Positions 1-64,000 of a stretch of DNA of 64,000 nt are shown here, one piece after another. A program made the position numbers and the translations under genes. The stretch spans positions 147,583-211,582 of the forward strand of contig JAJJXM010000085.1 in the NCBI GenBank assembly GCA_024516155.1, given 5' to 3'. Positions within the stretch are counted from its first letter, which is position 1, and every line of letters begins with the position of its first letter. This stretch comes from Pyronema omphalodes. Lineage: Eukaryota; Ascomycota; Pezizomycetes; Pezizales; Pyronemataceae. The notes under the pieces were generated by a model that made no database searches, had not been told where the DNA came from, and saw only the letters and a program-made list of their open reading frames with translations.

Positions 1-131
1 AGATCGCCCTTCAGCTTGCCAAAGAATACGGCTACCTAGCAATGCTGTGGAAAGACCAACCACCGTCAACCTCCCGAATCTCCAGCTCAATCCTGTTTAA
101 CCTCACTGTCCCAGTACCCCGTCACTAAATC

Positions 132-1274
132 ATGCCTGTCCACAAAACCTTCACCGATCAGCTCTGGGCTAGAATCCAAGATGCTTCCACTGTCCCCACC
201 TTCGACCCCACAGTTGGTCCTGTCAACTTTGTCCGCGGCCTCTGCGGCCATGTTCTCAACGCCCCCGACCATGTCCTGCCTGATCCCGCCCCAGAACCTG
301 ATGTTGACCCCAACCAACCAACCCTGGCTGAGGAAACTGCTCGGGCCAATGCTGCGGAAGCCGAACTTTCCCGACAATGCGAAATCATCACCTGCCTCCT
401 TGCTGCCCCACAGCCTGCGGGCCAGGTTGAGAAACTCCCTGATGCACCTTTGTATGATGGCTCCAGGGATGAACTCCGAGCATTTGTCACCCACCTACGC
501 CTCATGCGCCTCAGTGACCAGGGTCGCTACCCCTCCGCCAGACAACGTGTTGCCCACGCTGTGGGACGCCTCCGAGGTTGTGCCATGCAACAACTGATCC
601 CCTATATCCGCGAAGATGGCGAAACGGCATCCCTGGACGACGTTGAAGATGTCATCAAGGTCCTTCAGGCTACCTTTGCCAAGCCCAATGCAGCTGCAAC
701 CGCCAAACACAAGCTCCAGGCCCTCCGGCAAGGCAAGAAGGAGTTCTCAGCCTACTATGCTGAGTTCTCTAGGTTGGTCTCTGAACATAACTGGGATGAA
801 GGCGCTACCATGGATGCTCTTCGCAATGGCCTGTCCATTGAGATTCTTGAGAAACTCATTGGGGTTCCCCCTGCTGCCAATCTCCGCACCTTCGTCGACC
901 AGTGTCAACACCTGGACTCCCACATCCGTGCCATCGATAATCTGCGAAAGTTGAGAACTGGCTCCTGCACTACCAGTCACGTCACACCCCGTGCAGCACC
1001 ACCCGCCATCGCGCCTGCACCCGCTTAACGACCTGCCCCGCCGAGCATACCCTACTACGGACCTGCCCCCATGGACCTCTCTGCTAATCGACGCAAGATT
1101 ACACCCCAGGAATGGGCTGCTCGCCTAGCTGAAGGCCGCTGCCTCTACTGTGGTGGACATGGACACATGGCTGCAACCTGCCCAAATAAACCGGCCACCC
1201 TTCGTGCTGCAGCAGTTGCACCTAACCCGGTTCCTGAGACTCCCCTCTCTGACGAGGAGTCGGGAAATGCCTAG
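132..1274 (+). pseudogene. gag: G1 gag (capsid plus zinc knuckle) with internal stop
   Basis: The start is the ATG at 132, shortly after the leader. Residues about 90-280 form a retrotransposon capsid-like helical domain rich in charged residues, ending with a QCQHLD-type stretch. A TAA at 1026-1028 interrupts the frame. The same frame reopens and encodes a CCHC knuckle (CLYCGGHGHMAATC, nt 1140-1181), then ends at TAG 1272-1274. The product would form the virus-like particle and bind RNA. The stop could come from CAA to TAA. The gag terminus overlaps the pol frame by about 22 nt and carries a frameshift signal. Confidence 0.85.
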
Positions 1275-4200
1275 ACCAGCCGCACATAGATGGCTATGCT
1301 GCTGGTCACTCTCTTTTGTTGGCTTCATTTAGTTGGAAAGTACCTGGTTCTGGAATTACGAATGCAGTAGTAGAAGGAATGTCAATGGAAGGAAAACATC
1401 TTGTTGTCTATTGTACACTTACCTTCGGTGATAAAAACATTCGTACCCATGCGCTAATCGACTGTGGCGCCACTGGTATCTCCTTTGTTGATGAAGACTT
1501 CGCCCGCCATCACCAAATCCCCCTGCAACCCCTACGAAAACCCCGTGCCCTGGAAGTCATCGATGGCCGCCCTATTGCCTCTGGTGACATCACCCACCTC
1601 GCCCTTGCTGAATGCACCATACACAAGCACCGCGAACAGCTGCCTATGTTCGTCACTAAATTAGGCCACTACCCCCTAGTCCTTGGAATCCCCTGGTTGC
1701 AACTTCATGATGTTGCAATTCGCTTCAGCTCAGCAACAATCACGTTTGGATCACAATACTACCTGGCCCACTGCAACCCAGTACCAACGACTGTCTCTGG
1801 TCTCAGTGAAGAACCTCCAGAAACCTTCCTACACCCACTCTCTGCGGCTCCAGCCAAACTACACATAGCCTCCCAAACAGCATCTTCCTTCTGTCGAGTG
1901 GCTAAGAAACAGAGACTCTCCATATTTTCCCTGTCTCTGTATGAGTTAAATAAAGCCCTCGACAACAAAGTCAACACTCCTGAGGACCTGAAACGAATCG
2001 TACCAACCGAGTATCATGATTTCTTGAACTTGTTCCAAGAGGCTGTTGCCAATAAGCTCCCACCCCACCGACCCTACGACCACCGTATCCCGTTGAAGGA
2101 AGGATTTACACCACCTTTTGGACCCCTGTATTCCCTGTCGCGCACAGAACTAGAGGCCCTCAAGGCATGGCTCGAGGAGAATCTTTCCGAAGGATCTATA
2201 CGACGGTCATCATCGCCAGCAGCCTCACCAATCCTGTTCGTCAAGAAATCCGATGGTTCACTGCGTCTCTGTGTGGACTATCGTGGATTGAATGAAGGAA
2301 CTATCAAGAACCGATACCCCTTGCCCCTGATTCAAGAAACCCTGCTACAACTGTCTAAGGCCAAGTACTTCACAACATTGGACATTCGAGGTGCTAACAA
2401 CCTGGTACGCATGGCAGAAGGAGAGGAATGGAGAACTGCATTTCGCGCTCGTGATGGTCTTTTCGAGTCCCTTGTTATGCCTTTCGGACTTACGAATGCC
2501 CCAGCTCATTTCCAGGCGTTCATCAATGATGTTCTTGGACCATACCTCGACCTCTTCTGTACCGCATACCTTGACAATATCCTGATATATTCCGAACACC
2601 TGGACGACCACCGGAAACATGTTCGCCAGATTCTTGAAGCCTTGAAGAATGCCGGCCTCCACGTAAAACCAGAAGAATGCAAGTTTCACCAAACAGAAGT
2701 CAAGTATCATGGGTTATTGGTTGGACGGAACGGTATCAAGATGCATCCGAAAAAGGTAGAAACAGTGGTAAAATGGCAAAACCCTTGCAACCTCAAGGAT
2801 GTCCAAGAAGGCCTTGGATTTGCAAACTTCTACCGACGATGCATCCGCGATTACTCGAAAGTCGTGGCCCCCCTTACCAGTCTTACCAAGAAGGAAAATG
2901 GGAAACCCGTCCCATTCATCTGGGGTCCGGACGAACAGCAGGCCTTTGATTTGTTAAAAACCTCGTTTACGACCGCACCAGTCCTGCGACACTTTGACTA
3001 TGATCGCGACGTCATATTGGAAACCGACGCCTCAGACTACGTTTCTTCGAGTGTTTTATCACAGTACGATGATGATGGTATATTGCACCCAGTTGCCTTC
3101 TTCTCCAAGAAGCATTCACCAGCGGAATGCGACTACGAGATCTATGATAAGGAATCGATGGCAATTGTCCGCTGCTTCGAAGAATGGCATCCTCACCTTG
3201 AGGGGTCAGCATTCCTCATCCAGGTTCTCACTGATCATAAAAATCTCGAAAATTTCATGACCACCAAGCTCCTGAACCGTCGTCAGGCCCGGTGTCTGAA
3301 TTTTTGTCACGCTTCAACTTCAAGATTATCTACCGGCCCGGTACTGCAAGTGGTAAACCCGATGCCTTAACTCGAAGGTCTGGAGAATTGCCAAAGAAAG
3401 GGGATGAACGACTGTTCGCCAACCAACAGGCTGTCTTAAAACCCTACAACTTACCTGAGAATCTTCAACTTGCTGCCCAAAATCCACCAAAGGAGAAATA
3501 TCCCTCGCTCGAAACATTGTTCACTGAAAGTTACAAGGCAGACCCATTCCCGGAGCATGTCCTGCAAATGCTTGATGATGGAGTCCAACATTCAAAAGAC
3601 ATATCACTTGCCGAGTGCTCAAAACAACAGGGCCGACTCATGTACCGTGGCTGCTAATACGTCCCCAACTATGACGCTCTCTGACCCCGCCTCATTCAAG
3701 ATCACCACGACCCCCCAATAATGGGACATCCAGGACGCGCCAAGACCTACGGACTTCTTTCCAGGGACTACTACTGGCCATCAATGCGGACTGATGTCGA
3801 ACGGTTTGTACGCAATTGTCATACCTGCAAACATACTAAAGCCACAAGACACTCTCCCTTTGGTACCCTCAAACCTCTGCCCGTCCCACATCAACCTTGG
3901 CCAAGCGTTTCGGTAGACTTCATCACTGGCCTTCCTCCATCCGATGGATACGGTGCAATCTGTGCAGTTGTATGTCGACTGACGAAGCAACGGCACTTGA
4001 TCCCTTGCCATACGACCATTACAGCTCAAGGGTTCGCTCAGCTCTTCGTGGATAACATTTTCCGATTGCATGGCCTGCCAGATGTGCTTATCTCTGATCG
4101 AGGACCACTGTTCATCGCCAACTTCTGGAAATATGTTGCATTCTGTCTGGGCATCGAAACGGCAACAAGCACCGCATTTCACCCCCAGACAGATGGTCAA

Positions 4201-4968
4201 ACAGAACGCATAAACGCTGTCACCGAACAGTATCTGCGAGCTTACGTCTCCTACCTACAGGACGACTGGAAAAAGCACTTGTCCCAAGCTTAGTTTGCAG
4301 CAAACAACCAAGTATCGGATACGACTACCCTCTCTGCGTTCTTTGCGATCTACGGCAGGCGCCCAAAGTGCTCCTTTGAACTCAACATCAGAACCGATAA
4401 CCCAGATGAAGTCAACACTAAATCTGTAGCAGAAAGAATGTCACACATTCATGACGTTCTGCGATCGGAAATGAAGTACGCCCAGGCACGAGATACAGAA
4501 GCCGCCGACCGCTCACGTGTACCAGCCCCTGTGTTTAAACCCAACGATCTTGTCTGGTTGGACGCTCGCAACCTGCGCACCGAACGCCCATCACGGAAGT
4601 TGGAAAACAAGCACCTCGGCCTGTATTGTGTTGTCAGAGCCATTGGCACACATGCATACGAACTTGACATTCCCGGCACCATGAACCTTCACCGGACATT
4701 TCCAGTATCACTACTCAACCCTGCCCAGTCGGATCCTTTGCCTGGACAAATACTACCGCCTCCCCTGCCTGTTGGTGTTGATGGTGAAGCGGAATGGTTC
4801 GTCGATGAAATCCATGACAGCCAGGTTAGACGAGGTCGCTTGCAGTACGTCGTGAAATGGAAGGGTGACTACACGCCAACATGGGAACCGGAAGAAGTCC
4901 TTGAAGACGTTACGGCCATAGATGAGTTTCACCAGCAATACCCAGACAAGCCTCGACCTCTCTCGTAG
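1253..4968 (+). pseudogene. pol: G1 pol: protease-RT-RNase H-integrase-chromodomain, degenerate
   Basis: Protease has LIDCGATG (Asp at about 1460). RT has LRLCVDYRGLN and VMPFGLTNAP, but the YxDD box at 2567-2578 reads YLDN, so the second catalytic Asp is lost. RNase H has ETDASDY and DHKNLE. A one-base deletion near 3293 (RQAR then SEFLSRF) shifts the frame. Stops follow at 3655-3657 (TAA), 3682-3684 (TGA) and 4291-4293 (TAG). Integrase retains SVDFITG, SDRG and GQTERIN. The C-terminus (about nt 4793-4950) is a chromodomain with EWFVDEI and YVVKWKG. Chromodomains of this class target integration to modified histones. The copy cannot be functional. Confidence 0.92.
1262..1307 (+). promoter_or_regulatory. 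Candidate -1 ribosomal frameshift signal, G1 gag-pol
   Basis: The heptamer GGGAAAT (1262-1268) sits in the gag frame as G GGA AAT, which fits X XXY YYZ. Five nt later a hairpin starts: GACCAGC (1274-1280) pairs perfectly with GCTGGTC (1301-1307), with an inner CATAG/CTATG stem (1285-1289, 1294-1298). The gag stop overlaps the spacer and stem (1272-1274). Pol lies in the -1 frame and is open from 1253, so the geometry matches a programmed -1 frameshift site. Confidence 0.72.
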
Positions 4969-4993
4969 GAACTCGAGCCTAAGAGGGGGCTCC

Positions 4994-5530
4994 TGTCACG
5001 GCTCCAGCATCGTCACCCGTATTCTGGATTGCCTTAGCCTGCACAGTCATAGAGCACAGCCGCAGGGCTGCGCCACATACCATGTCAGCACCAGCTCAAT
5101 CACCCTGGCAGCCGCAACGCACTAGTCTATCCTTTCCTTATCACCTTCCTTGTGTGTCTTAGTTATCTCAGTTCGTTTCATCAGCACAAGCATCACATTG
5201 TTATCACATGCATTAGGTTGTTGGCTTCCTTGTTTAGGTTCTTGGCTCAGTTGAAAACCCTGTTAGGGTTTCGGTTGTTTTTAGGAGGATTTGTGTATAT
5301 AAGGAGGGCTCTCCCTCCGCTCTGTCTGTTTCCTTTTCTTTCTTCTTTACAGAACGTCTTGTCCAGTTGGCAATTCAGTTACCTTGACAGCTCCTCCTCC
5401 TCCAGTTTTGTCTTCGTCTTGACCTTTGCCTCCTCCTTCCAGTGTCTCCTCCTCTTGATCTACGTTCCTGTTCCTACCCTCTGTCCTGAATACTGCGTAC
5501 CTTGGACGTTCCCTTGAGCCTGTCCCGTTA
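4994..5530 (+). repeat. G1 3' LTR, nearly complete
   Basis: Starts TGTCACGGCTCC directly after the polypurine tract. It contains a TATA box (TATATAAGG at 5296) followed by pyrimidine-rich sequence. The related solo LTR at 24713-25854 ends CGTTACA. This copy ends CGTTA exactly where the LTR of element A begins (TGTGAACC at 5531), so A-type DNA probably entered two bases before the LTR end. Confidence 0.75.
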
Positions 5531-6356
5531 TGTGAACCTGGGCACGGTCCTGACTATGCAGAGGCTTTTCGATTGTTCTTCCAAGTGCTTCGTCCGAGGG
5601 TAGACAAACACTTCGTTCTCTAAACAAACAGACACTTGGTTCTCAAGAACTGATAGAGGTTGTTCCAAAGATAAGCTAGGAAGTAAATCAATCGATGTCA
5701 GGCCGAATAAACTTAAGGGTTGTCTTCGGAGGTATTCGTTGGTGTAGTTAGGTATCGTTCGCGTAGAGGATTAATAGATGATGATGGAGGAGACAGAGGG
5801 AAGACAAACCCTGTTAGGGTTTCGGTTGTTCTTAGGAGGCATTGTGTATATAAGGAGGGCTCTCCCTCCGCTCTGTCTGTTTCCTTTTCTTTCTTCTTTA
5901 CAGAACGTCTTGTCCAGTTGGCAATTCAGTTACCTTGACAGCTCCTCCTCCTTCAGTCTTGTCTTCGTCTTGACCTTTGCCTCCTCCTTCCAGTGTCTCC
6001 TCCTCTCGATCTACGTTCCTGTTCCTACCCTCTGTCCTGAATACTGCGTACCTTGGACGTTCCCTTGAGCCTGTCCCGTTATGTGAACCTGGGCACAGTC
6101 CTGACTATGCAGAGGCTTTTCGATTGTTCTTCCAAGTGCTTCGTCCGAGGGTAGACAAACACTTCGTTCTCTAAACAAACAGACACTTGGTTCTCAAGAA
6201 CTGATCGCGGTTGTTCCAAAGATAAGCTAGGAAGTAAATCAATCGATCACAGGCCGAATAAACTTAAGGGTTGTCTTCGGAGGTATTCGTTGGTGTAGTT
6301 AGGTATCATTCGCGTTGAGGATCAATAGATGATGATGGAGGAGACAGAGGGAAGAC
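5255..6356 (+). repeat. 551-bp tandem duplication across the G1-LTR/A-LTR junction
   Basis: Units 5255-5805 and 5806-6356 repeat with a constant 551-bp offset: AAACCCTG at 5255 and 5806, TGTGAACC at 5531 and 6082. Each unit holds the second half of the G1 LTR plus about 275 bp of LTR-A. The duplication therefore arose after LTR-A joined the G1 LTR. Open frames here are not gene-like. Confidence 0.85.
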
Positions 6357-7983
6357 ATAGGGTCTTTCATAGACTTTCGTGTACAAATTCGCCCAGCCTT
6401 CCTTGGGGAACCAACTGCCAAACTTAGCTTACGAGATAAGACATGGGTAAAAGCTGTGACGCATCTGCTGAGGCTTGCATTATGCTAAGCGCGCAATTAA
6501 ATTAATTGCTCACTTGCCTAATGCTCGCCCTGGTCAGATTAATCCTAGAAATAGCTCACCGTACTACCACACCTTCCAATGAGGTGCTGGGGTTACGCAG
6601 GGCAACTCCGTCTGACTGCATCACGCATGAACTCTTGTGATAATGACGCATGAGTCATTCATCGGATGAGTTGCGCCGTCATAGATCTCCCTAGAGAATC
6701 TCGATTGCAAGTAGAGGTGACTGACATCATAAGGCATCCTGATGCCTTACCGGAGTGGATCACTCCGTCACATTCCTGTGTGATGTCATATGGGCCCCAC
6801 CTGCGCGCACCTGCGCGCAGCCACACCCTGGTGTGGATGCAAACGCCGTCTTGTTCCAAGTTGGCAGCTCTAGGCCCAAGGACGCGTCATATCAGTTCCA
6901 TCAAACAGCTTCCTGAGTGGAGTTCCTTGCTGGACGTCGTCTCGTGCTGATGCACTGTTGACCCTTGTCCTGCATTCCACTGCTGTTTGCTGACTAGACT
7001 CTGCCTTATCTCTTGCCCAACTGTTCACCCAACTCGTAACACCGGATGACACTCTTGCGCTGCATCTGAATCTTCCTGGAATCCTCTGTTCCTAAACACC
7101 GGAGGCCAACACCGTCTGACTGCATCATGCATGAACTCTTGTGATAATGACGCCTGAGTCATTCATCGGATGAGTCGCGCCATCATAGGTCTCCCTAGAG
7201 AATCTCGATTGCAAGTAGAGCTCACTGACATCATGAGGCATCCTGATGCCTTACCGGAGTGGATCACTCCCTCACATTCCTGTGTGATGTGATATGGGTG
7301 CCACCTGCGCGCACCTGCGCGCAGCCACACCCTGGTGTAGATGCAAACGCCGTCTTGTTCCAAGTTGGCAGCTCTAGGCCCAAGGACGCGTCATATCAGT
7401 TCTATCAGACAGCTTCCTGCGTGGAGTTCCTTGCTGGACGTCGTCTCATGCTGATGCACTGTTGACCCTTGTCCTGCATTCCACTCCGGTTTGCTGACTA
7501 GACTCTGCCTTATCTCTTGCCCAACTGTTCACCGAACTCGTAACACCGGATGTCAGCCTTGCGCCGCATCTGCATCTCCTCGGAATTTCCTGTTCCTATG
7601 CAGCCCCTATCGCAGCCGTGTATTGCCGAATACTCCTCAGGTATAAGGAGGTGACCTTTCGTCGTCTTCCTCTTTCTCCATCAGCATCGTTCGTAGTTGT
7701 CTCAAGGGTAAGTCGACACCCTTGAGGTAAGTGTTCCTTTCCCCTTCCCCATCCTGAGTCCTCCGAAACTGACAGTGAATAATAGGTTCGACGCCTCGGG
7801 CCGCGATCCTCGTCAGGTCCTATCGGAAAGTCACGAATCACGTGACGTGGCTAGCCGGAGCTCCCCTGGGGGTCCCGGCTCGGGATACTAACTTCATTAT
7901 TTATTCTCCTGTCGAGTTTGCCATATTCTCCATAGCGTTATATATGATACCAATTCTATCTTCACACATTCTAGGGTGTGACA
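6082..7983 (-). repeat. LTR-A, 3' LTR of element A
   Basis: On the minus strand this LTR starts TGTCACACCC (ending at 7983) and ends GGTTCACA (6082). A G-rich tract (minus strand of about 7984-8000) precedes it, as expected for a polypurine primer. Length is 1902 bp, of which about 503 bp is an internal duplication. Without that it is close to the 1.4 kb of other LTR-A copies. A decayed TATA-like site lies near 6366-6373. Confidence 0.85.
6604..7609 (-). repeat. About 503-bp direct duplication inside LTR-A
   Basis: CCGTCTGACTGCATCA occurs at about 6608 and 7111, and the two following half-kilobases match closely apart from scattered substitutions. Other LTR-A copies (20438-21249, 39842-41096) have only one such block. 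No gene is seen. Confidence 0.8.
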
Positions 7984-8153
7984 CCACCTCGCCCCTGTTC
8001 AAGCTCCGTCCCAAAGCTCGTAGTTCATCATTCTGTGATCGCACCTCGCCGCAGCCAAGTGATTAAGTGATCAATTATAGATGTAGTCCTCCAGCCCCTA
8101 CATCGTACTGCCAACTCAACTTAATGAAAACCACGTGGGAAAAAACATTAAGC
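7984..8153 (-). other. Element A 3' untranslated region and polypurine tract
   Basis: Non-coding stretch between the pol stop (8154) and the LTR start (7983). The minus strand ends GGGGCGAGGTGG next to TGTCACACC. The same arrangement is seen at 52206-52376 in the plus-strand relative. Confidence 0.6.
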
Positions 8154-9869
8154 TTAGTCTTTGAGTCGGTAGTCCCTCGGAGCATCAGGGTGCTTGAGAT
8201 GGAATTCTCTTAGCTTCTCCTGACCTCCTACTGAAAAGTTGTCGAAGGGTTCCGCCGTCCAATCTTTCTTGTTAGGCCACCCAAGCCATTTGACGAGGTA
8301 GAGTACTCTGTTTCCTGATTTGTCACTGCTCATTATCTCATCTATGTCGTACTCCCGGCTTCCCTCAACATCGTCGTCTTCCCTAAGAATTCGATTTGGA
8401 TCTGGTGGAGCTCTTGTACCGATGTGGAAAGGCTCAAGTAGGTAAATATGAAAGACATTATGAATCTTCCATTTGCGTGGTAGTGTGAGACGAATTGCTG
8501 TCGGAGATATGACTTTTTCGACTTGAAATGGACCATGTAATCTGTGATCCAATTTGTGTGATGGTCGTCGTGTTTTGATGTGTCGTCCATCCAGCATAAC
8601 CGAGACTCCCACTTGGTAAGTAGGGGCCTCCTTTCGTTGTAGGTCTGCATACTTCCTCATTCTCTCTTGTGCCTGTTGTAAGGATAACTTTGCTCCTTCG
8701 TGTACAGTATGCCTCCAGTGAGCGTATGCTTTGCTGGCAGGATTTCGGACAGCAGTTGCAGTAGGGTTGCTGGCAATGGGGTTGTAACCGTAATTCGCAT
8801 ATAAAGGTGAAAGTCCTGTAGCGGTGGTCACTGAGTTGTTGTAGGCAAACTCTGCCATTGGCAACAAGTCTACCCAATCGTCCATCTCATGATTGACAAA
8901 AGAGCGGAGGTAGGCTTCAATTGTCTGGTTCAGTCGTTCCGTCTGTCCGTCGGTTTGAGGGTGGAACGCTGTGGACATTCTAGGCTTGATTGCTAGTGTT
9001 CCAAGAAATGCTTTCCAGGTCGTACTTGTGAACCTGGAGTCTCTATCCGAAGTAATGTCTGTAGGCAGCCCATGTAATTTACAAATTTCTTTAGCAAAGA
9101 TCCGGACAAGGTCTGCAGTCGTCTTGCCGTCCTTTTGCAATGGTATAAAGTGGGCCATCTTCGAAAATCGATCAACTACTACCCAGAGTTGATCACACCC
9201 ATTTGATTCCGGTAGGTCTGCAATAAAGTCCATAGCGATTGATTGCCATGGGGCATAGGGTAATTCCAAAGGCTGAAGTAATCCATACTTCAGGTGCCGT
9301 GCCTTTTTGTCTTTTTGACATTCCATGCAACTCTTAACATAATTTATTATTCCTTCTTCCATCTTCGGCCACCAGAAGTTCCTTCGAATTAATGCAATAG
9401 TTTTGTCTTGTCCGAAGTTACCTGCAATTTTAGAGTCATGTTCGGATTCAAGAACTGTATCTGCCAAATCCTTTGGTACCCATAGTTTTTCTCTTCGATA
9501 GAGAATGCCATCTTCTATCGTCAGTGGTTCTTTAATTTTCTTCGTTGCCTCCACATAAATCTGATCCAGTTCTCCAGCTTCCTTGACCATCTTCAAGAAT
9601 TCTGTAGACCATTTAACCAAGGGAATAGAGGAAAGACGTACCGAAGAAGAAATGAAAGATGTTCCTTCTCCAGCAGTGCTGATTGACGAAATCGATGCAA
9701 AATGGCTTTGATGCAGGATCGTCGTGATCGGTTGATCTTCACCTCCCCCCTTTTCATGGCGGAACTGCGGACGTCTAGATAAAGGATCAGGTTTTCCATT
9801 GTACATCCCAGGTCTGTAATAAATTTTGAAGTCAACCCCAGCAAGCTCTTGAGCCCATCTAGCTTGACG
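8154..9869 (-). pseudogene. pol: Element A pol, integrase and chromodomain segment
   Basis: Continues the RT-RNase H frame after a single TGA at 9870-9872 (RQAR follows the stop, so CGA to TGA is likely). The integrase zinc domain has lost one histidine (AGNFGQ where AGH is usual) but keeps CMEC. The catalytic core shows AMDFIAD, SDRDSRF and GQTERLN, the D,D,E set. The C-terminal part ends with a chromodomain (YDIDEIM, YLVKWLGW). The product would insert cDNA, with the chromodomain steering it to heterochromatin. Frame open for about 550 codons. Confidence 0.9.
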
Positions 9870-11267
9870 TCAATTGAGTACTTTTGTTGTTGTAAAGTAC
9901 TCCAGGTTTTGGTGGTCGCTGTACACTTCCACAGTAAACATTGCTCCTTCAAGATATCTTCTCCATACGTTGAATGAATCAACAACAGCTAAGAGTTCCT
10001 TGTCGTGGATCTCATAGTTGATCTCAGCAGGAGTGAATTTTCTTGAATGAAAAGCAATTGGATGCAACTTCCCATCATCCCCTTTCTGGGATAGAACTGC
10101 GCCTAAAGCAAAATCAGAAGCATCAGTTTCAACAATACAGACCTTTCTTGGATCAAAATGATGCAAGATTGGTGCTGTAGTGAATCGTCTCTTTAGCTCG
10201 TCAAATGCTAGTTCCATCGCAACAGTCCATTCCCATTTCTTCGGATCGCCTTTCGTAGATTCTGTAAGAGGACGGCATATTCTTGAGAAGTCCTTAATGT
10301 ATCTCCGATAGAAGTTAGCGAATCCAAGAAAGCCTTGTACTTCATTCAAGGACTTTGGGACTTCCCATATAAGGACAGTTTCCACCTTGTCCTTAGCCAT
10401 TTCAATCCCATTTTCACTTATTATATATCCCAGAAATTCAACTTTCCTTTGTCCCCAGACACATTTTTCCGGTGATATAACCAAACCATTTTCTTCCAAC
10501 CTTTTTAATACTTCTTTAACCAACTCATCATGCTTTTCTTCCGTCTCCGCATGGATGAGTACATCATCAATATATCCAATAACTCCTTGGTCCAACATAT
10601 CCCTAAAGATATGATTCATCATATCTTGAAATGTGGCCGGAGCATTGCTCAACCCACAAGGCATAACCAGAAATTCATATAGTCCATATCGGCACCTAAA
10701 AGCCGTTTTCCATTCATCTCCTTCTTTTATTCTTATTAGATGGTATCCATTCTTGAGATCCATCTTAGTAAATATTTTAGCTCCTCCAACTCTGTCGTGT
10801 AATTCTGACATGAGTGGGAGCGGGTATCGGTTGGCAATTGTTATTTTGTTTATGCCCCGATGGTCAACACATAACCTTAGACCTCTGCCATGGGCCTTTG
10901 GGACGAAGAGAATAGGGGCTGCTGCTGGTGACTTGGACGGTCTTATTTTCCCTGTACGCAGCATGTCCTTTAACCATTCTCTTAGTGTCTCTAGCTCAAC
11001 TTCGTTAAGAGCATAGACAGGTCCCCAAGGAGGAGTTTCTCCTTCTTTAAGGTCATTTGCGTGGTCGTATGGTTTGTGTTCTGGAAGCCTATCTGCTGCT
11101 TCCTTTGTCATAATATTGATCCAACCACGAAATTTCTCAGGGACTTGTTGAAGTGCCTGTGATAGTTCTTCTGTGGTGGATACTGATGAGATATGGCCTA
11201 AAACTAAGGCTTCTGGATGGTCGAGTACATGTCTGTCGACCTGGAGGGAGAAGGCACTGGCTTGCAC
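9870..11267 (-). pseudogene. pol: Element A pol, reverse transcriptase and RNase H segment
   Basis: About 465 codons. RT motifs in order: LRLCVDHRGINK, FTKMDLKNGYHLI, MPCGLSNAPATF and the catalytic YIDDVLIH, all intact. RNase H follows with VETDASDFALGAVLSQ, the Glu of HDKELLAVV and YSDHQNLEYF. The segment ends at TGA 9870-9872 and continues in the same frame as integrase. Upstream it joins the protease region through the 11280-11546 frame. Confidence 0.92.
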
Positions 11268-11279
11268 CTTAGTGCACTT

Positions 11280-11754
11280 CTATTTGCAACGTGTGGAGGT
11301 GAATGAGATCTGGTTCTGATCTCCCCAGAGGTTGCAAGGCTGATGTTGGGCCATCCACCAATATAGAAGGATAGCATCGCAGACGCTATCCAGTGGAGCG
11401 ACTTCGAATGATTCTGCAGCAAAGTGATTGTTATGCTGCAACATGAATGGAACCGTAAAGAATACTCCTGCTTCAGCAACGATTTCATTGTTAAAGTTGC
11501 GAATTTGGAGTGGGGTGTCTCTTTTGACGGTTGGTATTTTGGACAAAGGCTTGGTCCAAGAGGGCCGCAGTAGAGCCTGTATCTAAGAGGACTCTAACTG
11601 TGCGTTGTTGATTCTTGGACCAATTGACAACCATATTGATTATTGGTCTCGGTCCATGGTGAGTAGGAGTCAATGCTAATTCCCTAGTTCCTGGAATAGC
11701 ATCTCCATTGCTCGATCGTCGACTCTTAGTCCTGGTCGACTCAAGGCTGTCCAC
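11280..11754 (-). pseudogene. Element A protease region, frameshifted
   Basis: The first part (to 11491) contains VLLDTGSTAALLD, the aspartic-protease DTGS motif. The reading then switches frame near 11500-11546 into a segment rich in hydrophobic beta-strand-like stretches that leads toward RT. The protease frame is -1 relative to gag upstream, as in G1 and C. A weak slippery candidate GGATTTT (minus strand, next to the gag stop) is present, without a hairpin I can defend. Confidence 0.75.
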
Positions 11755-11837
11755 TGTTTTCCTTTTTGTTCCTGCGCATTTCCCAATTATTGCGTCTTCA
11801 TATGTTTCCTCCTCGTGTGACGCCTCCCTAGAGGACT

Positions 11838-14071
11838 TTAAAAATCCGAATGAATATTTTCCTCATCCTCCAATTCCCAAATCCTGGGTTGCGCATCAGG
11901 CATTTCCGTATCCTCCTCATCCTGCCTGACTGTTGCAGTTTTATCCTTCTTGGTTTCCTTGGGCTTTCCTTGTTCATGCCCATCATCATTATCATCGTCA
12001 CGCTTCCTCTTTCCTGAAGAAGCTACCCTCCCATCCCTTGCCAATTCAGTTCCCCCAACTGTCTTCTTAGCATAGCAATCGTACATTCTATGTCCAGAAC
12101 GACCACAACGCCAACAGTCTGCCTTTTCCTTTCATACTTGTCAATTTCGGCTTGGGGAACTCCCTGCAAAGCCTCCCTTCCTGAGGCGTATACCGCAGGT
12201 TTCTCAGATTTCTTATGTTTTTTCCCAACAAATTCCTTTTTTGGTCCCTTATCCTTGACTCTCTGATTCTTGTGCTGCATCTCACGTGGATGCGCAGTCT
12301 CTTTTTCCTTTGCCTTATCCTTGCGTTCCCCACGCACTTCCAAAGTTCTCTTTTTTGTGTATCCTAACTCCTCATTCAATCCCTCAATAACATGCGCAGC
12401 ATCCTTTACTGCATCAATTAGGGTACTGTCTTGGTTAGGAATTCCACCATATCTCTGATAAACCATTTTCTTCATTGCTGGGGTCATAGCCTCCCATATA
12501 ACATTCCTGTACATAGGTCCCAATGCCCCAAGTCGCATGTTTAAATCCTCCCACTTAGTGATATAGTCATCGATATCACCATCATATTGAAGCTCTGTGA
12601 TTTGTTTCACATCCTTCTGAGCTTCCCTCTTGTCATCAAACCTTGCCTCAATCGCACTAGAGAATGCCGCCCAATTGTCTTTCAAGTTCTGCTTCTGGAT
12701 GGACTTCCTACGCTCCTGATGCTATGCCAAAGCCTTGTGGGTGAATAAACTACCAACCCACTTGATTTGTGCATCCTCGTCCGGCCAGGACATAGCATAG
12801 GTTGAAACGTAGTCCTGTACTGACGTCCACCAGGCTCTGTAAAGGGTCTTGTCCTTGCCAGAAAAGTATTGTGGTGCCTTGAGTTCTGGCATCTTGGGTC
12901 TCTTGGGACCATCCCTAGGTCCTTGAATCTTGTCAATGATAGCTGTCAGAAATCGTGTAGCTTCGACTTCTGCATTATCACTGGGCTGGTTCTGTTGAGG
13001 GGGTCCTGCAGGCTGTCTGGGATTGCGGCCTCCGTTATTAGAGGGCTCTGGAGGCGGAATGGTCATTCTCCTTCTTGGGGGTCCATTGCCTCGTCCGCCA
13101 TTTCCAGCTGCTGATGGGGGTGGTGTAGCAATCCTTGAGGCAGGCAGGGCGGTCTCCATGGCTATGTTGAAAAGGCTAGGTGAGACAGTCCTCCGCCGGG
13201 GTTCATCTTGTACCGCCTCAGCCAGGGATTCTGCATCGATAGGTTGGTTCTTTGCATTCATATCCATAACCCTTTGAATCACCTTATCGATGATTTCCTT
13301 CTTCTCATTCTCCCTCTGAGTCTTATACTCCAGCAATTTCCGTTGTTGCTCCTGCTCTGCTTGTGCTCAAAGACGAATCTGTTCGTCCCTTTGTTGATAA
13401 GTCTGATTTTTTGTGGCTGCCCAATCTTCGACTCCCATATTCCAACCTTGTTGATAGTTGGAGAAATCCCTCAAGTAATCATTGATGATCCTAACACCAA
13501 TGTTCAAACGCTCAGCAGCCTGGTTGTGGGCTGCCTGCTTCTGTTGAATATCCGTTGCCAATTCCCCAATGGCATTCCAAACATCTGAGCTAAACTCATT
13601 ACTAGATTGAATGAGGCGTACAATAGATGTTTGGCTCAGTTCTCTGTCGATTTTCCCTTGTCGCAACACAACATCGTAGGCTTGTTGGATTGTCTTAGCC
13701 ATCTCGTCATATTGAAACTTCATGTAATTGATATCTGCTTGTACTGTCGCTGCTTCGGTTCTAAGGGCTGCCATCAATCCCTGAACATCCCTTTCTGTCA
13801 TTTGCATCTTCTCCACCATCTTGATGAACCAATCAGGAAGTTAGTTCCTGTCAACACTGGTCCCCTGCCGTGCTGCCTTTCCAGCCCCAGAGAGCTCGTC
13901 CCATGTTTGAGGGCGATAGATTTCAACTGCATTGCTCATGGCAACGTCGTCATCGTCGCAGGGTGCCGGGGAGGCAGTGATTCTGGGGAAGGAAGACATT
14001 GCTGAATAGAATGTGTTTTCGGAAATTGATAAGGCTTGCCCTAGAAGAGGCTCTTTTCGTATTCGTGTCAA
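11838..14071 (-). pseudogene. gag: Element A gag with zinc knuckle, several breaks
   Basis: Segments 13841-14071, 13367-13819, 12722-13336, 12023-12685 and 11838-12086 together form gag, separated by stops or frameshifts. The N-terminal half is a long helical, Gln/Glu-rich segment. Then comes a proline/glycine-rich linker, a capsid-like domain (PQYFSGKDKT, FDDKREAQKD, YITKWEDLNMRLG), a Lys-rich stretch and a CCHC knuckle (CWRCGRSGHRMYDC) read in the 11838-12086 frame. The tail is acidic. Function: particle assembly and RNA binding. The start is the first ATG after the leader (14071). Confidence 0.82.
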
Positions 14072-14108
14072 TTAATAAACTTGGTAGCTTGTACCCTCAA
14101 GTTTATAG
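14072..14108 (-). promoter_or_regulatory. Element A primer-binding region, candidate self-priming site
   Basis: Two bases after the 5' LTR end, the minus strand of 14093-14106 reads ATAAACTTGAGGGT. The LTR transcript carries ACCCTTAAGTTTAT (minus strand of 6258-6271), which pairs over 14 nt with one G-U wobble. Tf1/sushi-group elements prime from their own RNA, so this is a candidate self-primer. The site also forms a local inverted repeat ATAAACTTG/CAAGTTTAT (14075-14083, 14098-14106). Confidence 0.5.
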
Positions 14109-14271
14109 TGTGAACCTGGGCACAGTCCTGACCATGCAGAGGCTTTTCGATTGTTCTTCCAAGTGCTTCGTCCGAGGGTAGACAAACACTTCGTTCTCAA
14201 GACAAACAGACACTTGGTTCTCAAGAACTGACAGAGGTTGTCCCAAAGATAGGCTAGGAGGTAAATCAATC
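14109..14271 (-). repeat. LTR-A (U5 side) left of LINE-1 copy 1
   Basis: Starts TGTGAACCTGGGCACAG on the plus strand, which is the LTR-A 3' end in reverse complement. It is cut at GTAAATCAATC (14261-14271) by the 3' end of a LINE; the LTR resumes at 19799. This is the 5' LTR of element A. Confidence 0.85.
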
Positions 14272-14558
14272 TGATCTTTGTTTTATTGTGACTAGAGCTA
14301 CATGGCTATTGCACTCCACCTACTTCATACCCTTCTTCCGCCTTTATAAAAACATCAAGTAACATAAGGAAATAAGACATAAGCATAAACAGAAATCAAA
14401 GTGGTACAAAGCGTGCGTATCTAAGGCCAGTATTTTAAAACATAGGAAAGAAAAGACATTTATCCGTCAAAAGCCGCGTATCCCAGTACCGCTACTCCTC
14501 CGTCCATCCTTTCCTTCTCGTTATTGTCAAGTGGTGTGGCTCTACAGCGTATCTCCTT

Positions 14559-17500
14559 CTAGTATCCCAAGCCTGTTCGTTTGGCGAACTTCAGTAACGC
14601 AGATATGCCGGTCTGGTTGGCGAAGAGTTGTTGTATAGTGAAGTTTGTGGATGTGGCCTGACATAATCCTTGTCGCGTGGCGTGTAGTTTGGGGCAGTCA
14701 AGTAGGTAATGTTCGGCGGATATGAAGCCGGATCCGCAGTCGCAGGTGGTTGGTTGTTGTTCAAGGTGGGGATCGATTGGTGTACGTCTGCATCTAATGC
14801 GGAAGAGGGCCCGTGAGGTGCGGAAGGGTAGGTGTTCGAGGTGTCTGGGGTACGACAGCGAAGGGGGTAGTCCGTCCGGGGCGTCTTTTTGCCATTGTTC
14901 GAGGAAGTGTTGTCTGACTTGGGCTTTCATCCACGCATGCGAGGTGATGGCTGAGTGACAGGGGTTTTGTAGTTGTGTTCCGAGTTTTGCTAAGCTGTCT
15001 GCAAGTTCGTTGCCGGTGATATTTGTGTGCGAGGGGGTCCAGAGCATGGTGAAGGTCCATATCTTGGTAGCGAGGTGTTGTGCCAGTTGGAGTGTCTCTC
15101 TGGCATACTGGTGGTTGTTGGAGTTGTTGCGTAGGGTCTCTATAGCCGCTTGGTTGTCGAGGCATAGAAATACTTTCGCTGGTTCTGTGTTCGGGAGCAT
15201 GCGTGATCCTTCCGTTGTGGCGTGTAGTTCTGTGTCGAAGACTTCGCATAGTGTTCCGAGGTGGCAGTGGTGTGATTGGAGGTGTTGTGGGCCGTTTGTT
15301 GTTATTTGGTAGAGGGCTGCCCCGCAGCCTGTGGTGTTGTTGTCAAGTTTGGATCCATCGGTGTAGAGGAGGTATGTCCCGAGTGGTAGTGAGTTCAGCC
15401 AGGAAAGGTGGCGGGTGTTGGGTTCGTCTGTCTTGTTCGGGTTTGGTGAGGGTGTGGTGGGGATGTGGAAGGCTGGGTTTTCTGGGGTGCGGTTTTCAAT
15501 TGTGCCGACCAGGAGATGTTCAATGTGTCGTCGGAGGTGTGATAGTGCGGGTGATGTTTTTGGGCATTTTGATGTGGGTTTGAGACCTGCTAATGGGTGG
15601 TGAGCGGGTAGGAAGAGGAGTCGTAGCGCATATTTTGCTGAAATGTAATCGAGGTAAATGTGGAGAGGAGGTAGGTGTGCGCAGATGCGTAGTTTCGTCA
15701 GGTTGGTGCTTAGGGTGAGTCCTGTGGCCCAGCGGATAGCTTTGTGGTATGTTGCAGTTAGTGGTCGCAGAGTGGTGTCTTTCCCGGTCCACCAGGCTGG
15801 GGAGGCCCACAGCATTTTTGGAAGGAGGAGGGTCAGGATGAGGTGTCGTGCCATAAGGGTGTTTAGTCCGTTTGAGCGATGTCGAAGGTGTAAGAGGGAG
15901 CCCAGGGTATTCTTGCCGGCTGCTGCAGCTTGTGTCGTGTGTGGGATGAAGGTGAGTGATTCGTCAATGTTGACGCCGAGGTATTTGATGCTTCGGGTTG
16001 GCGTTATCGTTATATTGTTTAGTGTGAGTTGGGGGAGAGTTGTGAGCTCCGTTGCTTTGTGGTGGCTTGCGCTTGGGACGCAGTGGAGGAGTTCAGTTTT
16101 GTCCGGTGAGAAGCTGAGGCCAAGATGTTTGCCACGTTCTGTGAAGTGTTCGGTTCGTGTTGTGAGGCGGTCTACCGCGAAGTGTCCGGAGTTTGCTGAT
16201 TGGAGGAGGCCGGTGTCGTCGACATATGACGCGGTAAGTTCCTTGGCTGGTTGGTGATTGACTTCGAGCATACCGTTGGCATAGATGAGGAACAGGATAG
16301 GTGAGGCGGGTGATCCTTGCGGCAGTCCACATCGAAAAGGCTTGGGTGTCTCTAGTTCTTGATCGAAGGAGCAAGCTAATGTTCGATTGGAGGTAAATGC
16401 TTTTGTCCATGCAATGAGGTAGGCAGGCATGTGTCGCTGTCGTATAACTTGGAGGAGGGGTGTTGGGTTGGTGTTATTGAAGGTGCCCTCGATGTCCTGT
16501 GCCAGAAGTGTAGGGCGGGGTGGGTGTTTCATTTTTCCCGTGGCGGGGATTGCGAGGTCGGTGCTGATGGGCGTGATGATTGCTAGTAGTGCATCCATTG
16601 CAGAGTATTGTTGCCTGGCCCCCATCTGGTGTGGTGATATGGCCAGGCATGCGGAGGCTGATTTGGCTAGTCGTAGAGCGGCAATCTTCTCGTATACCTT
16701 GGAGATGCAGGGTAGGAGGGATATCGGGCGGTATGATTTTGGCGAAGTGTACGTTCTTTTGCCTGGTTTGGGAATAACTACGCATCGGGCTACCTTCCAT
16801 TGCTCTGGGAAGGTCTCGTATCGGAGAAGGGCGTTGAATAGTTTGGCTAATGCGGAATGTTGGGCTTGGTGATATTTGGCGATCAGTTGGTAGGTGATGT
16901 TGTCGTGTCCGGGTGCAGATGCATATTTTAATTTTCGTATGACTTGGCTTACTTCGTGGTTGGTCACGGGGTGGAAGTTGTTGCTTGTGTCCTTGTGTGT
17001 TTTGACAAATTGAGGTGGGATGTCCGGGGGCTCATGTGTTTGGTGTGGGAATAGGGAGTTTCGTAGTATGTTGCATTTTTCTTGAGATGTTTCGTTTCCT
17101 TCCAGGGGTTGGAGTGGTCGGTTGTTTGTGTCACCAGCGGTAAGGCAGTTCCATACTTCTGTGGAGGTGGAATTCTGCAGCGTTGTTACCCAGTATTGTT
17201 CTTTGGCGAATTGAACTGCTTGCGTCCATTCGTAGCGGTGATGTTTGGCTTGCACCTTGAGGGCGGGGTTTGTGCGGTCTGAGCGATAGCGTTGTTCAGC
17301 TTGTTGTAGTTTCTTTTTCTTCTTGTTGAGGTCTGGATGCCACCATGGTGCATGCTTTGTTCTGGGCTGGACCCATGGTACTGCGGCATCGGTGGCTTTG
17401 TGCATGAGGGAGGTGATGTTCTCGGCCGCACGGCAGGCGGTCTGTGCGTTTGTGATGTTGTCGAGGTTGACCGGGTTGTCGATGATCGTTTGGCGATATG

Positions 17501-18251
17501 ATTGCCAGTCGGCTTTACGCCATGCTCGTTTGGGTGTTTTGTTAAGGATGGTGAGGTTCATGTGGATAGTGCAGATGGCGTGATCGGAGGTTGAGTCTGG
17601 GTTGATCTCGTGGATGAGGATTTTGTCTGTAATGCTACCTGCAGAGAAGCATAGGTCGATGACTGACGGATGCATTCCATTGCGTGGGTAGTGTGTTGGG
17701 ATACCTGGTTCGTTGTGCAGGATGAAGTGATGTTGGCCCATCCAATTAGCGATTGTATTGGAGTGATCTCGGTGGCGTCGGAGTTGGTCGTCATCTATGG
17801 TAGTGGTTCCCCCCCACCATTCATGGTGGGCGTTCATGTCCCCCATGATGATTGCAGGGGTCACGGGTCGAAAGGAGGAGAGGAGGTTGGCTAGGGCGTT
17901 TGGTCTCCCAGGTGAGTAGAAGTTGTAGATCATTATTCCTTGGTTATTAGGTAGGTAGAGTTTGGTGCCAAGGAATGAATTCTGGTGGGTGAAGGTGGTG
18001 GTTGCATACACCCCTGGTAGTCGTCGTATGTAGGTGGTGCATAGTGGTTTTTCGTCAGTGGGGGTGAACATATGGAAATCGGGATGTGTTGGCGGAAGTT
18101 TGGTGTGTTCGATAGCGGGTTCTTGCAGGAGTATAACGAGTGTTTTTGGATTAGATGCAAATGATTGTAGTGCTGATGTTGTTGTAGCGTGTCCTTTGGC
18201 GCAGTTCAGCAGCTGCACACATGCTGTGTCCATTTTTGTTGTGTTATTCAT
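14559..18251 (-). CDS. LINE-1 copy 1 ORF2: endonuclease, reverse transcriptase, RNase H (1230 aa)
   Basis: Uninterrupted 1230-residue ORF. AP-endonuclease motifs: LLQEPAIE (about 41), GDMNAHHEWW (137), SVIDL (196) and SDHAICTI (222). RT: APGHDNITYQ (447), YRPISLL (507), DIEGTFNN (586), GLPQGSPASP (642) and catalytic SYVDDTGLL (675). RNase H: YTDGSKLD (963), Glu near 1008, CLDNQAA (1030) and GNELADSLAK (1080). A C-terminal zinc-binding motif CDCGSGF...H...C lies near 1170. The enzyme nicks target DNA and primes reverse transcription of its own RNA there. The start ATG lies in the stop of ORF1 (ATGA), so translation probably depends on reinitiation. All catalytic residues I can check are present. 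Confidence 0.95.
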   Translation of the reverse strand: MNNTTKMDTACVQLLNCAKGHATTTSALQSFASNPKTLVILLQEPAIEHTKLPPTHPDFHMFTPTDEKPLCTTYIRRLPGVYATTTFTHQNSFLGTKLYLPNNQGIMIYNFYSPGRPNALANLLSSFRPVTPAIIMGDMNAHHEWWGGTTTIDDDQLRRHRDHSNTIANWMGQHHFILHNEPGIPTHYPRNGMHPSVIDLCFSAGSITDKILIHEINPDSTSDHAICTIHMNLTILNKTPKRAWRKADWQSYRQTIIDNPVNLDNITNAQTACRAAENITSLMHKATDAAVPWVQPRTKHAPWWHPDLNKKKKKLQQAEQRYRSDRTNPALKVQAKHHRYEWTQAVQFAKEQYWVTTLQNSTSTEVWNCLTAGDTNNRPLQPLEGNETSQEKCNILRNSLFPHQTHEPPDIPPQFVKTHKDTSNNFHPVTNHEVSQVIRKLKYASAPGHDNITYQLIAKYHQAQHSALAKLFNALLRYETFPEQWKVARCVVIPKPGKRTYTSPKSYRPISLLPCISKVYEKIAALRLAKSASACLAISPHQMGARQQYSAMDALLAIITPISTDLAIPATGKMKHPPRPTLLAQDIEGTFNNTNPTPLLQVIRQRHMPAYLIAWTKAFTSNRTLACSFDQELETPKPFRCGLPQGSPASPILFLIYANGMLEVNHQPAKELTASYVDDTGLLQSANSGHFAVDRLTTRTEHFTERGKHLGLSFSPDKTELLHCVPSASHHKATELTTLPQLTLNNITITPTRSIKYLGVNIDESLTFIPHTTQAAAAGKNTLGSLLHLRHRSNGLNTLMARHLILTLLLPKMLWASPAWWTGKDTTLRPLTATYHKAIRWATGLTLSTNLTKLRICAHLPPLHIYLDYISAKYALRLLFLPAHHPLAGLKPTSKCPKTSPALSHLRRHIEHLLVGTIENRTPENPAFHIPTTPSPNPNKTDEPNTRHLSWLNSLPLGTYLLYTDGSKLDNNTTGCGAALYQITTNGPQHLQSHHCHLGTLCEVFDTELHATTEGSRMLPNTEPAKVFLCLDNQAAIETLRNNSNNHQYARETLQLAQHLATKIWTFTMLWTPSHTNITGNELADSLAKLGTQLQNPCHSAITSHAWMKAQVRQHFLEQWQKDAPDGLPPSLSYPRHLEHLPFRTSRALFRIRCRRTPIDPHLEQQPTTCDCGSGFISAEHYLLDCPKLHATRQGLCQATSTNFTIQQLFANQTGISALLKFAKRTGLGY

Positions 18252-19729
18252 AATTCTTCGGTTCTACTTGCGTGAGGTGTGGGTTGCCTTCTTGCTTCGG
18301 CTTCGACAGGGTTGGCCGTGTTGATTTGATCCATGTGTCTGATGCGTGTCGGGCACAAGGGGTCGTTTGCTTTGTGGGGTCCATTGCAGTTTGAGCATTT
18401 GATTGGTGGGTGGGTGCAGGACATTCCGGCCTTGCATGACGGAATGGAGCATGGGTGGGTCCTGGTGCCGTGGTTCTGTGCACAGACAGCGCATACAGGT
18501 TCGGTGGCTCTGCAAAGTTTGGGGTGGTGGCCAAATTGTTGGCAGTTGGTGCATTGGGAGGACGGTTGCCAGGAGTGGTATTCCCCTATCTTGCAGAGGC
18601 GGTTACATATCGCGAGTCTATTGGTGCCTAGTTTATTTAGATTGATGGTGCCAACGAGTGAGACTACTAGAGTGGATGCAGTCTTTTCTGCACGGCGTTC
18701 AGCTGGGACCAACCAGCGCGGGTCTGGTCCGAGGCGTAGGGAGGGATAGGTCGACTCGATTTCTGATCGGATGTATGTGAGGCTAGCGTTGGTGGGAACA
18801 TTGTGTAGAAGGAATTTAGTCCAGCGCGCATTAATGCGTGCATCGGAGGGTCGGAAGTTGTTGGTGACGTTGGTGATAATCTGGAGGTATGGGGCATAGG
18901 CTTCGGCCTTGGTGGTGGGGTTGGTAGTGAGGACAAGGCGGTTGTTGCTAGTTATGCGGGCCAAGGTGAATGCAGGTAGGTTGATATCCGTGGAGTTTTT
19001 GATGGCGGTGTTGATGGCATCAAGTGCGTGGTTGGCTGTGGTGTCGGCGTCGGTGATCTTATCCTCCAGGGTAATGATAACCTCGCGGTCGACACCTGGG
19101 AGCGCTTTCGGGATCAAGGTGGTAGGGCCTTTCTTGTCTTTCTTGGCCCTCACTGTGATGAATGGTTTTTCTTCGGCAGCGGCGGAGAGTCTGGAAGCAA
19201 AGGACTGCTCATTGTGCCAGGCGTTGGCAGGGTTGTTGAGGGGGGTGGGCTGGTAGAGAGGTACGGCAGGTGTGGGCGCAGGGGCAGTGAAACGTGCCTG
19301 TTCAGCTGGTGTTTTCCCGGGGTTCTTTGTGTTGGCAGGTTGGAGTTTCCGGATTTGGTTGGTGAGTTCGGCGACGTGACGTTCAAGCTGGGCAATACGG
19401 TTGGCGCTGGCATTGTGAGCGTGGGCGAAGGCATTTACCATGCGGTCAAAGCGGGCAAGCATCTGGTTCAGGGAGGTGGAGTTGATTGTTTCAAACATGG
19501 TAGGACGGTTGATGTCGTCCGGGGCAGTGTTGTTGAGGCGCTTGCGGGGGGAGCTAGTGCCGGTAGCAAGAATGCGTTGGGGTACTGGAGTGTCGTAGCG
19601 CGAAGGAGTAGGAGAGAAAATCTCTGACTGAGGGGGCTGAGTGAGGGAAACAGCAGGGGCAGCAGAGGCGGAGCGTTGCTGTTGCTGTTGTAGGTTTCCG
19701 AATAAAGTGGGGAGTTTTTGCTGGGACAT
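18248..19729 (-). CDS. LINE-1 copy 1 ORF1: RNA-binding protein with three zinc knuckles
   Basis: Starts MSQQKLPTL; an in-frame ATG 15 nt upstream (19744) is an alternative. After a Gln-rich N-terminus and a Pro/Ser-rich stretch comes a coiled-coil-like segment (IAQLERHVAELTNQIRKLQ). A central globular region follows, then cysteine knuckles near the C-terminus: CTNCQQFGHHPKLC, CAVCAQNHGTRTHPC and CSNCNGPHKANDPLC. This matches ORF1 of fungal Tad-like LINEs, which coats element RNA. Its stop TGA shares bases with the ORF2 start. Confidence 0.92.
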   Translation of the reverse strand: MSQQKLPTLFGNLQQQQQRSASAAPAVSLTQPPQSEIFSPTPSRYDTPVPQRILATGTSSPRKRLNNTAPDDINRPTMFETINSTSLNQMLARFDRMVNAFAHAHNASANRIAQLERHVAELTNQIRKLQPANTKNPGKTPAEQARFTAPAPTPAVPLYQPTPLNNPANAWHNEQSFASRLSAAAEEKPFITVRAKKDKKGPTTLIPKALPGVDREVIITLEDKITDADTTANHALDAINTAIKNSTDINLPAFTLARITSNNRLVLTTNPTTKAEAYAPYLQIITNVTNNFRPSDARINARWTKFLLHNVPTNASLTYIRSEIESTYPSLRLGPDPRWLVPAERRAEKTASTLVVSLVGTINLNKLGTNRLAICNRLCKIGEYHSWQPSSQCTNCQQFGHHPKLCRATEPVCAVCAQNHGTRTHPCSIPSCKAGMSCTHPPIKCSNCNGPHKANDPLCPTRIRHMDQINTANPVEAEARRQPTPHASRTEEL

Positions 19730-19798
19730 TGTGTTCCCAAGCAAAGAAGAAAGCGAAAGGGTAAAAGCAATAGAAGAGGCTGTGCAACCTTAGACCGA

Positions 19799-20035
19799 GA
19801 AGTAAACTAATCGATCACAGGCCGAATAAACTTAAGGGTCTCTCTTGAGGTATTGGTGTTCGAAAGGTAACGTCGTAGGTACAGATCAGTTCGGATGACC
19901 CCATTCGTTTGCCTTGCATTCTCATCAGAATTCCCTTCTCTTGCAAGCCCTCTGGTAGTCATGCTTGGCGGAACATATTCTCAAGTATAAAGAGGTGTAC
20001 CTTCACCGTCATCTTTTCTCTTCATCAGCGGCATG
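19799..20035 (-). repeat. LTR-A remnant right of LINE-1 copy 1, internally deleted
   Basis: Resumes the LTR after the LINE (GAAGTAAACTAATCGATC, then the conserved GGCCGAATAAACTTAAGGG). About 700-800 bp present in the copy at 39842-41096 is missing between GTACAGATCAG and TTCGGATGACC. It stops where another LTR-A end begins (TGTGAACC at 20036). Sequence type matches the 39842-41096 subfamily rather than the 6082-7983 one. Confidence 0.7.
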
Positions 20036-20437
20036 TGTGAACCTGGGCACAGTCCCAACTATGCAGAGGCTTTTCGATCGTTCTTTCAAGTGCTTCGTCT
20101 TAGGGTAGACAAACACTTTGTTCTCAAGACAAACAAACACTTCGTTCTCAAGAACTAATGGAGGTATTCCAAAGATCAAGCTAGGAAGTAAATCAATCGA
20201 TGACAGGCTGAATAAACTTAAGGGTTGTCTTCGGAGGTATTCGTTGGTGTAAATAGGTATCGTTCGCGTAGAGGATCAATGGATGATGATGAAGGAGACA
20301 GAGGGAAGACATACCGTCTTTTATAGACTTTCGTCTACATATTCGCCCAGCCTTCCTTGGGGAACCAACTGCCAAACTTAGCATAGGAGATAAGACATGG
20401 GTGAAAGCTGTGACGCATCTGCTGAGGCTTGCATTAT
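20036..20437 (-). repeat. LTR-A fragment (3' part), reverse orientation
   Basis: Reads TGTGAACCTGGGC... on the plus strand with the conserved AATAAACTTAAGGG block and an intact TATA-type site in reverse (TCTTTTATAGAC near 20327). At about 20437 the sequence switches abruptly to LTR-A in the forward orientation. Confidence 0.75.
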
Positions 20438-21249
20438 GGTAAGGAGTATTCCGCAATACACGGCTACGATAGGGGCTGCATAGGAACAGAAGATTCCAAG
20501 AAGATGCAGATGCGGCGCAAGGGTGTTATCCGGTGTTACAAGCTGGGTGGACAGTTTGGCGAAGAGATAACGCAGAGTCTAGTCAGCAAACAGGAGTGGA
20601 ATGCAGAACAAGGGTCAACAGTTCATCAGCATGAGACGACGTCCAGCAGGGAACTCCACTCAGGAAACCAGTTTGATGGAACTGATATGACGCGTCCTTG
20701 GGCCTAGAACTGCCAACTTGGAACAAGACGGCTTTTGCATCCACACCAGGGTATGACTGTGTGCAAGTGCGCGCAGGTCGGGCACATGTTACATCACACA
20801 GGAATATGACGGAGTGATCTACTCCGGTAGGGCATCAGGATGCCTTATAATGTCAGTGACCTCTACTTGCAATCGAGATTCTCTAGGGAGATCTATGATG
20901 GTGCGACTCATCCGATAAATCACTCATGAGTCATTGTCACAAGAGTTCATGCATGATGCAGTCAGACGGTGTTGGCCTCCGGTGTGACTCATAACCCCAG
21001 CACCTCATTGGAAGGTGTGGTAGTACGGTGAGCTATTTCAAGGATTACTCTGACCAGGGCGAGCATAGTGCAAGCGACCGATTAATTTAATTGCGCGCTC
21101 AGTATGACGCAAGCCTCAGCAGATGCGTTACAGCTTTGACCCATGTCTTATCTCCTAAGCCCGGTTTGGCAGTTGGTTCCCCAAGGAAGGCTGGGCGAAC
21201 TTGTAGACGAAAGTCTATAAAAGATCCTATGTCTTCCCTCTGTCTCCTC
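20438..21249 (+). repeat. LTR-A fragment, forward orientation, split by LINE-2
   Basis: Forward LTR-A starting within the U3 part (GGAGTATTCCGCAATACACGG) and running through a TATA box (TATAAAAG, 21216-21223) to CCCTCTGTCTCCTC (21236-21249). There LINE-2 is inserted. The LTR continues at 36718. LINE-2 thus sits about 30 bp downstream of the LTR TATA box, in LTR sense. Confidence 0.85.
21236..21249 (+). repeat. Target-site duplication of LINE-2, left copy
   Basis: CCCTCTGTCTCCTC, repeated exactly at 36704-36717. The 14-bp match defines LINE-2 as the 15.5-kb interval between the two copies, including its nested insertions. Confidence 0.9.
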
Positions 21250-21557
21250 GCCGGAACGCCTGCAGACTTCCAGCTCCACGAAAAAAAAAAAAAAAAGATT
21301 CCTAACAAACTTCCGAATCCGAAGAGAAAGAATACTGATTACCAAGCGAGATAGAAAGAAAAGGGAATCCTCAGGGCGAATTCAACCCCTCGAGCGGCAT
21401 CAAGCGACGAGCTCCTGGTTCTGGCTGAACTCCAGTGAGAATCAGGTCCCCGGACCACAGGGCCAACCCAACAAGACCCCCAAAACAGAACCACAACCCC
21501 TCTCCCCCCCCCCCCCCCAGGTCTAAAGAAAAACAAAAAAAAAAAGAGAACACCAAA

Positions 21558-23282
21558 ATGCCGCCTATTCGGAAAGAACCCAGAAAGGTCATACAACCCA
21601 AAAGGAGCGCTCAGAAAAGCGCTCGGTACCAAGCTCACTCGGAGCTGGGCCACAACGACGCCACCCAACAGCCTGAGAACGAGATGGACACCACCGAAAA
21701 TGAGGAACTACAGGGCAACAAACCATTTCAATTAACAACAGCTGATTTCAATCCAAAGCGGATCAACCCGGAATTGAATGGAAGAGGAAATCATGTCACT
21801 GCCGGAGAAAAGTGAAGAAGAATGGATCAGGAAGCCCATAGGAATCGTGAGGAAGAGAAACAAAGCTCTGTTGATATGAGGATTCAATCTGAACTCTTGA
21901 AACGAATCGAGGAGCTGACACGGATAGTAAATATGGTGCAGAAAACACAACACAATACCCTAGAGCAACTAAAGGAATTACAACAGTGGGACCGATGCAG
22001 GCAAGAGACAGAAAAATCAGGACCAAGCGACGCTGGTATGACAAACTACAACAATTCTTCCGTAAACCCCAGACATGAGGGGTCAGAATCGGACTCTTGG
22101 TACAATGTGTCGCAACAGTATCGAAAACTCCTCTACGACAACAAGATCGAAGCACCAGCCCTTCCCGAACGCCATGCCCCAGGGAAGAAAATTATGGAAA
22201 TCAACAAGCCAGTTTCGACTCAGAACAAAACCCAACCTATGCCTCAAGCATATACCTTCGCGGCGGCAGTCAAAAGCCCTGCGCCTCAGAGCTCCCTCAG
22301 AACACCAACTTTCACCTCAAACGGAATCCCAAATAGCAACACCCAAATCAAGAAACATGTACCCAAAATTGGACCAAAGAAATCCAACACCCCCCCAAAG
22401 GAAATAGTGATCCCATGCTCAGATCCAACAGCCCTACCTGACAGCGCAAGAGCCACAGTAGGCAAAGCCATTGAGCAGGCTCTCCGATCTGCTAATGCAC
22501 CGGAGAATATTGGCATACTGACTGTTCGAAAAAATCAATCTGGCAATCTCCTCATCACCCCCAGACGAGACACTCCTATGCCTTTGCTCATGATATATCT
22601 GCCCCTCCCGGAAAATACGGTGAAGGCAATCCACCCTTCACTCATAGCCCCAAAAGCAGCAGAGAGGTGGTACAAGCTGGCAATACATGGTATTCCAGTC
22701 GACAGCTTCCCAGATGACAACAATGGCATGCAAGGTCTAAAGCTTGAAATAGAACAGAAGAACAAGGTAACCCTAGCTACCACACCACGATACATGTCCC
22801 ATCCGGACAAAAGGGCCGGAAAGGCAGCGTCCAGCATTGTCACTGCCCTTGTATCTAGTGAAGAATACAATTCCCTGGAGAAAAACAAAGTCATAATTGA
22901 ATATGACATCAAGAAGGTAACCCCTTTTTACACGGCACGCAGTACAGACCAATGCAGAAGATGTCAGGAATATGGACATCACCATGCCACATGCACATCC
23001 CAGCGAGGCCCAACGTGTGCGCTGTGTGGGCAAAAGCATCCAACAGAAGAACACTACTGCCTGAGATGCCCGGAACGGAAAGGAAGAGGATGTGCTCATA
23101 TTCCGTACAAATGTGCTAACTGTGAGGAAACAGGACAAACTGACACTGCTCACCCTGCCTTTGGGACAAAGTGCCCAATGAGAATTCGGGTCATGAAAAG
23201 CGCATGGGACAAAACAAAGGCAGTCAATGAAACAGCACAAACAACACCCCCCGAAGACCTCACGATGACGACTGATGCCTAG
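21558..23282 (+). pseudogene. LINE-2 ORF1 with one in-frame stop; intact from 21822
   Basis: The likely original start is the ATG at 21558 (MPPIRKEPRKV). The frame meets TGA at 21813-21815 (possibly CGA originally) and is open again in the same frame from ATG 21822 for 486 codons. Features: charged coiled-coil-like N-terminus (LLKRIEELTRIVNMVQ), a central domain, and C-terminal knuckles CRRCQEYGHHHATC, CALCGQKHPTEEHYC and a C...CANCEETG segment. Role by family: RNA-binding nucleoprotein. ORF2 begins 8 nt before its stop. Confidence 0.85.
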
Positions 23283-24712
23283 TTATACACCTAGTGCAGT
23301 AACCTTACGAATTATAACCCATAATATAAACCGAAGTACAAATGTTCTTAATACATTGCTCAACGCCTTAGGTAATACTGCAGATATTATACTAATTCAA
23401 GAAGCCAATATTACAAACACAAAATACACAGTAAGCCACCCCGATTTCACTCTACTGCACCCGAGCAAAGGCAGCCGCCATTCAATCAGAACAGCAGCAT
23501 ACAGGAACACGAAATAATCCACACCTACATGTTACCCCGAGGCTAGACATCTGTGAGGATTCAGATCTTCAAATTCTAGAAGTCAGCACGCCACTTATCC
23601 CTACCTTTCACTTAATCAATATGTATAATGAAAAAGAACCCTCAACACGCCTGTAGACTATTCCCCGCTGCTTCCCTAACTTGAACTTCCCCCACAGATG
23701 TGTGATAACTGGAGATTTCAATGCAAACCATGCGCTCTGGAACACCGAGACTACTAACCCAGTACGATCAACTGAGATAATGCAACTCCTGGAAGAAGAG
23801 GGATGGCAATTAATCAACACCCCAGACGTTGCTACTTATCAGTACAAAAATGGACAGGGATCCTCGGTGCTGGATCTGACAATAGCAACACCTGGAATGA
23901 CAAGAGAAGTAACTAATTGGGCAGTTGATGATGACATTGCCACTGGGTCAGACCATGAGGTCATTGTTTTCGAAATAAATTCCCTACACCCCGATGTGGA
24001 ATACACAGCGCCATGTCCTCGGCTCAACTGGAAAAAGACCAACTGGGAAAACCTTTCCTCAATGCTACAAAAGCTTTCAGAGTCATGCCGAACAGCATGG
24101 GATACAGACAGGGAAATGCCAGAGGATCATGTACTGGATTCCCAAGCGGAGCAGCTAAGGGTCATAATCCTAGAGGCAGCAACTGCTTCTACCCCACTGG
24201 TGAAGCCATCACCAAGATCGAAGCGATGGTGGACAGATAAAATTAAGGAAAGCAGAAAAACAATAAACGTAGCCAGGAAACGATGGCAAGGTACACGAAC
24301 ACAAGAATACCATGAGGAGTTCAGAAGATTGGGGAACCTACATTTCCGAAAGATTCGCCATGCCAAAGACTCCCTCTGGAAGGAATACCTGGCCCAGGCA
24401 GAAGGGGCTGATATATGGTCGGCTTTTCGATATACCAATCCCAGACAACCAAAAATTATCCCTACATTAAATCTCTTGAGCGCAGGGACAATACAAAAGT
24501 GCACAGACTTCAAGTCGAAAGCTCGGGCATTTAAATCTCTATTCCCTACACCTCCATCGGCAACCCCAACGCAAGAATCACAAGGAAAGCCTCCACTCCC
24601 ATGGAAGACATTCTTGAAAGAGGAAATCCAGATGGCTATCTTTGCACCATCACCCAACAAAGCACCAGGGCCCGACAAAATCACATTTGCCTGCTTACGT
24701 CAAGCGTACCTG
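23275..24712 (+). pseudogene. LINE-2 ORF2, endonuclease part, frameshifted
   Basis: Starts ATG at 23275, overlapping the ORF1 TAG (ATGCCTAG). The first 80 codons (ITHNINRS, ILIQEANI) are the endonuclease N-terminus. The frame then breaks between about 23510 and 23680 and resumes from 23681 with GDFNANHALW, SVLDLTIA and GSDHEVIVF. The RT N-terminal motif APGPDKITFACLRQAYL ends exactly at the solo LTR insertion (24713). Confidence 0.88.
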
Positions 24713-25854
24713 TGTCACGGCTCAAGAATTCTTACCTTCCCCCTCCTCGTCATTCATTCACCTATTATCATTCGCTTCATTATTCAGCACTCGTTTGTTC
24801 ATTCATTTCTATTATCCTTCGGTCTTCGATCATGACTCGTCACTCGCCCGGGTTAGGGTTACGCTCAATTCCCAAATTGACAAAAAGGTCACGTGACCTA
24901 TCCCCAGGGTTAGGGGTCTGTTCGGATTCCTTTTCGGAAATTCCATACCTACGGTCTACCGATCATCTTATCCGATTAGATAAGATCGGTCACGTGTCTC
25001 TAATCAGTAGTAGATCAGTATGCACGCGCACTGGTCTACTAATGTGCGCACACGTGACTAGGGCTAGGGCACGATCATCTTATCGATAAGATAAGATCTA
25101 GTCATGTGACCTTATCAGTATTGCACCATCTTCCCAATCGTAGCTGATCTGGATTCACGTGACTAGGGTTAGGGTTGTACCCGCACGCACACAAGCTAGG
25201 GTTAGGTTTGTGACCGTACGCGCACAGCTAGGGTTAGGGTTACGGACGCACGCGCACGATTAGGGTTACAGAAGCGCGCGCGTGACTACGCTTAGGGTTA
25301 CGCTAGCGCGCACGCGAAGTACGCTACCGCGCACGCGAGTTACGCTATCGCGCACGCGAGATACGCTAACGAGCGCGCGACGAGGCTGTGCACGCAAACA
25401 CGCTAATTTGGTACGAACGCGTTAGCGCGTCTAGAACGTGCAACCGCGACCCCGTTGTTTACTTAGTTATTTTTCGGGAAAAATCTGCAAATAGTGGCTC
25501 GGCGTATAAGGAGGAAAAATTGTATATAAGAGGATTGTTTCTTTGTTTGTTTATTTTGTTTTTCTTTTCTCCTTACACAGTTATTTGTTCATTTACAAAT
25601 TCAAATACCTTGTCGAAATCTTTGTTTACGTCCTCATTCTCGTCCCCATCTATGGATCTCTTTGTCCCTTGAAATCTTTGTTTATTTCCTTAAACTTCTA
25701 AACACAGAGAGTCTCTAAGTTGATGCTTGACACAGCTTAAGAGTTTTCTAACGTTGAAGTTATTATAAGGTTATATCCATTGAACTCAAGAGTGAATAAT
25801 TGAGAAGAGCCCTCAGGTTCTCCGTCAGCTATCGCTCCCTTGTTCGCCGTTACA
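24713..25854 (+). repeat. Solo LTR (1142 bp) of a G1-related chromovirus in LINE-2 ORF2
   Basis: Starts TGTCACGGCTCAAG and ends CCGTTACA, flanked by the 5-bp duplication ACCTG (24708-24712, 25855-25859). No internal region remains, so it likely arose by LTR-LTR recombination. Shares its first 11 bases and the TATA region (TATATAAG, 25523) with the G1 LTR. The U3 half is unusual: many TTAGGG-type motifs, CACGTG boxes and a CpG-rich 21-bp repeat. Confidence 0.92.
24840..25400 (+). promoter_or_regulatory. Motif-dense U3 enhancer-like region of the solo LTR
   Basis: At least seven TTAGGG or AGGGTT motifs lie between 24849 and 25290. CACGTGAC-type boxes occur near 24890, 24990, 25050 and 25155. 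GATA palindromes are present (TTATCGATAAG near 25080). Four diverged copies of a 21-bp unit (TACGCTANCGCGCACGCGAG) lie at about 25288-25380. These match consensus sites for telomere-repeat-binding, bHLH and GATA factors; the regulatory role is inference. Confidence 0.5.
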
Positions 25855-25859
25855 ACCTG

Positions 25860-28012
25860 GCGATTCCAGAACATTTTCACACGCTCTATGCAACATTGTG
25901 GAGGGTGGGATATCAACCCTGCAGCTGGAGACAGGCCACAACTATAATTACAGCAAAGCCAAACAAAGCTGATTAGATGGCGGAAGTGTATGGATTGCTG
26001 CATCCAGACCAGATCGGGGGAAGACCATTCAGGTCCGCTGTTAATGCAGCGATGGCTCTAACACATGAGGTGGAAACTGCAGAGAAGAAAAAATTAATCA
26101 CCACAGCACTTTTCCTAGATGTGCGAGGAGCCTTTGATAATGTATCATCACGTCGACTTATCAACACCATGAGACATCTAGGATGCCCGGAGCCAGTTGT
26201 AAAATGGGCAACCTCCTTCCTCAGCCACAGAACCATGGCTCTCTCATTCGATGGACAAACAGAAACACAAAACCCAATCAGTACTGGAATACCTCAAGGG
26301 TCACCGGCCTCTGCAATGTTGTTCCTATTATACCTGCGCCCACTTTTCGACAGACTCAGCCTAGGTTATCCTGAGGTATGGACACCAAGTTTCATTGACG
26401 ATGTGGGCCTGGTAGTTCATGGTCCAACCAGAGAAGGAAATTCAAGAAAACTGCAGGAAGTTGCAAAAACCGCATTTCAATGGGCAGAAAGAAACGCTGT
26501 AGCTTTTGATGATGACAAGTCAGAAATGTTGCATTTCTATCGAGCCAAGAAGGATGAAGACAGAGAAGAAGAGAAGATTACTTTACCAAATGGTACAGTG
26601 GTGTCACCGGGGACTCGAGGAGGAAAAAGGGATGTTGTCAGGTGGATAGGAATTCATTTTGATAGAAAGCTGACATTTAAACACCATGTGCATGTAAAGC
26701 TGACCGCCGCCTCCAGATCCTTCAGTGCCCTATGTAGCCTTGTCCGCTTCCAAACAGGTTTGTCCCCAGCAGCTGCACGCTTACTTTACTGTGCCTGTGT
26801 CCAATCTAGGTCCGATTTTGGAGTAGAGATCTGGTGGAAAGGACAGAAAGTCCTGGCCGAAAAAATGCAGCTTCAACAAAATCAAGCCTTGAGGAGGATC
26901 CTAAATGCGTTCCAATCGACACCTATAATGGCCCTACACAACGAGTGTGCAATACCACCGGTGACGGTCAGACTCAATGGAAAACAAAGGAACTATGCCC
27001 TAAGACTTCTTACACTCCCACCAACACATCCTGTGGCTTCCAGGTGTCCATCCTCCTTCCCAATCCCAAATCACTTCGGACATTCACTACAATCTAACTG
27101 GGAATATGACTGTCAATGGGAAAGTGGACTTGGAGCACCCTCGCGGCTGTCTGCCTTACTCCAATACCTGGGAGCATGGCTATCTCTCACAGACACAGTG
27201 GAGGACACAGCTCAACCAACCAAGACACCTTGGGACAAGAATGGCATCCATACCGAAATCGAAGAAAGCCCGAAGAAAGACGCCGCCAGAATTCACCTAA
27301 GTCGACTGCAAGAACTACAAGGGGAAGACAATAATATCATCATATACACAGACGGCTCATCGAAGGAAGATCAAACAGGTGCTGGAGTCTACATTCCTCA
27401 TGGACTCCCGCAAATAATCAAAACCACAATACCGAAGGGACAAACAAGTGAGGTCTACCATGCAGAACTTCGAGCGATACTTGAAGGCCTCAAGAAGGCA
27501 GCATCATTTATCAAGCGACACAAGGCATCCAATCGTCATATCTACATCTTTAGTGACAACCAGTCAGCGATCTGTAGGATAAGACACCTCCGAAGCGGAC
27601 CCGGCCAATACATTGCCCGAAACATCCATGGAATTACGAAAACCCTGATGAAATTCAACACTGAAATAACAATCTCATGGGTACCGAACACACACAAATC
27701 CGAGGCAATGAGATAGCAGATGACCTCGCCAAAGCCGCAACCTCTCAGAAACCGGACCGCACACCTGTGGTATCCATCTCCTGGCTCAAAAGACAAACCC
27801 GAGGCCAGAAACTGAAGGAGTGGAAGGAATGGTACGAACAACAAAAACAGCCAAAAACATACAAATCACCTCATTCAAGACAGCTAGACATTGCATACAC
27901 AAATACCACCCGCAAAATCTCATCAGCCATCCTACGCCTGAGACCGAGTCATGGTTTTTTTTTGGATTACCTATCAAAGACGAACTCCGAAAAATATCCT
28001 TCACCCAGATGC
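25860..28012 (+). pseudogene. LINE-2 ORF2, reverse transcriptase and RNase H part
   Basis: Continues the endonuclease frame after the solo LTR (AIPEHFHTLYATLW). A TAG at 25974-25976 coincides with loss of roughly 30 codons, including the YRPISLL-type motif. From 25977 the RT is open: HPDQIGGRPF, FLDVRGAFDN, GIPQGSPASAM and catalytic FIDDVGLV. RNase H: YTDGSSKEDQTGAG, ELRAIL and SDNQSAI. A frameshift near 27690 separates this from WVP...GNEIADDLAKAA. The frame then runs to SPRC at 28012, where chromovirus C is inserted. Confidence 0.88.
28008..28012 (+). repeat. 5-bp target duplication of chromovirus C (left)
   Basis: GATGC precedes the left LTR and is repeated at 35523-35527 after the right LTR. 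A 5-bp duplication is typical of Ty3/Gypsy integrases. Confidence 0.9.
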
Positions 28013-28972
28013 TGTCAAGAATCAACTTTGACATGCTCTTAGGAGCCTCCATTACGGTTGGCATCCTTTGGACACTGGGAATAACCGTGGCCGTAGGGTA
28101 CCTATTTACCACGGAGAGAAAAGACTAGGAAATCACCATTGTTGGGGATTCCGAGGCTAGGGTTGATACACCCCCCTCAGAAAGGAATTAGCGAGAAAAA
28201 GAAATAAGCGAATGAGGGATGTAAGCGAGGAATTCGGGAGGAAATAAGGGAGCAGGGAGTTAACCGGAATACCGTGAGAAAGCGAGCTATGTCAACTCCG
28301 CTGTTCGAATTAGGGAACCCCGAACGAACAGGGGCTTCACAATAAGAACGAAGCATGCTCGGTGAAATGGATCGAAAAAGAGAGTGGGGAAAAGATAGGC
28401 GAAAAAGTGTAGGCGAAGAGGGGGTTTCGGGTAGGAAATGTCGAGGCAAGCGAGGCTCGCTTAGCTCGCGAATGGACCTGAGCGGTGAAAAGATAAAAGA
28501 ATAAAAAAGGGGGAAAAAAGGAAGCGAAGGGCATCACGTAATAGTTAGAATTATTAGTTAGCAAATATTGTAATTACAGATTGAGGCGTGGAGAAGGACG
28601 GGGAGGATTCTGTGAAATCCGAAGTGTCGAAGGAAAGACGAATTTGACCCTCGGGCGTCGATGAAAAGAGGAGGGACGAAAAGGTATAAAGAGGGATAGA
28701 TAGGACACGTAGATATTCTCCACGCAATCAATTTACTTTCAACATCCACCTCCTTCTCCCTCGATTCGTCCGTCCCTTCTGTGAACGAAATCACCGAATA
28801 GGAGTGACCTCTAACCCTAACCCCAGATCCCCAACCCTGTCCCCAACTTCCCTCCTTCCCCACGTTAGAGAATCCCCCTCCTAGAAGTCCTTCCTGTAAA
28901 ACTCTCGACAGGACTACCACAAGAACAATCGTGTTGCCTACCTCCTTGCCTAACCGCCGGTGGTGCCTAACA
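28013..28972 (+). repeat. Chromovirus C 5' LTR
   Basis: 960 bp, TG...CA ends. TATAAAG at 28685-28691 is the likely core promoter; the 3' LTR has TCTAAAG at this site. About 32-40 bp downstream lies ACGCAATCAA (28722-28731), complementary to the sequence just after the LTR. The first 116 bp also encode the C-terminus of ORF3 (see 33974-34678). Confidence 0.95.
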
Positions 28973-28983
28973 TTTGATTGCGT
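28973..28983 (+). promoter_or_regulatory. Chromovirus C primer-binding site, candidate self-priming
   Basis: TTGATTGCGT (28974-28983) starts one base after the LTR and is an exact 10-nt complement of ACGCAATCAA at 28722-28731, near the expected RNA 5' end. Tf1 uses an 11-nt self-complement in this way. I did not recognise a tRNA 3' end match, but could not search a tRNA set. Confidence 0.55.
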
Positions 28984-29157
28984 CTCCCCCCGAGGTACCC
29001 AACACCCGACAAGATACCACTCCCCCCGACGCTGGATCCCTTCCAATTCAAGGAACTCGGCGAAGCAATCGACGAACACGCCCGACCTGCAAGCCCCGTG
29101 ACCCCAGAACACCTATCGAGACCACAAACCCCCGCTACGGACGAAAACAACTCCGGA

Positions 29158-30101
29158 ATGTCAACTCCGCTCGGAAACCCAGGACCCCCCTTCTCGGCGG
29201 TCCAAATGACAACGGACCAACTCCAAATGCTCCTACAACAGCTCTACCAACCTCCTCTATCTGGCCAGCCGAAAATAGAAGACCCGGAACTGTACTACGG
29301 CGAGAGATCGAAGTTACGGGCATTCCTCATCCAATGCGAATTGAAATTCAATTGCGAGGCAAATAAATTCGACCAAGACAGCAAGAAGGTAAATTATGCC
29401 AGCGCCAGATGCAGAGGAAACGCATGGTCCTGGATTGAACCATCCATGCAAGAGGGGGTTAGCAAATATGCGACTTGGGCGGAATTCAAAACCGCCATCA
29501 GTAGGGCGTTTGGGGAAGCAGACAGTAAAGAGGTGGCTCGCCGAAAGTTCAAGACGATCAAGCAGGGAAATCGCTCCGCAGCTGCATACTGGGCGGACTT
29601 CCAACGAATCATGGCAGACTTGGACTATAACGACGCCATGTATATCGATCAATTCCAGGATGGATTGAACATGGAAGTCCAGAAGCAACTCGCTCTCCTT
29701 GACGAAAAACCCCCGAACATCACGGATTATGTCAAAAATCCATCGCCCTTGATAACCGGCTCTTCAACTTCCGCACGCTTCGAACCCGAAGTGACCCTCC
29801 GTATTACCGGGACTTTAGAGTGACCTCTACCCCGTACTCACGAACTCACGATAATGTGCTACCCGAACCCACCCCAATGGAACTTGACGCAACTCGAAGA
29901 TCCCGAGGCAGGGATAGACTCGAGGAAGAACGACGACGAAAGAATAATGAGTGTTTCCGGTGTGGAAAGACCGGACACTTCTCTGCCCGCTGTCCCAACA
30001 AAAAGCGTTTTCCTCCGAAGCAACCTTTCCGAGCCGCAGAAACCACCATGGACGAAAGTGAGGAAACCGACGAATCGGGAAAAGAGGATCCCCAGGAGTA
30101 A
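29158..30101 (+). pseudogene. gag: Chromovirus C gag with a one-base lesion
   Basis: The first in-frame ATG is 29158 (MSTPLGNPG); the open frame extends upstream to the LTR without an ATG. The capsid domain includes YYGERSKLRAFLIQCELKF and FQDGLN. Near 29733, a run of five A is one short of a continuous frame (VK then SIALDNRLFNF). The second half, in the shifted frame (to TAA 30099-30101), holds the nucleocapsid knuckle CFRCGKTGHFSARC and an acidic tail. With one base restored gag would be continuous, so the lesion is recent or a sequencing error. Confidence 0.85.
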
Positions 30102-30124
30102 AGACGACGGACACACTCCTGGGG
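30077..30124 (+). promoter_or_regulatory. Candidate -1 ribosomal frameshift signal, chromovirus C gag-pol
   Basis: GGGAAAA (30077-30083) is in the gag frame as G GGA AAA. After a 6-nt spacer comes a perfect 10-bp stem: CCCCAGGAGT (30090-30099) pairs with ACTCCTGGGG (30115-30124), with a 15-nt loop. The gag stop lies at the base of the stem and loop. Pol is in the -1 frame and already open here. This has every element of a standard -1 frameshift cassette. Confidence 0.82.
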
Positions 30125-30259
30125 AAGAAAAACATTAACCCGAAGCCTCCAGAAAATCCCTTCATTATTTCAAGTATAGGGAGATACCAACGTGACAAGA
30201 AAATTATTTTAGAAGTCAGGATTCAAGGAAAAAACAAAGAGACACATAAAACTACGGCT

Positions 30260-33200
30260 ATGGTAGACTGCGGGGCTACCGAAAACTTCATAGACAAAGA
30301 CTACGCCGGAAAAATCAAACTCCCCCTTAATAAAAAGACAATAGTACGAAGAGTATTAACCGTAGACGGGAGGGAAATGGCGAGCGGACCAGTCACACAC
30401 GACACCACCGTGTGGTTGACCATAAACAATCACCACAAACAAATCAAATTACACTGTATCACCATAGGCAATTCCCCCATCATCGTAGGGTTGCCATGGC
30501 TGAAAAAACACAACCCGAACATTGATTGGAAGGAAGGAAAGGTAACCTTCGACTCTGAAAAATGTGCAAGGGAATGCTTGGATCTGTCCCCCCACGCCAA
30601 AACTGTCCCGGAGGAAGCAGCAATTCGACTGTACCAACGCAATTTCAACCCAAAAAGAAAGCGCAGCCTGGACCGAAGTACTGAAGAGGGTGACGAGTAC
30701 CCCAGCGAAAATGACGACATTTGTCTTGTTCACGACCAAGAAGGAAAACCAGAGGAGGGCACGAGTGGAGATATCCGGAACACCCTCACGCTCCAACAAC
30801 CTTCCGCTCCCGACGAATACTACGAAATAGCCGAGACCTCAAGAGAGAAACCCCAAGAAGTCATAAACGAGAATGTTCCCAACAAGCCAAAACCCGAGGA
30901 TGTTGTCCCAAAGGAATACCATGACTACCTGAGGGTTTTTACGGAAAAAGGGAATAGCTCACCACCTCCCCACCGCCATCAGGATCATCGAATACCCTTG
31001 ATAGACGACAAGATGCCTCCGTTTGAATCTTTACGAGCGCTGGATGAAAATAGGCTACAAGCCTTGAAAGAATACATCGATGGCAGTCTAAGAAAGGGAT
31101 GGATACGTAGCTCTACATCTCCCGCAGGAGCCCCCATCCACTTCGTAAAAAAGAAAGACGGAGGCCTACGGCTGTGTGTGGATTATCGAGGACTCAACGC
31201 TATCACCATAAAAGATAGGACCCCGTTACCACTAATCGGGGAAGCATTGGATAGGTTGGCAAAAGCAAAATTTTATACCAAACTGGACGTACGAGATGCC
31301 TACCACAACCTCCGAATAGCAAAAGGCGACGAGTGGAAGACCGCGTTCAGGACGAAATATGGGTTGTTTGAATACCTCGTCATGCCGTTCGGCTTAACCA
31401 ATGCCCCCGCCTCGTTCCAACGCTGGATGAATGAAGTGTTAAGTGACTACTTGGATATCTTCTGTATCGCGTATCTCGATGATAACTTAATCTACTCGGA
31501 TGGCATGGAAACCCATCGAAAACATGTCCGTCTCATCTTAGAAAGAATCGGACAAGTGGGCCTTAACCTGAAGGTGAGCAAGTGTGAATTCCATACCAAC
31601 AAGACAGAATACCTCGGGTACATCATTGCCCCAGACGGGATATCCAAGGACCCGGAGAAGATAAAAGCCGTAAAGGATTGGCAGGAACCTAGCAACGTAA
31701 AGGGAATCCAGAGTTTTCTTGGGTTCGCGAACTTTTATCGCCGGTTCATAAGAGATTTCAGTAAAATCACTACCCCCCTCACAAGGCTCATACGAAGAGA
31801 CGCACCATTCATATGGGACGACGCAGCCCAACAGGCGTTCGACAGCCTAAAGCAGGCTATGGTCTCTCAACCAATCCTAAAACAGTTCGAACCTACTCGC
31901 CCACTCACTCTGGAAACCGACGCTTCAGATTACGCTATTGGAGCAGTCTGTTCTCAGCCCGATGAAGACGGAATCCTACACCCTTTAGGATACTTCTCCT
32001 GCAAACTGAAAGATGCCGAACGTAACTACGACATTCACGACAAGGAACTCCTAGCCATCGTAGAAAGCCTCCAGAAATGGGCTACGTACTGCAAGAGCAC
32101 TCAGCACCAGATTAAAATTCTCACCGATCATAAGAATCTGGAGTACTGGAAAACGAAAAAAGACCTCAACCTGCGTCAGGCACGGTGGGGCGAAGTCCTC
32201 GCTAATTACGACTGCACCATTGTTTATCGGCCAGGGAAATTAGCGGGAAAACCGGACATCTTATCTCGCGAGTCAGGAGACTCGCCCTGGGAAGGGGAGG
32301 CAAAACATCGGCAGAATAAAGACCGCATACTACTGCCAGAACAATCTTTCTCGGCTAGTGTAGTAAGCCTAGCAAAACCCTCGCCTAACCCAAACGATTC
32401 TCGGCTAGACCCCTCCGTGTTTAAACCTACCAATTTAGCGCCTATGCCCAGCCTGGAAGCGTACGCAACTAGTGTAACCCGATTACGTGAGGACGAAGCA
32501 CTGCTAGCCACAATAAAAGAAAAAATGGTGGAGGATCAGGAAATTCAGGGGATACTAACGAAACTACGAAACGGGGAGAAACAAGACACCAGAGTGGCGC
32601 TAGGACTTTGCAAGGAAGAAGAGGGGCTGCTAACATACGAAGGACTCATCTGGATTCCCCAAGGTGACGAATTGCGACTAAAAATCCTTCACGACCATCA
32701 CGACGCGTTAACTGCAGGACACACAGGAAGAGCTCGAACGCTGGAACTGATTACTCGGAAATACTATTGGCCGCAACAACGTCAGTACATCCAACGATAC
32801 GTCGACAATTGCGACATGTGCAAGCGAATCAAACCCATCCGTCACGCCCCTTTCGGACTGTTAAAACCCCTACAGTTACCAACAAGACCGTGGGACTCCA
32901 TTTCTATGGACTTCATCACCGGGTTACCAGAAGTCGGAGGAGACAATGCATTGTGGGTAATTGTTGACCGGTTAACAAAGATGGCACACTTCGTGGCCTG
33001 CAAAGAAACCATGACCCCCCAAGACCTAGCGGAGGGGTTCGTCCAACACGTCGTGCGCCCCCACGGTCTTCCAGGCAGCATTGTGTCAGATCGAGGGTCA
33101 CTATTTAGATCGAAATTCTGGAAGCAGATTATGGAGACTATGGGCACCACTCGAAGCCTCAGTACGTCTTTCCACCCAGAAACTGATGGACAAACGGAGA

Positions 33201-33970
33201 GAACAAACGCTACCCTCGAGCAATACCTCCGAGGCTACTGCAACTACCAACAGGACAACTGGAAGACCCTCCTGCCCATCGCGGAATTCTGCTATAATAA
33301 CACCAAATCAGAAACATTGGGCCTGACACCCTTCTTCGCTAACTACGGATACCACCCCCGATTCCAACCAGACCTTAGTGCCGCAAGGGAGCCCACCCCC
33401 GAGGCTATCACGTACATCAGCACATTGAAAAATTTGGACCAGCAACTACAAGCAGATATACAATGGGCGCAGTCGGAACAGGCGGAGCAAGCCAACAAGA
33501 AAAGAAAGCCAGACCCCCTCCTAACCGTAGGAGATAAGGTCTGGTTGAAAAGAAAATATATAAAAACAACTCGCCCGTCAAGTAAGCTGGATCATAAGCT
33601 CCTTGGCCCGTACTCGATCTTGGAAAAAATAGGAACCAAAGCCTATAAGTTAGCCCTTCCCCCCGGCGTGAAACTCCACCCGGTTTTTCACGTATCTCTA
33701 CTCGAACCCGCGACAACGAAATATCCGCCTATCCCCGGCCACGTCAAACCCCCCCCACCGGCTATCATCGTCAACGGACAACAGGAGTGGGAGGTCGAAG
33801 AAATCATAGACTCTCGACGATCACGAAACCGTCTCCAATACCGGGTAAAGTGGAAAGGATTCCACGACGAAGACAAAGCCTGGTATCCCGCTACCAATTT
33901 CGATAACGCCCCCGAAGTAGTTGCGGAATTCCATCAAAAATACCCTGGGAAACCATCCCCTCAAAATTAA
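30260..33970 (+). CDS. pol: Chromovirus C pol polyprotein, intact (1236 aa from first ATG)
   Basis: The open frame extends upstream into gag, so the natural product is probably a gag-pol fusion by -1 frameshift; 30260 is only the first ATG. Protease: MVDCGATENF. RT: LRLCVDYRGLN, YTKLDVRDAYHNL, MPFGLTNAPASF and catalytic AYLDDNLIYS (about 404). RNase H: ETDASDYAIGAV, DKELLAIV and DHKNLEYW. Integrase: zinc domain HDHHDALTAGH...C..C (about 813), then SMDFITG (about 882), SDRG (942) and DGQTERTN (about 977). The chromodomain is at about 1177-1230 (EWEVEEIID, YRVKWKGF). All catalytic residues are present. TAA at 33968-33970 is followed three bases later by ORF3 in the same frame. Confidence 0.96.
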   Translation: MVDCGATENFIDKDYAGKIKLPLNKKTIVRRVLTVDGREMASGPVTHDTTVWLTINNHHKQIKLHCITIGNSPIIVGLPWLKKHNPNIDWKEGKVTFDSEKCARECLDLSPHAKTVPEEAAIRLYQRNFNPKRKRSLDRSTEEGDEYPSENDDICLVHDQEGKPEEGTSGDIRNTLTLQQPSAPDEYYEIAETSREKPQEVINENVPNKPKPEDVVPKEYHDYLRVFTEKGNSSPPPHRHQDHRIPLIDDKMPPFESLRALDENRLQALKEYIDGSLRKGWIRSSTSPAGAPIHFVKKKDGGLRLCVDYRGLNAITIKDRTPLPLIGEALDRLAKAKFYTKLDVRDAYHNLRIAKGDEWKTAFRTKYGLFEYLVMPFGLTNAPASFQRWMNEVLSDYLDIFCIAYLDDNLIYSDGMETHRKHVRLILERIGQVGLNLKVSKCEFHTNKTEYLGYIIAPDGISKDPEKIKAVKDWQEPSNVKGIQSFLGFANFYRRFIRDFSKITTPLTRLIRRDAPFIWDDAAQQAFDSLKQAMVSQPILKQFEPTRPLTLETDASDYAIGAVCSQPDEDGILHPLGYFSCKLKDAERNYDIHDKELLAIVESLQKWATYCKSTQHQIKILTDHKNLEYWKTKKDLNLRQARWGEVLANYDCTIVYRPGKLAGKPDILSRESGDSPWEGEAKHRQNKDRILLPEQSFSASVVSLAKPSPNPNDSRLDPSVFKPTNLAPMPSLEAYATSVTRLREDEALLATIKEKMVEDQEIQGILTKLRNGEKQDTRVALGLCKEEEGLLTYEGLIWIPQGDELRLKILHDHHDALTAGHTGRARTLELITRKYYWPQQRQYIQRYVDNCDMCKRIKPIRHAPFGLLKPLQLPTRPWDSISMDFITGLPEVGGDNALWVIVDRLTKMAHFVACKETMTPQDLAEGFVQHVVRPHGLPGSIVSDRGSLFRSKFWKQIMETMGTTRSLSTSFHPETDGQTERTNATLEQYLRGYCNYQQDNWKTLLPIAEFCYNNTKSETLGLTPFFANYGYHPRFQPDLSAAREPTPEAITYISTLKNLDQQLQADIQWAQSEQAEQANKKRKPDPLLTVGDKVWLKRKYIKTTRPSSKLDHKLLGPYSILEKIGTKAYKLALPPGVKLHPVFHVSLLEPATTKYPPIPGHVKPPPPAIIVNGQQEWEVEEIIDSRRSRNRLQYRVKWKGFHDEDKAWYPATNFDNAPEVVAEFHQKYPGKPSPQN

Positions 33971-33973
33971 GGA

Positions 33974-34678
33974 ATGAGTTCCTACTCCCGGGAAGATACC
34001 CCGGCAGAGACGTTGGGCCGGAACCACGATCTCCCTCCCTCGTTACCTTTCCTCAACTTACCCCACGAAAATATCCACTGGACGTTCTGCCACGAACGTC
34101 ATTGTACCCACTATCAACAAGAAAAACAACAAAAAAACCCCTTCAAACCCTCCGGAGAAAACGGATATCCCACCGATCACTGCTACTGCGGCGAAACCCA
34201 TTCACCCGAACTCGACGAGATTATCCAAGTACAACGTCTCAACCCTCGAAAAGCCTGCCGACGTTGGCAACAAGGCCGTCGTATCTGCCACCGCTGTGGA
34301 TTCCTGGTCAACCTGACCAACCACGCTGAAAGATGCCTTGTCTCCCACCGAACCACCGTTACTCTGACCCAAAGCCCACCCACGAACCCCGACCGAACTC
34401 CGGAGTCCCCTCCGAACGAACCCCGCTTCCAACGCTCCCCCCAACAACAATCTGACCCGAATCCCCGATCGTACCAACCTCTCTACAAACCCCACAAAAA
34501 CCTCGTGGGATCACCACACCCGAGAAGCCTCGTCGGAGCCTCGGCCCTGGAGAGGGGGCTATTGTCAAGAATCAACTTCGACATGCTCTTAGGAGCCTCC
34601 ATTACGGTTGGCATCCTTTGGACACTGGGAATAACCGTGGCCGTAGGGTACCTATTTACCACGGAGAGAAAAGACTAG
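33974..34678 (+). CDS. ORF3 of chromovirus C: Cys/His-rich protein with C-terminal membrane helix
   Basis: 234 codons, beginning 3 nt after the pol stop and in the same frame (TAA GGA ATG). I do not recognise the family. Visible: Cys/His clusters at residues 39-46 (C..H.C.H) and 69-76 (HCYCGETH), a C-X2-C-X8-H-X3-C zinc-finger-like motif at 105-121, and a Pro/Gln/Asn-rich linker at 133-180. A 25-residue hydrophobic, Gly-spaced segment (about 204-228, MLLGASITVG...) is followed by TERKD. There is no N-terminal signal peptide, so a tail-anchored topology is suggested. Residues 197-234 are encoded by the 3' LTR, and the polypurine tract lies inside the ORF. It could be a separate protein by reinitiation, or a readthrough extension of pol. 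Confidence 0.65.
   Translation: MSSYSREDTPAETLGRNHDLPPSLPFLNLPHENIHWTFCHERHCTHYQQEKQQKNPFKPSGENGYPTDHCYCGETHSPELDEIIQVQRLNPRKACRRWQQGRRICHRCGFLVNLTNHAERCLVSHRTTVTLTQSPPTNPDRTPESPPNEPRFQRSPQQQSDPNPRSYQPLYKPHKNLVGSPHPRSLVGASALERGLLSRINFDMLLGASITVGILWTLGITVAVGYLFTTERKD
34548..34562 (+). promoter_or_regulatory. Chromovirus C polypurine tract
   Basis: GGAGAGGGGGCTAT immediately precedes the 3' LTR (TGTCAAG at 34563) and would prime plus-strand DNA synthesis. It is also translated within ORF3. Confidence 0.8.
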
Positions 34679-35522
34679 GAAATCACCATTGTTGGGGATT
34701 CCGAGGCTAGGGTTGATACACCCCCCTCAGAAAGGAATTAGCGAGAAAAAGAAATATGCGAATGAGGGATGTAAGCGAGGAATTCGGGAGGAAATAAGGG
34801 AGCGGGGAGTTAACCGGAATACCGTGAGAAAGCGAGCTATGTCAACTCCGCTGTTCGAATTAGGGAACCCCGAACGAACAGGGGCTTCACGATAAGAACG
34901 AAGCATGCTCGGTGAAATGGATCGGACAAGAGAGTGGGGAAAACATAGGCGAAAAAGTGTAGGCGAAGAGGGGGTTTCGGGTATGAAATGTCGAGGCAAG
35001 CGAGGCTCGCTTAGCTCGCGAATGGACCCGAGCAGTGAAAAGATAAAAGAATGAAAAAGGGGGAAAAAAGGAAGCGAAGGGCATCACGTAATAGTTAGAA
35101 TTATTAGTTAGCAAATATTGTAATTACAGATTGAGGCGTGGAGAAGGACGGGGAGGATTCTGGGAAATCCGAAGTGTTGAAGGAACGACGAATTTGACCC
35201 TCGGGCGTCGATGAAAAGAGGAGGGACGAAAAGGTCTAAAGAGGGATAGATAGGACACGTAGATATTCTCCACGCAATCAATTTACTTTCAACATCCACC
35301 TCCTTCTCCCTCGATTCGGCCGTCCCTTCTGTGAACGAAATCACCGAATAGGAGTAACCTCTAACCGTAACCCCAGATCCCCAACCCTGTCCCCAACTTC
35401 CCTCCTTCCCCACGGTAGAGAATCCCCCTCCTAGAAGTCCTTCCTGTGAAACTCTCGACAGGACTACCACAAGAACAATCGTGTTGCCTACCTCCTTGCC
35501 TAACCGCCGGTGGTGCCTAACA
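34563..35522 (+). repeat. Chromovirus C 3' LTR
   Basis: 960 bp, collinear with the 5' LTR with about 20 substitutions by eye and no indels. The U3 start encodes the same peptide as the 5' LTR, with one silent change. The TATA-type site reads TCTAAAG here. Followed by GATGC, then LINE-2 sequence. Confidence 0.95.
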
Positions 35523-35848
35523 GATGCACCTGTCCAATGCAACCCCCACAAACACCCAAACACCTCATCCTAGGCTGCCCAAAATACCAAGTACAGAGGA
35601 ATAAACTCCGCCGCGAACTGAAACTCCACAGGAACCACCCTGCACCACTCCAAGTGATACTCCACTCTGCCGATGGAACCAAGGCCCTTATCACTATGAT
35701 CTCTACTACCAAGATTGCCACCGCAGAGTTGATACAGGCACAGGTAAGTAATGCTCCCGCTCTGGAAGATGACCCGGAAGGAAGGAGAATAGGCTGGGGA
35801 ACACTGATCGAATCTGAGAACGAGCACGAAGCGGTTCGGAGCGAATAA
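35523..35848 (+). pseudogene. LINE-2 ORF2 C-terminus (zinc motif), separated by chromovirus C
   Basis: Continues the frame of 28012 if C and one target copy are removed: SPRC then TCPMQ. The segment CTC...HLILGC resembles the C-terminal CCHC motif of LINE ORF2 proteins (compare CDCGSGF...LLDC in LINE-1). Ends at the stop 35846-35848. Confidence 0.8.
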
Positions 35849-36703
35849 GACGAATAATGCTGTAAAAAAAAAAAAAAAAAAAAAAAAACCCTGAAGACAG
35901 ATACATAATTATGTACATAGAGAGCCGAAGAACAGCAAGAGCAAGAAATGGTAGCGCGCGGGAAAGGCAAAAGAGAAGAAGAGAGAGGAAGAAGAGGACC
36001 AGTGTAATTGAGCAGAGAAGAGAGGAGAAGAGAGGAGAGGAGCAGAGAAGATTGAAGTAGAGAGGCGAGGAGAGTAGAGGAGAGGCGAGGAGAGAAGAGG
36101 AGCGGTGAGGAGAGAAGAGGAGAGAAGAGGACAGAAGAGGAGAGAAGAGGAGAGAAGAGGAGAGAAGAGGAGAGAAGAGGAGAGAAGAGGAGAGAAGAGG
36201 AGAGGCGAGGAGAGGCGAGGAGAGAAGAGGAGAGAAGAGGAAAGAAGAGGAGAGGCGAGGAGGGAAGAGGAGAGGCGAGGAGAGAAGAGGAGAGGCGAGG
36301 AGAGAAGAGGAGAGGCGAGGAGAGAAGAGGAAAGGCGAGGAGAGAAGAGGAGAGGCGAGGAGAGAAGAGGAGAGGCGAGGAGAGAAGAGGAAAGTTAAGG
36401 AGATCATAGGAAGGCAGAGGAGAGCAGAAGAGAGCAAAGATAGGGTACGAACAACGAAGTGAGACGGTAGAGTGAGAGTGCCGGGAGGGAAAAAAGCAAA
36501 CAGGGCACCAAAATGTAACGACGTGAATGAAAACCACCAGAAGGAAGAGAGGTGGCAACAGGCCCAAGAAATGAAGTACGCTCTGGGGCGGATCCCAGCG
36601 AGACTCCAAGGTAACAGCTGGAGCCTCGAAATGTAAATAGACTGTAGCATACGTCATAACCTTAAGGTTGGGAACGTTCAAGAAAATCAAATCAAATCAA
36701 AAA
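35849..36703 (+). other. LINE-2 3' region with A-run and long purine tract
   Basis: No gene. Contains an A run of about 25 (from 35863). From about 36008 to 36450 the plus strand is almost purely G and A, built from variants of GAGAAGAGGAGAGGCGAGG. The last 30 bases carry TCAAA repeats before the target duplication. Long open frames on both strands here follow from low complexity and are not credible genes. Confidence 0.8.
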
Positions 36704-36717
36704 CCCTCTGTCTCCTC

Positions 36718-36949
36718 CATCATCATCCATTGATCCTCTAAGCAACGATCCCGTAACTACAGCAACGAATACCTCCGAAGACGACCCTTGAGTTTATTCG
36801 GCCTGCGATCGGTTAATTCTCTTCCTAGCTTATCTTTGCAATAAGTTCTTTTAGTTCTTGGGAACAAAGCGTCTGTCTACACCAGGACAGAATACTTGAG
36901 ATACAACCGGAAAAGCCTCCGCATACTTGGGACTGTGCCCAGATTTACA
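36718..36949 (+). repeat. LTR-A 3' part, right of LINE-2
   Basis: Completes the forward LTR-A begun at 20438: CATCATCATCCATTGATCC, the GAGTTTATTCGGCC block, then the end GCCCAGATTTACA at 36949. The LINE-1 target region (GGTTAATTCTCTTCC, 36812-36826) is still uninterrupted here. Confidence 0.8.
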
Positions 36950-37244
36950 CCCTCTGCCATGATTAACAAAGTTCAATCCGGAATTCTCGACATTGTCATC
37001 CCTTGGTTCAGACTGTTGATGCATTTGCCTCTGCCTTCCCTCTTGAAGGTAATACAACCTTTCCTCCTTGACCTGAGAATACATGTCAACACAGTATTCA
37101 CATGGCCATAGACTGGACTGCATGAACCATGGTTCCGAGGGCAAAGTGTATCGGTACCATTGGATTTGGGTTGAACCATAGGAGTTGTCACGTGGCCCTC
37201 CTGATGTACCTCGTGGAAACAATGGAGCATATTGTAGTGGTTCA
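36950..37244. other. 295-bp remnant between two forward LTR-A copies
   Basis: Lies between an LTR-A end (36949) and a new LTR-A start (TGTCACTCCC at 37245), so it could be the residue of an internally deleted element. The minus strand is open through it (part of 36851-37444), with a Gln/Arg-rich stretch, but I recognise no domain. No polypurine tract precedes 37245. Confidence 0.4.
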
Positions 37245-37955
37245 TTGTCACTCCCGAAAAGCTGTGAGGAGGGAATCGGTATCATATATAATGAGATGGA
37301 GAATATGGCAAACTCCGCAGAGAATGAATAATGAGTTAGTATGCCTGCCGGAACCCCTCGAGGAGCTCCGACAAGTGACGTCACATAATTCCTCACTTGC
37401 CGATAGGACCTCATGAGGATCCCGGCCCGAGGGGTTGCAAACATTATTCCATGTTAGTTTGGGAGATTTTAAAAAGCGAAGAGATTGGGCAAGACTTACC
37501 TCCTGGGTGCAAACTTACCCTGGAGCAACTACAAACAACACTGATGGAGAACAAAGAAGAAGACGAAACGTTACCTCCATATCCCTGAGGAGTGTTTGGA
37601 AGTCCACAGCTACAGGAGGGTCTGCACTGGAACAGCGGTCCAAGGATGTGCAGAGCGGTGCGATGACATCATCATGTGTTACTTTGTGGGCTGAATGGTC
37701 CGCGAGGAACATAAGGCAGAGTCTAGTGGGCAAACAGCCGTAGGGCTATCGACAAGGGTCAAAATTGATAAGGTATGAGACAATGTCCATAAGCAGGCAA
37801 CCCTCTCAAGAAAACTGTTTCGTGGAACCAATATGACGCGGCCGTATGCTATTGACTACCAACCAAGGAACAGGTCAGCATTTGCATCCACACCAGGGGT
37901 GGCTGCGTGAACTTCGCGCTGGCGGGGGTATGATAACATCACACAGGAACCTGGC
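37245..37955 (+). repeat. Diverged LTR-A, forward, 5' part
   Basis: Starts TGTCACTCCC and follows the LTR-A U3 order (GGTATCATATATAA, GATCCCGGCCCGAGG, CTTACCTCCTGGGTG, GGCAGAGTCTAGT, CCACACCAGGGGTGG). It loses similarity at about 37955, where LTR-A sequence in the opposite orientation begins. The boundary is approximate. Confidence 0.65.
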
Positions 37956-38055
37956 TATTGAAGCTTTCAGTAGAGAGGTTTATTCGATCAGTGGTTCTTC
38001 GTTTGAAAGGTATTCAACAAATAGATTTCCCAAGAAGCTAGGATGTAAACTAATC
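37956..38055 (-). repeat. LTR-A U5 fragment, reverse orientation, left of half-LINE
   Basis: CCCAAGAAGCTAGGATG and GTAAACTAATC (38045-38055) match the U5 side of LTR-A in reverse. The LINE-type insertion follows at 38056 and the LTR resumes at 39842 with the same GTAAACTAATC. Confidence 0.65.
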
Positions 38056-39841
38056 TGATCTTTGTTTATTGCGACTAGAGCTACTATGGCTATTGCGCTC
38101 CACCTACTTCATACCCATACCCTGCCACACCGCAGTTGCTCTGGGATGCAACCACCCGCGCGACCTATAATACTATGTACAGGAGATCCGGCTATGCCCA
38201 GGGTATTTCAAACAAAACAGAAACAAAAACAAAACATATTCACCCTACAAAGGAAACCTAAACTAGCCCTTCAAAACAAGAACAAACAAAGAAAAAAGCT
38301 ACGATTCACGCGGGTCATGTGGGGAGTTTGTCAAGTGTGGAAAGATATTTGTGCAGTCATTAGAGCTCGCGCTCCATAGACAAATCATTATCAGCGTCGG
38401 GGGCCTTGCCTTTCCCGGCCGGGAGGAGTTTGATCCGTACGGGGCAAAGAGGGTCGGTTGCTGGGTGAGCAGCACTGCAAAGAGCGCATTTCACAGGTGG
38501 GTGGGTGCAGGCCTTACCGGCACGACAGGAGGGGACAGGGCATTGGTGGTCCTTAGTGCTGTGTGGTTGGGTGCAGATGGCGCAGGTGGGTTTCTCCGCT
38601 TTGCAGAGAGAGGTGTGGTGGCCGTAAACCTGGCAGTTCCGGCATTGGGTGGTTGGTGTCCAGGAGAAGTACTCGGTAATCCGGCACTTCCGGTTACAGA
38701 GAAAGAGGTTGTTGGTGCCGATTTGGTTGAGGTTGACAGCACCGCTGAGGGCGATCACCATCGTGGAGGCTTGTTTGTTGAGGCGGCGGTTATCTGGGAC
38801 TAGCCAGCGAGGTTCTTGCATGAGTTTCAGGGTGGGGTAGGTCGATTCGATAAGCTTTTTCACGCCTACACCATTGGCTGCGGTTGGGATGTTGTGGACT
38901 GGGAATTTAGTCCAGCGGCTATTGTTGGTTCCGGATATTGGTTTCAGCCAGTGAATTCTGTTGAGGAGCATCTGCATATATGGTTCGTATGCAGAGGCCG
39001 GGGTGGTAGGGTTGGTCGTCAATACCAGTTTGTTGTGGTCATTGATCCTTGCAAGAGTGAGTGGGGGAAGAGGGATATTGTTGGCCATCAGTACGTCGTT
39101 GTTGAGGCACATCAACACATTGGTGGCTTCTTTTTCTCGACTCCTAGTCAGTGTTGGGTTGTCCAGTGTGATGATAATCTCCCTTTCGATACGTGGGAGG
39201 GCTTGCGGGATGATGGGGGCCGGTGTTTGCTTCTTCTTTTTGCGCGACACGGTTGTGAATTGTTGATCCTTGCCTTCAACTGATGCGGAGACGCGTTCAG
39301 CCCAGGTAAGGTTGCCGGTGGTTGGTTTCTGTGGTTTGGGGGCGGCTGGGGTCGGGGCCCGAGTGGTGGACCTTCCCCTTGCGGTGGGGTCGCCGGGTGG
39401 CATGTGGGGTGCAGGGGTGGCGGTGAGTTGTCGGCGCGTACGGTTCAGCTCTGCCGTGATCGAAGCGACTTGTTTCTCGAGTTCGCGTATGCGGTTGGTG
39501 CTGGTGGCTTGTGAAGAAAGCAAGGCTTTCTCCATTCGCTCGACTTGTAGGGATAGCTGGAGGAGCAGTTGGCGGTCTGGTTCGGCAAGTGACAGGCCAG
39601 CGGTGGCTGGTCTTGGTTCATTATCGGCAGGTGGGATGGTGGGGCGTTTACGCGCTCCACTAGGTGTCGGTGTGGATCTTTCGGAGGAAGGTGGAGGAGG
39701 GGACCCGACATTAATGGTGTTTCTGAACCTGAAAGTGTCGAGATTGCGTTGAGACATGGTAGAGAGTGTTCTCAACAAGATAAAGAGTGGAGTCTGCGCA
39801 ACTACAGACGAGGAGAAAGGGGGGCGAGCACTTGATCGAAA
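38056..39841 (-). mobile_element. Half-LINE: ORF1-only non-autonomous LINE-1 relative
   Basis: About 1.79 kb flanked by exact 11-bp copies of GTAAACTAATC (38045-38055, 39842-39852). It has a LINE-1-type ORF1 and the LINE-1-type 3' end (CTCTAGTCGCAATAAACAAAGATCA), but no ORF2. After ORF1, TAATGA gives an ORF2-like ATG that stops after nine codons. It sits at the same LTR-A site as the full LINEs, so it was probably mobilised by a LINE-1 ORF2. ORF1 differs substantially from the other copies, so this is a separate lineage. Confidence 0.82.
38360..39757 (-). CDS. Half-LINE ORF1: zinc-knuckle RNA-binding protein (465 aa)
   Basis: Start chosen at MSQRNLDTF (39757), which aligns with MSQQ in the other ORF1s; the frame is open further upstream. 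Order: Pro/Ser-rich N-terminus, coiled-coil-like region (IRELEKQVASITAELNR), central domain, then knuckles CRNCQVYGHHTSLC, CAICTQPHSTKDHQC and CALCSAAHPATDPLC. Uninterrupted despite the absence of ORF2, which suggests recent activity or selection on ORF1. Confidence 0.88.
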   Translation of the reverse strand: MSQRNLDTFRFRNTINVGSPPPPSSERSTPTPSGARKRPTIPPADNEPRPATAGLSLAEPDRQLLLQLSLQVERMEKALLSSQATSTNRIRELEKQVASITAELNRTRRQLTATPAPHMPPGDPTARGRSTTRAPTPAAPKPQKPTTGNLTWAERVSASVEGKDQQFTTVSRKKKKQTPAPIIPQALPRIEREIIITLDNPTLTRSREKEATNVLMCLNNDVLMANNIPLPPLTLARINDHNKLVLTTNPTTPASAYEPYMQMLLNRIHWLKPISGTNNSRWTKFPVHNIPTAANGVGVKKLIESTYPTLKLMQEPRWLVPDNRRLNKQASTMVIALSGAVNLNQIGTNNLFLCNRKCRITEYFSWTPTTQCRNCQVYGHHTSLCKAEKPTCAICTQPHSTKDHQCPVPSCRAGKACTHPPVKCALCSAAHPATDPLCPVRIKLLPAGKGKAPDADNDLSMEREL

Positions 39842-41096
39842 GTAAACTAATCGATCACAGGCCGAATAAACTTCAGGGCCTCGTCCTGAGGTATTTGGTG
39901 TAGAAAGGTATAGTCGTAACAAGAGATCAAGTTGCTGATGCTAGAGGAGACGGTGGGAAGACTTAGGGTCTTTTATAGACTTTCGTCTACAAGTTCGCCC
40001 AGACTTCCCAAGGGAACCAACTTCCAAACTAAGCTTAGGAGATAAGACGTGAGTCAATTCTTTGACAAATCTGCCGATGGCTCGCATCATACCATGTGCG
40101 CAATTATATTAATTGCTCACTTGCATGATGACCTTGTGTCAGATTAATCCTTGACATTCCTCGCCGTGCTACCACACCTTCCAATCAGGTATCGGGGTTG
40201 AGCGCCTAGTGGAGGGGTACTCCACGTCAGCGCATAATGCAATGACTCCTCTGATAATGACACGTGAGTCATACATCTTATGAGTCGTCTTGATCATAGA
40301 TCTCCCTTGAGAGTCTTGATTGCGAGTGAAGGAATCCGACATCATAAGGCAGACTATGCCTTTCCGGAGCGCACTGCCCCGTCTCATTCCTGTGTGATGT
40401 CATAACTGCCCCACATGCGCACACTTGCACGGTGCCACACCCTGGTGTGTACGCAATCTCCGTCTTATCTTGCAGTTGGTAGTCATTGCGCTAAGGTCGC
40501 GTCATATCAGTTCCATCCAACAGTTTTCCTGAGTGGTGTTCCTTGCTGCAGGACGTCGTCTCATGCTAAGGCAATCTTGACCCTTGTCCTAAGCTCCACT
40601 CCTGTTGGCTGACTAAACTCTGCCTATTTCCTTGGCCGACAATCCGCCCAACTCAGACTTCGGATGATCCCATTCGTCTGCCTTGCATTCTCATGAGAAT
40701 TCCCTTCTCTTGCAAGCCCTCTGGTAGCCGTGCTTGGTGGAACACAACCTCAAGTATAAGGAGGTGTCCCTTCGCCGTCGTCTTCTGTCTCCATCAGCGT
40801 CGTCTGTAGTTTTCTCATGGGTAAGTGGACACCCATGAGGTAATTTGTTCCTCGTTCCCATCCATCTGTGATCCTCCCAAACTGACAGTGTATAACAGCT
40901 GGCGACGCCTCGGGCGGGGATCCTCGTGAGTTCCTGTCGGAGAGTCACGAATCACGTGACGTGGCTAGCTGGAGCTCCTCAGGGGGTTCCGGCCCGGGAT
41001 ACTAACCTTATCATTCATTCTCCTGTCGAGTTTGCCATGTTCTCTAAATGTTATACATGTTACCTATTCTATACTCACACAATATAGGGTGTGACA
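39842..41096 (-). repeat. LTR-A, reverse orientation, right of half-LINE
   Basis: From the duplicated target (GTAAACTAATC) through the AATAAACTT block, an intact TATA box in reverse (TCTTTTATAGAC near 39967), the U3 repeats and the start TGTCACACCC in reverse (ends 41096). The half-LINE therefore lies about 120 bp downstream of the LTR TATA box, in sense. This copy defines the second LTR-A subfamily. Confidence 0.85.
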
Positions 41097-41447
41097 GTAT
41101 TAGAGTGATACACCTCGGTACGGGATGGATGCATTATGATGTCACATTCCTCCTTTCGCAATCGAGATTCCCTCAGGAGATATATGATAGCACTACTCAC
41201 ATGATAAATGACTCACATTTTGTTTTCCAGAGCAGTTCATGCATCATGCAGTCAAGCGGAGTTGCCCTCCCATATGGCTCATAACCCTGACACCTGATTA
41301 GAAGGTGTAGTAGTACAGAGAGGAATGTCAGGGATTAGTCTGATAATAGCAAGCATCATGCAAACAAGTAATCAATATGATTATGCACTACGTATGTGTC
41401 ACAGCTTACCAATCAACACTCTCCCCCCCTCCTCACTGGTTCACCTA
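41097..41447 (+). repeat. Decayed forward LTR-A U3 remnant
   Basis: Blocks such as GATGTCACATTCC, CAATCGAGATTC and TTCATGCATCATGCAGTCA match forward LTR-A U3 with many changes. The Copia element is inserted at its right end. No gene is seen. Confidence 0.55.
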
Positions 41448-41608
41448 TGTTGAAGTGCGCCTAAGGCCCTAGTGCTTAGGTGGAGGTGGACCACTCTCTA
41501 TGTATAGGCACTCGCTTGCCCGTCTATGCCTGACTCCACACACTCGTTAATACATTCGGTCACCACCTCCACTTTCTTCTTCTCCTCGTGCCTGTAAGAC
41601 CTTCGACA
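41448..41608 (+). repeat. Copia 5' LTR
   Basis: 161 bp, TG...CA, preceded by ACCTA. A TATGTATAGG stretch near 41500 is a weak TATA candidate. Confidence 0.95.
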
Positions 41609-41620
41609 GGTTATGAGCCC
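41609..41620 (+). promoter_or_regulatory. Copia primer-binding site, initiator-tRNA half-molecule type
   Basis: GGTTATGAGCCC directly follows the LTR. Its complement GGGCTCATAACC is the anticodon arm of eukaryotic initiator tRNA-Met. Copia, Ty5 and related elements prime with a cleaved initiator tRNA at this arm, so this is a convincing match. Confidence 0.8.
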
Positions 41621-41712
41621 TTGCGTAACCGCTACACTTATCTTTACCCGTTATTAGTTATAGATTCTATATATTTTTCTCTGCCCCTCTTGATTTTAAT
41701 CACTCTCCCACG

Positions 41713-42626
41713 ATGTCCGACGAAGTCCGGAACCAACTGCCCTGAAGTGCCCCATTCTGACGGTGGCCAATTATGCGCAATGGAAGGACCCCATCCACTT
41801 TATCCTGGCTGGGAAAAGCGCCTGGAATATCATAAACGGGAAGGAGACGCGCCCTGCTGGCGGCACCAGTCAACAGGCTGCGAGGGATCTCCAGTACTTC
41901 GATGAAAGGGCGGCCAGAGCCACCCAGATTATATTCGATCACTGCGACATCACCTGTCGCAGGGTTATCACCGGACTCGACAACCCACGCGAGATGTGGC
42001 TTGAACTCGAGGCTCGGTTTGACAACTCTAAAACAAACTCCGGACGACGGAACCTCTGGATTAAGTTCTGGAGATCAAAGCCTAACCCCGGGCAGTCCAT
42101 GTCGAAATGGATAACTGATCTCTTAAACATCCAGGCTCCACTTACTGGAACGGTTTTAGATATCAGCGACACTGCGCTGGTAAATTATGTCATTGCATAT
42201 CTCCCCGACTCCTATGGAGTTACAAAGCACGAGCTCGCTAAACTTGATAATATTGCGGTTGACGAGCTCCAGAAGATCCTGCATGACCACGAACATATGT
42301 GGGAGGCCACTCTAGGATCCCCGAGTGGCGAGGCGCATGCTACGACAACCAAGTGGTGCGACCACTGTAAACGCTCCAGCCACAACACAAAGGAATGCTA
42401 CGCCAATCGCAACACGAACAAACGCGCAGCATCCTCAAGCGCCGGACCGTCCAGACCTACTAAAACTTCGAAAAAGGAGGATGTCCAGTGCCACTACTGT
42501 ACAAAGAAAGGGCACGTTGCGACAGAGTGCAAGCTCAGATCTTCAGCTACCGCCATACGCGAGCGGTACAAGCTTCGCTCCAGTGCGAAAATTGCCGAGT
42601 TAGACAACACTGATCTCGGTATTTGA
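41713..42626 (+). pseudogene. gag: Copia gag with zinc knuckles, frameshift near the start
   Basis: The likely start is ATG 41713 (MSDEVRNQLP). A one-base shift near 41742 leads into the long frame (LKCPILTVANYAQWKDP). The body matches Copia-type gag (WLELEARFDN, LWIKFWRSK, MSKWITDLLNI) and carries two cysteine motifs, CDHCKRSSHNTKEC and CHYCTKKGHVATEC. A TGA at 42624-42626 ends the frame, but protease continues in the same frame. Confidence 0.85.
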
Positions 42627-43478
42627 CTCGGGAACTCCAGCACCTCCCTAACCGCGCAAGTCTTGATCGCAACAGACTCGTCCGCTGAGACACATACATG
42701 GGTGCTCGACTCTGGTGCAACGCACCATTTTTGTAATGATAAATCTGCTTTTCTCACTGATTCTTTAGCTACTTGCAAGTCCATCAACATTCCTTGAGGT
42801 GACAATAGTACAGTCACCACCAACACCTACGGAAAAATAATCCTCAATAATCTCTTTCAAATTTCTGCACTATACGTTCCCACGTTTCGACTCTCCCTTT
42901 TCTCTCTGCCCCTCTTCGATAAAAGGGGGTGGCAAATTACTATGGCGGATGGTTCTTGTACTGTCAAAGACAAGACCTCCAAAACAATTATTGTCGCTGA
43001 CATGAAGGACAATCTTTACAGATGGACAGCGGAAGTTATGAAGGAGGACCACGACGCCCTGATAACCACTCGATCTGGTGCTGGCGTTGACATTAACTCC
43101 ATTCCCTCTTCGACCAGAACGACGAGATCATCGAATAAACGAACAAGTGCAGACGTTGATCTTACACGTCCAAGCGACAAAGACCCTCGGACAGCACATA
43201 GACACTCCTTCCGCCTTGAACCGACAAGCAATTTCGAGATGTGGCACAGAAGACTTGCCCACCTCAATACTGAGTCCTTGTCTAAAATTATTAATTCAAC
43301 TGATAAAACCACAACCTTAGATCATTACCAGTCCTGTACGACTTGCATACAAGCCAAGAATCGACAGTCCTTTATCCGATCACCAACCGAACGTGCGAGC
43401 AAGCCCTTTGAACTTGTCCACTCGGATGTCTGGGCCCAATGTCGACTCCGTCGATCAGCCAACGACGTGATTATATAA
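42627..43478 (+). pseudogene. Copia protease and integrase zinc domain, broken
   Basis: Same frame as gag after the TGA. Protease: WVLDSGATHHF (near 42699). A second TGA lies at 42795-42797 (IP, stop, GDN; CGA is plausible). From 42942 the frame is open: MWHRRLAHLN with a downstream CTTC gives the HHCC integrase zinc domain, and FELVHSDVW begins the integrase core. A one-base frameshift at about 43438 moves the core into the next frame. Confidence 0.85.
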
Positions 43479-44246
43479 TCTATATTGACGACATCAGTCG
43501 TTTCGCCAAGGTTTACTTTCTGAAATCAAAATCCACAGACGCGGTACTACCGGTATTCCAAGAATACAAAGCGTTGATTGAATCTCAAGGACATAAAATT
43601 CATCGTTTCAGGTGTGATAATGGCACAGGGGAATTTAATGATCAACAGTTCCGTTCTTTCCTGGCGAAAAGCGGTATCTCGTTCGAACCCTCACCACCGT
43701 TCAGACAGCATAAAAACGGAACAGCGGAGAGATTCATTCAGACGATCCATGGCAAAGCAAGTTGCATGTTAATACACGCCCAAGTTCCTCATCGCTTCTG
43801 GGCTGAGGCTGTCAACACAGCGGTGTACCTTCATTCAATATCTCCGACTAGGACGCTCAAAGGCTGGCTGAGTCCTCATGAGCCCCTGTTTCACAGGCCG
43901 CCTCAGCTGCTGAACCTTCGAAGATTCGGTTGCACGGTCTTCAAGCATATACCGAAGGAGCAGAGGACAGACAAGAACTGGAGCGCACGCGCGTCACACA
44001 GCATGATGGTTGGGTACACGGATTCGTCAAAGATTTGGCGTATCTATGACTTCAATTCACGTTCTGTCGTGCGCGCTTCCAATGTCGTCCTCTTAGAGGA
44101 CAATAATGCTTTCGATTCCGAAGGACGTCCCAATACATCAGAGGAAATCATCAAGGCAATATCCGACAGTTTCCCTGATATAGTTGAAGGGGGTGATGAG
44201 AATGCGGAAGCGCTCATATCACATGAGATAGACGCCCTTATTCAGA
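43439..44246 (+). pseudogene. Copia integrase catalytic core (exon before the intron)
   Basis: After the frameshift: YIIYIDDISRFAKVYFL, RCDNGTGEF (catalytic Asp) and NGTAERFIQTIHG (catalytic Glu). The usual Copia C-terminal features follow (HRFWAEAVNTAVYL, RRFGCTVFKHI, GYTDSSKIWRIYD). The unspliced frame stops at 44258-44260. If the intron is removed, the last base at 44246 joins 44640 and the frame enters RT. Confidence 0.85.
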
Positions 44247-44639
44247 GTATGTACAAATGACCACCCCAACTTTTCATGTCACCGCTGTAGGACCTTTCAC
44301 GGCCACACGGTATATGCTTTTCATCACATCTTCCTCGAGTCGGATCAGCCTTCATGCTACCTCACTCTGATTATACATTGACAATTTTGTCTCATATGTC
44401 TCCGTCCCGATCAGCCTCCATGCTGTCCGGACTACTCTTCTTAGGCGAATATGCCACACACTGATTATCATCAGTTCAAGGATATTTATCCTGAATATTC
44501 TATCCGAATAACACTCCGCTGTGCATCTCCTCACGAGATTCTGCCACGGAATCCCTGTCTACTGCATTCCCTTGTTTCTCAAATTTCTTTCTCTACTGCT
44601 CAGATACTCACTTCTTTGAACTAACATCCTAATTCTCAG
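44247..44639 (+). other. Probable spliceosomal intron inside Copia pol (393 nt)
   Basis: Donor GTATGT at 44247, branch-point ACTAAC at 44620-44625, and a pyrimidine-rich run to the acceptor CAG at 44637-44639. Splicing gives codon A|AT and then GCT GCT AAT GAC ATG, in frame with RT and without a stop. The interval itself is stop-rich and has no recognisable coding content. The gap between integrase and RT is not expected in a single-ORF Copia pol. Confidence 0.7.
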
Positions 44640-46483
44640 ATGCTGCTAATGACATGAATTCACTGTCCCTACGCGACGAGCGACTGAAGGCCAACAAACT
44701 AAACAAGTCCCGCTACGAAGACATTGATATTGACGACGCCCTGGCCTCGGCCTTTCTCGCCAAAGCAACTATAGACAATCCCGACGAGGCCATAGGTCCT
44801 GATCTACTTGACGGCGACCCGACCTCTTACACCGCAACAATGAAGAGCGCCGACCGGGACAACTGGAGAACTGCGATGCAAGAAGAATGGAACTCTTTAC
44901 TGATAAACGAAACCTTCCAGGCCTTCAAATCAAATGACAATGCAGAGCCTCTCCGACCAGTGTCATGGCCTGATGCATTCGACAATCAGACATCCTACAG
45001 TGGCATCACTGTTCCCTTTGGATGCAAGCCCTTGAAATGTCGATGGATTTACAAAACCAAATGCAACATTGATGGCAGCACAAAGTTCAAGGCCCGACTG
45101 GTTATAAAAGGTTACGAGCAAGTTCCAGGAATTGATTATGATGAGACATGTGCACCTGTCTCCAAGCTAAATACTCTACGTTACCTGCTAAGATTATCTG
45201 CAACCAGGGGGTGGTCAGTCGATCAAATGGATGTCGTCACGGCCTTCCTCAACCCAGCCATTGACAACGACAGGACTTTCATGTCCATGCCTCCTGGCAT
45301 CGAATGGCTCGATAAACGTCTATCAACAACATCGACGGTCCGCCTGCTGAAAGCCCTGTACGGCCTAAAACAGGCACCCCGATTATGGTGGGCCCAGATT
45401 AATGACTTCCTCATGAAGCAAGGTTTCCGACAGGCGCACGCCGACTCCAACCTCTACCTCATGAAGGACGCCTTTCTACTCCTTTATGTCGATGATATCT
45501 TGATCTTCAATCTGACAAGACAGAGGGGGGTCGACAACATCAAGAAGGCCCTCAGTGCTCGCTTCAAAATGACAGATCTCGGAAAAGCGACTCGTTTTCT
45601 CGGCCTGGAGCTCGAATACTTGCCTGACGGAAGTATTGCCATCTCGCAGGGGCATTACATTGAGGGGCTGATTGCCAGATACAGTCTTCTTGAGGCCGCA
45701 CCCACCTCTTCCCCGATGGACATTCACGTTGATCTTGAGAATACTGACTGCGAAGACAAGACCACTGCTGAACAGCAAAAACGCCTTCATCTGTCAATGG
45801 TCGGATCACTGATGTACGCAGCAATCGGAACTCGTCCTGACATTGCATTCGCGGTGACTGCCCTCAGCCGATACAATCAGTCGCCCCTATCCATGCACAT
45901 GACCGCTGCCAAGAGGGTCATCCGATACTTGAAAGGAACGCAAAATTTGTCGATTATCTACAAGCGTAACCACGACATACCGCAGGACTGTTTGCGACTC
46001 TTCTCCGACAGCGACTGGGCCGGCAGTACAGCCGATCGGAAAACCGTCGGGGGGTGCGTAGTCCTTGCGCCAGGAGCGGACGGGCCGATCCACTGGAGCT
46101 CAAAGAAGCAGTCCGTCATCGCCCTCTCCACTCATGACGCCGAGTACATTGCATGCAGCAATGCGACCCGTGAAGCGATCTGGTTTCGCCTATTGATGGA
46201 CGACACCGAAGCCTGGGATAACAAAGTGCCGACCTCGGTCCGTTGCGACAACATGGGAGCACTTCGCCTCCTTCAGACCGGCGTCATCAAGGCGAAAACA
46301 AAACACATCGATGTGAAGTTTCGCCACTCGATCGACGAAGCTAGAAAGGGAACGGTATCATTCGAAAACATTGCGTCCAAGGAAAATGTCGCAGATGTCC
46401 TCACTAAACCACTCCCTGGACCAACACACGCGTTGGCCGTGAAACTTCTAGGGATGGAAACGCTGAGTGATAATTATGGTTAA
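44640..46483 (+). CDS. pol: Copia reverse transcriptase and RNase H, intact
   Basis: The first ATG is 44654, but the frame is open from the proposed acceptor. RT: CRWIYKTKCN, FKARLVIKGYEQ, DYDETCAPVSK, MDVVTAFLNP, ALYGLKQAPRLWW and catalytic LLYVDDILIF. RNase H: FSDSDWAGSTADRKTVGG, STHDAEYIA, RCDNMGAL, KHIDVKFRH and the usual NVADVLTKPLP ending. The 609 codons from ATG contain no lesion. It makes cDNA from the element RNA and removes the RNA strand. Confidence 0.95.
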
Positions 46484-46729
46484 TGGATTTGGTTTGAATT
46501 AATAAGTGTGTGTTTGTGATTGAAGTATGGCTGCTGATTGCTGATAATGATGATGATTGAATTGTGTTGTTTTCTATTTGGGTTGTTCTTCTTATGGGTT
46601 TTCACTTCTTCTTTTATGGATAATTGGATATTTTCTTTTTCTATGGTATTGTTCTTGTTTTCTGTTATGATGGATTGTTATTTCTTCTTATTATTATGTT
46701 TGTAGCACCCGTCCTTAGACGAGGGGGTG
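46484..46729 (+). other. Copia 3' untranslated region and polypurine tract
   Basis: T-rich, non-coding. Ends GACGAGGGGGTG directly before the 3' LTR, a clear polypurine primer. Confidence 0.8.
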
Positions 46730-46890
46730 TGTTGAAGTGCGCCTAAGGCCCTAGTGCTTAGGTGGAGGTGGACCACTCTCTATGTATAGGCACTCGCTGG
46801 CCCGTCTATGCCTGACTCCACACACTCGTTAATACATTCGGTCACCACCTCCACTTTCTTCTTCTCCTCATGCCTGTGAGACCTTCGACA
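46730..46890 (+). repeat. Copia 3' LTR
   Basis: 161 bp; about three substitutions from the 5' LTR (for example CTCGCTGGCC versus CTCGCTTGCC). Followed by ACCTA. Confidence 0.95.
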
Positions 46891-46895
46891 ACCTA

Positions 46896-47589
46896 TGAGG
46901 GGGATTCTGCAATCGTTGATATTGTGGAAACATCGCTCGCTGCAACTTGAAAATAGCAGGCTGCAGACGATTTCCCCAAACATTGAGAAAAGGGATTCAT
47001 CACGGTGCCCTGGCTTGGGGCATTAGGCGAACACCGTAGACAGGGATGGGTGTATAGAAAATGGAAGGTACTGGAGGGGACGAGGGTGAAGTGTTGTGCA
47101 TGTAAATAGCATGAAGCCGTGAACACCAAATAACAACGAGCGCCATGACATAAATCACCCACCTGAGCCAAACAAAAGCTTTTGTTTTAGCAGCGTCAGC
47201 TGTTACCACAAGCATGGTTGCGATCCACCACTTTCAACATTTTTATTATTGGTCCGCATGATCCAAGTGCACAAGTACACCGTCAGAGATACAGAGTCCC
47301 GCTGCATGTCACAATCGGTGCATAGTTTGATCTTGACTTGCACCCATCGAGTCTACTGCATATCATTTCTTCGGTCAGTACCCAAACGATCAAAGTAATT
47401 CTGTAACTGAAATATGGTGTCTAACACCCGGTATTCAAATTTTCTCACCTTCAAATATAGAAGATTCTGCGATATTTTCAATTAGACAACACACAGTATC
47501 GTTACAGACATCAAGCGAACCGGACATGGCTTTGTGTGTTGTTCTTTTTCGACTATCTACCCCATGGGAATGAAAGGCATTGATGTACC
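46896..47589. other. About 700 bp without recognisable gene
   Basis: Lies between the Copia 3' flank and the Harbinger transposase. Short open frames on the minus strand show no motif. It may include the 5' flank and terminal repeat of the Harbinger element, but I could not find a terminal inverted repeat. Confidence 0.4.
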
Positions 47590-48350
47590 TTTTTCAGTGC
47601 GCCCGGCCATGGCTATCAACAATCTTCCATGATACTATCATGTATGTCATTCTGTGGTACTGGGGACAAGCTGGAATGGAATGATCGGTTACTGTCATGG
47701 GAATATGCACTGCGGTTCGCAAGGCACTTGAGGAGGTGGGTGGAGCACAGAATGTTTGGGGCTTTATCGATGGAACAATGCGAACAATATGCAGACCAGA
47801 AGGAAATCAATGGCTGTATTACTCTGGGTCCAAAAAGTGTAACGCAATCAAATTCCAAGCCATCATGACACCGGATAATGTGATGAGCCACCTAATTGAG
47901 CCTTGGGAGGGCCGGGTTGGGGACCAGAAAATGTATATGGAGTCAGACCTTCGAGTGAGGCCGCGGACTATGAATACTAGATCTGAAAATACCGTGTATG
48001 CTCCAAATGAACGACTTTACATATACGGCGATCCCGCATATGGTCTTAGCTACGGAATCCTCAGCCCCTTCAAGTCAATGTCTGGGTCACCACTTGATAC
48101 AATTCAGCAAGCTAAGAACACCGCAATGTCAACACTCTGAATAAGCGTTGAACATGGGTTTGGAAAGGCAATGATGCTGTGGGACTTGAATCGGTTCAAG
48201 TACAATCTACAGATTGGGTTATCCCCGGTAGCGGCCTACTTCATGCCTGCTGTATTATTTACAAACAATCACACACGTTTCAATGGCAGTCAGACAATAT
48301 TGCAATTTCACTGCAGCCCTGCTACTGTGGATGAATATTTACAAATGTAG
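47590..48350 (+). pseudogene. PIF/Harbinger transposase (DDE superfamily), decayed
   Basis: From 47697 the frame reads VWGFIDGTMRTICRP (first Asp), then IKFQAIMTPD and YIYGDPAYGLS (second Asp). TGA at 48138-48140 interrupts, and ISVEHGFGKAMMLWDL (Glu) follows in the same frame. CGA to TGA is plausible. Upstream, KLEWNDRLL in another frame (about 47668-47695) looks like the preceding part, implying a frameshift. Harbinger transposases cut and paste DNA and usually need a Myb-like partner. Confidence 0.82.
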
Positions 48351-48423
48351 ATGAATTTGCTATGGAATGTTGTTGTGATGTACAGATAGGTAACAAATTC
48401 AATAAAACTCTCCGCTCACCTAT

Positions 48424-49455
48424 CTACTTGCTCGTGGGATCCATGTTACTGGGCTTTCCACGGATCGCCTGCTGCATGGTCCGCATTGCCTCTTGGTCCT
48501 TAGCCCGCTCAATCTTGTCCTCTGCCTGCTTCCTCGCCCGCTCCTCCCATTCCTTCTGTCGCTTGATTTCCTGTGCCTCTCGTTCCTCCTCAAAAAGTTT
48601 ACCTACACTCTCCTTCAAGTCATCCAACTCCCTTTTGGTTGAGTCATACATGCTGCTCCCATTTGCAATAGCATTAACAAGCCCCCTTGAAAAGCTATGT
48701 AGACCAGTTACCAATTCCTGCGTTGCACGCTCCACCGAAGTCTCACTAGACTGCAGTACCATAACTCTTCTCTTCTTCCTTGCTTGATGGAGATTGACTG
48801 CTATCTCTTTATCAGACAATTCCCATGAACGCTTCCGCACATTGAGACTTCACTTTCCAAAGGCTATAGGCTCTTCAGAGTCGCCAGCCAGCCTTTTGTC
48901 ACATGAAGGGACCGTCATATTTCTCCTCGCTTCTGCAGCCTCCAGTTTCTTACGCTCCAGCTCTTCAGATGTCTTTTTATTGTCATTGAATTGAGGCTAC
49001 ACCTTCTCCTCTCGTTCTATCCAGAAGCCCACATTCTGTGTCAACTCCGTCTCTTCCTGGACATTCCCAGACTTCCTTCCATCACCCCATGGCTGTAGTT
49101 GCACCTCACGTGCAGTGACAAGATCTTGAATTGTAGACCGTGGATCAGTCAGTCTAATCTGGTCGTCTTGCCACTGTAACGCAGAAATGTGTTTCCGAAA
49201 TAACCCCTTTTGTCCGTGCACATAATCCCCTTGCTGTGCAACAGACAGCTTGATGTGAATGAGCGGCTGGTCATCATTCAATTTCGAAAATCCTCTTGGC
49301 TGGTGGGCAGTCGAGGGGGTGGACGCTATGTTCATGATTCTGGTCTGCGAAAGTGGCGGTTCAGCTGTGAGCGCGTCGAACGAGGAGAAGGAGCTACTGA
49401 ACTGCAGGATCACGGCCGGGTGTTGTGCTGAAAGAGTCATGTCACCGAAGGGCAA
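48424..49455 (-). pseudogene. Harbinger-associated second protein (Myb/SANT-like candidate)
   Basis: Convergent to the transposase. The frame 49455-48997 continues after a stop into a Lys/Glu-rich stretch (NDNKKTSEELERKKLEAAE), then 48840-48424. The N-terminal part (LIHIKLSVAQQGDYVHGQKG...) is compatible with the trihelix/SANT-like DNA-binding partner of Harbinger elements. The C-terminal part is a long charged helix (EEEREAQEIKRQKEWEERAR). The family assignment rests mainly on the neighbour; no diagnostic tryptophan triad is clear. Confidence 0.5.
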
Positions 49456-50187
49456 TCTCTGTAACTATGGTGCTGCTTGTTGACCTTATGTGTTCGCAAA
49501 CAGCAGAGGACCTGTTAACTGAACCTCATGTGACATCCATCCTCGATCACCATATGGTGGATGACACGAAAAATGCACCGCGCACGAACGAAAATTGAGA
49601 TCAAACTTCAGCGACCTTCAACACAACCACAACAATGTAAATGGGAATTTAATCCGCGCAGGATGAAAATGGCGCTCGTGAAAAATAATTCTCCGCTGCC
49701 GAAAATTGATTTGCGGCAGAGATGAATGAGCTAAGGTGTGTTAAAAACCCCTGTATTTTGTATGGGCGGGAAAAAGTTGTCCCAGTGCTTGGCACGCCAA
49801 GATGTGCCAAGCTGCAGCATGAAATCACATTTGATTGGTTACATGCCATGACTAAGCTCACGGATAGCTCAGGGCATGGTCATTCCGCGCTAAGCAATCA
49901 TTATGTCATCAATTCAAGCAGGGGTACATAGCAGCCTGGTTACGGTGGTTACCGTGGTTACCTAGTATGAGAAAAAATCCGAATCACCAAGTGTCACTCG
50001 GCACCGGTTTTATCCCTGTAGCATCCCTGTCATGGCGACCAAAAGTTGTCCCATTTTGACCCCACCGGTCGGTTTATGGTGTCATCCACCATAGATATAT
50101 CCCCGACCAGCCCTCAACCCATCCTGCCCACATCTACCACCTGAAACCAATCAGAAGCCATCCCCGCTGTGCACAGTATCAGGGGGT
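49456..50187. other. Non-coding flank with an inverted repeat pair
   Basis: No gene. ATGGTGGATGACAC (49554-49567) and its exact reverse complement GTGTCATCCACCAT (50079-50092) lie 0.5 kb apart. AAAAGTTGTCCCA occurs near 49771 and 50041. These may be ends of a small non-autonomous DNA element. Confidence 0.4.
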
Positions 50188-51342
50188 GCAAGTGAATCCA
50201 CATCAAAGGCATTGGTAGTTGCGGTATGAACGCCTCGCGGGATATTGTCCACTGCACACGACATTCATTATGGTACCGGTACACATATGCATACAACATA
50301 CTCGGAGGAGATATTCCTGATGCATTGAATGAACCATGGTGAATATTCCCTATAATTCTTCTCTTGCGTGTTAACTGATGTGCGTACATTGTTGCCATTG
50401 ACTGTGGGCTTTTTTTGGTGTCCCGGTTGTGGTTCGCGGTCACGGGTGGGGTTCGGTGTCATGGTCGGAGGGCACTTTGAACTGAGGGCAGCTGTCACAC
50501 CCTATATTGTGTGAGTATAGAATAGGTAACATCTATAACATTATGAGAGAATGGCAAACGTGTCTGGAGAATGAATAATAAGGTGAGTATCCCGGGCCGG
50601 AACCCCCTGAGGAGGTCCAACTAGCCACGTCACATCATTCGTGACTTTCCGAAAGGACCTCACAAGGATCCCGGCCCGAGGCGTCGCTACCTGTTATTCA
50701 CTGTCAGTTTGGGAGGAACACAGATGGATGGGAACGAGGAACGACTTACCTCATGGGTGTCGACTTGCCCCAAGTGAATCCACATCAAAGGCATTGGTGG
50801 TTGCGGTACGAACGCCTCGCGGGATATTGTCCACTGCACACGACATTCATTATGGTACCGGTACACATATGCATACAACATACTCGGAGGAGATATTCCT
50901 GATGCATTGAAAGAACCATGGTCATTATCCCCCATAATTCTTCTCTTGCGTGTTAACTGATGTGCGGACATTGTTGCCGTTGACTGTGGGCTTTGTTTGG
51001 TGTCCCGGTTGTGGTTTGCGGTCACGGGTGGGGTTCTGTGTCACGGTCGGAGGGCACTTTGAACTGAGGGCAGCTGTCACACCCTATATTGTGTGAGTAT
51101 AGAATAGGTAACATCTATAACATTATGGGAACATTGCAAATTCGTCAGCAGAATGGATTATAAGGTGAGTATCCCGGGCCGGAACCCCCTGAGGAGGTCC
51201 AACTAGCCACGTCAGATGATTCGTGACTTTCCGAAAGGACCTCACAAGGATCCCGGCCCGAGGCGTCGCTACCTGTTATTCACTGTCAGTTTGGGAGGAT
51301 CACAGATGGATGGGAACGAGGAAGGACTTACCTCATAACCCT
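50188..51342 (+). repeat. 582-bp tandem duplication: unknown flank plus truncated LTR-A
   Basis: Each unit has about 300 bp of unrecognised sequence (from AAGTGAATCCACATCAAAGG, at about 50191 and 50774) ending GGGCAGC. About 270 bp of LTR-A follow, starting TGTCACACCC (50493 and 51075). The first unit stops at GTGTCGACTTGCCC. The second joins directly to an integrase fragment at about 51343. Confidence 0.8.
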
Positions 51343-52205
51343 GGAAATCATTTCTTGGGACGTTAGGAATAAAACCAAGAATGTCAACAGACTTCCACCC
51401 ACAAACAGATGGACAAACGGAAGGGCTCAACCAAACAATTGAAGCTTACCTCCGCTCTTTTGTTAACCACGAAATGGACGACTCGGCTGATCTCTTACCC
51501 ATGGCTGAGTTCGCATACAATAACTCAGTCACAAGCGAAACTGGACTTTCACCCTTTTACGCCAACTACGGATTTTATTCAAATACGAGCAACCCTTCGG
51601 CAACTGCTGTGCGCAACCCAGCCAGCAAAGCCTACGCCCACTGGATGCATACGATACACGAAGCAGCCAAGTTAGCCCTTCAAAAAACACAAGAAAGAAT
51701 GAAACACTATGCAGACCAGAAACAACAGGAGGCACCCCAATACCAAGTAGGAGACTTGGTCATGTTAGATGGACGGAACATAAGAACAAGACGCCCATCA
51801 AGGAAGTTAGACCATAAACTACATGGTCCCTTCCAAGTCGAAGAAGTCATCTCCCCAACAGCAGCACGACTTACGCTCCTACGAAAATGGAAGATACACA
51901 ACTTCTTCCATACCTCACTACTCGAGCCCTTTAGAGCAGGAACTCGGGCTCCACCTGATACAAACAAAATTTTACAGGAAGCAGACGACGTGGAGGGAAG
52001 CGAGGAACATGATGTCGATGAAGTAATCAGCAGCTACAAATCTGGCCATCGAATCTTATACCTTGTTGAATGGCTAGGCTGGCCCAGCAAAAAAGACTGG
52101 ACGGCAGAACCATTCGACAACTTTTCAGTAGGAGGTCAGGAGAAGTTACGAGAGTTTCATCTCAAGTACCCTGACTCCCCGAGGGGCTACCGACTCAAGG
52201 ATTAA
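51343..52205 (+). pseudogene. Element A-type pol fragment: end of integrase plus chromodomain
   Basis: Begins mid-integrase (FLGTLGIKPRMS) and keeps the FHPQTDGQTEG segment with the catalytic Glu. The next residue, usually Arg, is Gly. The integrase C-terminal part and chromodomain (DVDEVISSYKS, YLVEWLGW) are open to the stop at 52203-52205. Everything from late U3 through the integrase core is deleted. Closely related to element A at 8154-9869. Confidence 0.9.
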
Positions 52206-52376
52206 GGCTTAATGTTGTTCCCCACGAGGTTTTCATTAGGTCGAGTTGGTAGTAGGATGTAGGGGCTGGAGGACTACATCCATAAATGATCACTTAATCA
52301 CTTGGCTTCGGCGAGGTGCGATCACAGAATGATGAACTACTTGCTTCGGGACGAAGCTTGAACAGGGAGGAGGTGG
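52206..52376 (+). other. 3' untranslated region and polypurine tract of the A-type fragment
   Basis: Matches the reverse complement of 7984-8153. Ends AACAGGGAGGAGGTGG before TGTCACACC at 52377. Confidence 0.7.
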
Positions 52377-53634
52377 TGTCACACCCTATATTGTGTGAGT
52401 ATAGAATAGGTAACATGTATAACATTCAGAGGACATGGCAAACTCGACAGGAGAATGAATAATAAGCTTAGTATCCCGGGCCGGAACCCCCTGAGGAGCT
52501 CCAGCTAGCCACGTCACGTGATTCCTGACTTTCCGAAAGGACCTCACGAGGACCCCGGCCTGAGGCGTCGCTACCTGTTATTCACTGTCAGTTTGGGAGG
52601 ACCACTGATGGATGGGAACGAGGAAGGACTTACCTCATGGGTGTCGACTTACCCATGAGAAAACTACAGACGATGCCGATGGAGAACAGAAGACGACAGC
52701 GAAAGGACACCTCCGTATACTTGAGGTTGTATTCCACCAGGCACGGCTACCGAGGGGCTTGCGAGACAAGGGAGTTCTCATAAGGATGCATGGCGGACAA
52801 ATGGGATCATCCGAAGACTGAGTTAGGGGGATAGTCAGGCAAGGAATAAGGCAGAGTCTAGTCAGCCAACAGGAGTGGAGATCAGGACAAGGGTCAAGAA
52901 TGCATTGGCATGAGACGACGTCCTGCAGCAAGGAACACCACGAAGGGAAACCGTTGGGCGGAACTGATATGACGCGACCTTAGGCCAATGACTGACAACT
53001 GCAAGATAAGACGGCGATTGCGTCCACACCAGGGTGTGGCTGGGCTCAAGTATGCGCAGGTGGGGCAGTTATGACATCACACAGGAATGGGACGAGGCAG
53101 TGCGCTCCGGTAAGGCATAGTCTGCCTTATGATGTCAGATTCCTTGACGCACAATCGAGATTCTCTAGGGAGATCTATGATCAAGACGACTGATAAGATA
53201 TATGACTCACTATCATTATCAGAGGAGTCATTGCATTATGCGCTCAAGTGGAGTAACCCTCCACTAGGCGCTTCACCCCAATATCTGATTGGAAGGTGTG
53301 GTAGCGTGGCGAGGAATGTCAAGGATTATTCTGACACGAGGGTCATCAGGCCAGTGAGCAATTAATATAATTGCGCATACAGCATGATGCGAGCCATCAC
53401 CAGATTTGTCAGAGAATTGACTCACGTCTTATCTGCAAAGCTTAGTTTGGAAGTTGGTTCCCCTGGGAAGTCTGGGCGAACTTGTAGACGAAAGTCTAGA
53501 AAAGACCCAAAGTCTTCCCACCGTCTCCTCCAGCTTCAGCCACTTGATCTCTACTTGCAACGTTACCTATCTACACCAATACCTCAGGACGAGACCCTTG
53601 AGTTTATTCGGCCTGTGATCGATTAGTTGACTTC
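52377..53634 (+). repeat. LTR-A, forward 3' LTR, split by LINE-1 array
   Basis: Begins TGTCACACCC after a polypurine tract and runs through U3. The TATA-box position reads TCTAGAAAAG (53495), a mutated form. After GAGTTTATTCGGCCTGTGATC comes GATTAGTTGACTTC (53621-53634), which is the LINE target copy. The U5 end lies beyond the window. Confidence 0.88.
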
Positions 53635-53688
53635 TCGGTCTAAGGTTGCACAGCCTCCTCTATTGCTTCTACCCATTCGCTTTCTCCT

Positions 53689-55182
53689 TTGCTTGGGAAC
53701 ACAATGTCCCAGCAAAATCTCCCCTCTTTATTTTCCCAGCAACAACAACAGCAGCAGCAACGCGCTGCCTCTGCTGCCCCTGCTGCCTCCCTTACTCAGC
53801 CCCCTCAGTCTGAGATTTTCTCTCCCACTCCTTCTCGCTTCGGAACCCCGGCTCCCCAACGCATTCTTGCTACTGGCACTAGCTCCCCTCGCAAGCGCCT
53901 CAACAACACTGCCGCGGACGATACCAACCGCCCCACCATGTTCGACACTACCAGCTCCACCTTCCTGAACCAAATCCTTGCCCGCTTCGACCGCATGGAA
54001 AATGCCTTTGCCAACGCTCAAAACCCCAGCGCCAACCGCATCGCCCAGCTTGAACGCCACGTCGCCGAACTCACCAACCAAATCCGCAAACTCCAGCTCG
54101 CCAACACCAAGACCACTGGAAAAGCACCTGCCGAACAGGGCCGCGCCACTGCCCCTGCGCCCACCCCCACCGTACCCCTCTATCAGCCCACCCCCATGCA
54201 TGACTCCACCAATGTCTGGTTCAATGGGCCGTCCATTGCTTCTAAGCTCCCTGCCGCTGCCGAAGAAAAACCTTTCACCATCGTTCAGGCCAAGAAAAAG
54301 AAGACCCCCACCACCTTGATCCCGAAAGCCCTCCCACGTGTTGACCGCGAGGTCATTATTACTCTTGAAGGAAAGATCACCAACCCGGAAACGACTGCCG
54401 ATGAAGCCCTTGTCGCGATCAACAAAGCCATCAAGGACTCTGCCGATATCTCCCTACCCCCTTTCACCCTTGCCCGCATCACTAGCAACAACCGTCTCGT
54501 ACTCACCACCAACCCCTCGACCAAAGCCGACGCTTACGCCCCCTACCTGCCGATCATCACCAACGTAACCAACAGCTTCCAGCCATCCGAGGCCCGCATC
54601 AACGAACGCTGGACCAAGATACTTCTGCACAACGTGCCAACAAACGCCACCCCCTCCTTCATTCGCTCGGAAATTGAGTCCACATACCCCTCCCTTCGTC
54701 TTGGCCAGGATCCTCGATGGCTAGTCCCTACTGAACGCCGTGCTGGAAAAGCTGCCTCCTCCATTGTTGTCTCCCTTGTCGGTACAGTTAACTTAAGAAA
54801 GTTAGGTACCACAAGACTAGCAATCTGCAACCGCCTCTGCAAGATCGGCGAATACCACTCATGGCAACCCACCTCACAGTGCACCTACTGCCAGGAGTTT
54901 GGACACCACCCTAAACTCTGCAACGCAGTTGAACCAAGATGCGCAGTGTGCGCCCAAAACCACGCTACCCGGACCCACCCATGCACCATCCCCTCCTGCA
55001 AAGGTGGAATGTCATGCACCCACCCACCAATCAGATGCTGCAACTGCAACCAGCCACACAAAGCCAACGATCCCACGTGCCCATCCCGCATCAAACACCT
55101 GGAACAACTCAACAACGCCACCCCTGCCGACGAAAGCATGCAACCCACACCTGACGAAATGAGAACCGATGAGCAACTATGA
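53689..55182 (+). CDS. LINE-1 copy 3 ORF1 (497 aa)
   Basis: Starts MLGNTMSQQNLPSLF, followed by a CAG/CAA-encoded Gln run, a Pro-rich stretch, a coiled-coil-like segment (IAQLERHVAELTNQIRKLQ), a central domain, and knuckles CTYCQEFGHHPKLC, CAVCAQNHATRTHPC and CCNCNQPHKANDPTC. Its TGA overlaps the ORF2 ATG (ATGA). No lesion seen. Confidence 0.92.
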   Translation: MLGNTMSQQNLPSLFSQQQQQQQQRAASAAPAASLTQPPQSEIFSPTPSRFGTPAPQRILATGTSSPRKRLNNTAADDTNRPTMFDTTSSTFLNQILARFDRMENAFANAQNPSANRIAQLERHVAELTNQIRKLQLANTKTTGKAPAEQGRATAPAPTPTVPLYQPTPMHDSTNVWFNGPSIASKLPAAAEEKPFTIVQAKKKKTPTTLIPKALPRVDREVIITLEGKITNPETTADEALVAINKAIKDSADISLPPFTLARITSNNRLVLTTNPSTKADAYAPYLPIITNVTNSFQPSEARINERWTKILLHNVPTNATPSFIRSEIESTYPSLRLGQDPRWLVPTERRAGKAASSIVVSLVGTVNLRKLGTTRLAICNRLCKIGEYHSWQPTSQCTYCQEFGHHPKLCNAVEPRCAVCAQNHATRTHPCTIPSCKGGMSCTHPPIRCCNCNQPHKANDPTCPSRIKHLEQLNNATPADESMQPTPDEMRTDEQL

Positions 55183-58100
55183 ACAGCACAACGAAAATGG
55201 ACACAGCATGTGTGCAGCTGCTGAACTGCGCAAAAGGCCATGCTACAACAACATCAGCACTATTTTCATTTGCTTCTAACCCCAAAACACTCATCATTCT
55301 CTTGCAAGAACCCGCTATCGAATACACTAAACTCCCCCCCACACACCCTGATTTTCATATATTCACCCCCACCAACGAAAGACCCCTGTGCGCCACTTAC
55401 GTACGCCGGTTGCCAGGAGTCCATGCCTCAACTGTCTTTACCCACCAGAATTCATTCCTTGGGACCAAACTATCCCTACCTGACATAGCCCCACTGATGA
55501 TCTACAATTTCTACTCACCGGGAAAACCAAATGCACTGGCCGAGCTCCTCCCTTCCTTCCGACCCCAACTACCTGCCATTATCATGGGTGATATGAATGC
55601 GCACCATGAATGGTGGGGCAGCACTACGACAATTGACGACGACCAGCTCAGATGCCACCGAGACCACTCCGACACCATAGCCAACTGGATGGACAGCCAC
55701 CAGTTCTCTTTGCACAACCAACCAGGCATCCCGACACACTACCCGCGCAACGGCATGAGACCATCCGTCATCGATCTATGCTTCTCTGCCGGTAGCATAA
55801 CAGAGAAGATCCTTATGCAGGAAATCAACCCCGACTCAACCTCCGATCACGCCATATGCACCATCCACATTGACCTCAGCACCCCTGCCCAGACACCCAA
55901 ACGGGCATGGCGAAAGGCCGACTGGACACTCTACCAACGAACAATCATTGACAACCCAGTAGACCTGGATAATCTTACTAGCCCAGAGGCAGCCCTGCAC
56001 GCTGCAGACCTTATCACCACCATTATTCATAAAGCCATAGATGTAGCAGTACCATGGGTAAAACCAAGGGCTAAACAAACCCCATGGTGGCACCCAGACC
56101 TTAACAAAAAGAAAAAGAAATTACAACAAGCAGAAAGACGCTTTCGCTGCGACCGTGCCAACCCGAGCGCCAGACTGCAAGCTAAGCACCAACGATACGA
56201 ATGGAAACAAGCCATACAATTCGCCAAAGAACAGTACTGGGTGACTAGACTGCAGAACAGTAATGCCACCGACGTCTGGAACTGCGTTAGATCAGCAAAT
56301 ACACACAGCAAACCCCTCCCACCACTAGAAGGCAAAGATAGTTTCCAGGACAAGTGCGACATCCTGAGAAATGCCTTATTTCCACCCCAGTCACACAACC
56401 CTCCCAACATCCCCCCCAATTTCGTCAAGCAACACAAAGCAACACCTGACCCTTTCATCCCAATTACGGACAATGAGGTCAGCCAAGTTATCCGAAAACT
56501 TCGTTACTCCTCAGCACCCGGACACGACAATATCACCTACCAACTGATCGCACAATTCCACCTTGCACAACCTACAGCACTAGTTCAATTATTCAACGCC
56601 CTCCTCCACTACGAGACCTTCCCTGCCCAATGGAAGGTAGCCAGATGCGTAGTAATTCCCAAGCCCGGAAAGACAAACTATACATCACCTAAATCTTACC
56701 GTCCGATCTCCCTCCTCCCCTGCATATCGAAAGTATACGAAACGATAGCTGCTCTCCGACTTGCCAAAACAGCATCTGACTGCCTTGCAATATCACAACA
56801 TCAGATGGGAGCCAGACAACAGTATTCCGCCATTGACGCCCTCCTCACCATACTCACACCAATCAGCACTGACCTTGTTATCCCAACAACCGGCAAACTA
56901 AAGCACCCTCCGCGACCAACCCTCCTAGCACATGACATTGAAGGTGCTTTCAATAACACCAATCCTACGCTACTCCTCCAAGTTATGCAACAACGTAACA
57001 TGCCACCCTACCTCATTGCATGGACCAAAGCCTTCACTTCCGACCGAACACTAGCATTCTCCTTTGACCAACAGCTCGAACCCCCGAAAGCCTTCTGCTG
57101 TGGCTTACCACAAGGCTCCCCTGCATCGCCAATCCTCTTCCTCATCTACGCCAACGCGATGCTCGAAGTAACCCACCAACCAGCGAAAGAACTGACCGCC
57201 TCCTACGTTGACGATACCGGCCTCCTCCAATCTGCTAACTCCCGAAAATTCGCCATTGATCGCCTGAAGACACGGACCGAACACTACACAGAACGTGGTA
57301 GACACCTCGGACTCAACTTCTCTCCCGTCAAAACAGAACTACTCCACTGTCTCCCAAGCGCAAGCCACCACAAAGTCACTGACCTTACCAAACTACCACA
57401 ACTCTCTTTGGATAACAAGACAATCACACCAACACGGAAAATCAAATACCTCGGCATCAACATCGACGAATCCCTAACATTCATTCCCCATACCACACAA
57501 ACAGCATCGGCCGGTAAGAACACTCTCGGATCACTACTTCACCTTCGACACCGATCAAATGGTCTCAACACCCACATGGCCCGACACCTTATCCTTACCC
57601 TCCTCCTCCCGAAAATGTTATGGGGCTCCCCAGCCTGGAGGACCGGCAAAGACACCACCCTACGCCCCCTAGCAGCCACCTACCACAACGCACTACGGTG
57701 GGCAACTGGCCTCCCACTCAGCACAAACCTCACGAAACTACGCATCTGTGCTCACCTGCCACCCCTACACGTCTATCTAGACTACCTCTCAGCACGATAC
57801 GCCTTGCGACTCCTCTTCCTACCCACCCACCACCCCCTATCCGGACTCAAACCAAACCCAAAATGCCCGAAGACAGCACCCGGACTCTCCCACCTTCCAC
57901 AACACATACAACACCTTCTCAGCAACAACATCGAACACCGAACCACACTACCATCCTCTTTCTCGATGCACACCTCCCCCTCACCGAACTCGAACAAAAC
58001 CGACGAACCAAGCACACGACACACACAAGGGTTGACATCACTACCCCCCAACACATACGTACTTTCACAGACGGATCCAAGCTTGACGATAACTACACTG

Positions 58101-58969
58101 GATGTGGAGCAACACTTTACAAGATGACACCTAACGGTCCTGAACACCTATCATCCCACCACTGTCACCTCGGCCAGCAATGTGAGGTCTATGATGCCGA
58201 ATAACATGCCACCACCGAAGGACTACGACTCCTTGACAACTACACGCCGGCCCTTGTCTACCTTTGCCTCGACAACCAAGCAGCAATCGCCACACTTCAA
58301 CACAACGCTGAAAACCATCAATACGCCAGGGAAACTCTCAACCTGGCCGAACTCCTCGCGACCCAAGGGTGGTCCTTCACCACCATCTGGACCCCCTCCC
58401 ACACAGGCATTACCGGGAACGACTTTGCCGACAGCCTTGCCAAAACCGGAGCACAGTCACGAAATCAATGCCGATCTACAATAACCTCACACGCATGGAT
58501 GAAATCACAAATCCGCCGACGATTCCTCCAACAATGGCAGAATGATGCACCTGATGGGCTACCCCCATCCCTGATGTACCCAAAACACCTTCAACACCTA
58601 CCATTCCGCACCTCCCGGGCATTATACCGGATCCGATGTGGACGAACACTCATTGACCCCCATCCGGAGCAACCCCCTACACCATGCGACGGCGGCACAG
58701 GATTCATATCCTCCCTACACTACCTTCTTCACTGCCCAAAGCTGCTTGCGGCAAGACAGGAACTATATGCGTCAACCAGCACGACAATCACACTACACGA
58801 ACTGTTCAACAATCACACCGGCAGAACTGCGCTGTTAAAATTCGCTAGACGGACTGGACTTGGATACTCGAAGGAAATACACTGCAGGATCACACCACTG
58901 AGGAACAATGATAAGGAAAGGATGGATGGAGGGATAGCAACTCTGGGATATGGAGCGTTTGACGGATGA
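55179..58969 (+). pseudogene. LINE-1 copy 3 ORF2, broken in RNase H
   Basis: Open for 982 codons with endonuclease (GDMNAHHEWW, SVIDLCF, SDHAICTI) and RT (DIEGAFNNTN, GLPQGSPASP, SYVDDTGLL) intact. A one-base deletion near 58062 shifts out of frame just before TDGSKLD. The correct frame then meets TAA at 58202-58204 (DAE, stop, HATTEG, where copy 1 has ELHATTEG). The rest continues to 58969. The C-terminal zinc motif reads CDGG instead of CDCG. Retrotransposition is unlikely from this copy alone. Confidence 0.9.
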
Positions 58970-59145
58970 TTGTTTTTCTTTTCCTACATTCTGAAAATAC
59001 TTGATTTACATATACTTGACTTGTACTACATGTTTTTCTTTATATTTCTTTTGTTGGTTTTATGTACTTTGGCGGTATAAGGGTATTGAGAAGGTGGAGT
59101 GCGATAGCTATATAGCTCTAGTCACAATAAACAAAGATCAGATCA
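58970..59145 (+). other. LINE-1 copy 3 3' untranslated region
   Basis: T-rich, then GTGGAGTGCGATAGC...CTAGTCACAATAAACAAAGATCAGATCA. The same 3' end is present in copies 1 and 2 (minus strand of about 14272-14330 and 38056-38115) and is probably what ORF2 recognises. Confidence 0.8.
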
Positions 59146-59159
59146 GATTAGTTGACTTC
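59146..59159 (+). repeat. LINE target duplication shared by copies 3 and 4
   Basis: GATTAGTTGACTTC, identical to 53621-53634. It is both the right flank of copy 3 and the left flank of copy 4. Confidence 0.92.
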
Positions 59160-59213
59160 TCGGTCTAAGGTTGCACAGCCTCCTCTATTGCTTCTACCCA
59201 TTCGCTTTCTCCT

Positions 59214-60707
59214 TTGCTTGGGAACACAATGTCCCAGCAAAATCTCCCCTCTTTATTCTCCCAGCAACAACAACAGCAGCAGCAACGCGCTGCCTCTGCT
59301 GCCCCTGCTGCCTCCCTCACTCAGCCCCCTCAGTCTGAGATTTTCTATCCCACTCCTTCTCGCTTCGGAACCCCGGCTCCCCAACGCATTCTTGCTACTG
59401 GCACTAGCTCCCCTCGCAAGCGCCTCAACAACACTGCCCCGGACGATACCAACCGCCCCACCATGTTCGACACTACCAGCTCCACCTTCCTGAACCAAAT
59501 CCTTGCCCGCTTCGACGGCATGGGAAATGCCTTCGCCAACGCTCAAAACGCCAGCACCAACCGCATCGCCCAGCTTGAACGCCACGTCGCCGAACTCACC
59601 AACCAAATCCGCAAACTCCAGCCCGCCAACAGCAAGACCACTGGAAAAGCACCTGCCGAACAGGGCCGCGCCACTGCCCCTGCGCCCACCCCCGCCGTAC
59701 CCCTCTATCAGCCCACCCCCATGCATGACTCCACCAATGTCTGGTTCAATGGGCCGTCCATTGCTTCTAAGCTCTCTGCCGCTGCCGAAGAAAAACCATT
59801 CACCATCGTTCAGGCCAAGAAAAAGAAGACCCCCACCACCTTGATCCCGAAAGCCCTCCCACGTGTTGACCGCGAGGTCATTATTACTCTTGAAGGAAAT
59901 ATCACCAACCCGGAAACGACTGCCGATGAAGCCCTTGTCGCGATCAACCAAGCCATCAAGGACTCTGCCGATACCTCCCTACCCCCTTTCACCCTTGCCC
60001 GCATCACTAGCAACAACCGTCTCGTACTCACCACCAACCCCTCGACCAAAGCCGACGCTTACGCCCCCTACCTGCCGATTATCACCAACGTGACAAACAG
60101 TTTCCAGCCATCCGAAGCCCGCATTAACGAACGCTGGACCAAGATACTTCTGCACAACGTGCCAACAAACGCCACCCCCTCCTTCATTCGATCGGAAATT
60201 GAGTCCACATACCCCTCCCTTCGTCTTGGCCATGATCCCCGATGGCTAGTCCCTACTGAACGCCGCGCTGGAAAAGCTGCTTCCTCCGTTGTTGTCTCCC
60301 TTGTCGGTACAATTAACCTTAGAAAGCTAGGTACTACAAGACTAGCAATCTGCAATCGCCTCTGCAAAATCGGCGAATACCACTCATGGCAACCCACCTC
60401 ACAATGCACCCACTGCCAGGAGTTTGGACACCACCCTAAACTCTGCAAAGCAGTTGAACCAAGATGCACAGTTTGCGCCCAAAACCACGCTACCCGGACC
60501 CACCCATGCACCATCCCCTCTTGCAAGGGCGGAATGTCCTGCACCCACCCACCAATCAAATGCTGCAACTGCAACCAACCGCACAAAGCCAACGATCCTA
60601 CGTGCCCTTCCCGCATCAAACACCTTGAACAACTCAACACCGCCACTCCCACCGATGAAACCATGCAACCCACACCTGACGAAATGAGAACCGATGAGCA
60701 ACTATGA
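59214..60707 (+). CDS. LINE-1 copy 4 ORF1 (497 aa)
   Basis: Same length and layout as copy 3 ORF1: Gln run, coiled-coil-like segment, central domain, three knuckles (CTHCQEFGHHPKLC, CTVCAQNHATRTHPC, CCNCNQPHKANDPTC). Ends in the ATGA overlap with ORF2. No lesion seen. Confidence 0.92.
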   Translation: MLGNTMSQQNLPSLFSQQQQQQQQRAASAAPAASLTQPPQSEIFYPTPSRFGTPAPQRILATGTSSPRKRLNNTAPDDTNRPTMFDTTSSTFLNQILARFDGMGNAFANAQNASTNRIAQLERHVAELTNQIRKLQPANSKTTGKAPAEQGRATAPAPTPAVPLYQPTPMHDSTNVWFNGPSIASKLSAAAEEKPFTIVQAKKKKTPTTLIPKALPRVDREVIITLEGNITNPETTADEALVAINQAIKDSADTSLPPFTLARITSNNRLVLTTNPSTKADAYAPYLPIITNVTNSFQPSEARINERWTKILLHNVPTNATPSFIRSEIESTYPSLRLGHDPRWLVPTERRAGKAASSVVVSLVGTINLRKLGTTRLAICNRLCKIGEYHSWQPTSQCTHCQEFGHHPKLCKAVEPRCTVCAQNHATRTHPCTIPSCKGGMSCTHPPIKCCNCNQPHKANDPTCPSRIKHLEQLNTATPTDETMQPTPDEMRTDEQL

Positions 60708-63700
60708 ACAGCACAACGAAAATGGACACAGCATGTGTGCAGCTGCTGAACTGCGCAAAAGGTCATGCTACAACAACATCAGCATTATTTTCATTTGCAT
60801 CTAACCCCAAAACACTCATCATTCTTTTACAAGAACCCGCTATCGAATACACCAAACTACCGCCCACACACCCCGAATTTCACATGTTTACCCCCACAAA
60901 TGAAAGACCCCTGTGCGCCACCTACGTTCGCCGGCTGCCAGGCGTTCATGCCTCCACTGTCTTTACCCACAATAATTCATTCCTTGGAATCAAGCTCTCC
61001 CTACCTGCAACAGCCCCACTAATCATTTACAACTTTTACTCTCCGGGAAAACCAAACGCCTTAGCTGACCTCCTACCTTCCTTCCGACCACAGCTCCGAG
61101 CCATCATCATGGGCGATATGAATGCGCATCATGAATGGTGGGGTAGCACTACCACTATAGACGACGACCAACTTAGACGCCACCGAGACCAATCTGACAC
61201 TATTACCAACTGGATGGACCAACTCCAATTTACTTTGCACAACCAACCAGGGATCCCGACACACTACCCGCGCAATGGCATGCGACCCTCCGTCATCGAC
61301 CTATGCTTCACTGCCGGTAGAATCACAGAAACGATCCTCATGCACGAAATCAACCCCGATTCAACCTCTGACCATGCTATATGCACTATCCATATCGACC
61401 TCAGTACCCCTGCCCAGGCACCTAAACAGGCATGGCGCAAAGCCGACTGGAAACTCTACCAGCAAACAATCATCGACAACCCCTTAGACCTTGACAATCT
61501 TACTAGTCCTGACGCGGCACTGAGCGCTGCGAACCGCATCACCACAATCATCCACCAAGCCACCGATGCTGCGGTACCTTGGGTCACACCAAGAGCTAAA
61601 CAAGCGCCATGGTGGCACCCAGACATCAACCAAAAGAGAAAGAAGCTACAACAAGCAGAACGACGTCTCCGATCCGACCGCAACAACCCAATAGCCAGAA
61701 TGCAGGCTAAACACCAACGATACGAATGGAAACAGGCCGTACAATTCGCAAAAGAACAGTACTGCGTTACGAGACTACAGAACAGTAATGCCACCGACGT
61801 CTGGAACTGCGTTCGATCAGCAGACACACACAACAAACCCCTCCCCCCACTAGAAGGCAAAGATGGCTTCCAAGATAAGTGCGACATCCTAAGAAATGCC
61901 TTATTCCCACACCAATCACACAACCCCCCTGACATTCCCCCCAACTTTTTTAAACGACACAAAGCAACACCTGACCCCTTTACCCCGATCACCGATAACG
62001 AAGTCAGTCAAGTCATCCGAAAACTTCGTTTCTCCTCGGCACCTGGACACGATAACATCACCTACCAACTGATTGCACAATTCCACCAAGCACAACCAAC
62101 AGCACTAGCCAAACTATGAAACGCGCTGCTCCGCCACGAGACCTTCCCTGACGAATGGAAGATAGCCCGATGCGTAGTAATTCCCAAGCCCGGCAAAACT
62201 AACTACACCTCACCCAAATCATACTGTCCAATTTCCCTCCTCCCCTGCACATCCAAAGTATACGAGAAGATAGCTGCAATCCGACTCGCCAAAACAGGGT
62301 CTGACTGCCTCGCAATATCGAAACATCAGATGGGCGCTAGACAACAGTACTCCGCCATTGACGCCCTGCTTACCATATTAACACGAATCAGCACTGACCT
62401 CGCTATCCCAACTACCGGCAAACTAAAGCACCCACCCCGACCGTCCCTCCTAGCACATGACATTGAAGGGGCCTTCAACAACACGAACCCTACCCTGCTC
62501 CTTCAAGTCATGCAACAACGCAACATGCCGCCCTACCTCATCGCATGGACCAGAGCCTTCACCCACAACCGAACCCTGGCATTCTCCTTCGACCAACAAC
62601 TCGAGTCCCCGAGACCCTTCCGCTGTGGCTTACCACAAGGACCCCCTGCATTGCCAATCCTCTTCCTCATCTACGCTAATGCGATGCTCGAAGTAAGCCA
62701 CCAACCAGCAAAAGAACTTACCGCCTCCTACGTCGACGACACCGGCCTCCTCCAGTCTGCCAACTCCCGAAAATTTGCTATCGAACGCCTCAAAGCTCGG
62801 ACCGAACACTACACAGAACGCGGTAAACACCTCGGCCTGAACTTCTCCCCCGACAAAACAGATCTCCTCCACTGCCTCCCCAGTGCAAGCCACCACAAAA
62901 TCACCGACGTTGCCAAGCTACCAGAACTCTCTTTGAACGACAAGACAATCACACCAGCACGGAAAATCAAATACCTCGGCATCAGCATCGACGAATCACT
63001 CACATTCATCCCCCATACCACACAAGCAGCATCCAACGGCAAAAATACTCTCGGATCGTTACTTCACCTTAGACACCGTTCAAATGGTCTTAACACCCAC
63101 ATGGCTCGACACCTCATCCTTACCCTCCTCCTACCGAAAATGCTATGGGCCTCACCAGCCTGGTGGACCGGCAGAGACACTACCCGTCGCCCCCTAGCAG
63201 CCACCTACCACAACGCAATACGCTGGGCCACCGGGCTACCACTCAGCACAAACCTCACCAAGCTACGCATCTGCGCCCACTTACCACCCCTCCACATCTA
63301 CCTAGACTACCTCTCAGCAAAAGACGCATTACGACTTCTCTTCCTACCCACACACCATCCTCTCTCAGGCCTCAAACCAAACCCAAAATGCCCCAAGACA
63401 GCACCTGCACTCTCCCACCTACGACAACACATACAAGACCTTCTGAGCAACAACATCGAAAACCGAACAACACAGCCATCCTCCTTCTCAATTCACTCTT
63501 CTCCCTCTCCAAACCGAAACAAAATTGAAGAACCGAACCTACGACACACTGAATGGATATCCACACTACCCCATCAAACATACCTTCTATACACTGACGG
63601 ATCAAAGCTTGACGACAACCACACCGGATGTGCAGCAGCACTCTACCAGACAACACCCAACGCCCTCGAAAACCTCCAGTCACACCACTGTCACCTCGGA

Positions 63701-64000
63701 CAGCAATGCGAAGTCTACGATGCCGAACTACATGCCACCACTGAAGGACTGCGCCTCCTTGAACACCACAGCCCAGCACCTGTCCTCCTCTGCCTCGACA
63801 ATCAAGCAGCCATCACCACTCTTGAGCACAACCACGAGAATCATCAATATGCCGGAGAAACCCTCAACCTGGCCGAACTCCTCACATCCAAGGGATGGTC
63901 CTTTACCACCATCTGGACCCCCTCTCACACGAACATCACCGGAAACGACCTCGCCGACAGCCTCGCCAAAACAAGAGCACGGTCACCAAACCAATGTCTT
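60704..64000 (+). pseudogene. LINE-1 copy 4 ORF2, stop at 62117, cut by window end
   Basis: Endonuclease (GDMNAHHEWW, SVIDLCF, SDHAICTI) is intact. TGA at 62117-62119 (AKL, stop, NALLRHE) replaces the Phe codon of the other copies by two changes. The same frame is open from there to the window end. RT has YCPISLL for YRPISLL and LPQGPPALP for LPQGSPASP, but SYVDDTGLL is kept. RNase H (YTDGSKLDD, ELHATTEG, CLDNQAA, GNDLADSLAK) is intact up to the edge. The stop plus two altered conserved motifs make it non-functional. Confidence 0.88.

Follow-up and report, generated by a model that had tools for sequence, protein, structure and literature searches.

A site-specific LINE of Pyronema omphalodes that lands at one point of chromovirus LTRs and probably uses them as promoter

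In the window, a stretch of 64,000 nt from Pyronema omphalodes, LINEs repeatedly stand at what appears to be one point of an LTR, which raises the question of whether the LTR retrotransposon is a specific niche for the LINE and how the LINE would enter it. The sequence-only reading held that three LINEs interrupt one LTR family, LTR-A, at the same point, in LTR sense and between copies of the target. The elements concerned are the following.

14108..14271, minus strand: right part of LTR-B (from about 1243) after copy 1, beginning GATTGATTTAC
14272..19798, minus strand: LINE copy 1, full-length
14559..18263, minus strand: ORF2 frame of copy 1, 1234 aa stop to stop, with Exo_endo_phos_2 (EN), RVT_1 and RNase_H (Pfam)
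18248..19789, minus strand: ORF1 frame of copy 1, 513 aa stop to stop, with Cys/His knuckles near the C terminus, seen by eye
19799..19890, minus strand: LTR-A-type leader preceding copy 1, from about -77 as far as the half-site
20035..20443, minus strand: LTR-B fragment next to copy 1, with an unfilled motif
38045..38055, minus strand: 3' half-site GATTAGTTTAC after the half-LINE, the LTR continuing
38056..39839, minus strand: half-LINE, ORF1 only, 5' and 3' ends complete, member of a repeated family
38360..39940, minus strand: ORF1 frame of the half-LINE, 526 aa stop to stop
39840..41096, minus strand: LTR-A (1-1256) upstream of the half-LINE
51339..52205, plus strand: final part of the pol frame preceding the LTR of copy 3, with SH3_Tf2-1 and a weak chromodomain
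52377..53634, plus strand: LTR-A (positions 1-1257) interrupted by copy 3, judged a 3' LTR from the purine tract before it
53621..53634, plus strand: 5' half-site GATTAGTTGACTTC before copy 3
53635..59145, plus strand: LINE copy 3, full-length, ORF1 followed by ORF2 with EN and RT, the ORF2 frame broken near its end
59146..59159, plus strand: half-site GATTAGTTGACTTC separating copies 3 and 4
59160..64000, plus strand: LINE copy 4, in tandem with copy 3; window and contig end inside it

ORF2 of copy 1 contains PF14529, PF00078 and RNase_H in one frame, so that EN and RT occur together, and its ORF1 gave no Pfam match. The 3' end of copy 3 leads through the half-site directly into copy 4, and these two copies therefore form a head-to-tail pair at one site. 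The target motif is common to at least two LTR families, LTR-A of 1357 nt and LTR-B of about 1410 nt. LTR-A has the features of a paired LTR (TG...CA, PPT), with an identical 1357-nt pair 7.5 kb apart, the ends TGTCACACC...TTCACA and a purine tract. Its TATA box lies at 1120, ATCAGCAAC at 1158, and the cut falls after 1243. The chromodomain beside LTR-A is weak (E 5.7e-4, below the cut-off), and one above the cut-off is found in the frame 8154-9869, near LTR-B. The unfilled motif in the LTR-B fragment neighbouring copy 1 lies at about 20190-20215. LINE-2, present in the window from about 21250, was considered as a second LTR-targeting family and rejected, its LTR-B flank being absent at the three other LINE-2 5' ends among the matches listed.

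At the three insertions the common point, between GGCCTGTGATC and GATT, and the LTR sense are evident. That all of them interrupt LTR-A is not: to the right of copy 3 the half-site and the fourth LINE stand in place of an LTR, and copy 1 is followed at its 3' end by LTR-B 1243-1410 and preceded at its 5' end by an LTR-A-type leader. Across the 60.8-Mb genome to which the window belongs, 126 LINE ends were surveyed: the target half-site adjoins all 58 3' ends, and 67 of the 68 5' ends are preceded by the LTR motif, sometimes degenerate, or by the tail of another LINE. The copies thus do not lie in unrelated sequence, and the view of the LTR as the niche of the LINE is supported. The 3' ends comprise all 45 tails found and 13 from a second search, with a query ending in 20 nt of half-site and the next LINE; the 5' ends comprise all 38 half-LINE starts, 2 met incidentally and 28 full-LINE starts. 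The latter were drawn from 29 (27 together with C47 and C211), one of which, C226:143253, follows a LINE tail and was dropped in de-duplication, leaving it outside the 68. A few starts in LTR context are degenerate or leader-only, and the divergent start L029 was counted as LTR context by alignment. The half-LINE start C211:105997 has no recognisable LTR around it; it loosely matches a LINE tail and was counted as the exception all the same. Among 24 RT-bearing copies, the 3' part is uninterrupted in 20, each of which ends at the target site; C197 also does, provided that the tail 12.8 kb onward belongs to it, and copy 4, C115 and C48 run off their contigs.

Throughout the genome nearly all LINE copies surveyed enter between GATC and GATT, in LTR sense. 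The target motif occurs 402 times at up to two mismatches and its reversed control not at all, and the probability that an insertion placed at random meets this very base in this orientation is about 402/(2 x 60.8 Mb) = 3e-6, by which chance is excluded. About 380 target sites are empty and at least 32 are filled; 7 further filled 3' junctions were located via the half-site itself and hence carry no weight as evidence. Single sites may hold arrays, some mixing LINE types, and 1-3 GATCA units are present at LINE 3' ends. With nearly all copies at one sequence and in one orientation, the family is a site-specific non-LTR retrotransposon. The ORF2 endonuclease is a putative source of specificity for the LTR site, to which annealing of an RNA primer could contribute.

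The target copies reported to flank the insertions were compared in 29 pairs (solitary copies or entire arrays whose two outer ends are visible, incomplete arrays excluded), which were typed by hand and compared by eye with the genome-wide end survey. The two copies are identical in 8 pairs and unequal in 21, and variation is far smaller among the 5' copies than among the 3' copies. GATTAGTTTAC forms the 5' half-site in 22/29 and the 3' half-site in 7/29 (p=1.8e-4), and is found in 29 of 100 empty sites listed (p=9e-6), the first 100 perfect pattern matches of 380, without indel variants. Since the copies are often unequal, most of them do not qualify as plain target-site duplications, and that model was rejected for most copies. 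Some pairs do resemble true duplications, with the rare GATTAGTCTAC on both sides at C177 and 11 nt of host-type GATTGATTTAC preceding the leader at C112:547.9 kb.

Seven insertions have only an LTR leader upstream, with breakpoints all no more than 87 nt ahead of the site; at 23 of the 29 half-LINE 5' ends that lie in LTR context, reading extended upstream for only about 97 nt, and breaks farther off would be missed there. Two of the seven leaders begin at the same base, ATCAGCAAC (LTR-A 1158), which is 38 nt past the TATAAAAG of the LTR. In one of these, C47:9394, LTR-A up to GGCCTGTGATC is followed by LTR-A from 1158 to the half-site and then by the half-LINE, so that a second complete leader stands at the cut. 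In the other, the array at C112:551.6 kb, LTR-B 346-808 passes into LTR-A 1158-1256 and a half-LINE; LTR-B resumes after the array, with 435 nt missing and an exact 3' junction. The remaining leaders start at -79 (C226), about -77 (copy 1), -61 (C129), -48 (C112:1663 kb) and -32 (C112:547.9 kb). A start at 1157 for copy 1, which adjoins an LTR-like fragment, was replaced on realignment, and C12:29789 was withdrawn as a leader-only case because LTR sequence is present farther upstream. The insertion at C112:1663 kb adjoins an A/T-rich repeat, the surroundings of C129 and copy 1 are complex, and several of the seven could be LTRs shortened by other events. At C17, LTR-A lies on the left and LTR-B-like sequence on the right, from which recombination between LTRs or LINEs appears to occur; assembly error may be a source of such chimeric sites. 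The entry point is about 86 nt downstream of the predicted LTR start site, and the insertion scars, two of which have the exact start in common, point to the LTR promoter as the most likely origin of the LINE RNA.

The preferred reading, with a probability of roughly 0.85, is that of an APE-type site-specific LINE, similar to R1 and R2, for which the chromovirus LTR is both landing site and promoter, in the role of 'rDNA'. The LINE would target one position in the part of the LTR past the start site. Because it always lands in sense and downstream of the TATA box, the LTR promoter would make its RNA, beginning at ATCAGCAAC and consisting of a leader of ~86 nt, usually followed by GATTAGTTTACTT, and then the LINE proper. 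The 3' tail would be joined to the fixed half-site of a new LTR by target-primed reverse transcription, and the leader in the cDNA would pair with the homologous leader of that LTR, resulting in a clean 5' junction. Poor homology or an early stop of synthesis would leave the leader visible, whether target DNA is lost or retained, and the regenerated half-site would admit further copies, giving rise to arrays.

It is unlikely that a site-specific LINE with an internal promoter generated ordinary target-site duplications and that the leader-only contexts arose later by LTR-LTR recombination, truncation or gene conversion. Such a LINE would agree with the host-type half-sites on both sides at C177 and C112:547.9 kb, and with the recombination seen at C17, but not with the prevalence of unequal half-sites and the uniformity of their 5' side, nor with the second leader of C47; recombination, moreover, has no reason to begin at the clustered breakpoints, two of them at a single base. 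Entry of LINE cDNA by homologous recombination, through the LTR leader and 3' read-through and without a site-specific endonuclease, is quite improbable. The leader is homologous to LTRs, and an AATAAA about 9 nt before the LINE end implies that the RNA may read into the LTR. However, the required upstream homology is absent, and the 3' junction exact, both in the insertion after a LINE tail (C112:547.9 kb) and in that into LTR-B with 435 nt lost, and the GATCA units resemble primed slippage.

That the LINEs are not one duplicated insertion, as had been proposed, is borne out by comparing 20 empty LTR-A copies with the 12 filled LTRs for which some 1.2 kb of upstream sequence was available. 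Ten of the 12 resemble an empty LTR more than they do any other filled one, the margin being 0.6-2.1 points, and LTRs that are only 90.3% alike harbour LINE parts that are 98.7% alike; the filled LTRs differ, and the insertions are therefore independent. Multiplication of one ancestral LINE-in-LTR insertion by spread of the LTR element or segmental duplication is scarcely credible and, for the entire family, already refuted, as two LINE types, LTR-A and LTR-B hosts, the many empty sites and the mixed arrays do not fit one event, although single duplications may occur: the clean pair C68 and C7:106.9 kb, mutually closest among the filled LTRs (97.1%, LINE parts 99.1%), may be one duplicated insertion. 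Joint carriage of LINEs by the two LTRs of a single element was considered for the C162 pair (501771, 511105), which is spaced accordingly, and rejected, as the 3' junctions differ.

The half-LINEs form a uniform ORF1-only family of 1.78 kb, with 1777-1794 nt in 29 of 38 copies, these 29 being those for which a 3' end could be assigned. As in HAL1-like elements, ORF1 alone is present, the ends are complete and the copies are repeated. ORF1 is open in 3 of 6 copies examined, with dN/dS of 0.22-0.24 among the three open frames. Half-LINE and full LINE have in common a conserved 3' tail of ~60 nt, ending AAAGATCA; a conserved hairpin in this tail was unsupported (z 0.67, 0.00, -1.98). The half-LINE, retaining leader, ORF1 and 3' tail, is presumably mobilised in trans by ORF2 of the full LINE, as the same site and the shared tail suggest. 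Somewhat favoured is a chain of three tiers, in which the chromovirus LTR would give site and promoter, a promoterless LINE would be confined there, and the half-LINE would borrow the RT of the LINE, the RNA-borne leader replacing the target-site duplication and allowing precise 5' integration without a ribozyme.

R1, TRAS and SART are APE-type site-specific LINEs with EN and RT in ORF2 and an exact repeated target; the present LINE is similar in these respects, its target being an LTR. Tx1L of Xenopus, reportedly specific for the DNA transposon Tx1D, likewise has another mobile element as specific target, whereas here LTRs are used, apparently also as promoter. HAL1, the half-L1 of mammals, is an ORF1-only non-autonomous LINE like the half-LINE; unlike HAL1, the half-LINE has the target site and 3' tail of the autonomous LINE, yet its ORF1 is 45% identical to that of copy 1 (over 390 aa). 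According to passages in PMC3774820 and PMC3414825, R2 (28S rDNA; RLE-type) also has a fixed 3' junction; it depends on transcription of its target, as is proposed for the present LINE, and its non-autonomous partners, the SIDE parasites, keep 5' and 3' ends. R2 RNAs that retain upstream 28S sequence give uniform 5' junctions, as described in part of PMC3774820, and a similar association is suggested here from DNA. In contrast to R2, the present LINE has an APE-type endonuclease domain and an LTR retrotransposon as target, its leader starts at the predicted start site of the LTR, and no HDV-like ribozyme was found in the 64-kb window (no Rfam match at the gathering score, which a divergent one could escape). 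CNL1 of Cryptococcus and the telomeric MoTeR are also fungal LINEs, and CNL1 forms arrays; according to PMC12810828 both are R2-related and subtelomeric, whereas the present family is APE-type and resides in LTRs.

Known targets of site-specific LINEs, as listed in PMC5035012, include rDNA, snRNA or tRNA genes, telomeres, microsatellites and some transposons, and our literature search met no case of a LINE using an LTR as landing site and promoter. An LTR retrotransposon in this double role would be a new niche; if the reading is true, the RNA supply of the parasite tracks the activity of the host LTR, and every LTR newly formed offers a further site. Because of the leader scars, the old question of LINE 5'-end joining becomes testable in one genome, with dozens of filled sites beside the empty ones, and an LTR-site-specific endonuclease, if shown, would be useful as a tool. 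Relatives elsewhere comprise 29 proteins, mostly without a name, the best being about 45% identical.

Copy 1, the half-LINE (an ORF1-only element; window 38056-39839, minus strand) and copy 3 are genuine insertions with one common insertion point, as the sequence-only reading had stated. Two details of that reading require amendment: at the same insertion point, the right flank of copy 1 is formed by the chromovirus LTR family LTR-B rather than LTR-A, and the right side of copy 3 is occupied by a fourth LINE, without LTR. In the whole assembly (60.77 Mb in 232 contigs, the window being C217:147583-211582) the target motif GGCCTGTGATCGATTRRTTNACTTC has 402 matches at up to two mismatches, with none for the reversed control, and is located inside LTRs. 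Contig C1 contains two identical 1357-nt LTR-A copies, approximately 7.5 kb apart, which start with TGTCACACC and end with TTCACA, with a purine tract preceding the 3' LTR. LTR-A carries TATAAAAG at position 1120 and the LINE insertion point (GATC^GATT) after position 1243; the same motif is present in LTR-B (~1410 nt), there with GATTGATT. Allowing three mismatches, the genome contains 380 empty target sites and at least 32 filled outer 3' junctions, the latter number being a lower bound as indel variants escape.

A query with the reverse transcriptase (RT) reveals, among the matches listed, 24 LINE copies with at least 78% identity over the matched parts, after which the matches drop to ~35% and belong to another LINE family. 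The 3' part is uninterrupted in 20 of these copies, all of which terminate at the site; the C197 copy also does so, provided that a tail 12.8 kb further on is its own, and three copies run off their contigs. Flanks were inspected for every end from searches yielding 45 flank-less 3' tails, 38 half-LINE 5' ends and 27 full-LINE 5' ends, and for a few extra ends. The 58 3' ends continue into the right part of the LTR (37), via the half-site (the target sequence from the insertion point onward) into the 5' end of a next LINE (20), or into GATTGATTTAC followed by LTR leader and a LINE (1). Of the 68 5' ends, 48 are preceded by an LTR or its leader, in some cases with the motif degenerate, and 19 by a LINE tail. 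Thus, 58/58 3' ends and 67/68 5' ends fit the target site or an array, and a genuine site-specific LINE with an unusual target is strongly supported. The remaining end, at C211:105997, is preceded by neither; no other half-LINE 5' end that was examined lies outside both LTRs and arrays. The flank of this end contains GGATCAGATTT, a partial target match. A small control shows that LINEs of this genome need not have LTR flanks: LINE-2, the other LINE in the window, has an LTR-B flank at its 5' end, which three other LINE-2 5' ends among the matches listed lack. The start of the window LINE-2 copy adjoins LTR-B position 1153 (20442-21260), near the presumed start site of that LTR.

Multiplication of a single insertion, which the sequence-only reading had dismissed, is indeed contradicted by a comparison of 12 filled LTRs with 20 empty LTR-A copies: ten filled LTRs are closest to an empty copy, by margins of 0.6-2.1 points, while those at C68 and C7:106.9 kb are each other's closest. 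LTRs only 90.3% identical host LINE parts that are 98.7% identical, and the insertions involve two LINE types and two LTR families. At C162:501771-512898 two half-LINEs are separated by 9.33 kb, a distance that matches the LTR-element period with one half-LINE added, and an empty site follows 7.5 kb beyond the pair. Their 3' junctions are unlike each other, which implies separate insertions or recombination.

The half-LINE is of a different lineage from copy 1, as proposed, with 45% identity in ORF1 over 390 residues (copies 1 and 3 share 78%). Its length is 1777-1794 nt in 29 of 38 copies, those paired with a 3' end. ORF1, its only frame, is open in three of six examined copies and shows a dN/dS of 0.22-0.24. 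The half-LINE and the full LINE share roughly 90% identity over their final ~60 nt, and the preceding sequence is hardly alignable; the half-LINE is presumably mobilised in trans via this tail.

Head-to-tail arrays comprise up to four elements per site. Half-LINEs and full LINEs are mixed at C112:540-551 kb, C184:83-94 kb, C185, C213, C189, C7 and C47, and the arrays at C9, C167 (twice) and C172 contain half-LINEs only, as far as read. Inner junctions run from LINE tail through half-site into the next LINE, with an additional leader piece at C112:547.9 kb as the sole exception. The LINE tail ends with ...AAAGATCA, and GATC-A-GATT therefore almost re-creates GATC-GATT. Throughout the genome, one to three GATCA units are observed between tail and half-site (e.g. 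C167:1145656), suggestive of slippage during priming.

The flanking half-site copies, previously considered target copies, are mostly not plain duplications. Both outer ends are visible for 29 elements or arrays, and in only eight of these are the two copies identical over 11 nt. The variant GATTAGTTTAC forms the 5' copy in 22/29 and the 3' copy in 7/29, and is found in 29 of 100 sites taken from the 380 empty ones. In our reading of these frequencies, the 3' copy would mirror the LTR that received the insertion, and the 5' copy would mostly derive from the incoming element. Host-type copies also occur, at C177, where a rare variant flanks both sides, and at C112:547.9 kb.

In LTR-A hosts an incoming leader (the LTR stretch from the inferred start to the half-site) is not readily distinguishable from the host's own. 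A leader is exposed at seven sites, where the upstream part of the LTR is absent from its normal place. At C47 the LTR reaches the cut, after which LTR-A restarts at 1158 and continues to the half-site and a half-LINE; at C112:551.6 kb LTR-B stops at 808, LTR-A resumes at 1158, and the array is followed by LTR-B from 1243. The other five leaders start at -79, ~-77, -61, -48 and -32 relative to the cut, and some of these may represent LTRs shortened by other events. No breaks were seen between -88 and -280 in 24 LTR-context sites read at least ~280 nt upstream (19 full-LINE sites, C47, the C112 array, C17, C12 and the window half-LINE); breaks further upstream do exist. A search for the 1158 start beside GATC returned C47 (exact) and the C112 array (two mismatches), and no others. 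The base at 1158, an A preceded by C, lies 38 nt downstream of the first base of the TATA box, as expected for a transcription start site. Given these leader starts and this start-site-like position, the LINE RNA would most likely begin at the LTR start site, and there is good indirect evidence that the target LTR is also the promoter of the LINE.

The best-scoring named relative, 25% identical, is from the polypore Meripilus lineatus. R2 is reported to depend on co-transcription with 28S rDNA; in cases where upstream 28S sequence is retained on its RNA, the 5' junctions are mostly uniform, which is attributed to annealing of that sequence to the target (PMC3774820). The present LINE appears to follow the same logic, with the LTR replacing 28S rDNA; unlike for R2, no ribozyme was detected by an Rfam search of the 64-kb window. 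LINE targets listed elsewhere include transposons (PMC5035012), and a limited search of literature on the topic and its parallels, HAL1 included, found no LTR-specific LINE.

The window contains further repeats:
28013-34862: a further element of Gypsy-like type; its repeats share 99% identity across 300 nt, and its 1302-residue open frame by eye resembles a chromodomain pol
35916-36500: a long array of a 10-nt repeat, in which a 210-nt register recurs in 39 overlapping copies
41448-46899: an LTR element of a second kind, whose terminal repeats share 96% identity across 170 nt and whose frames by eye are Copia-like
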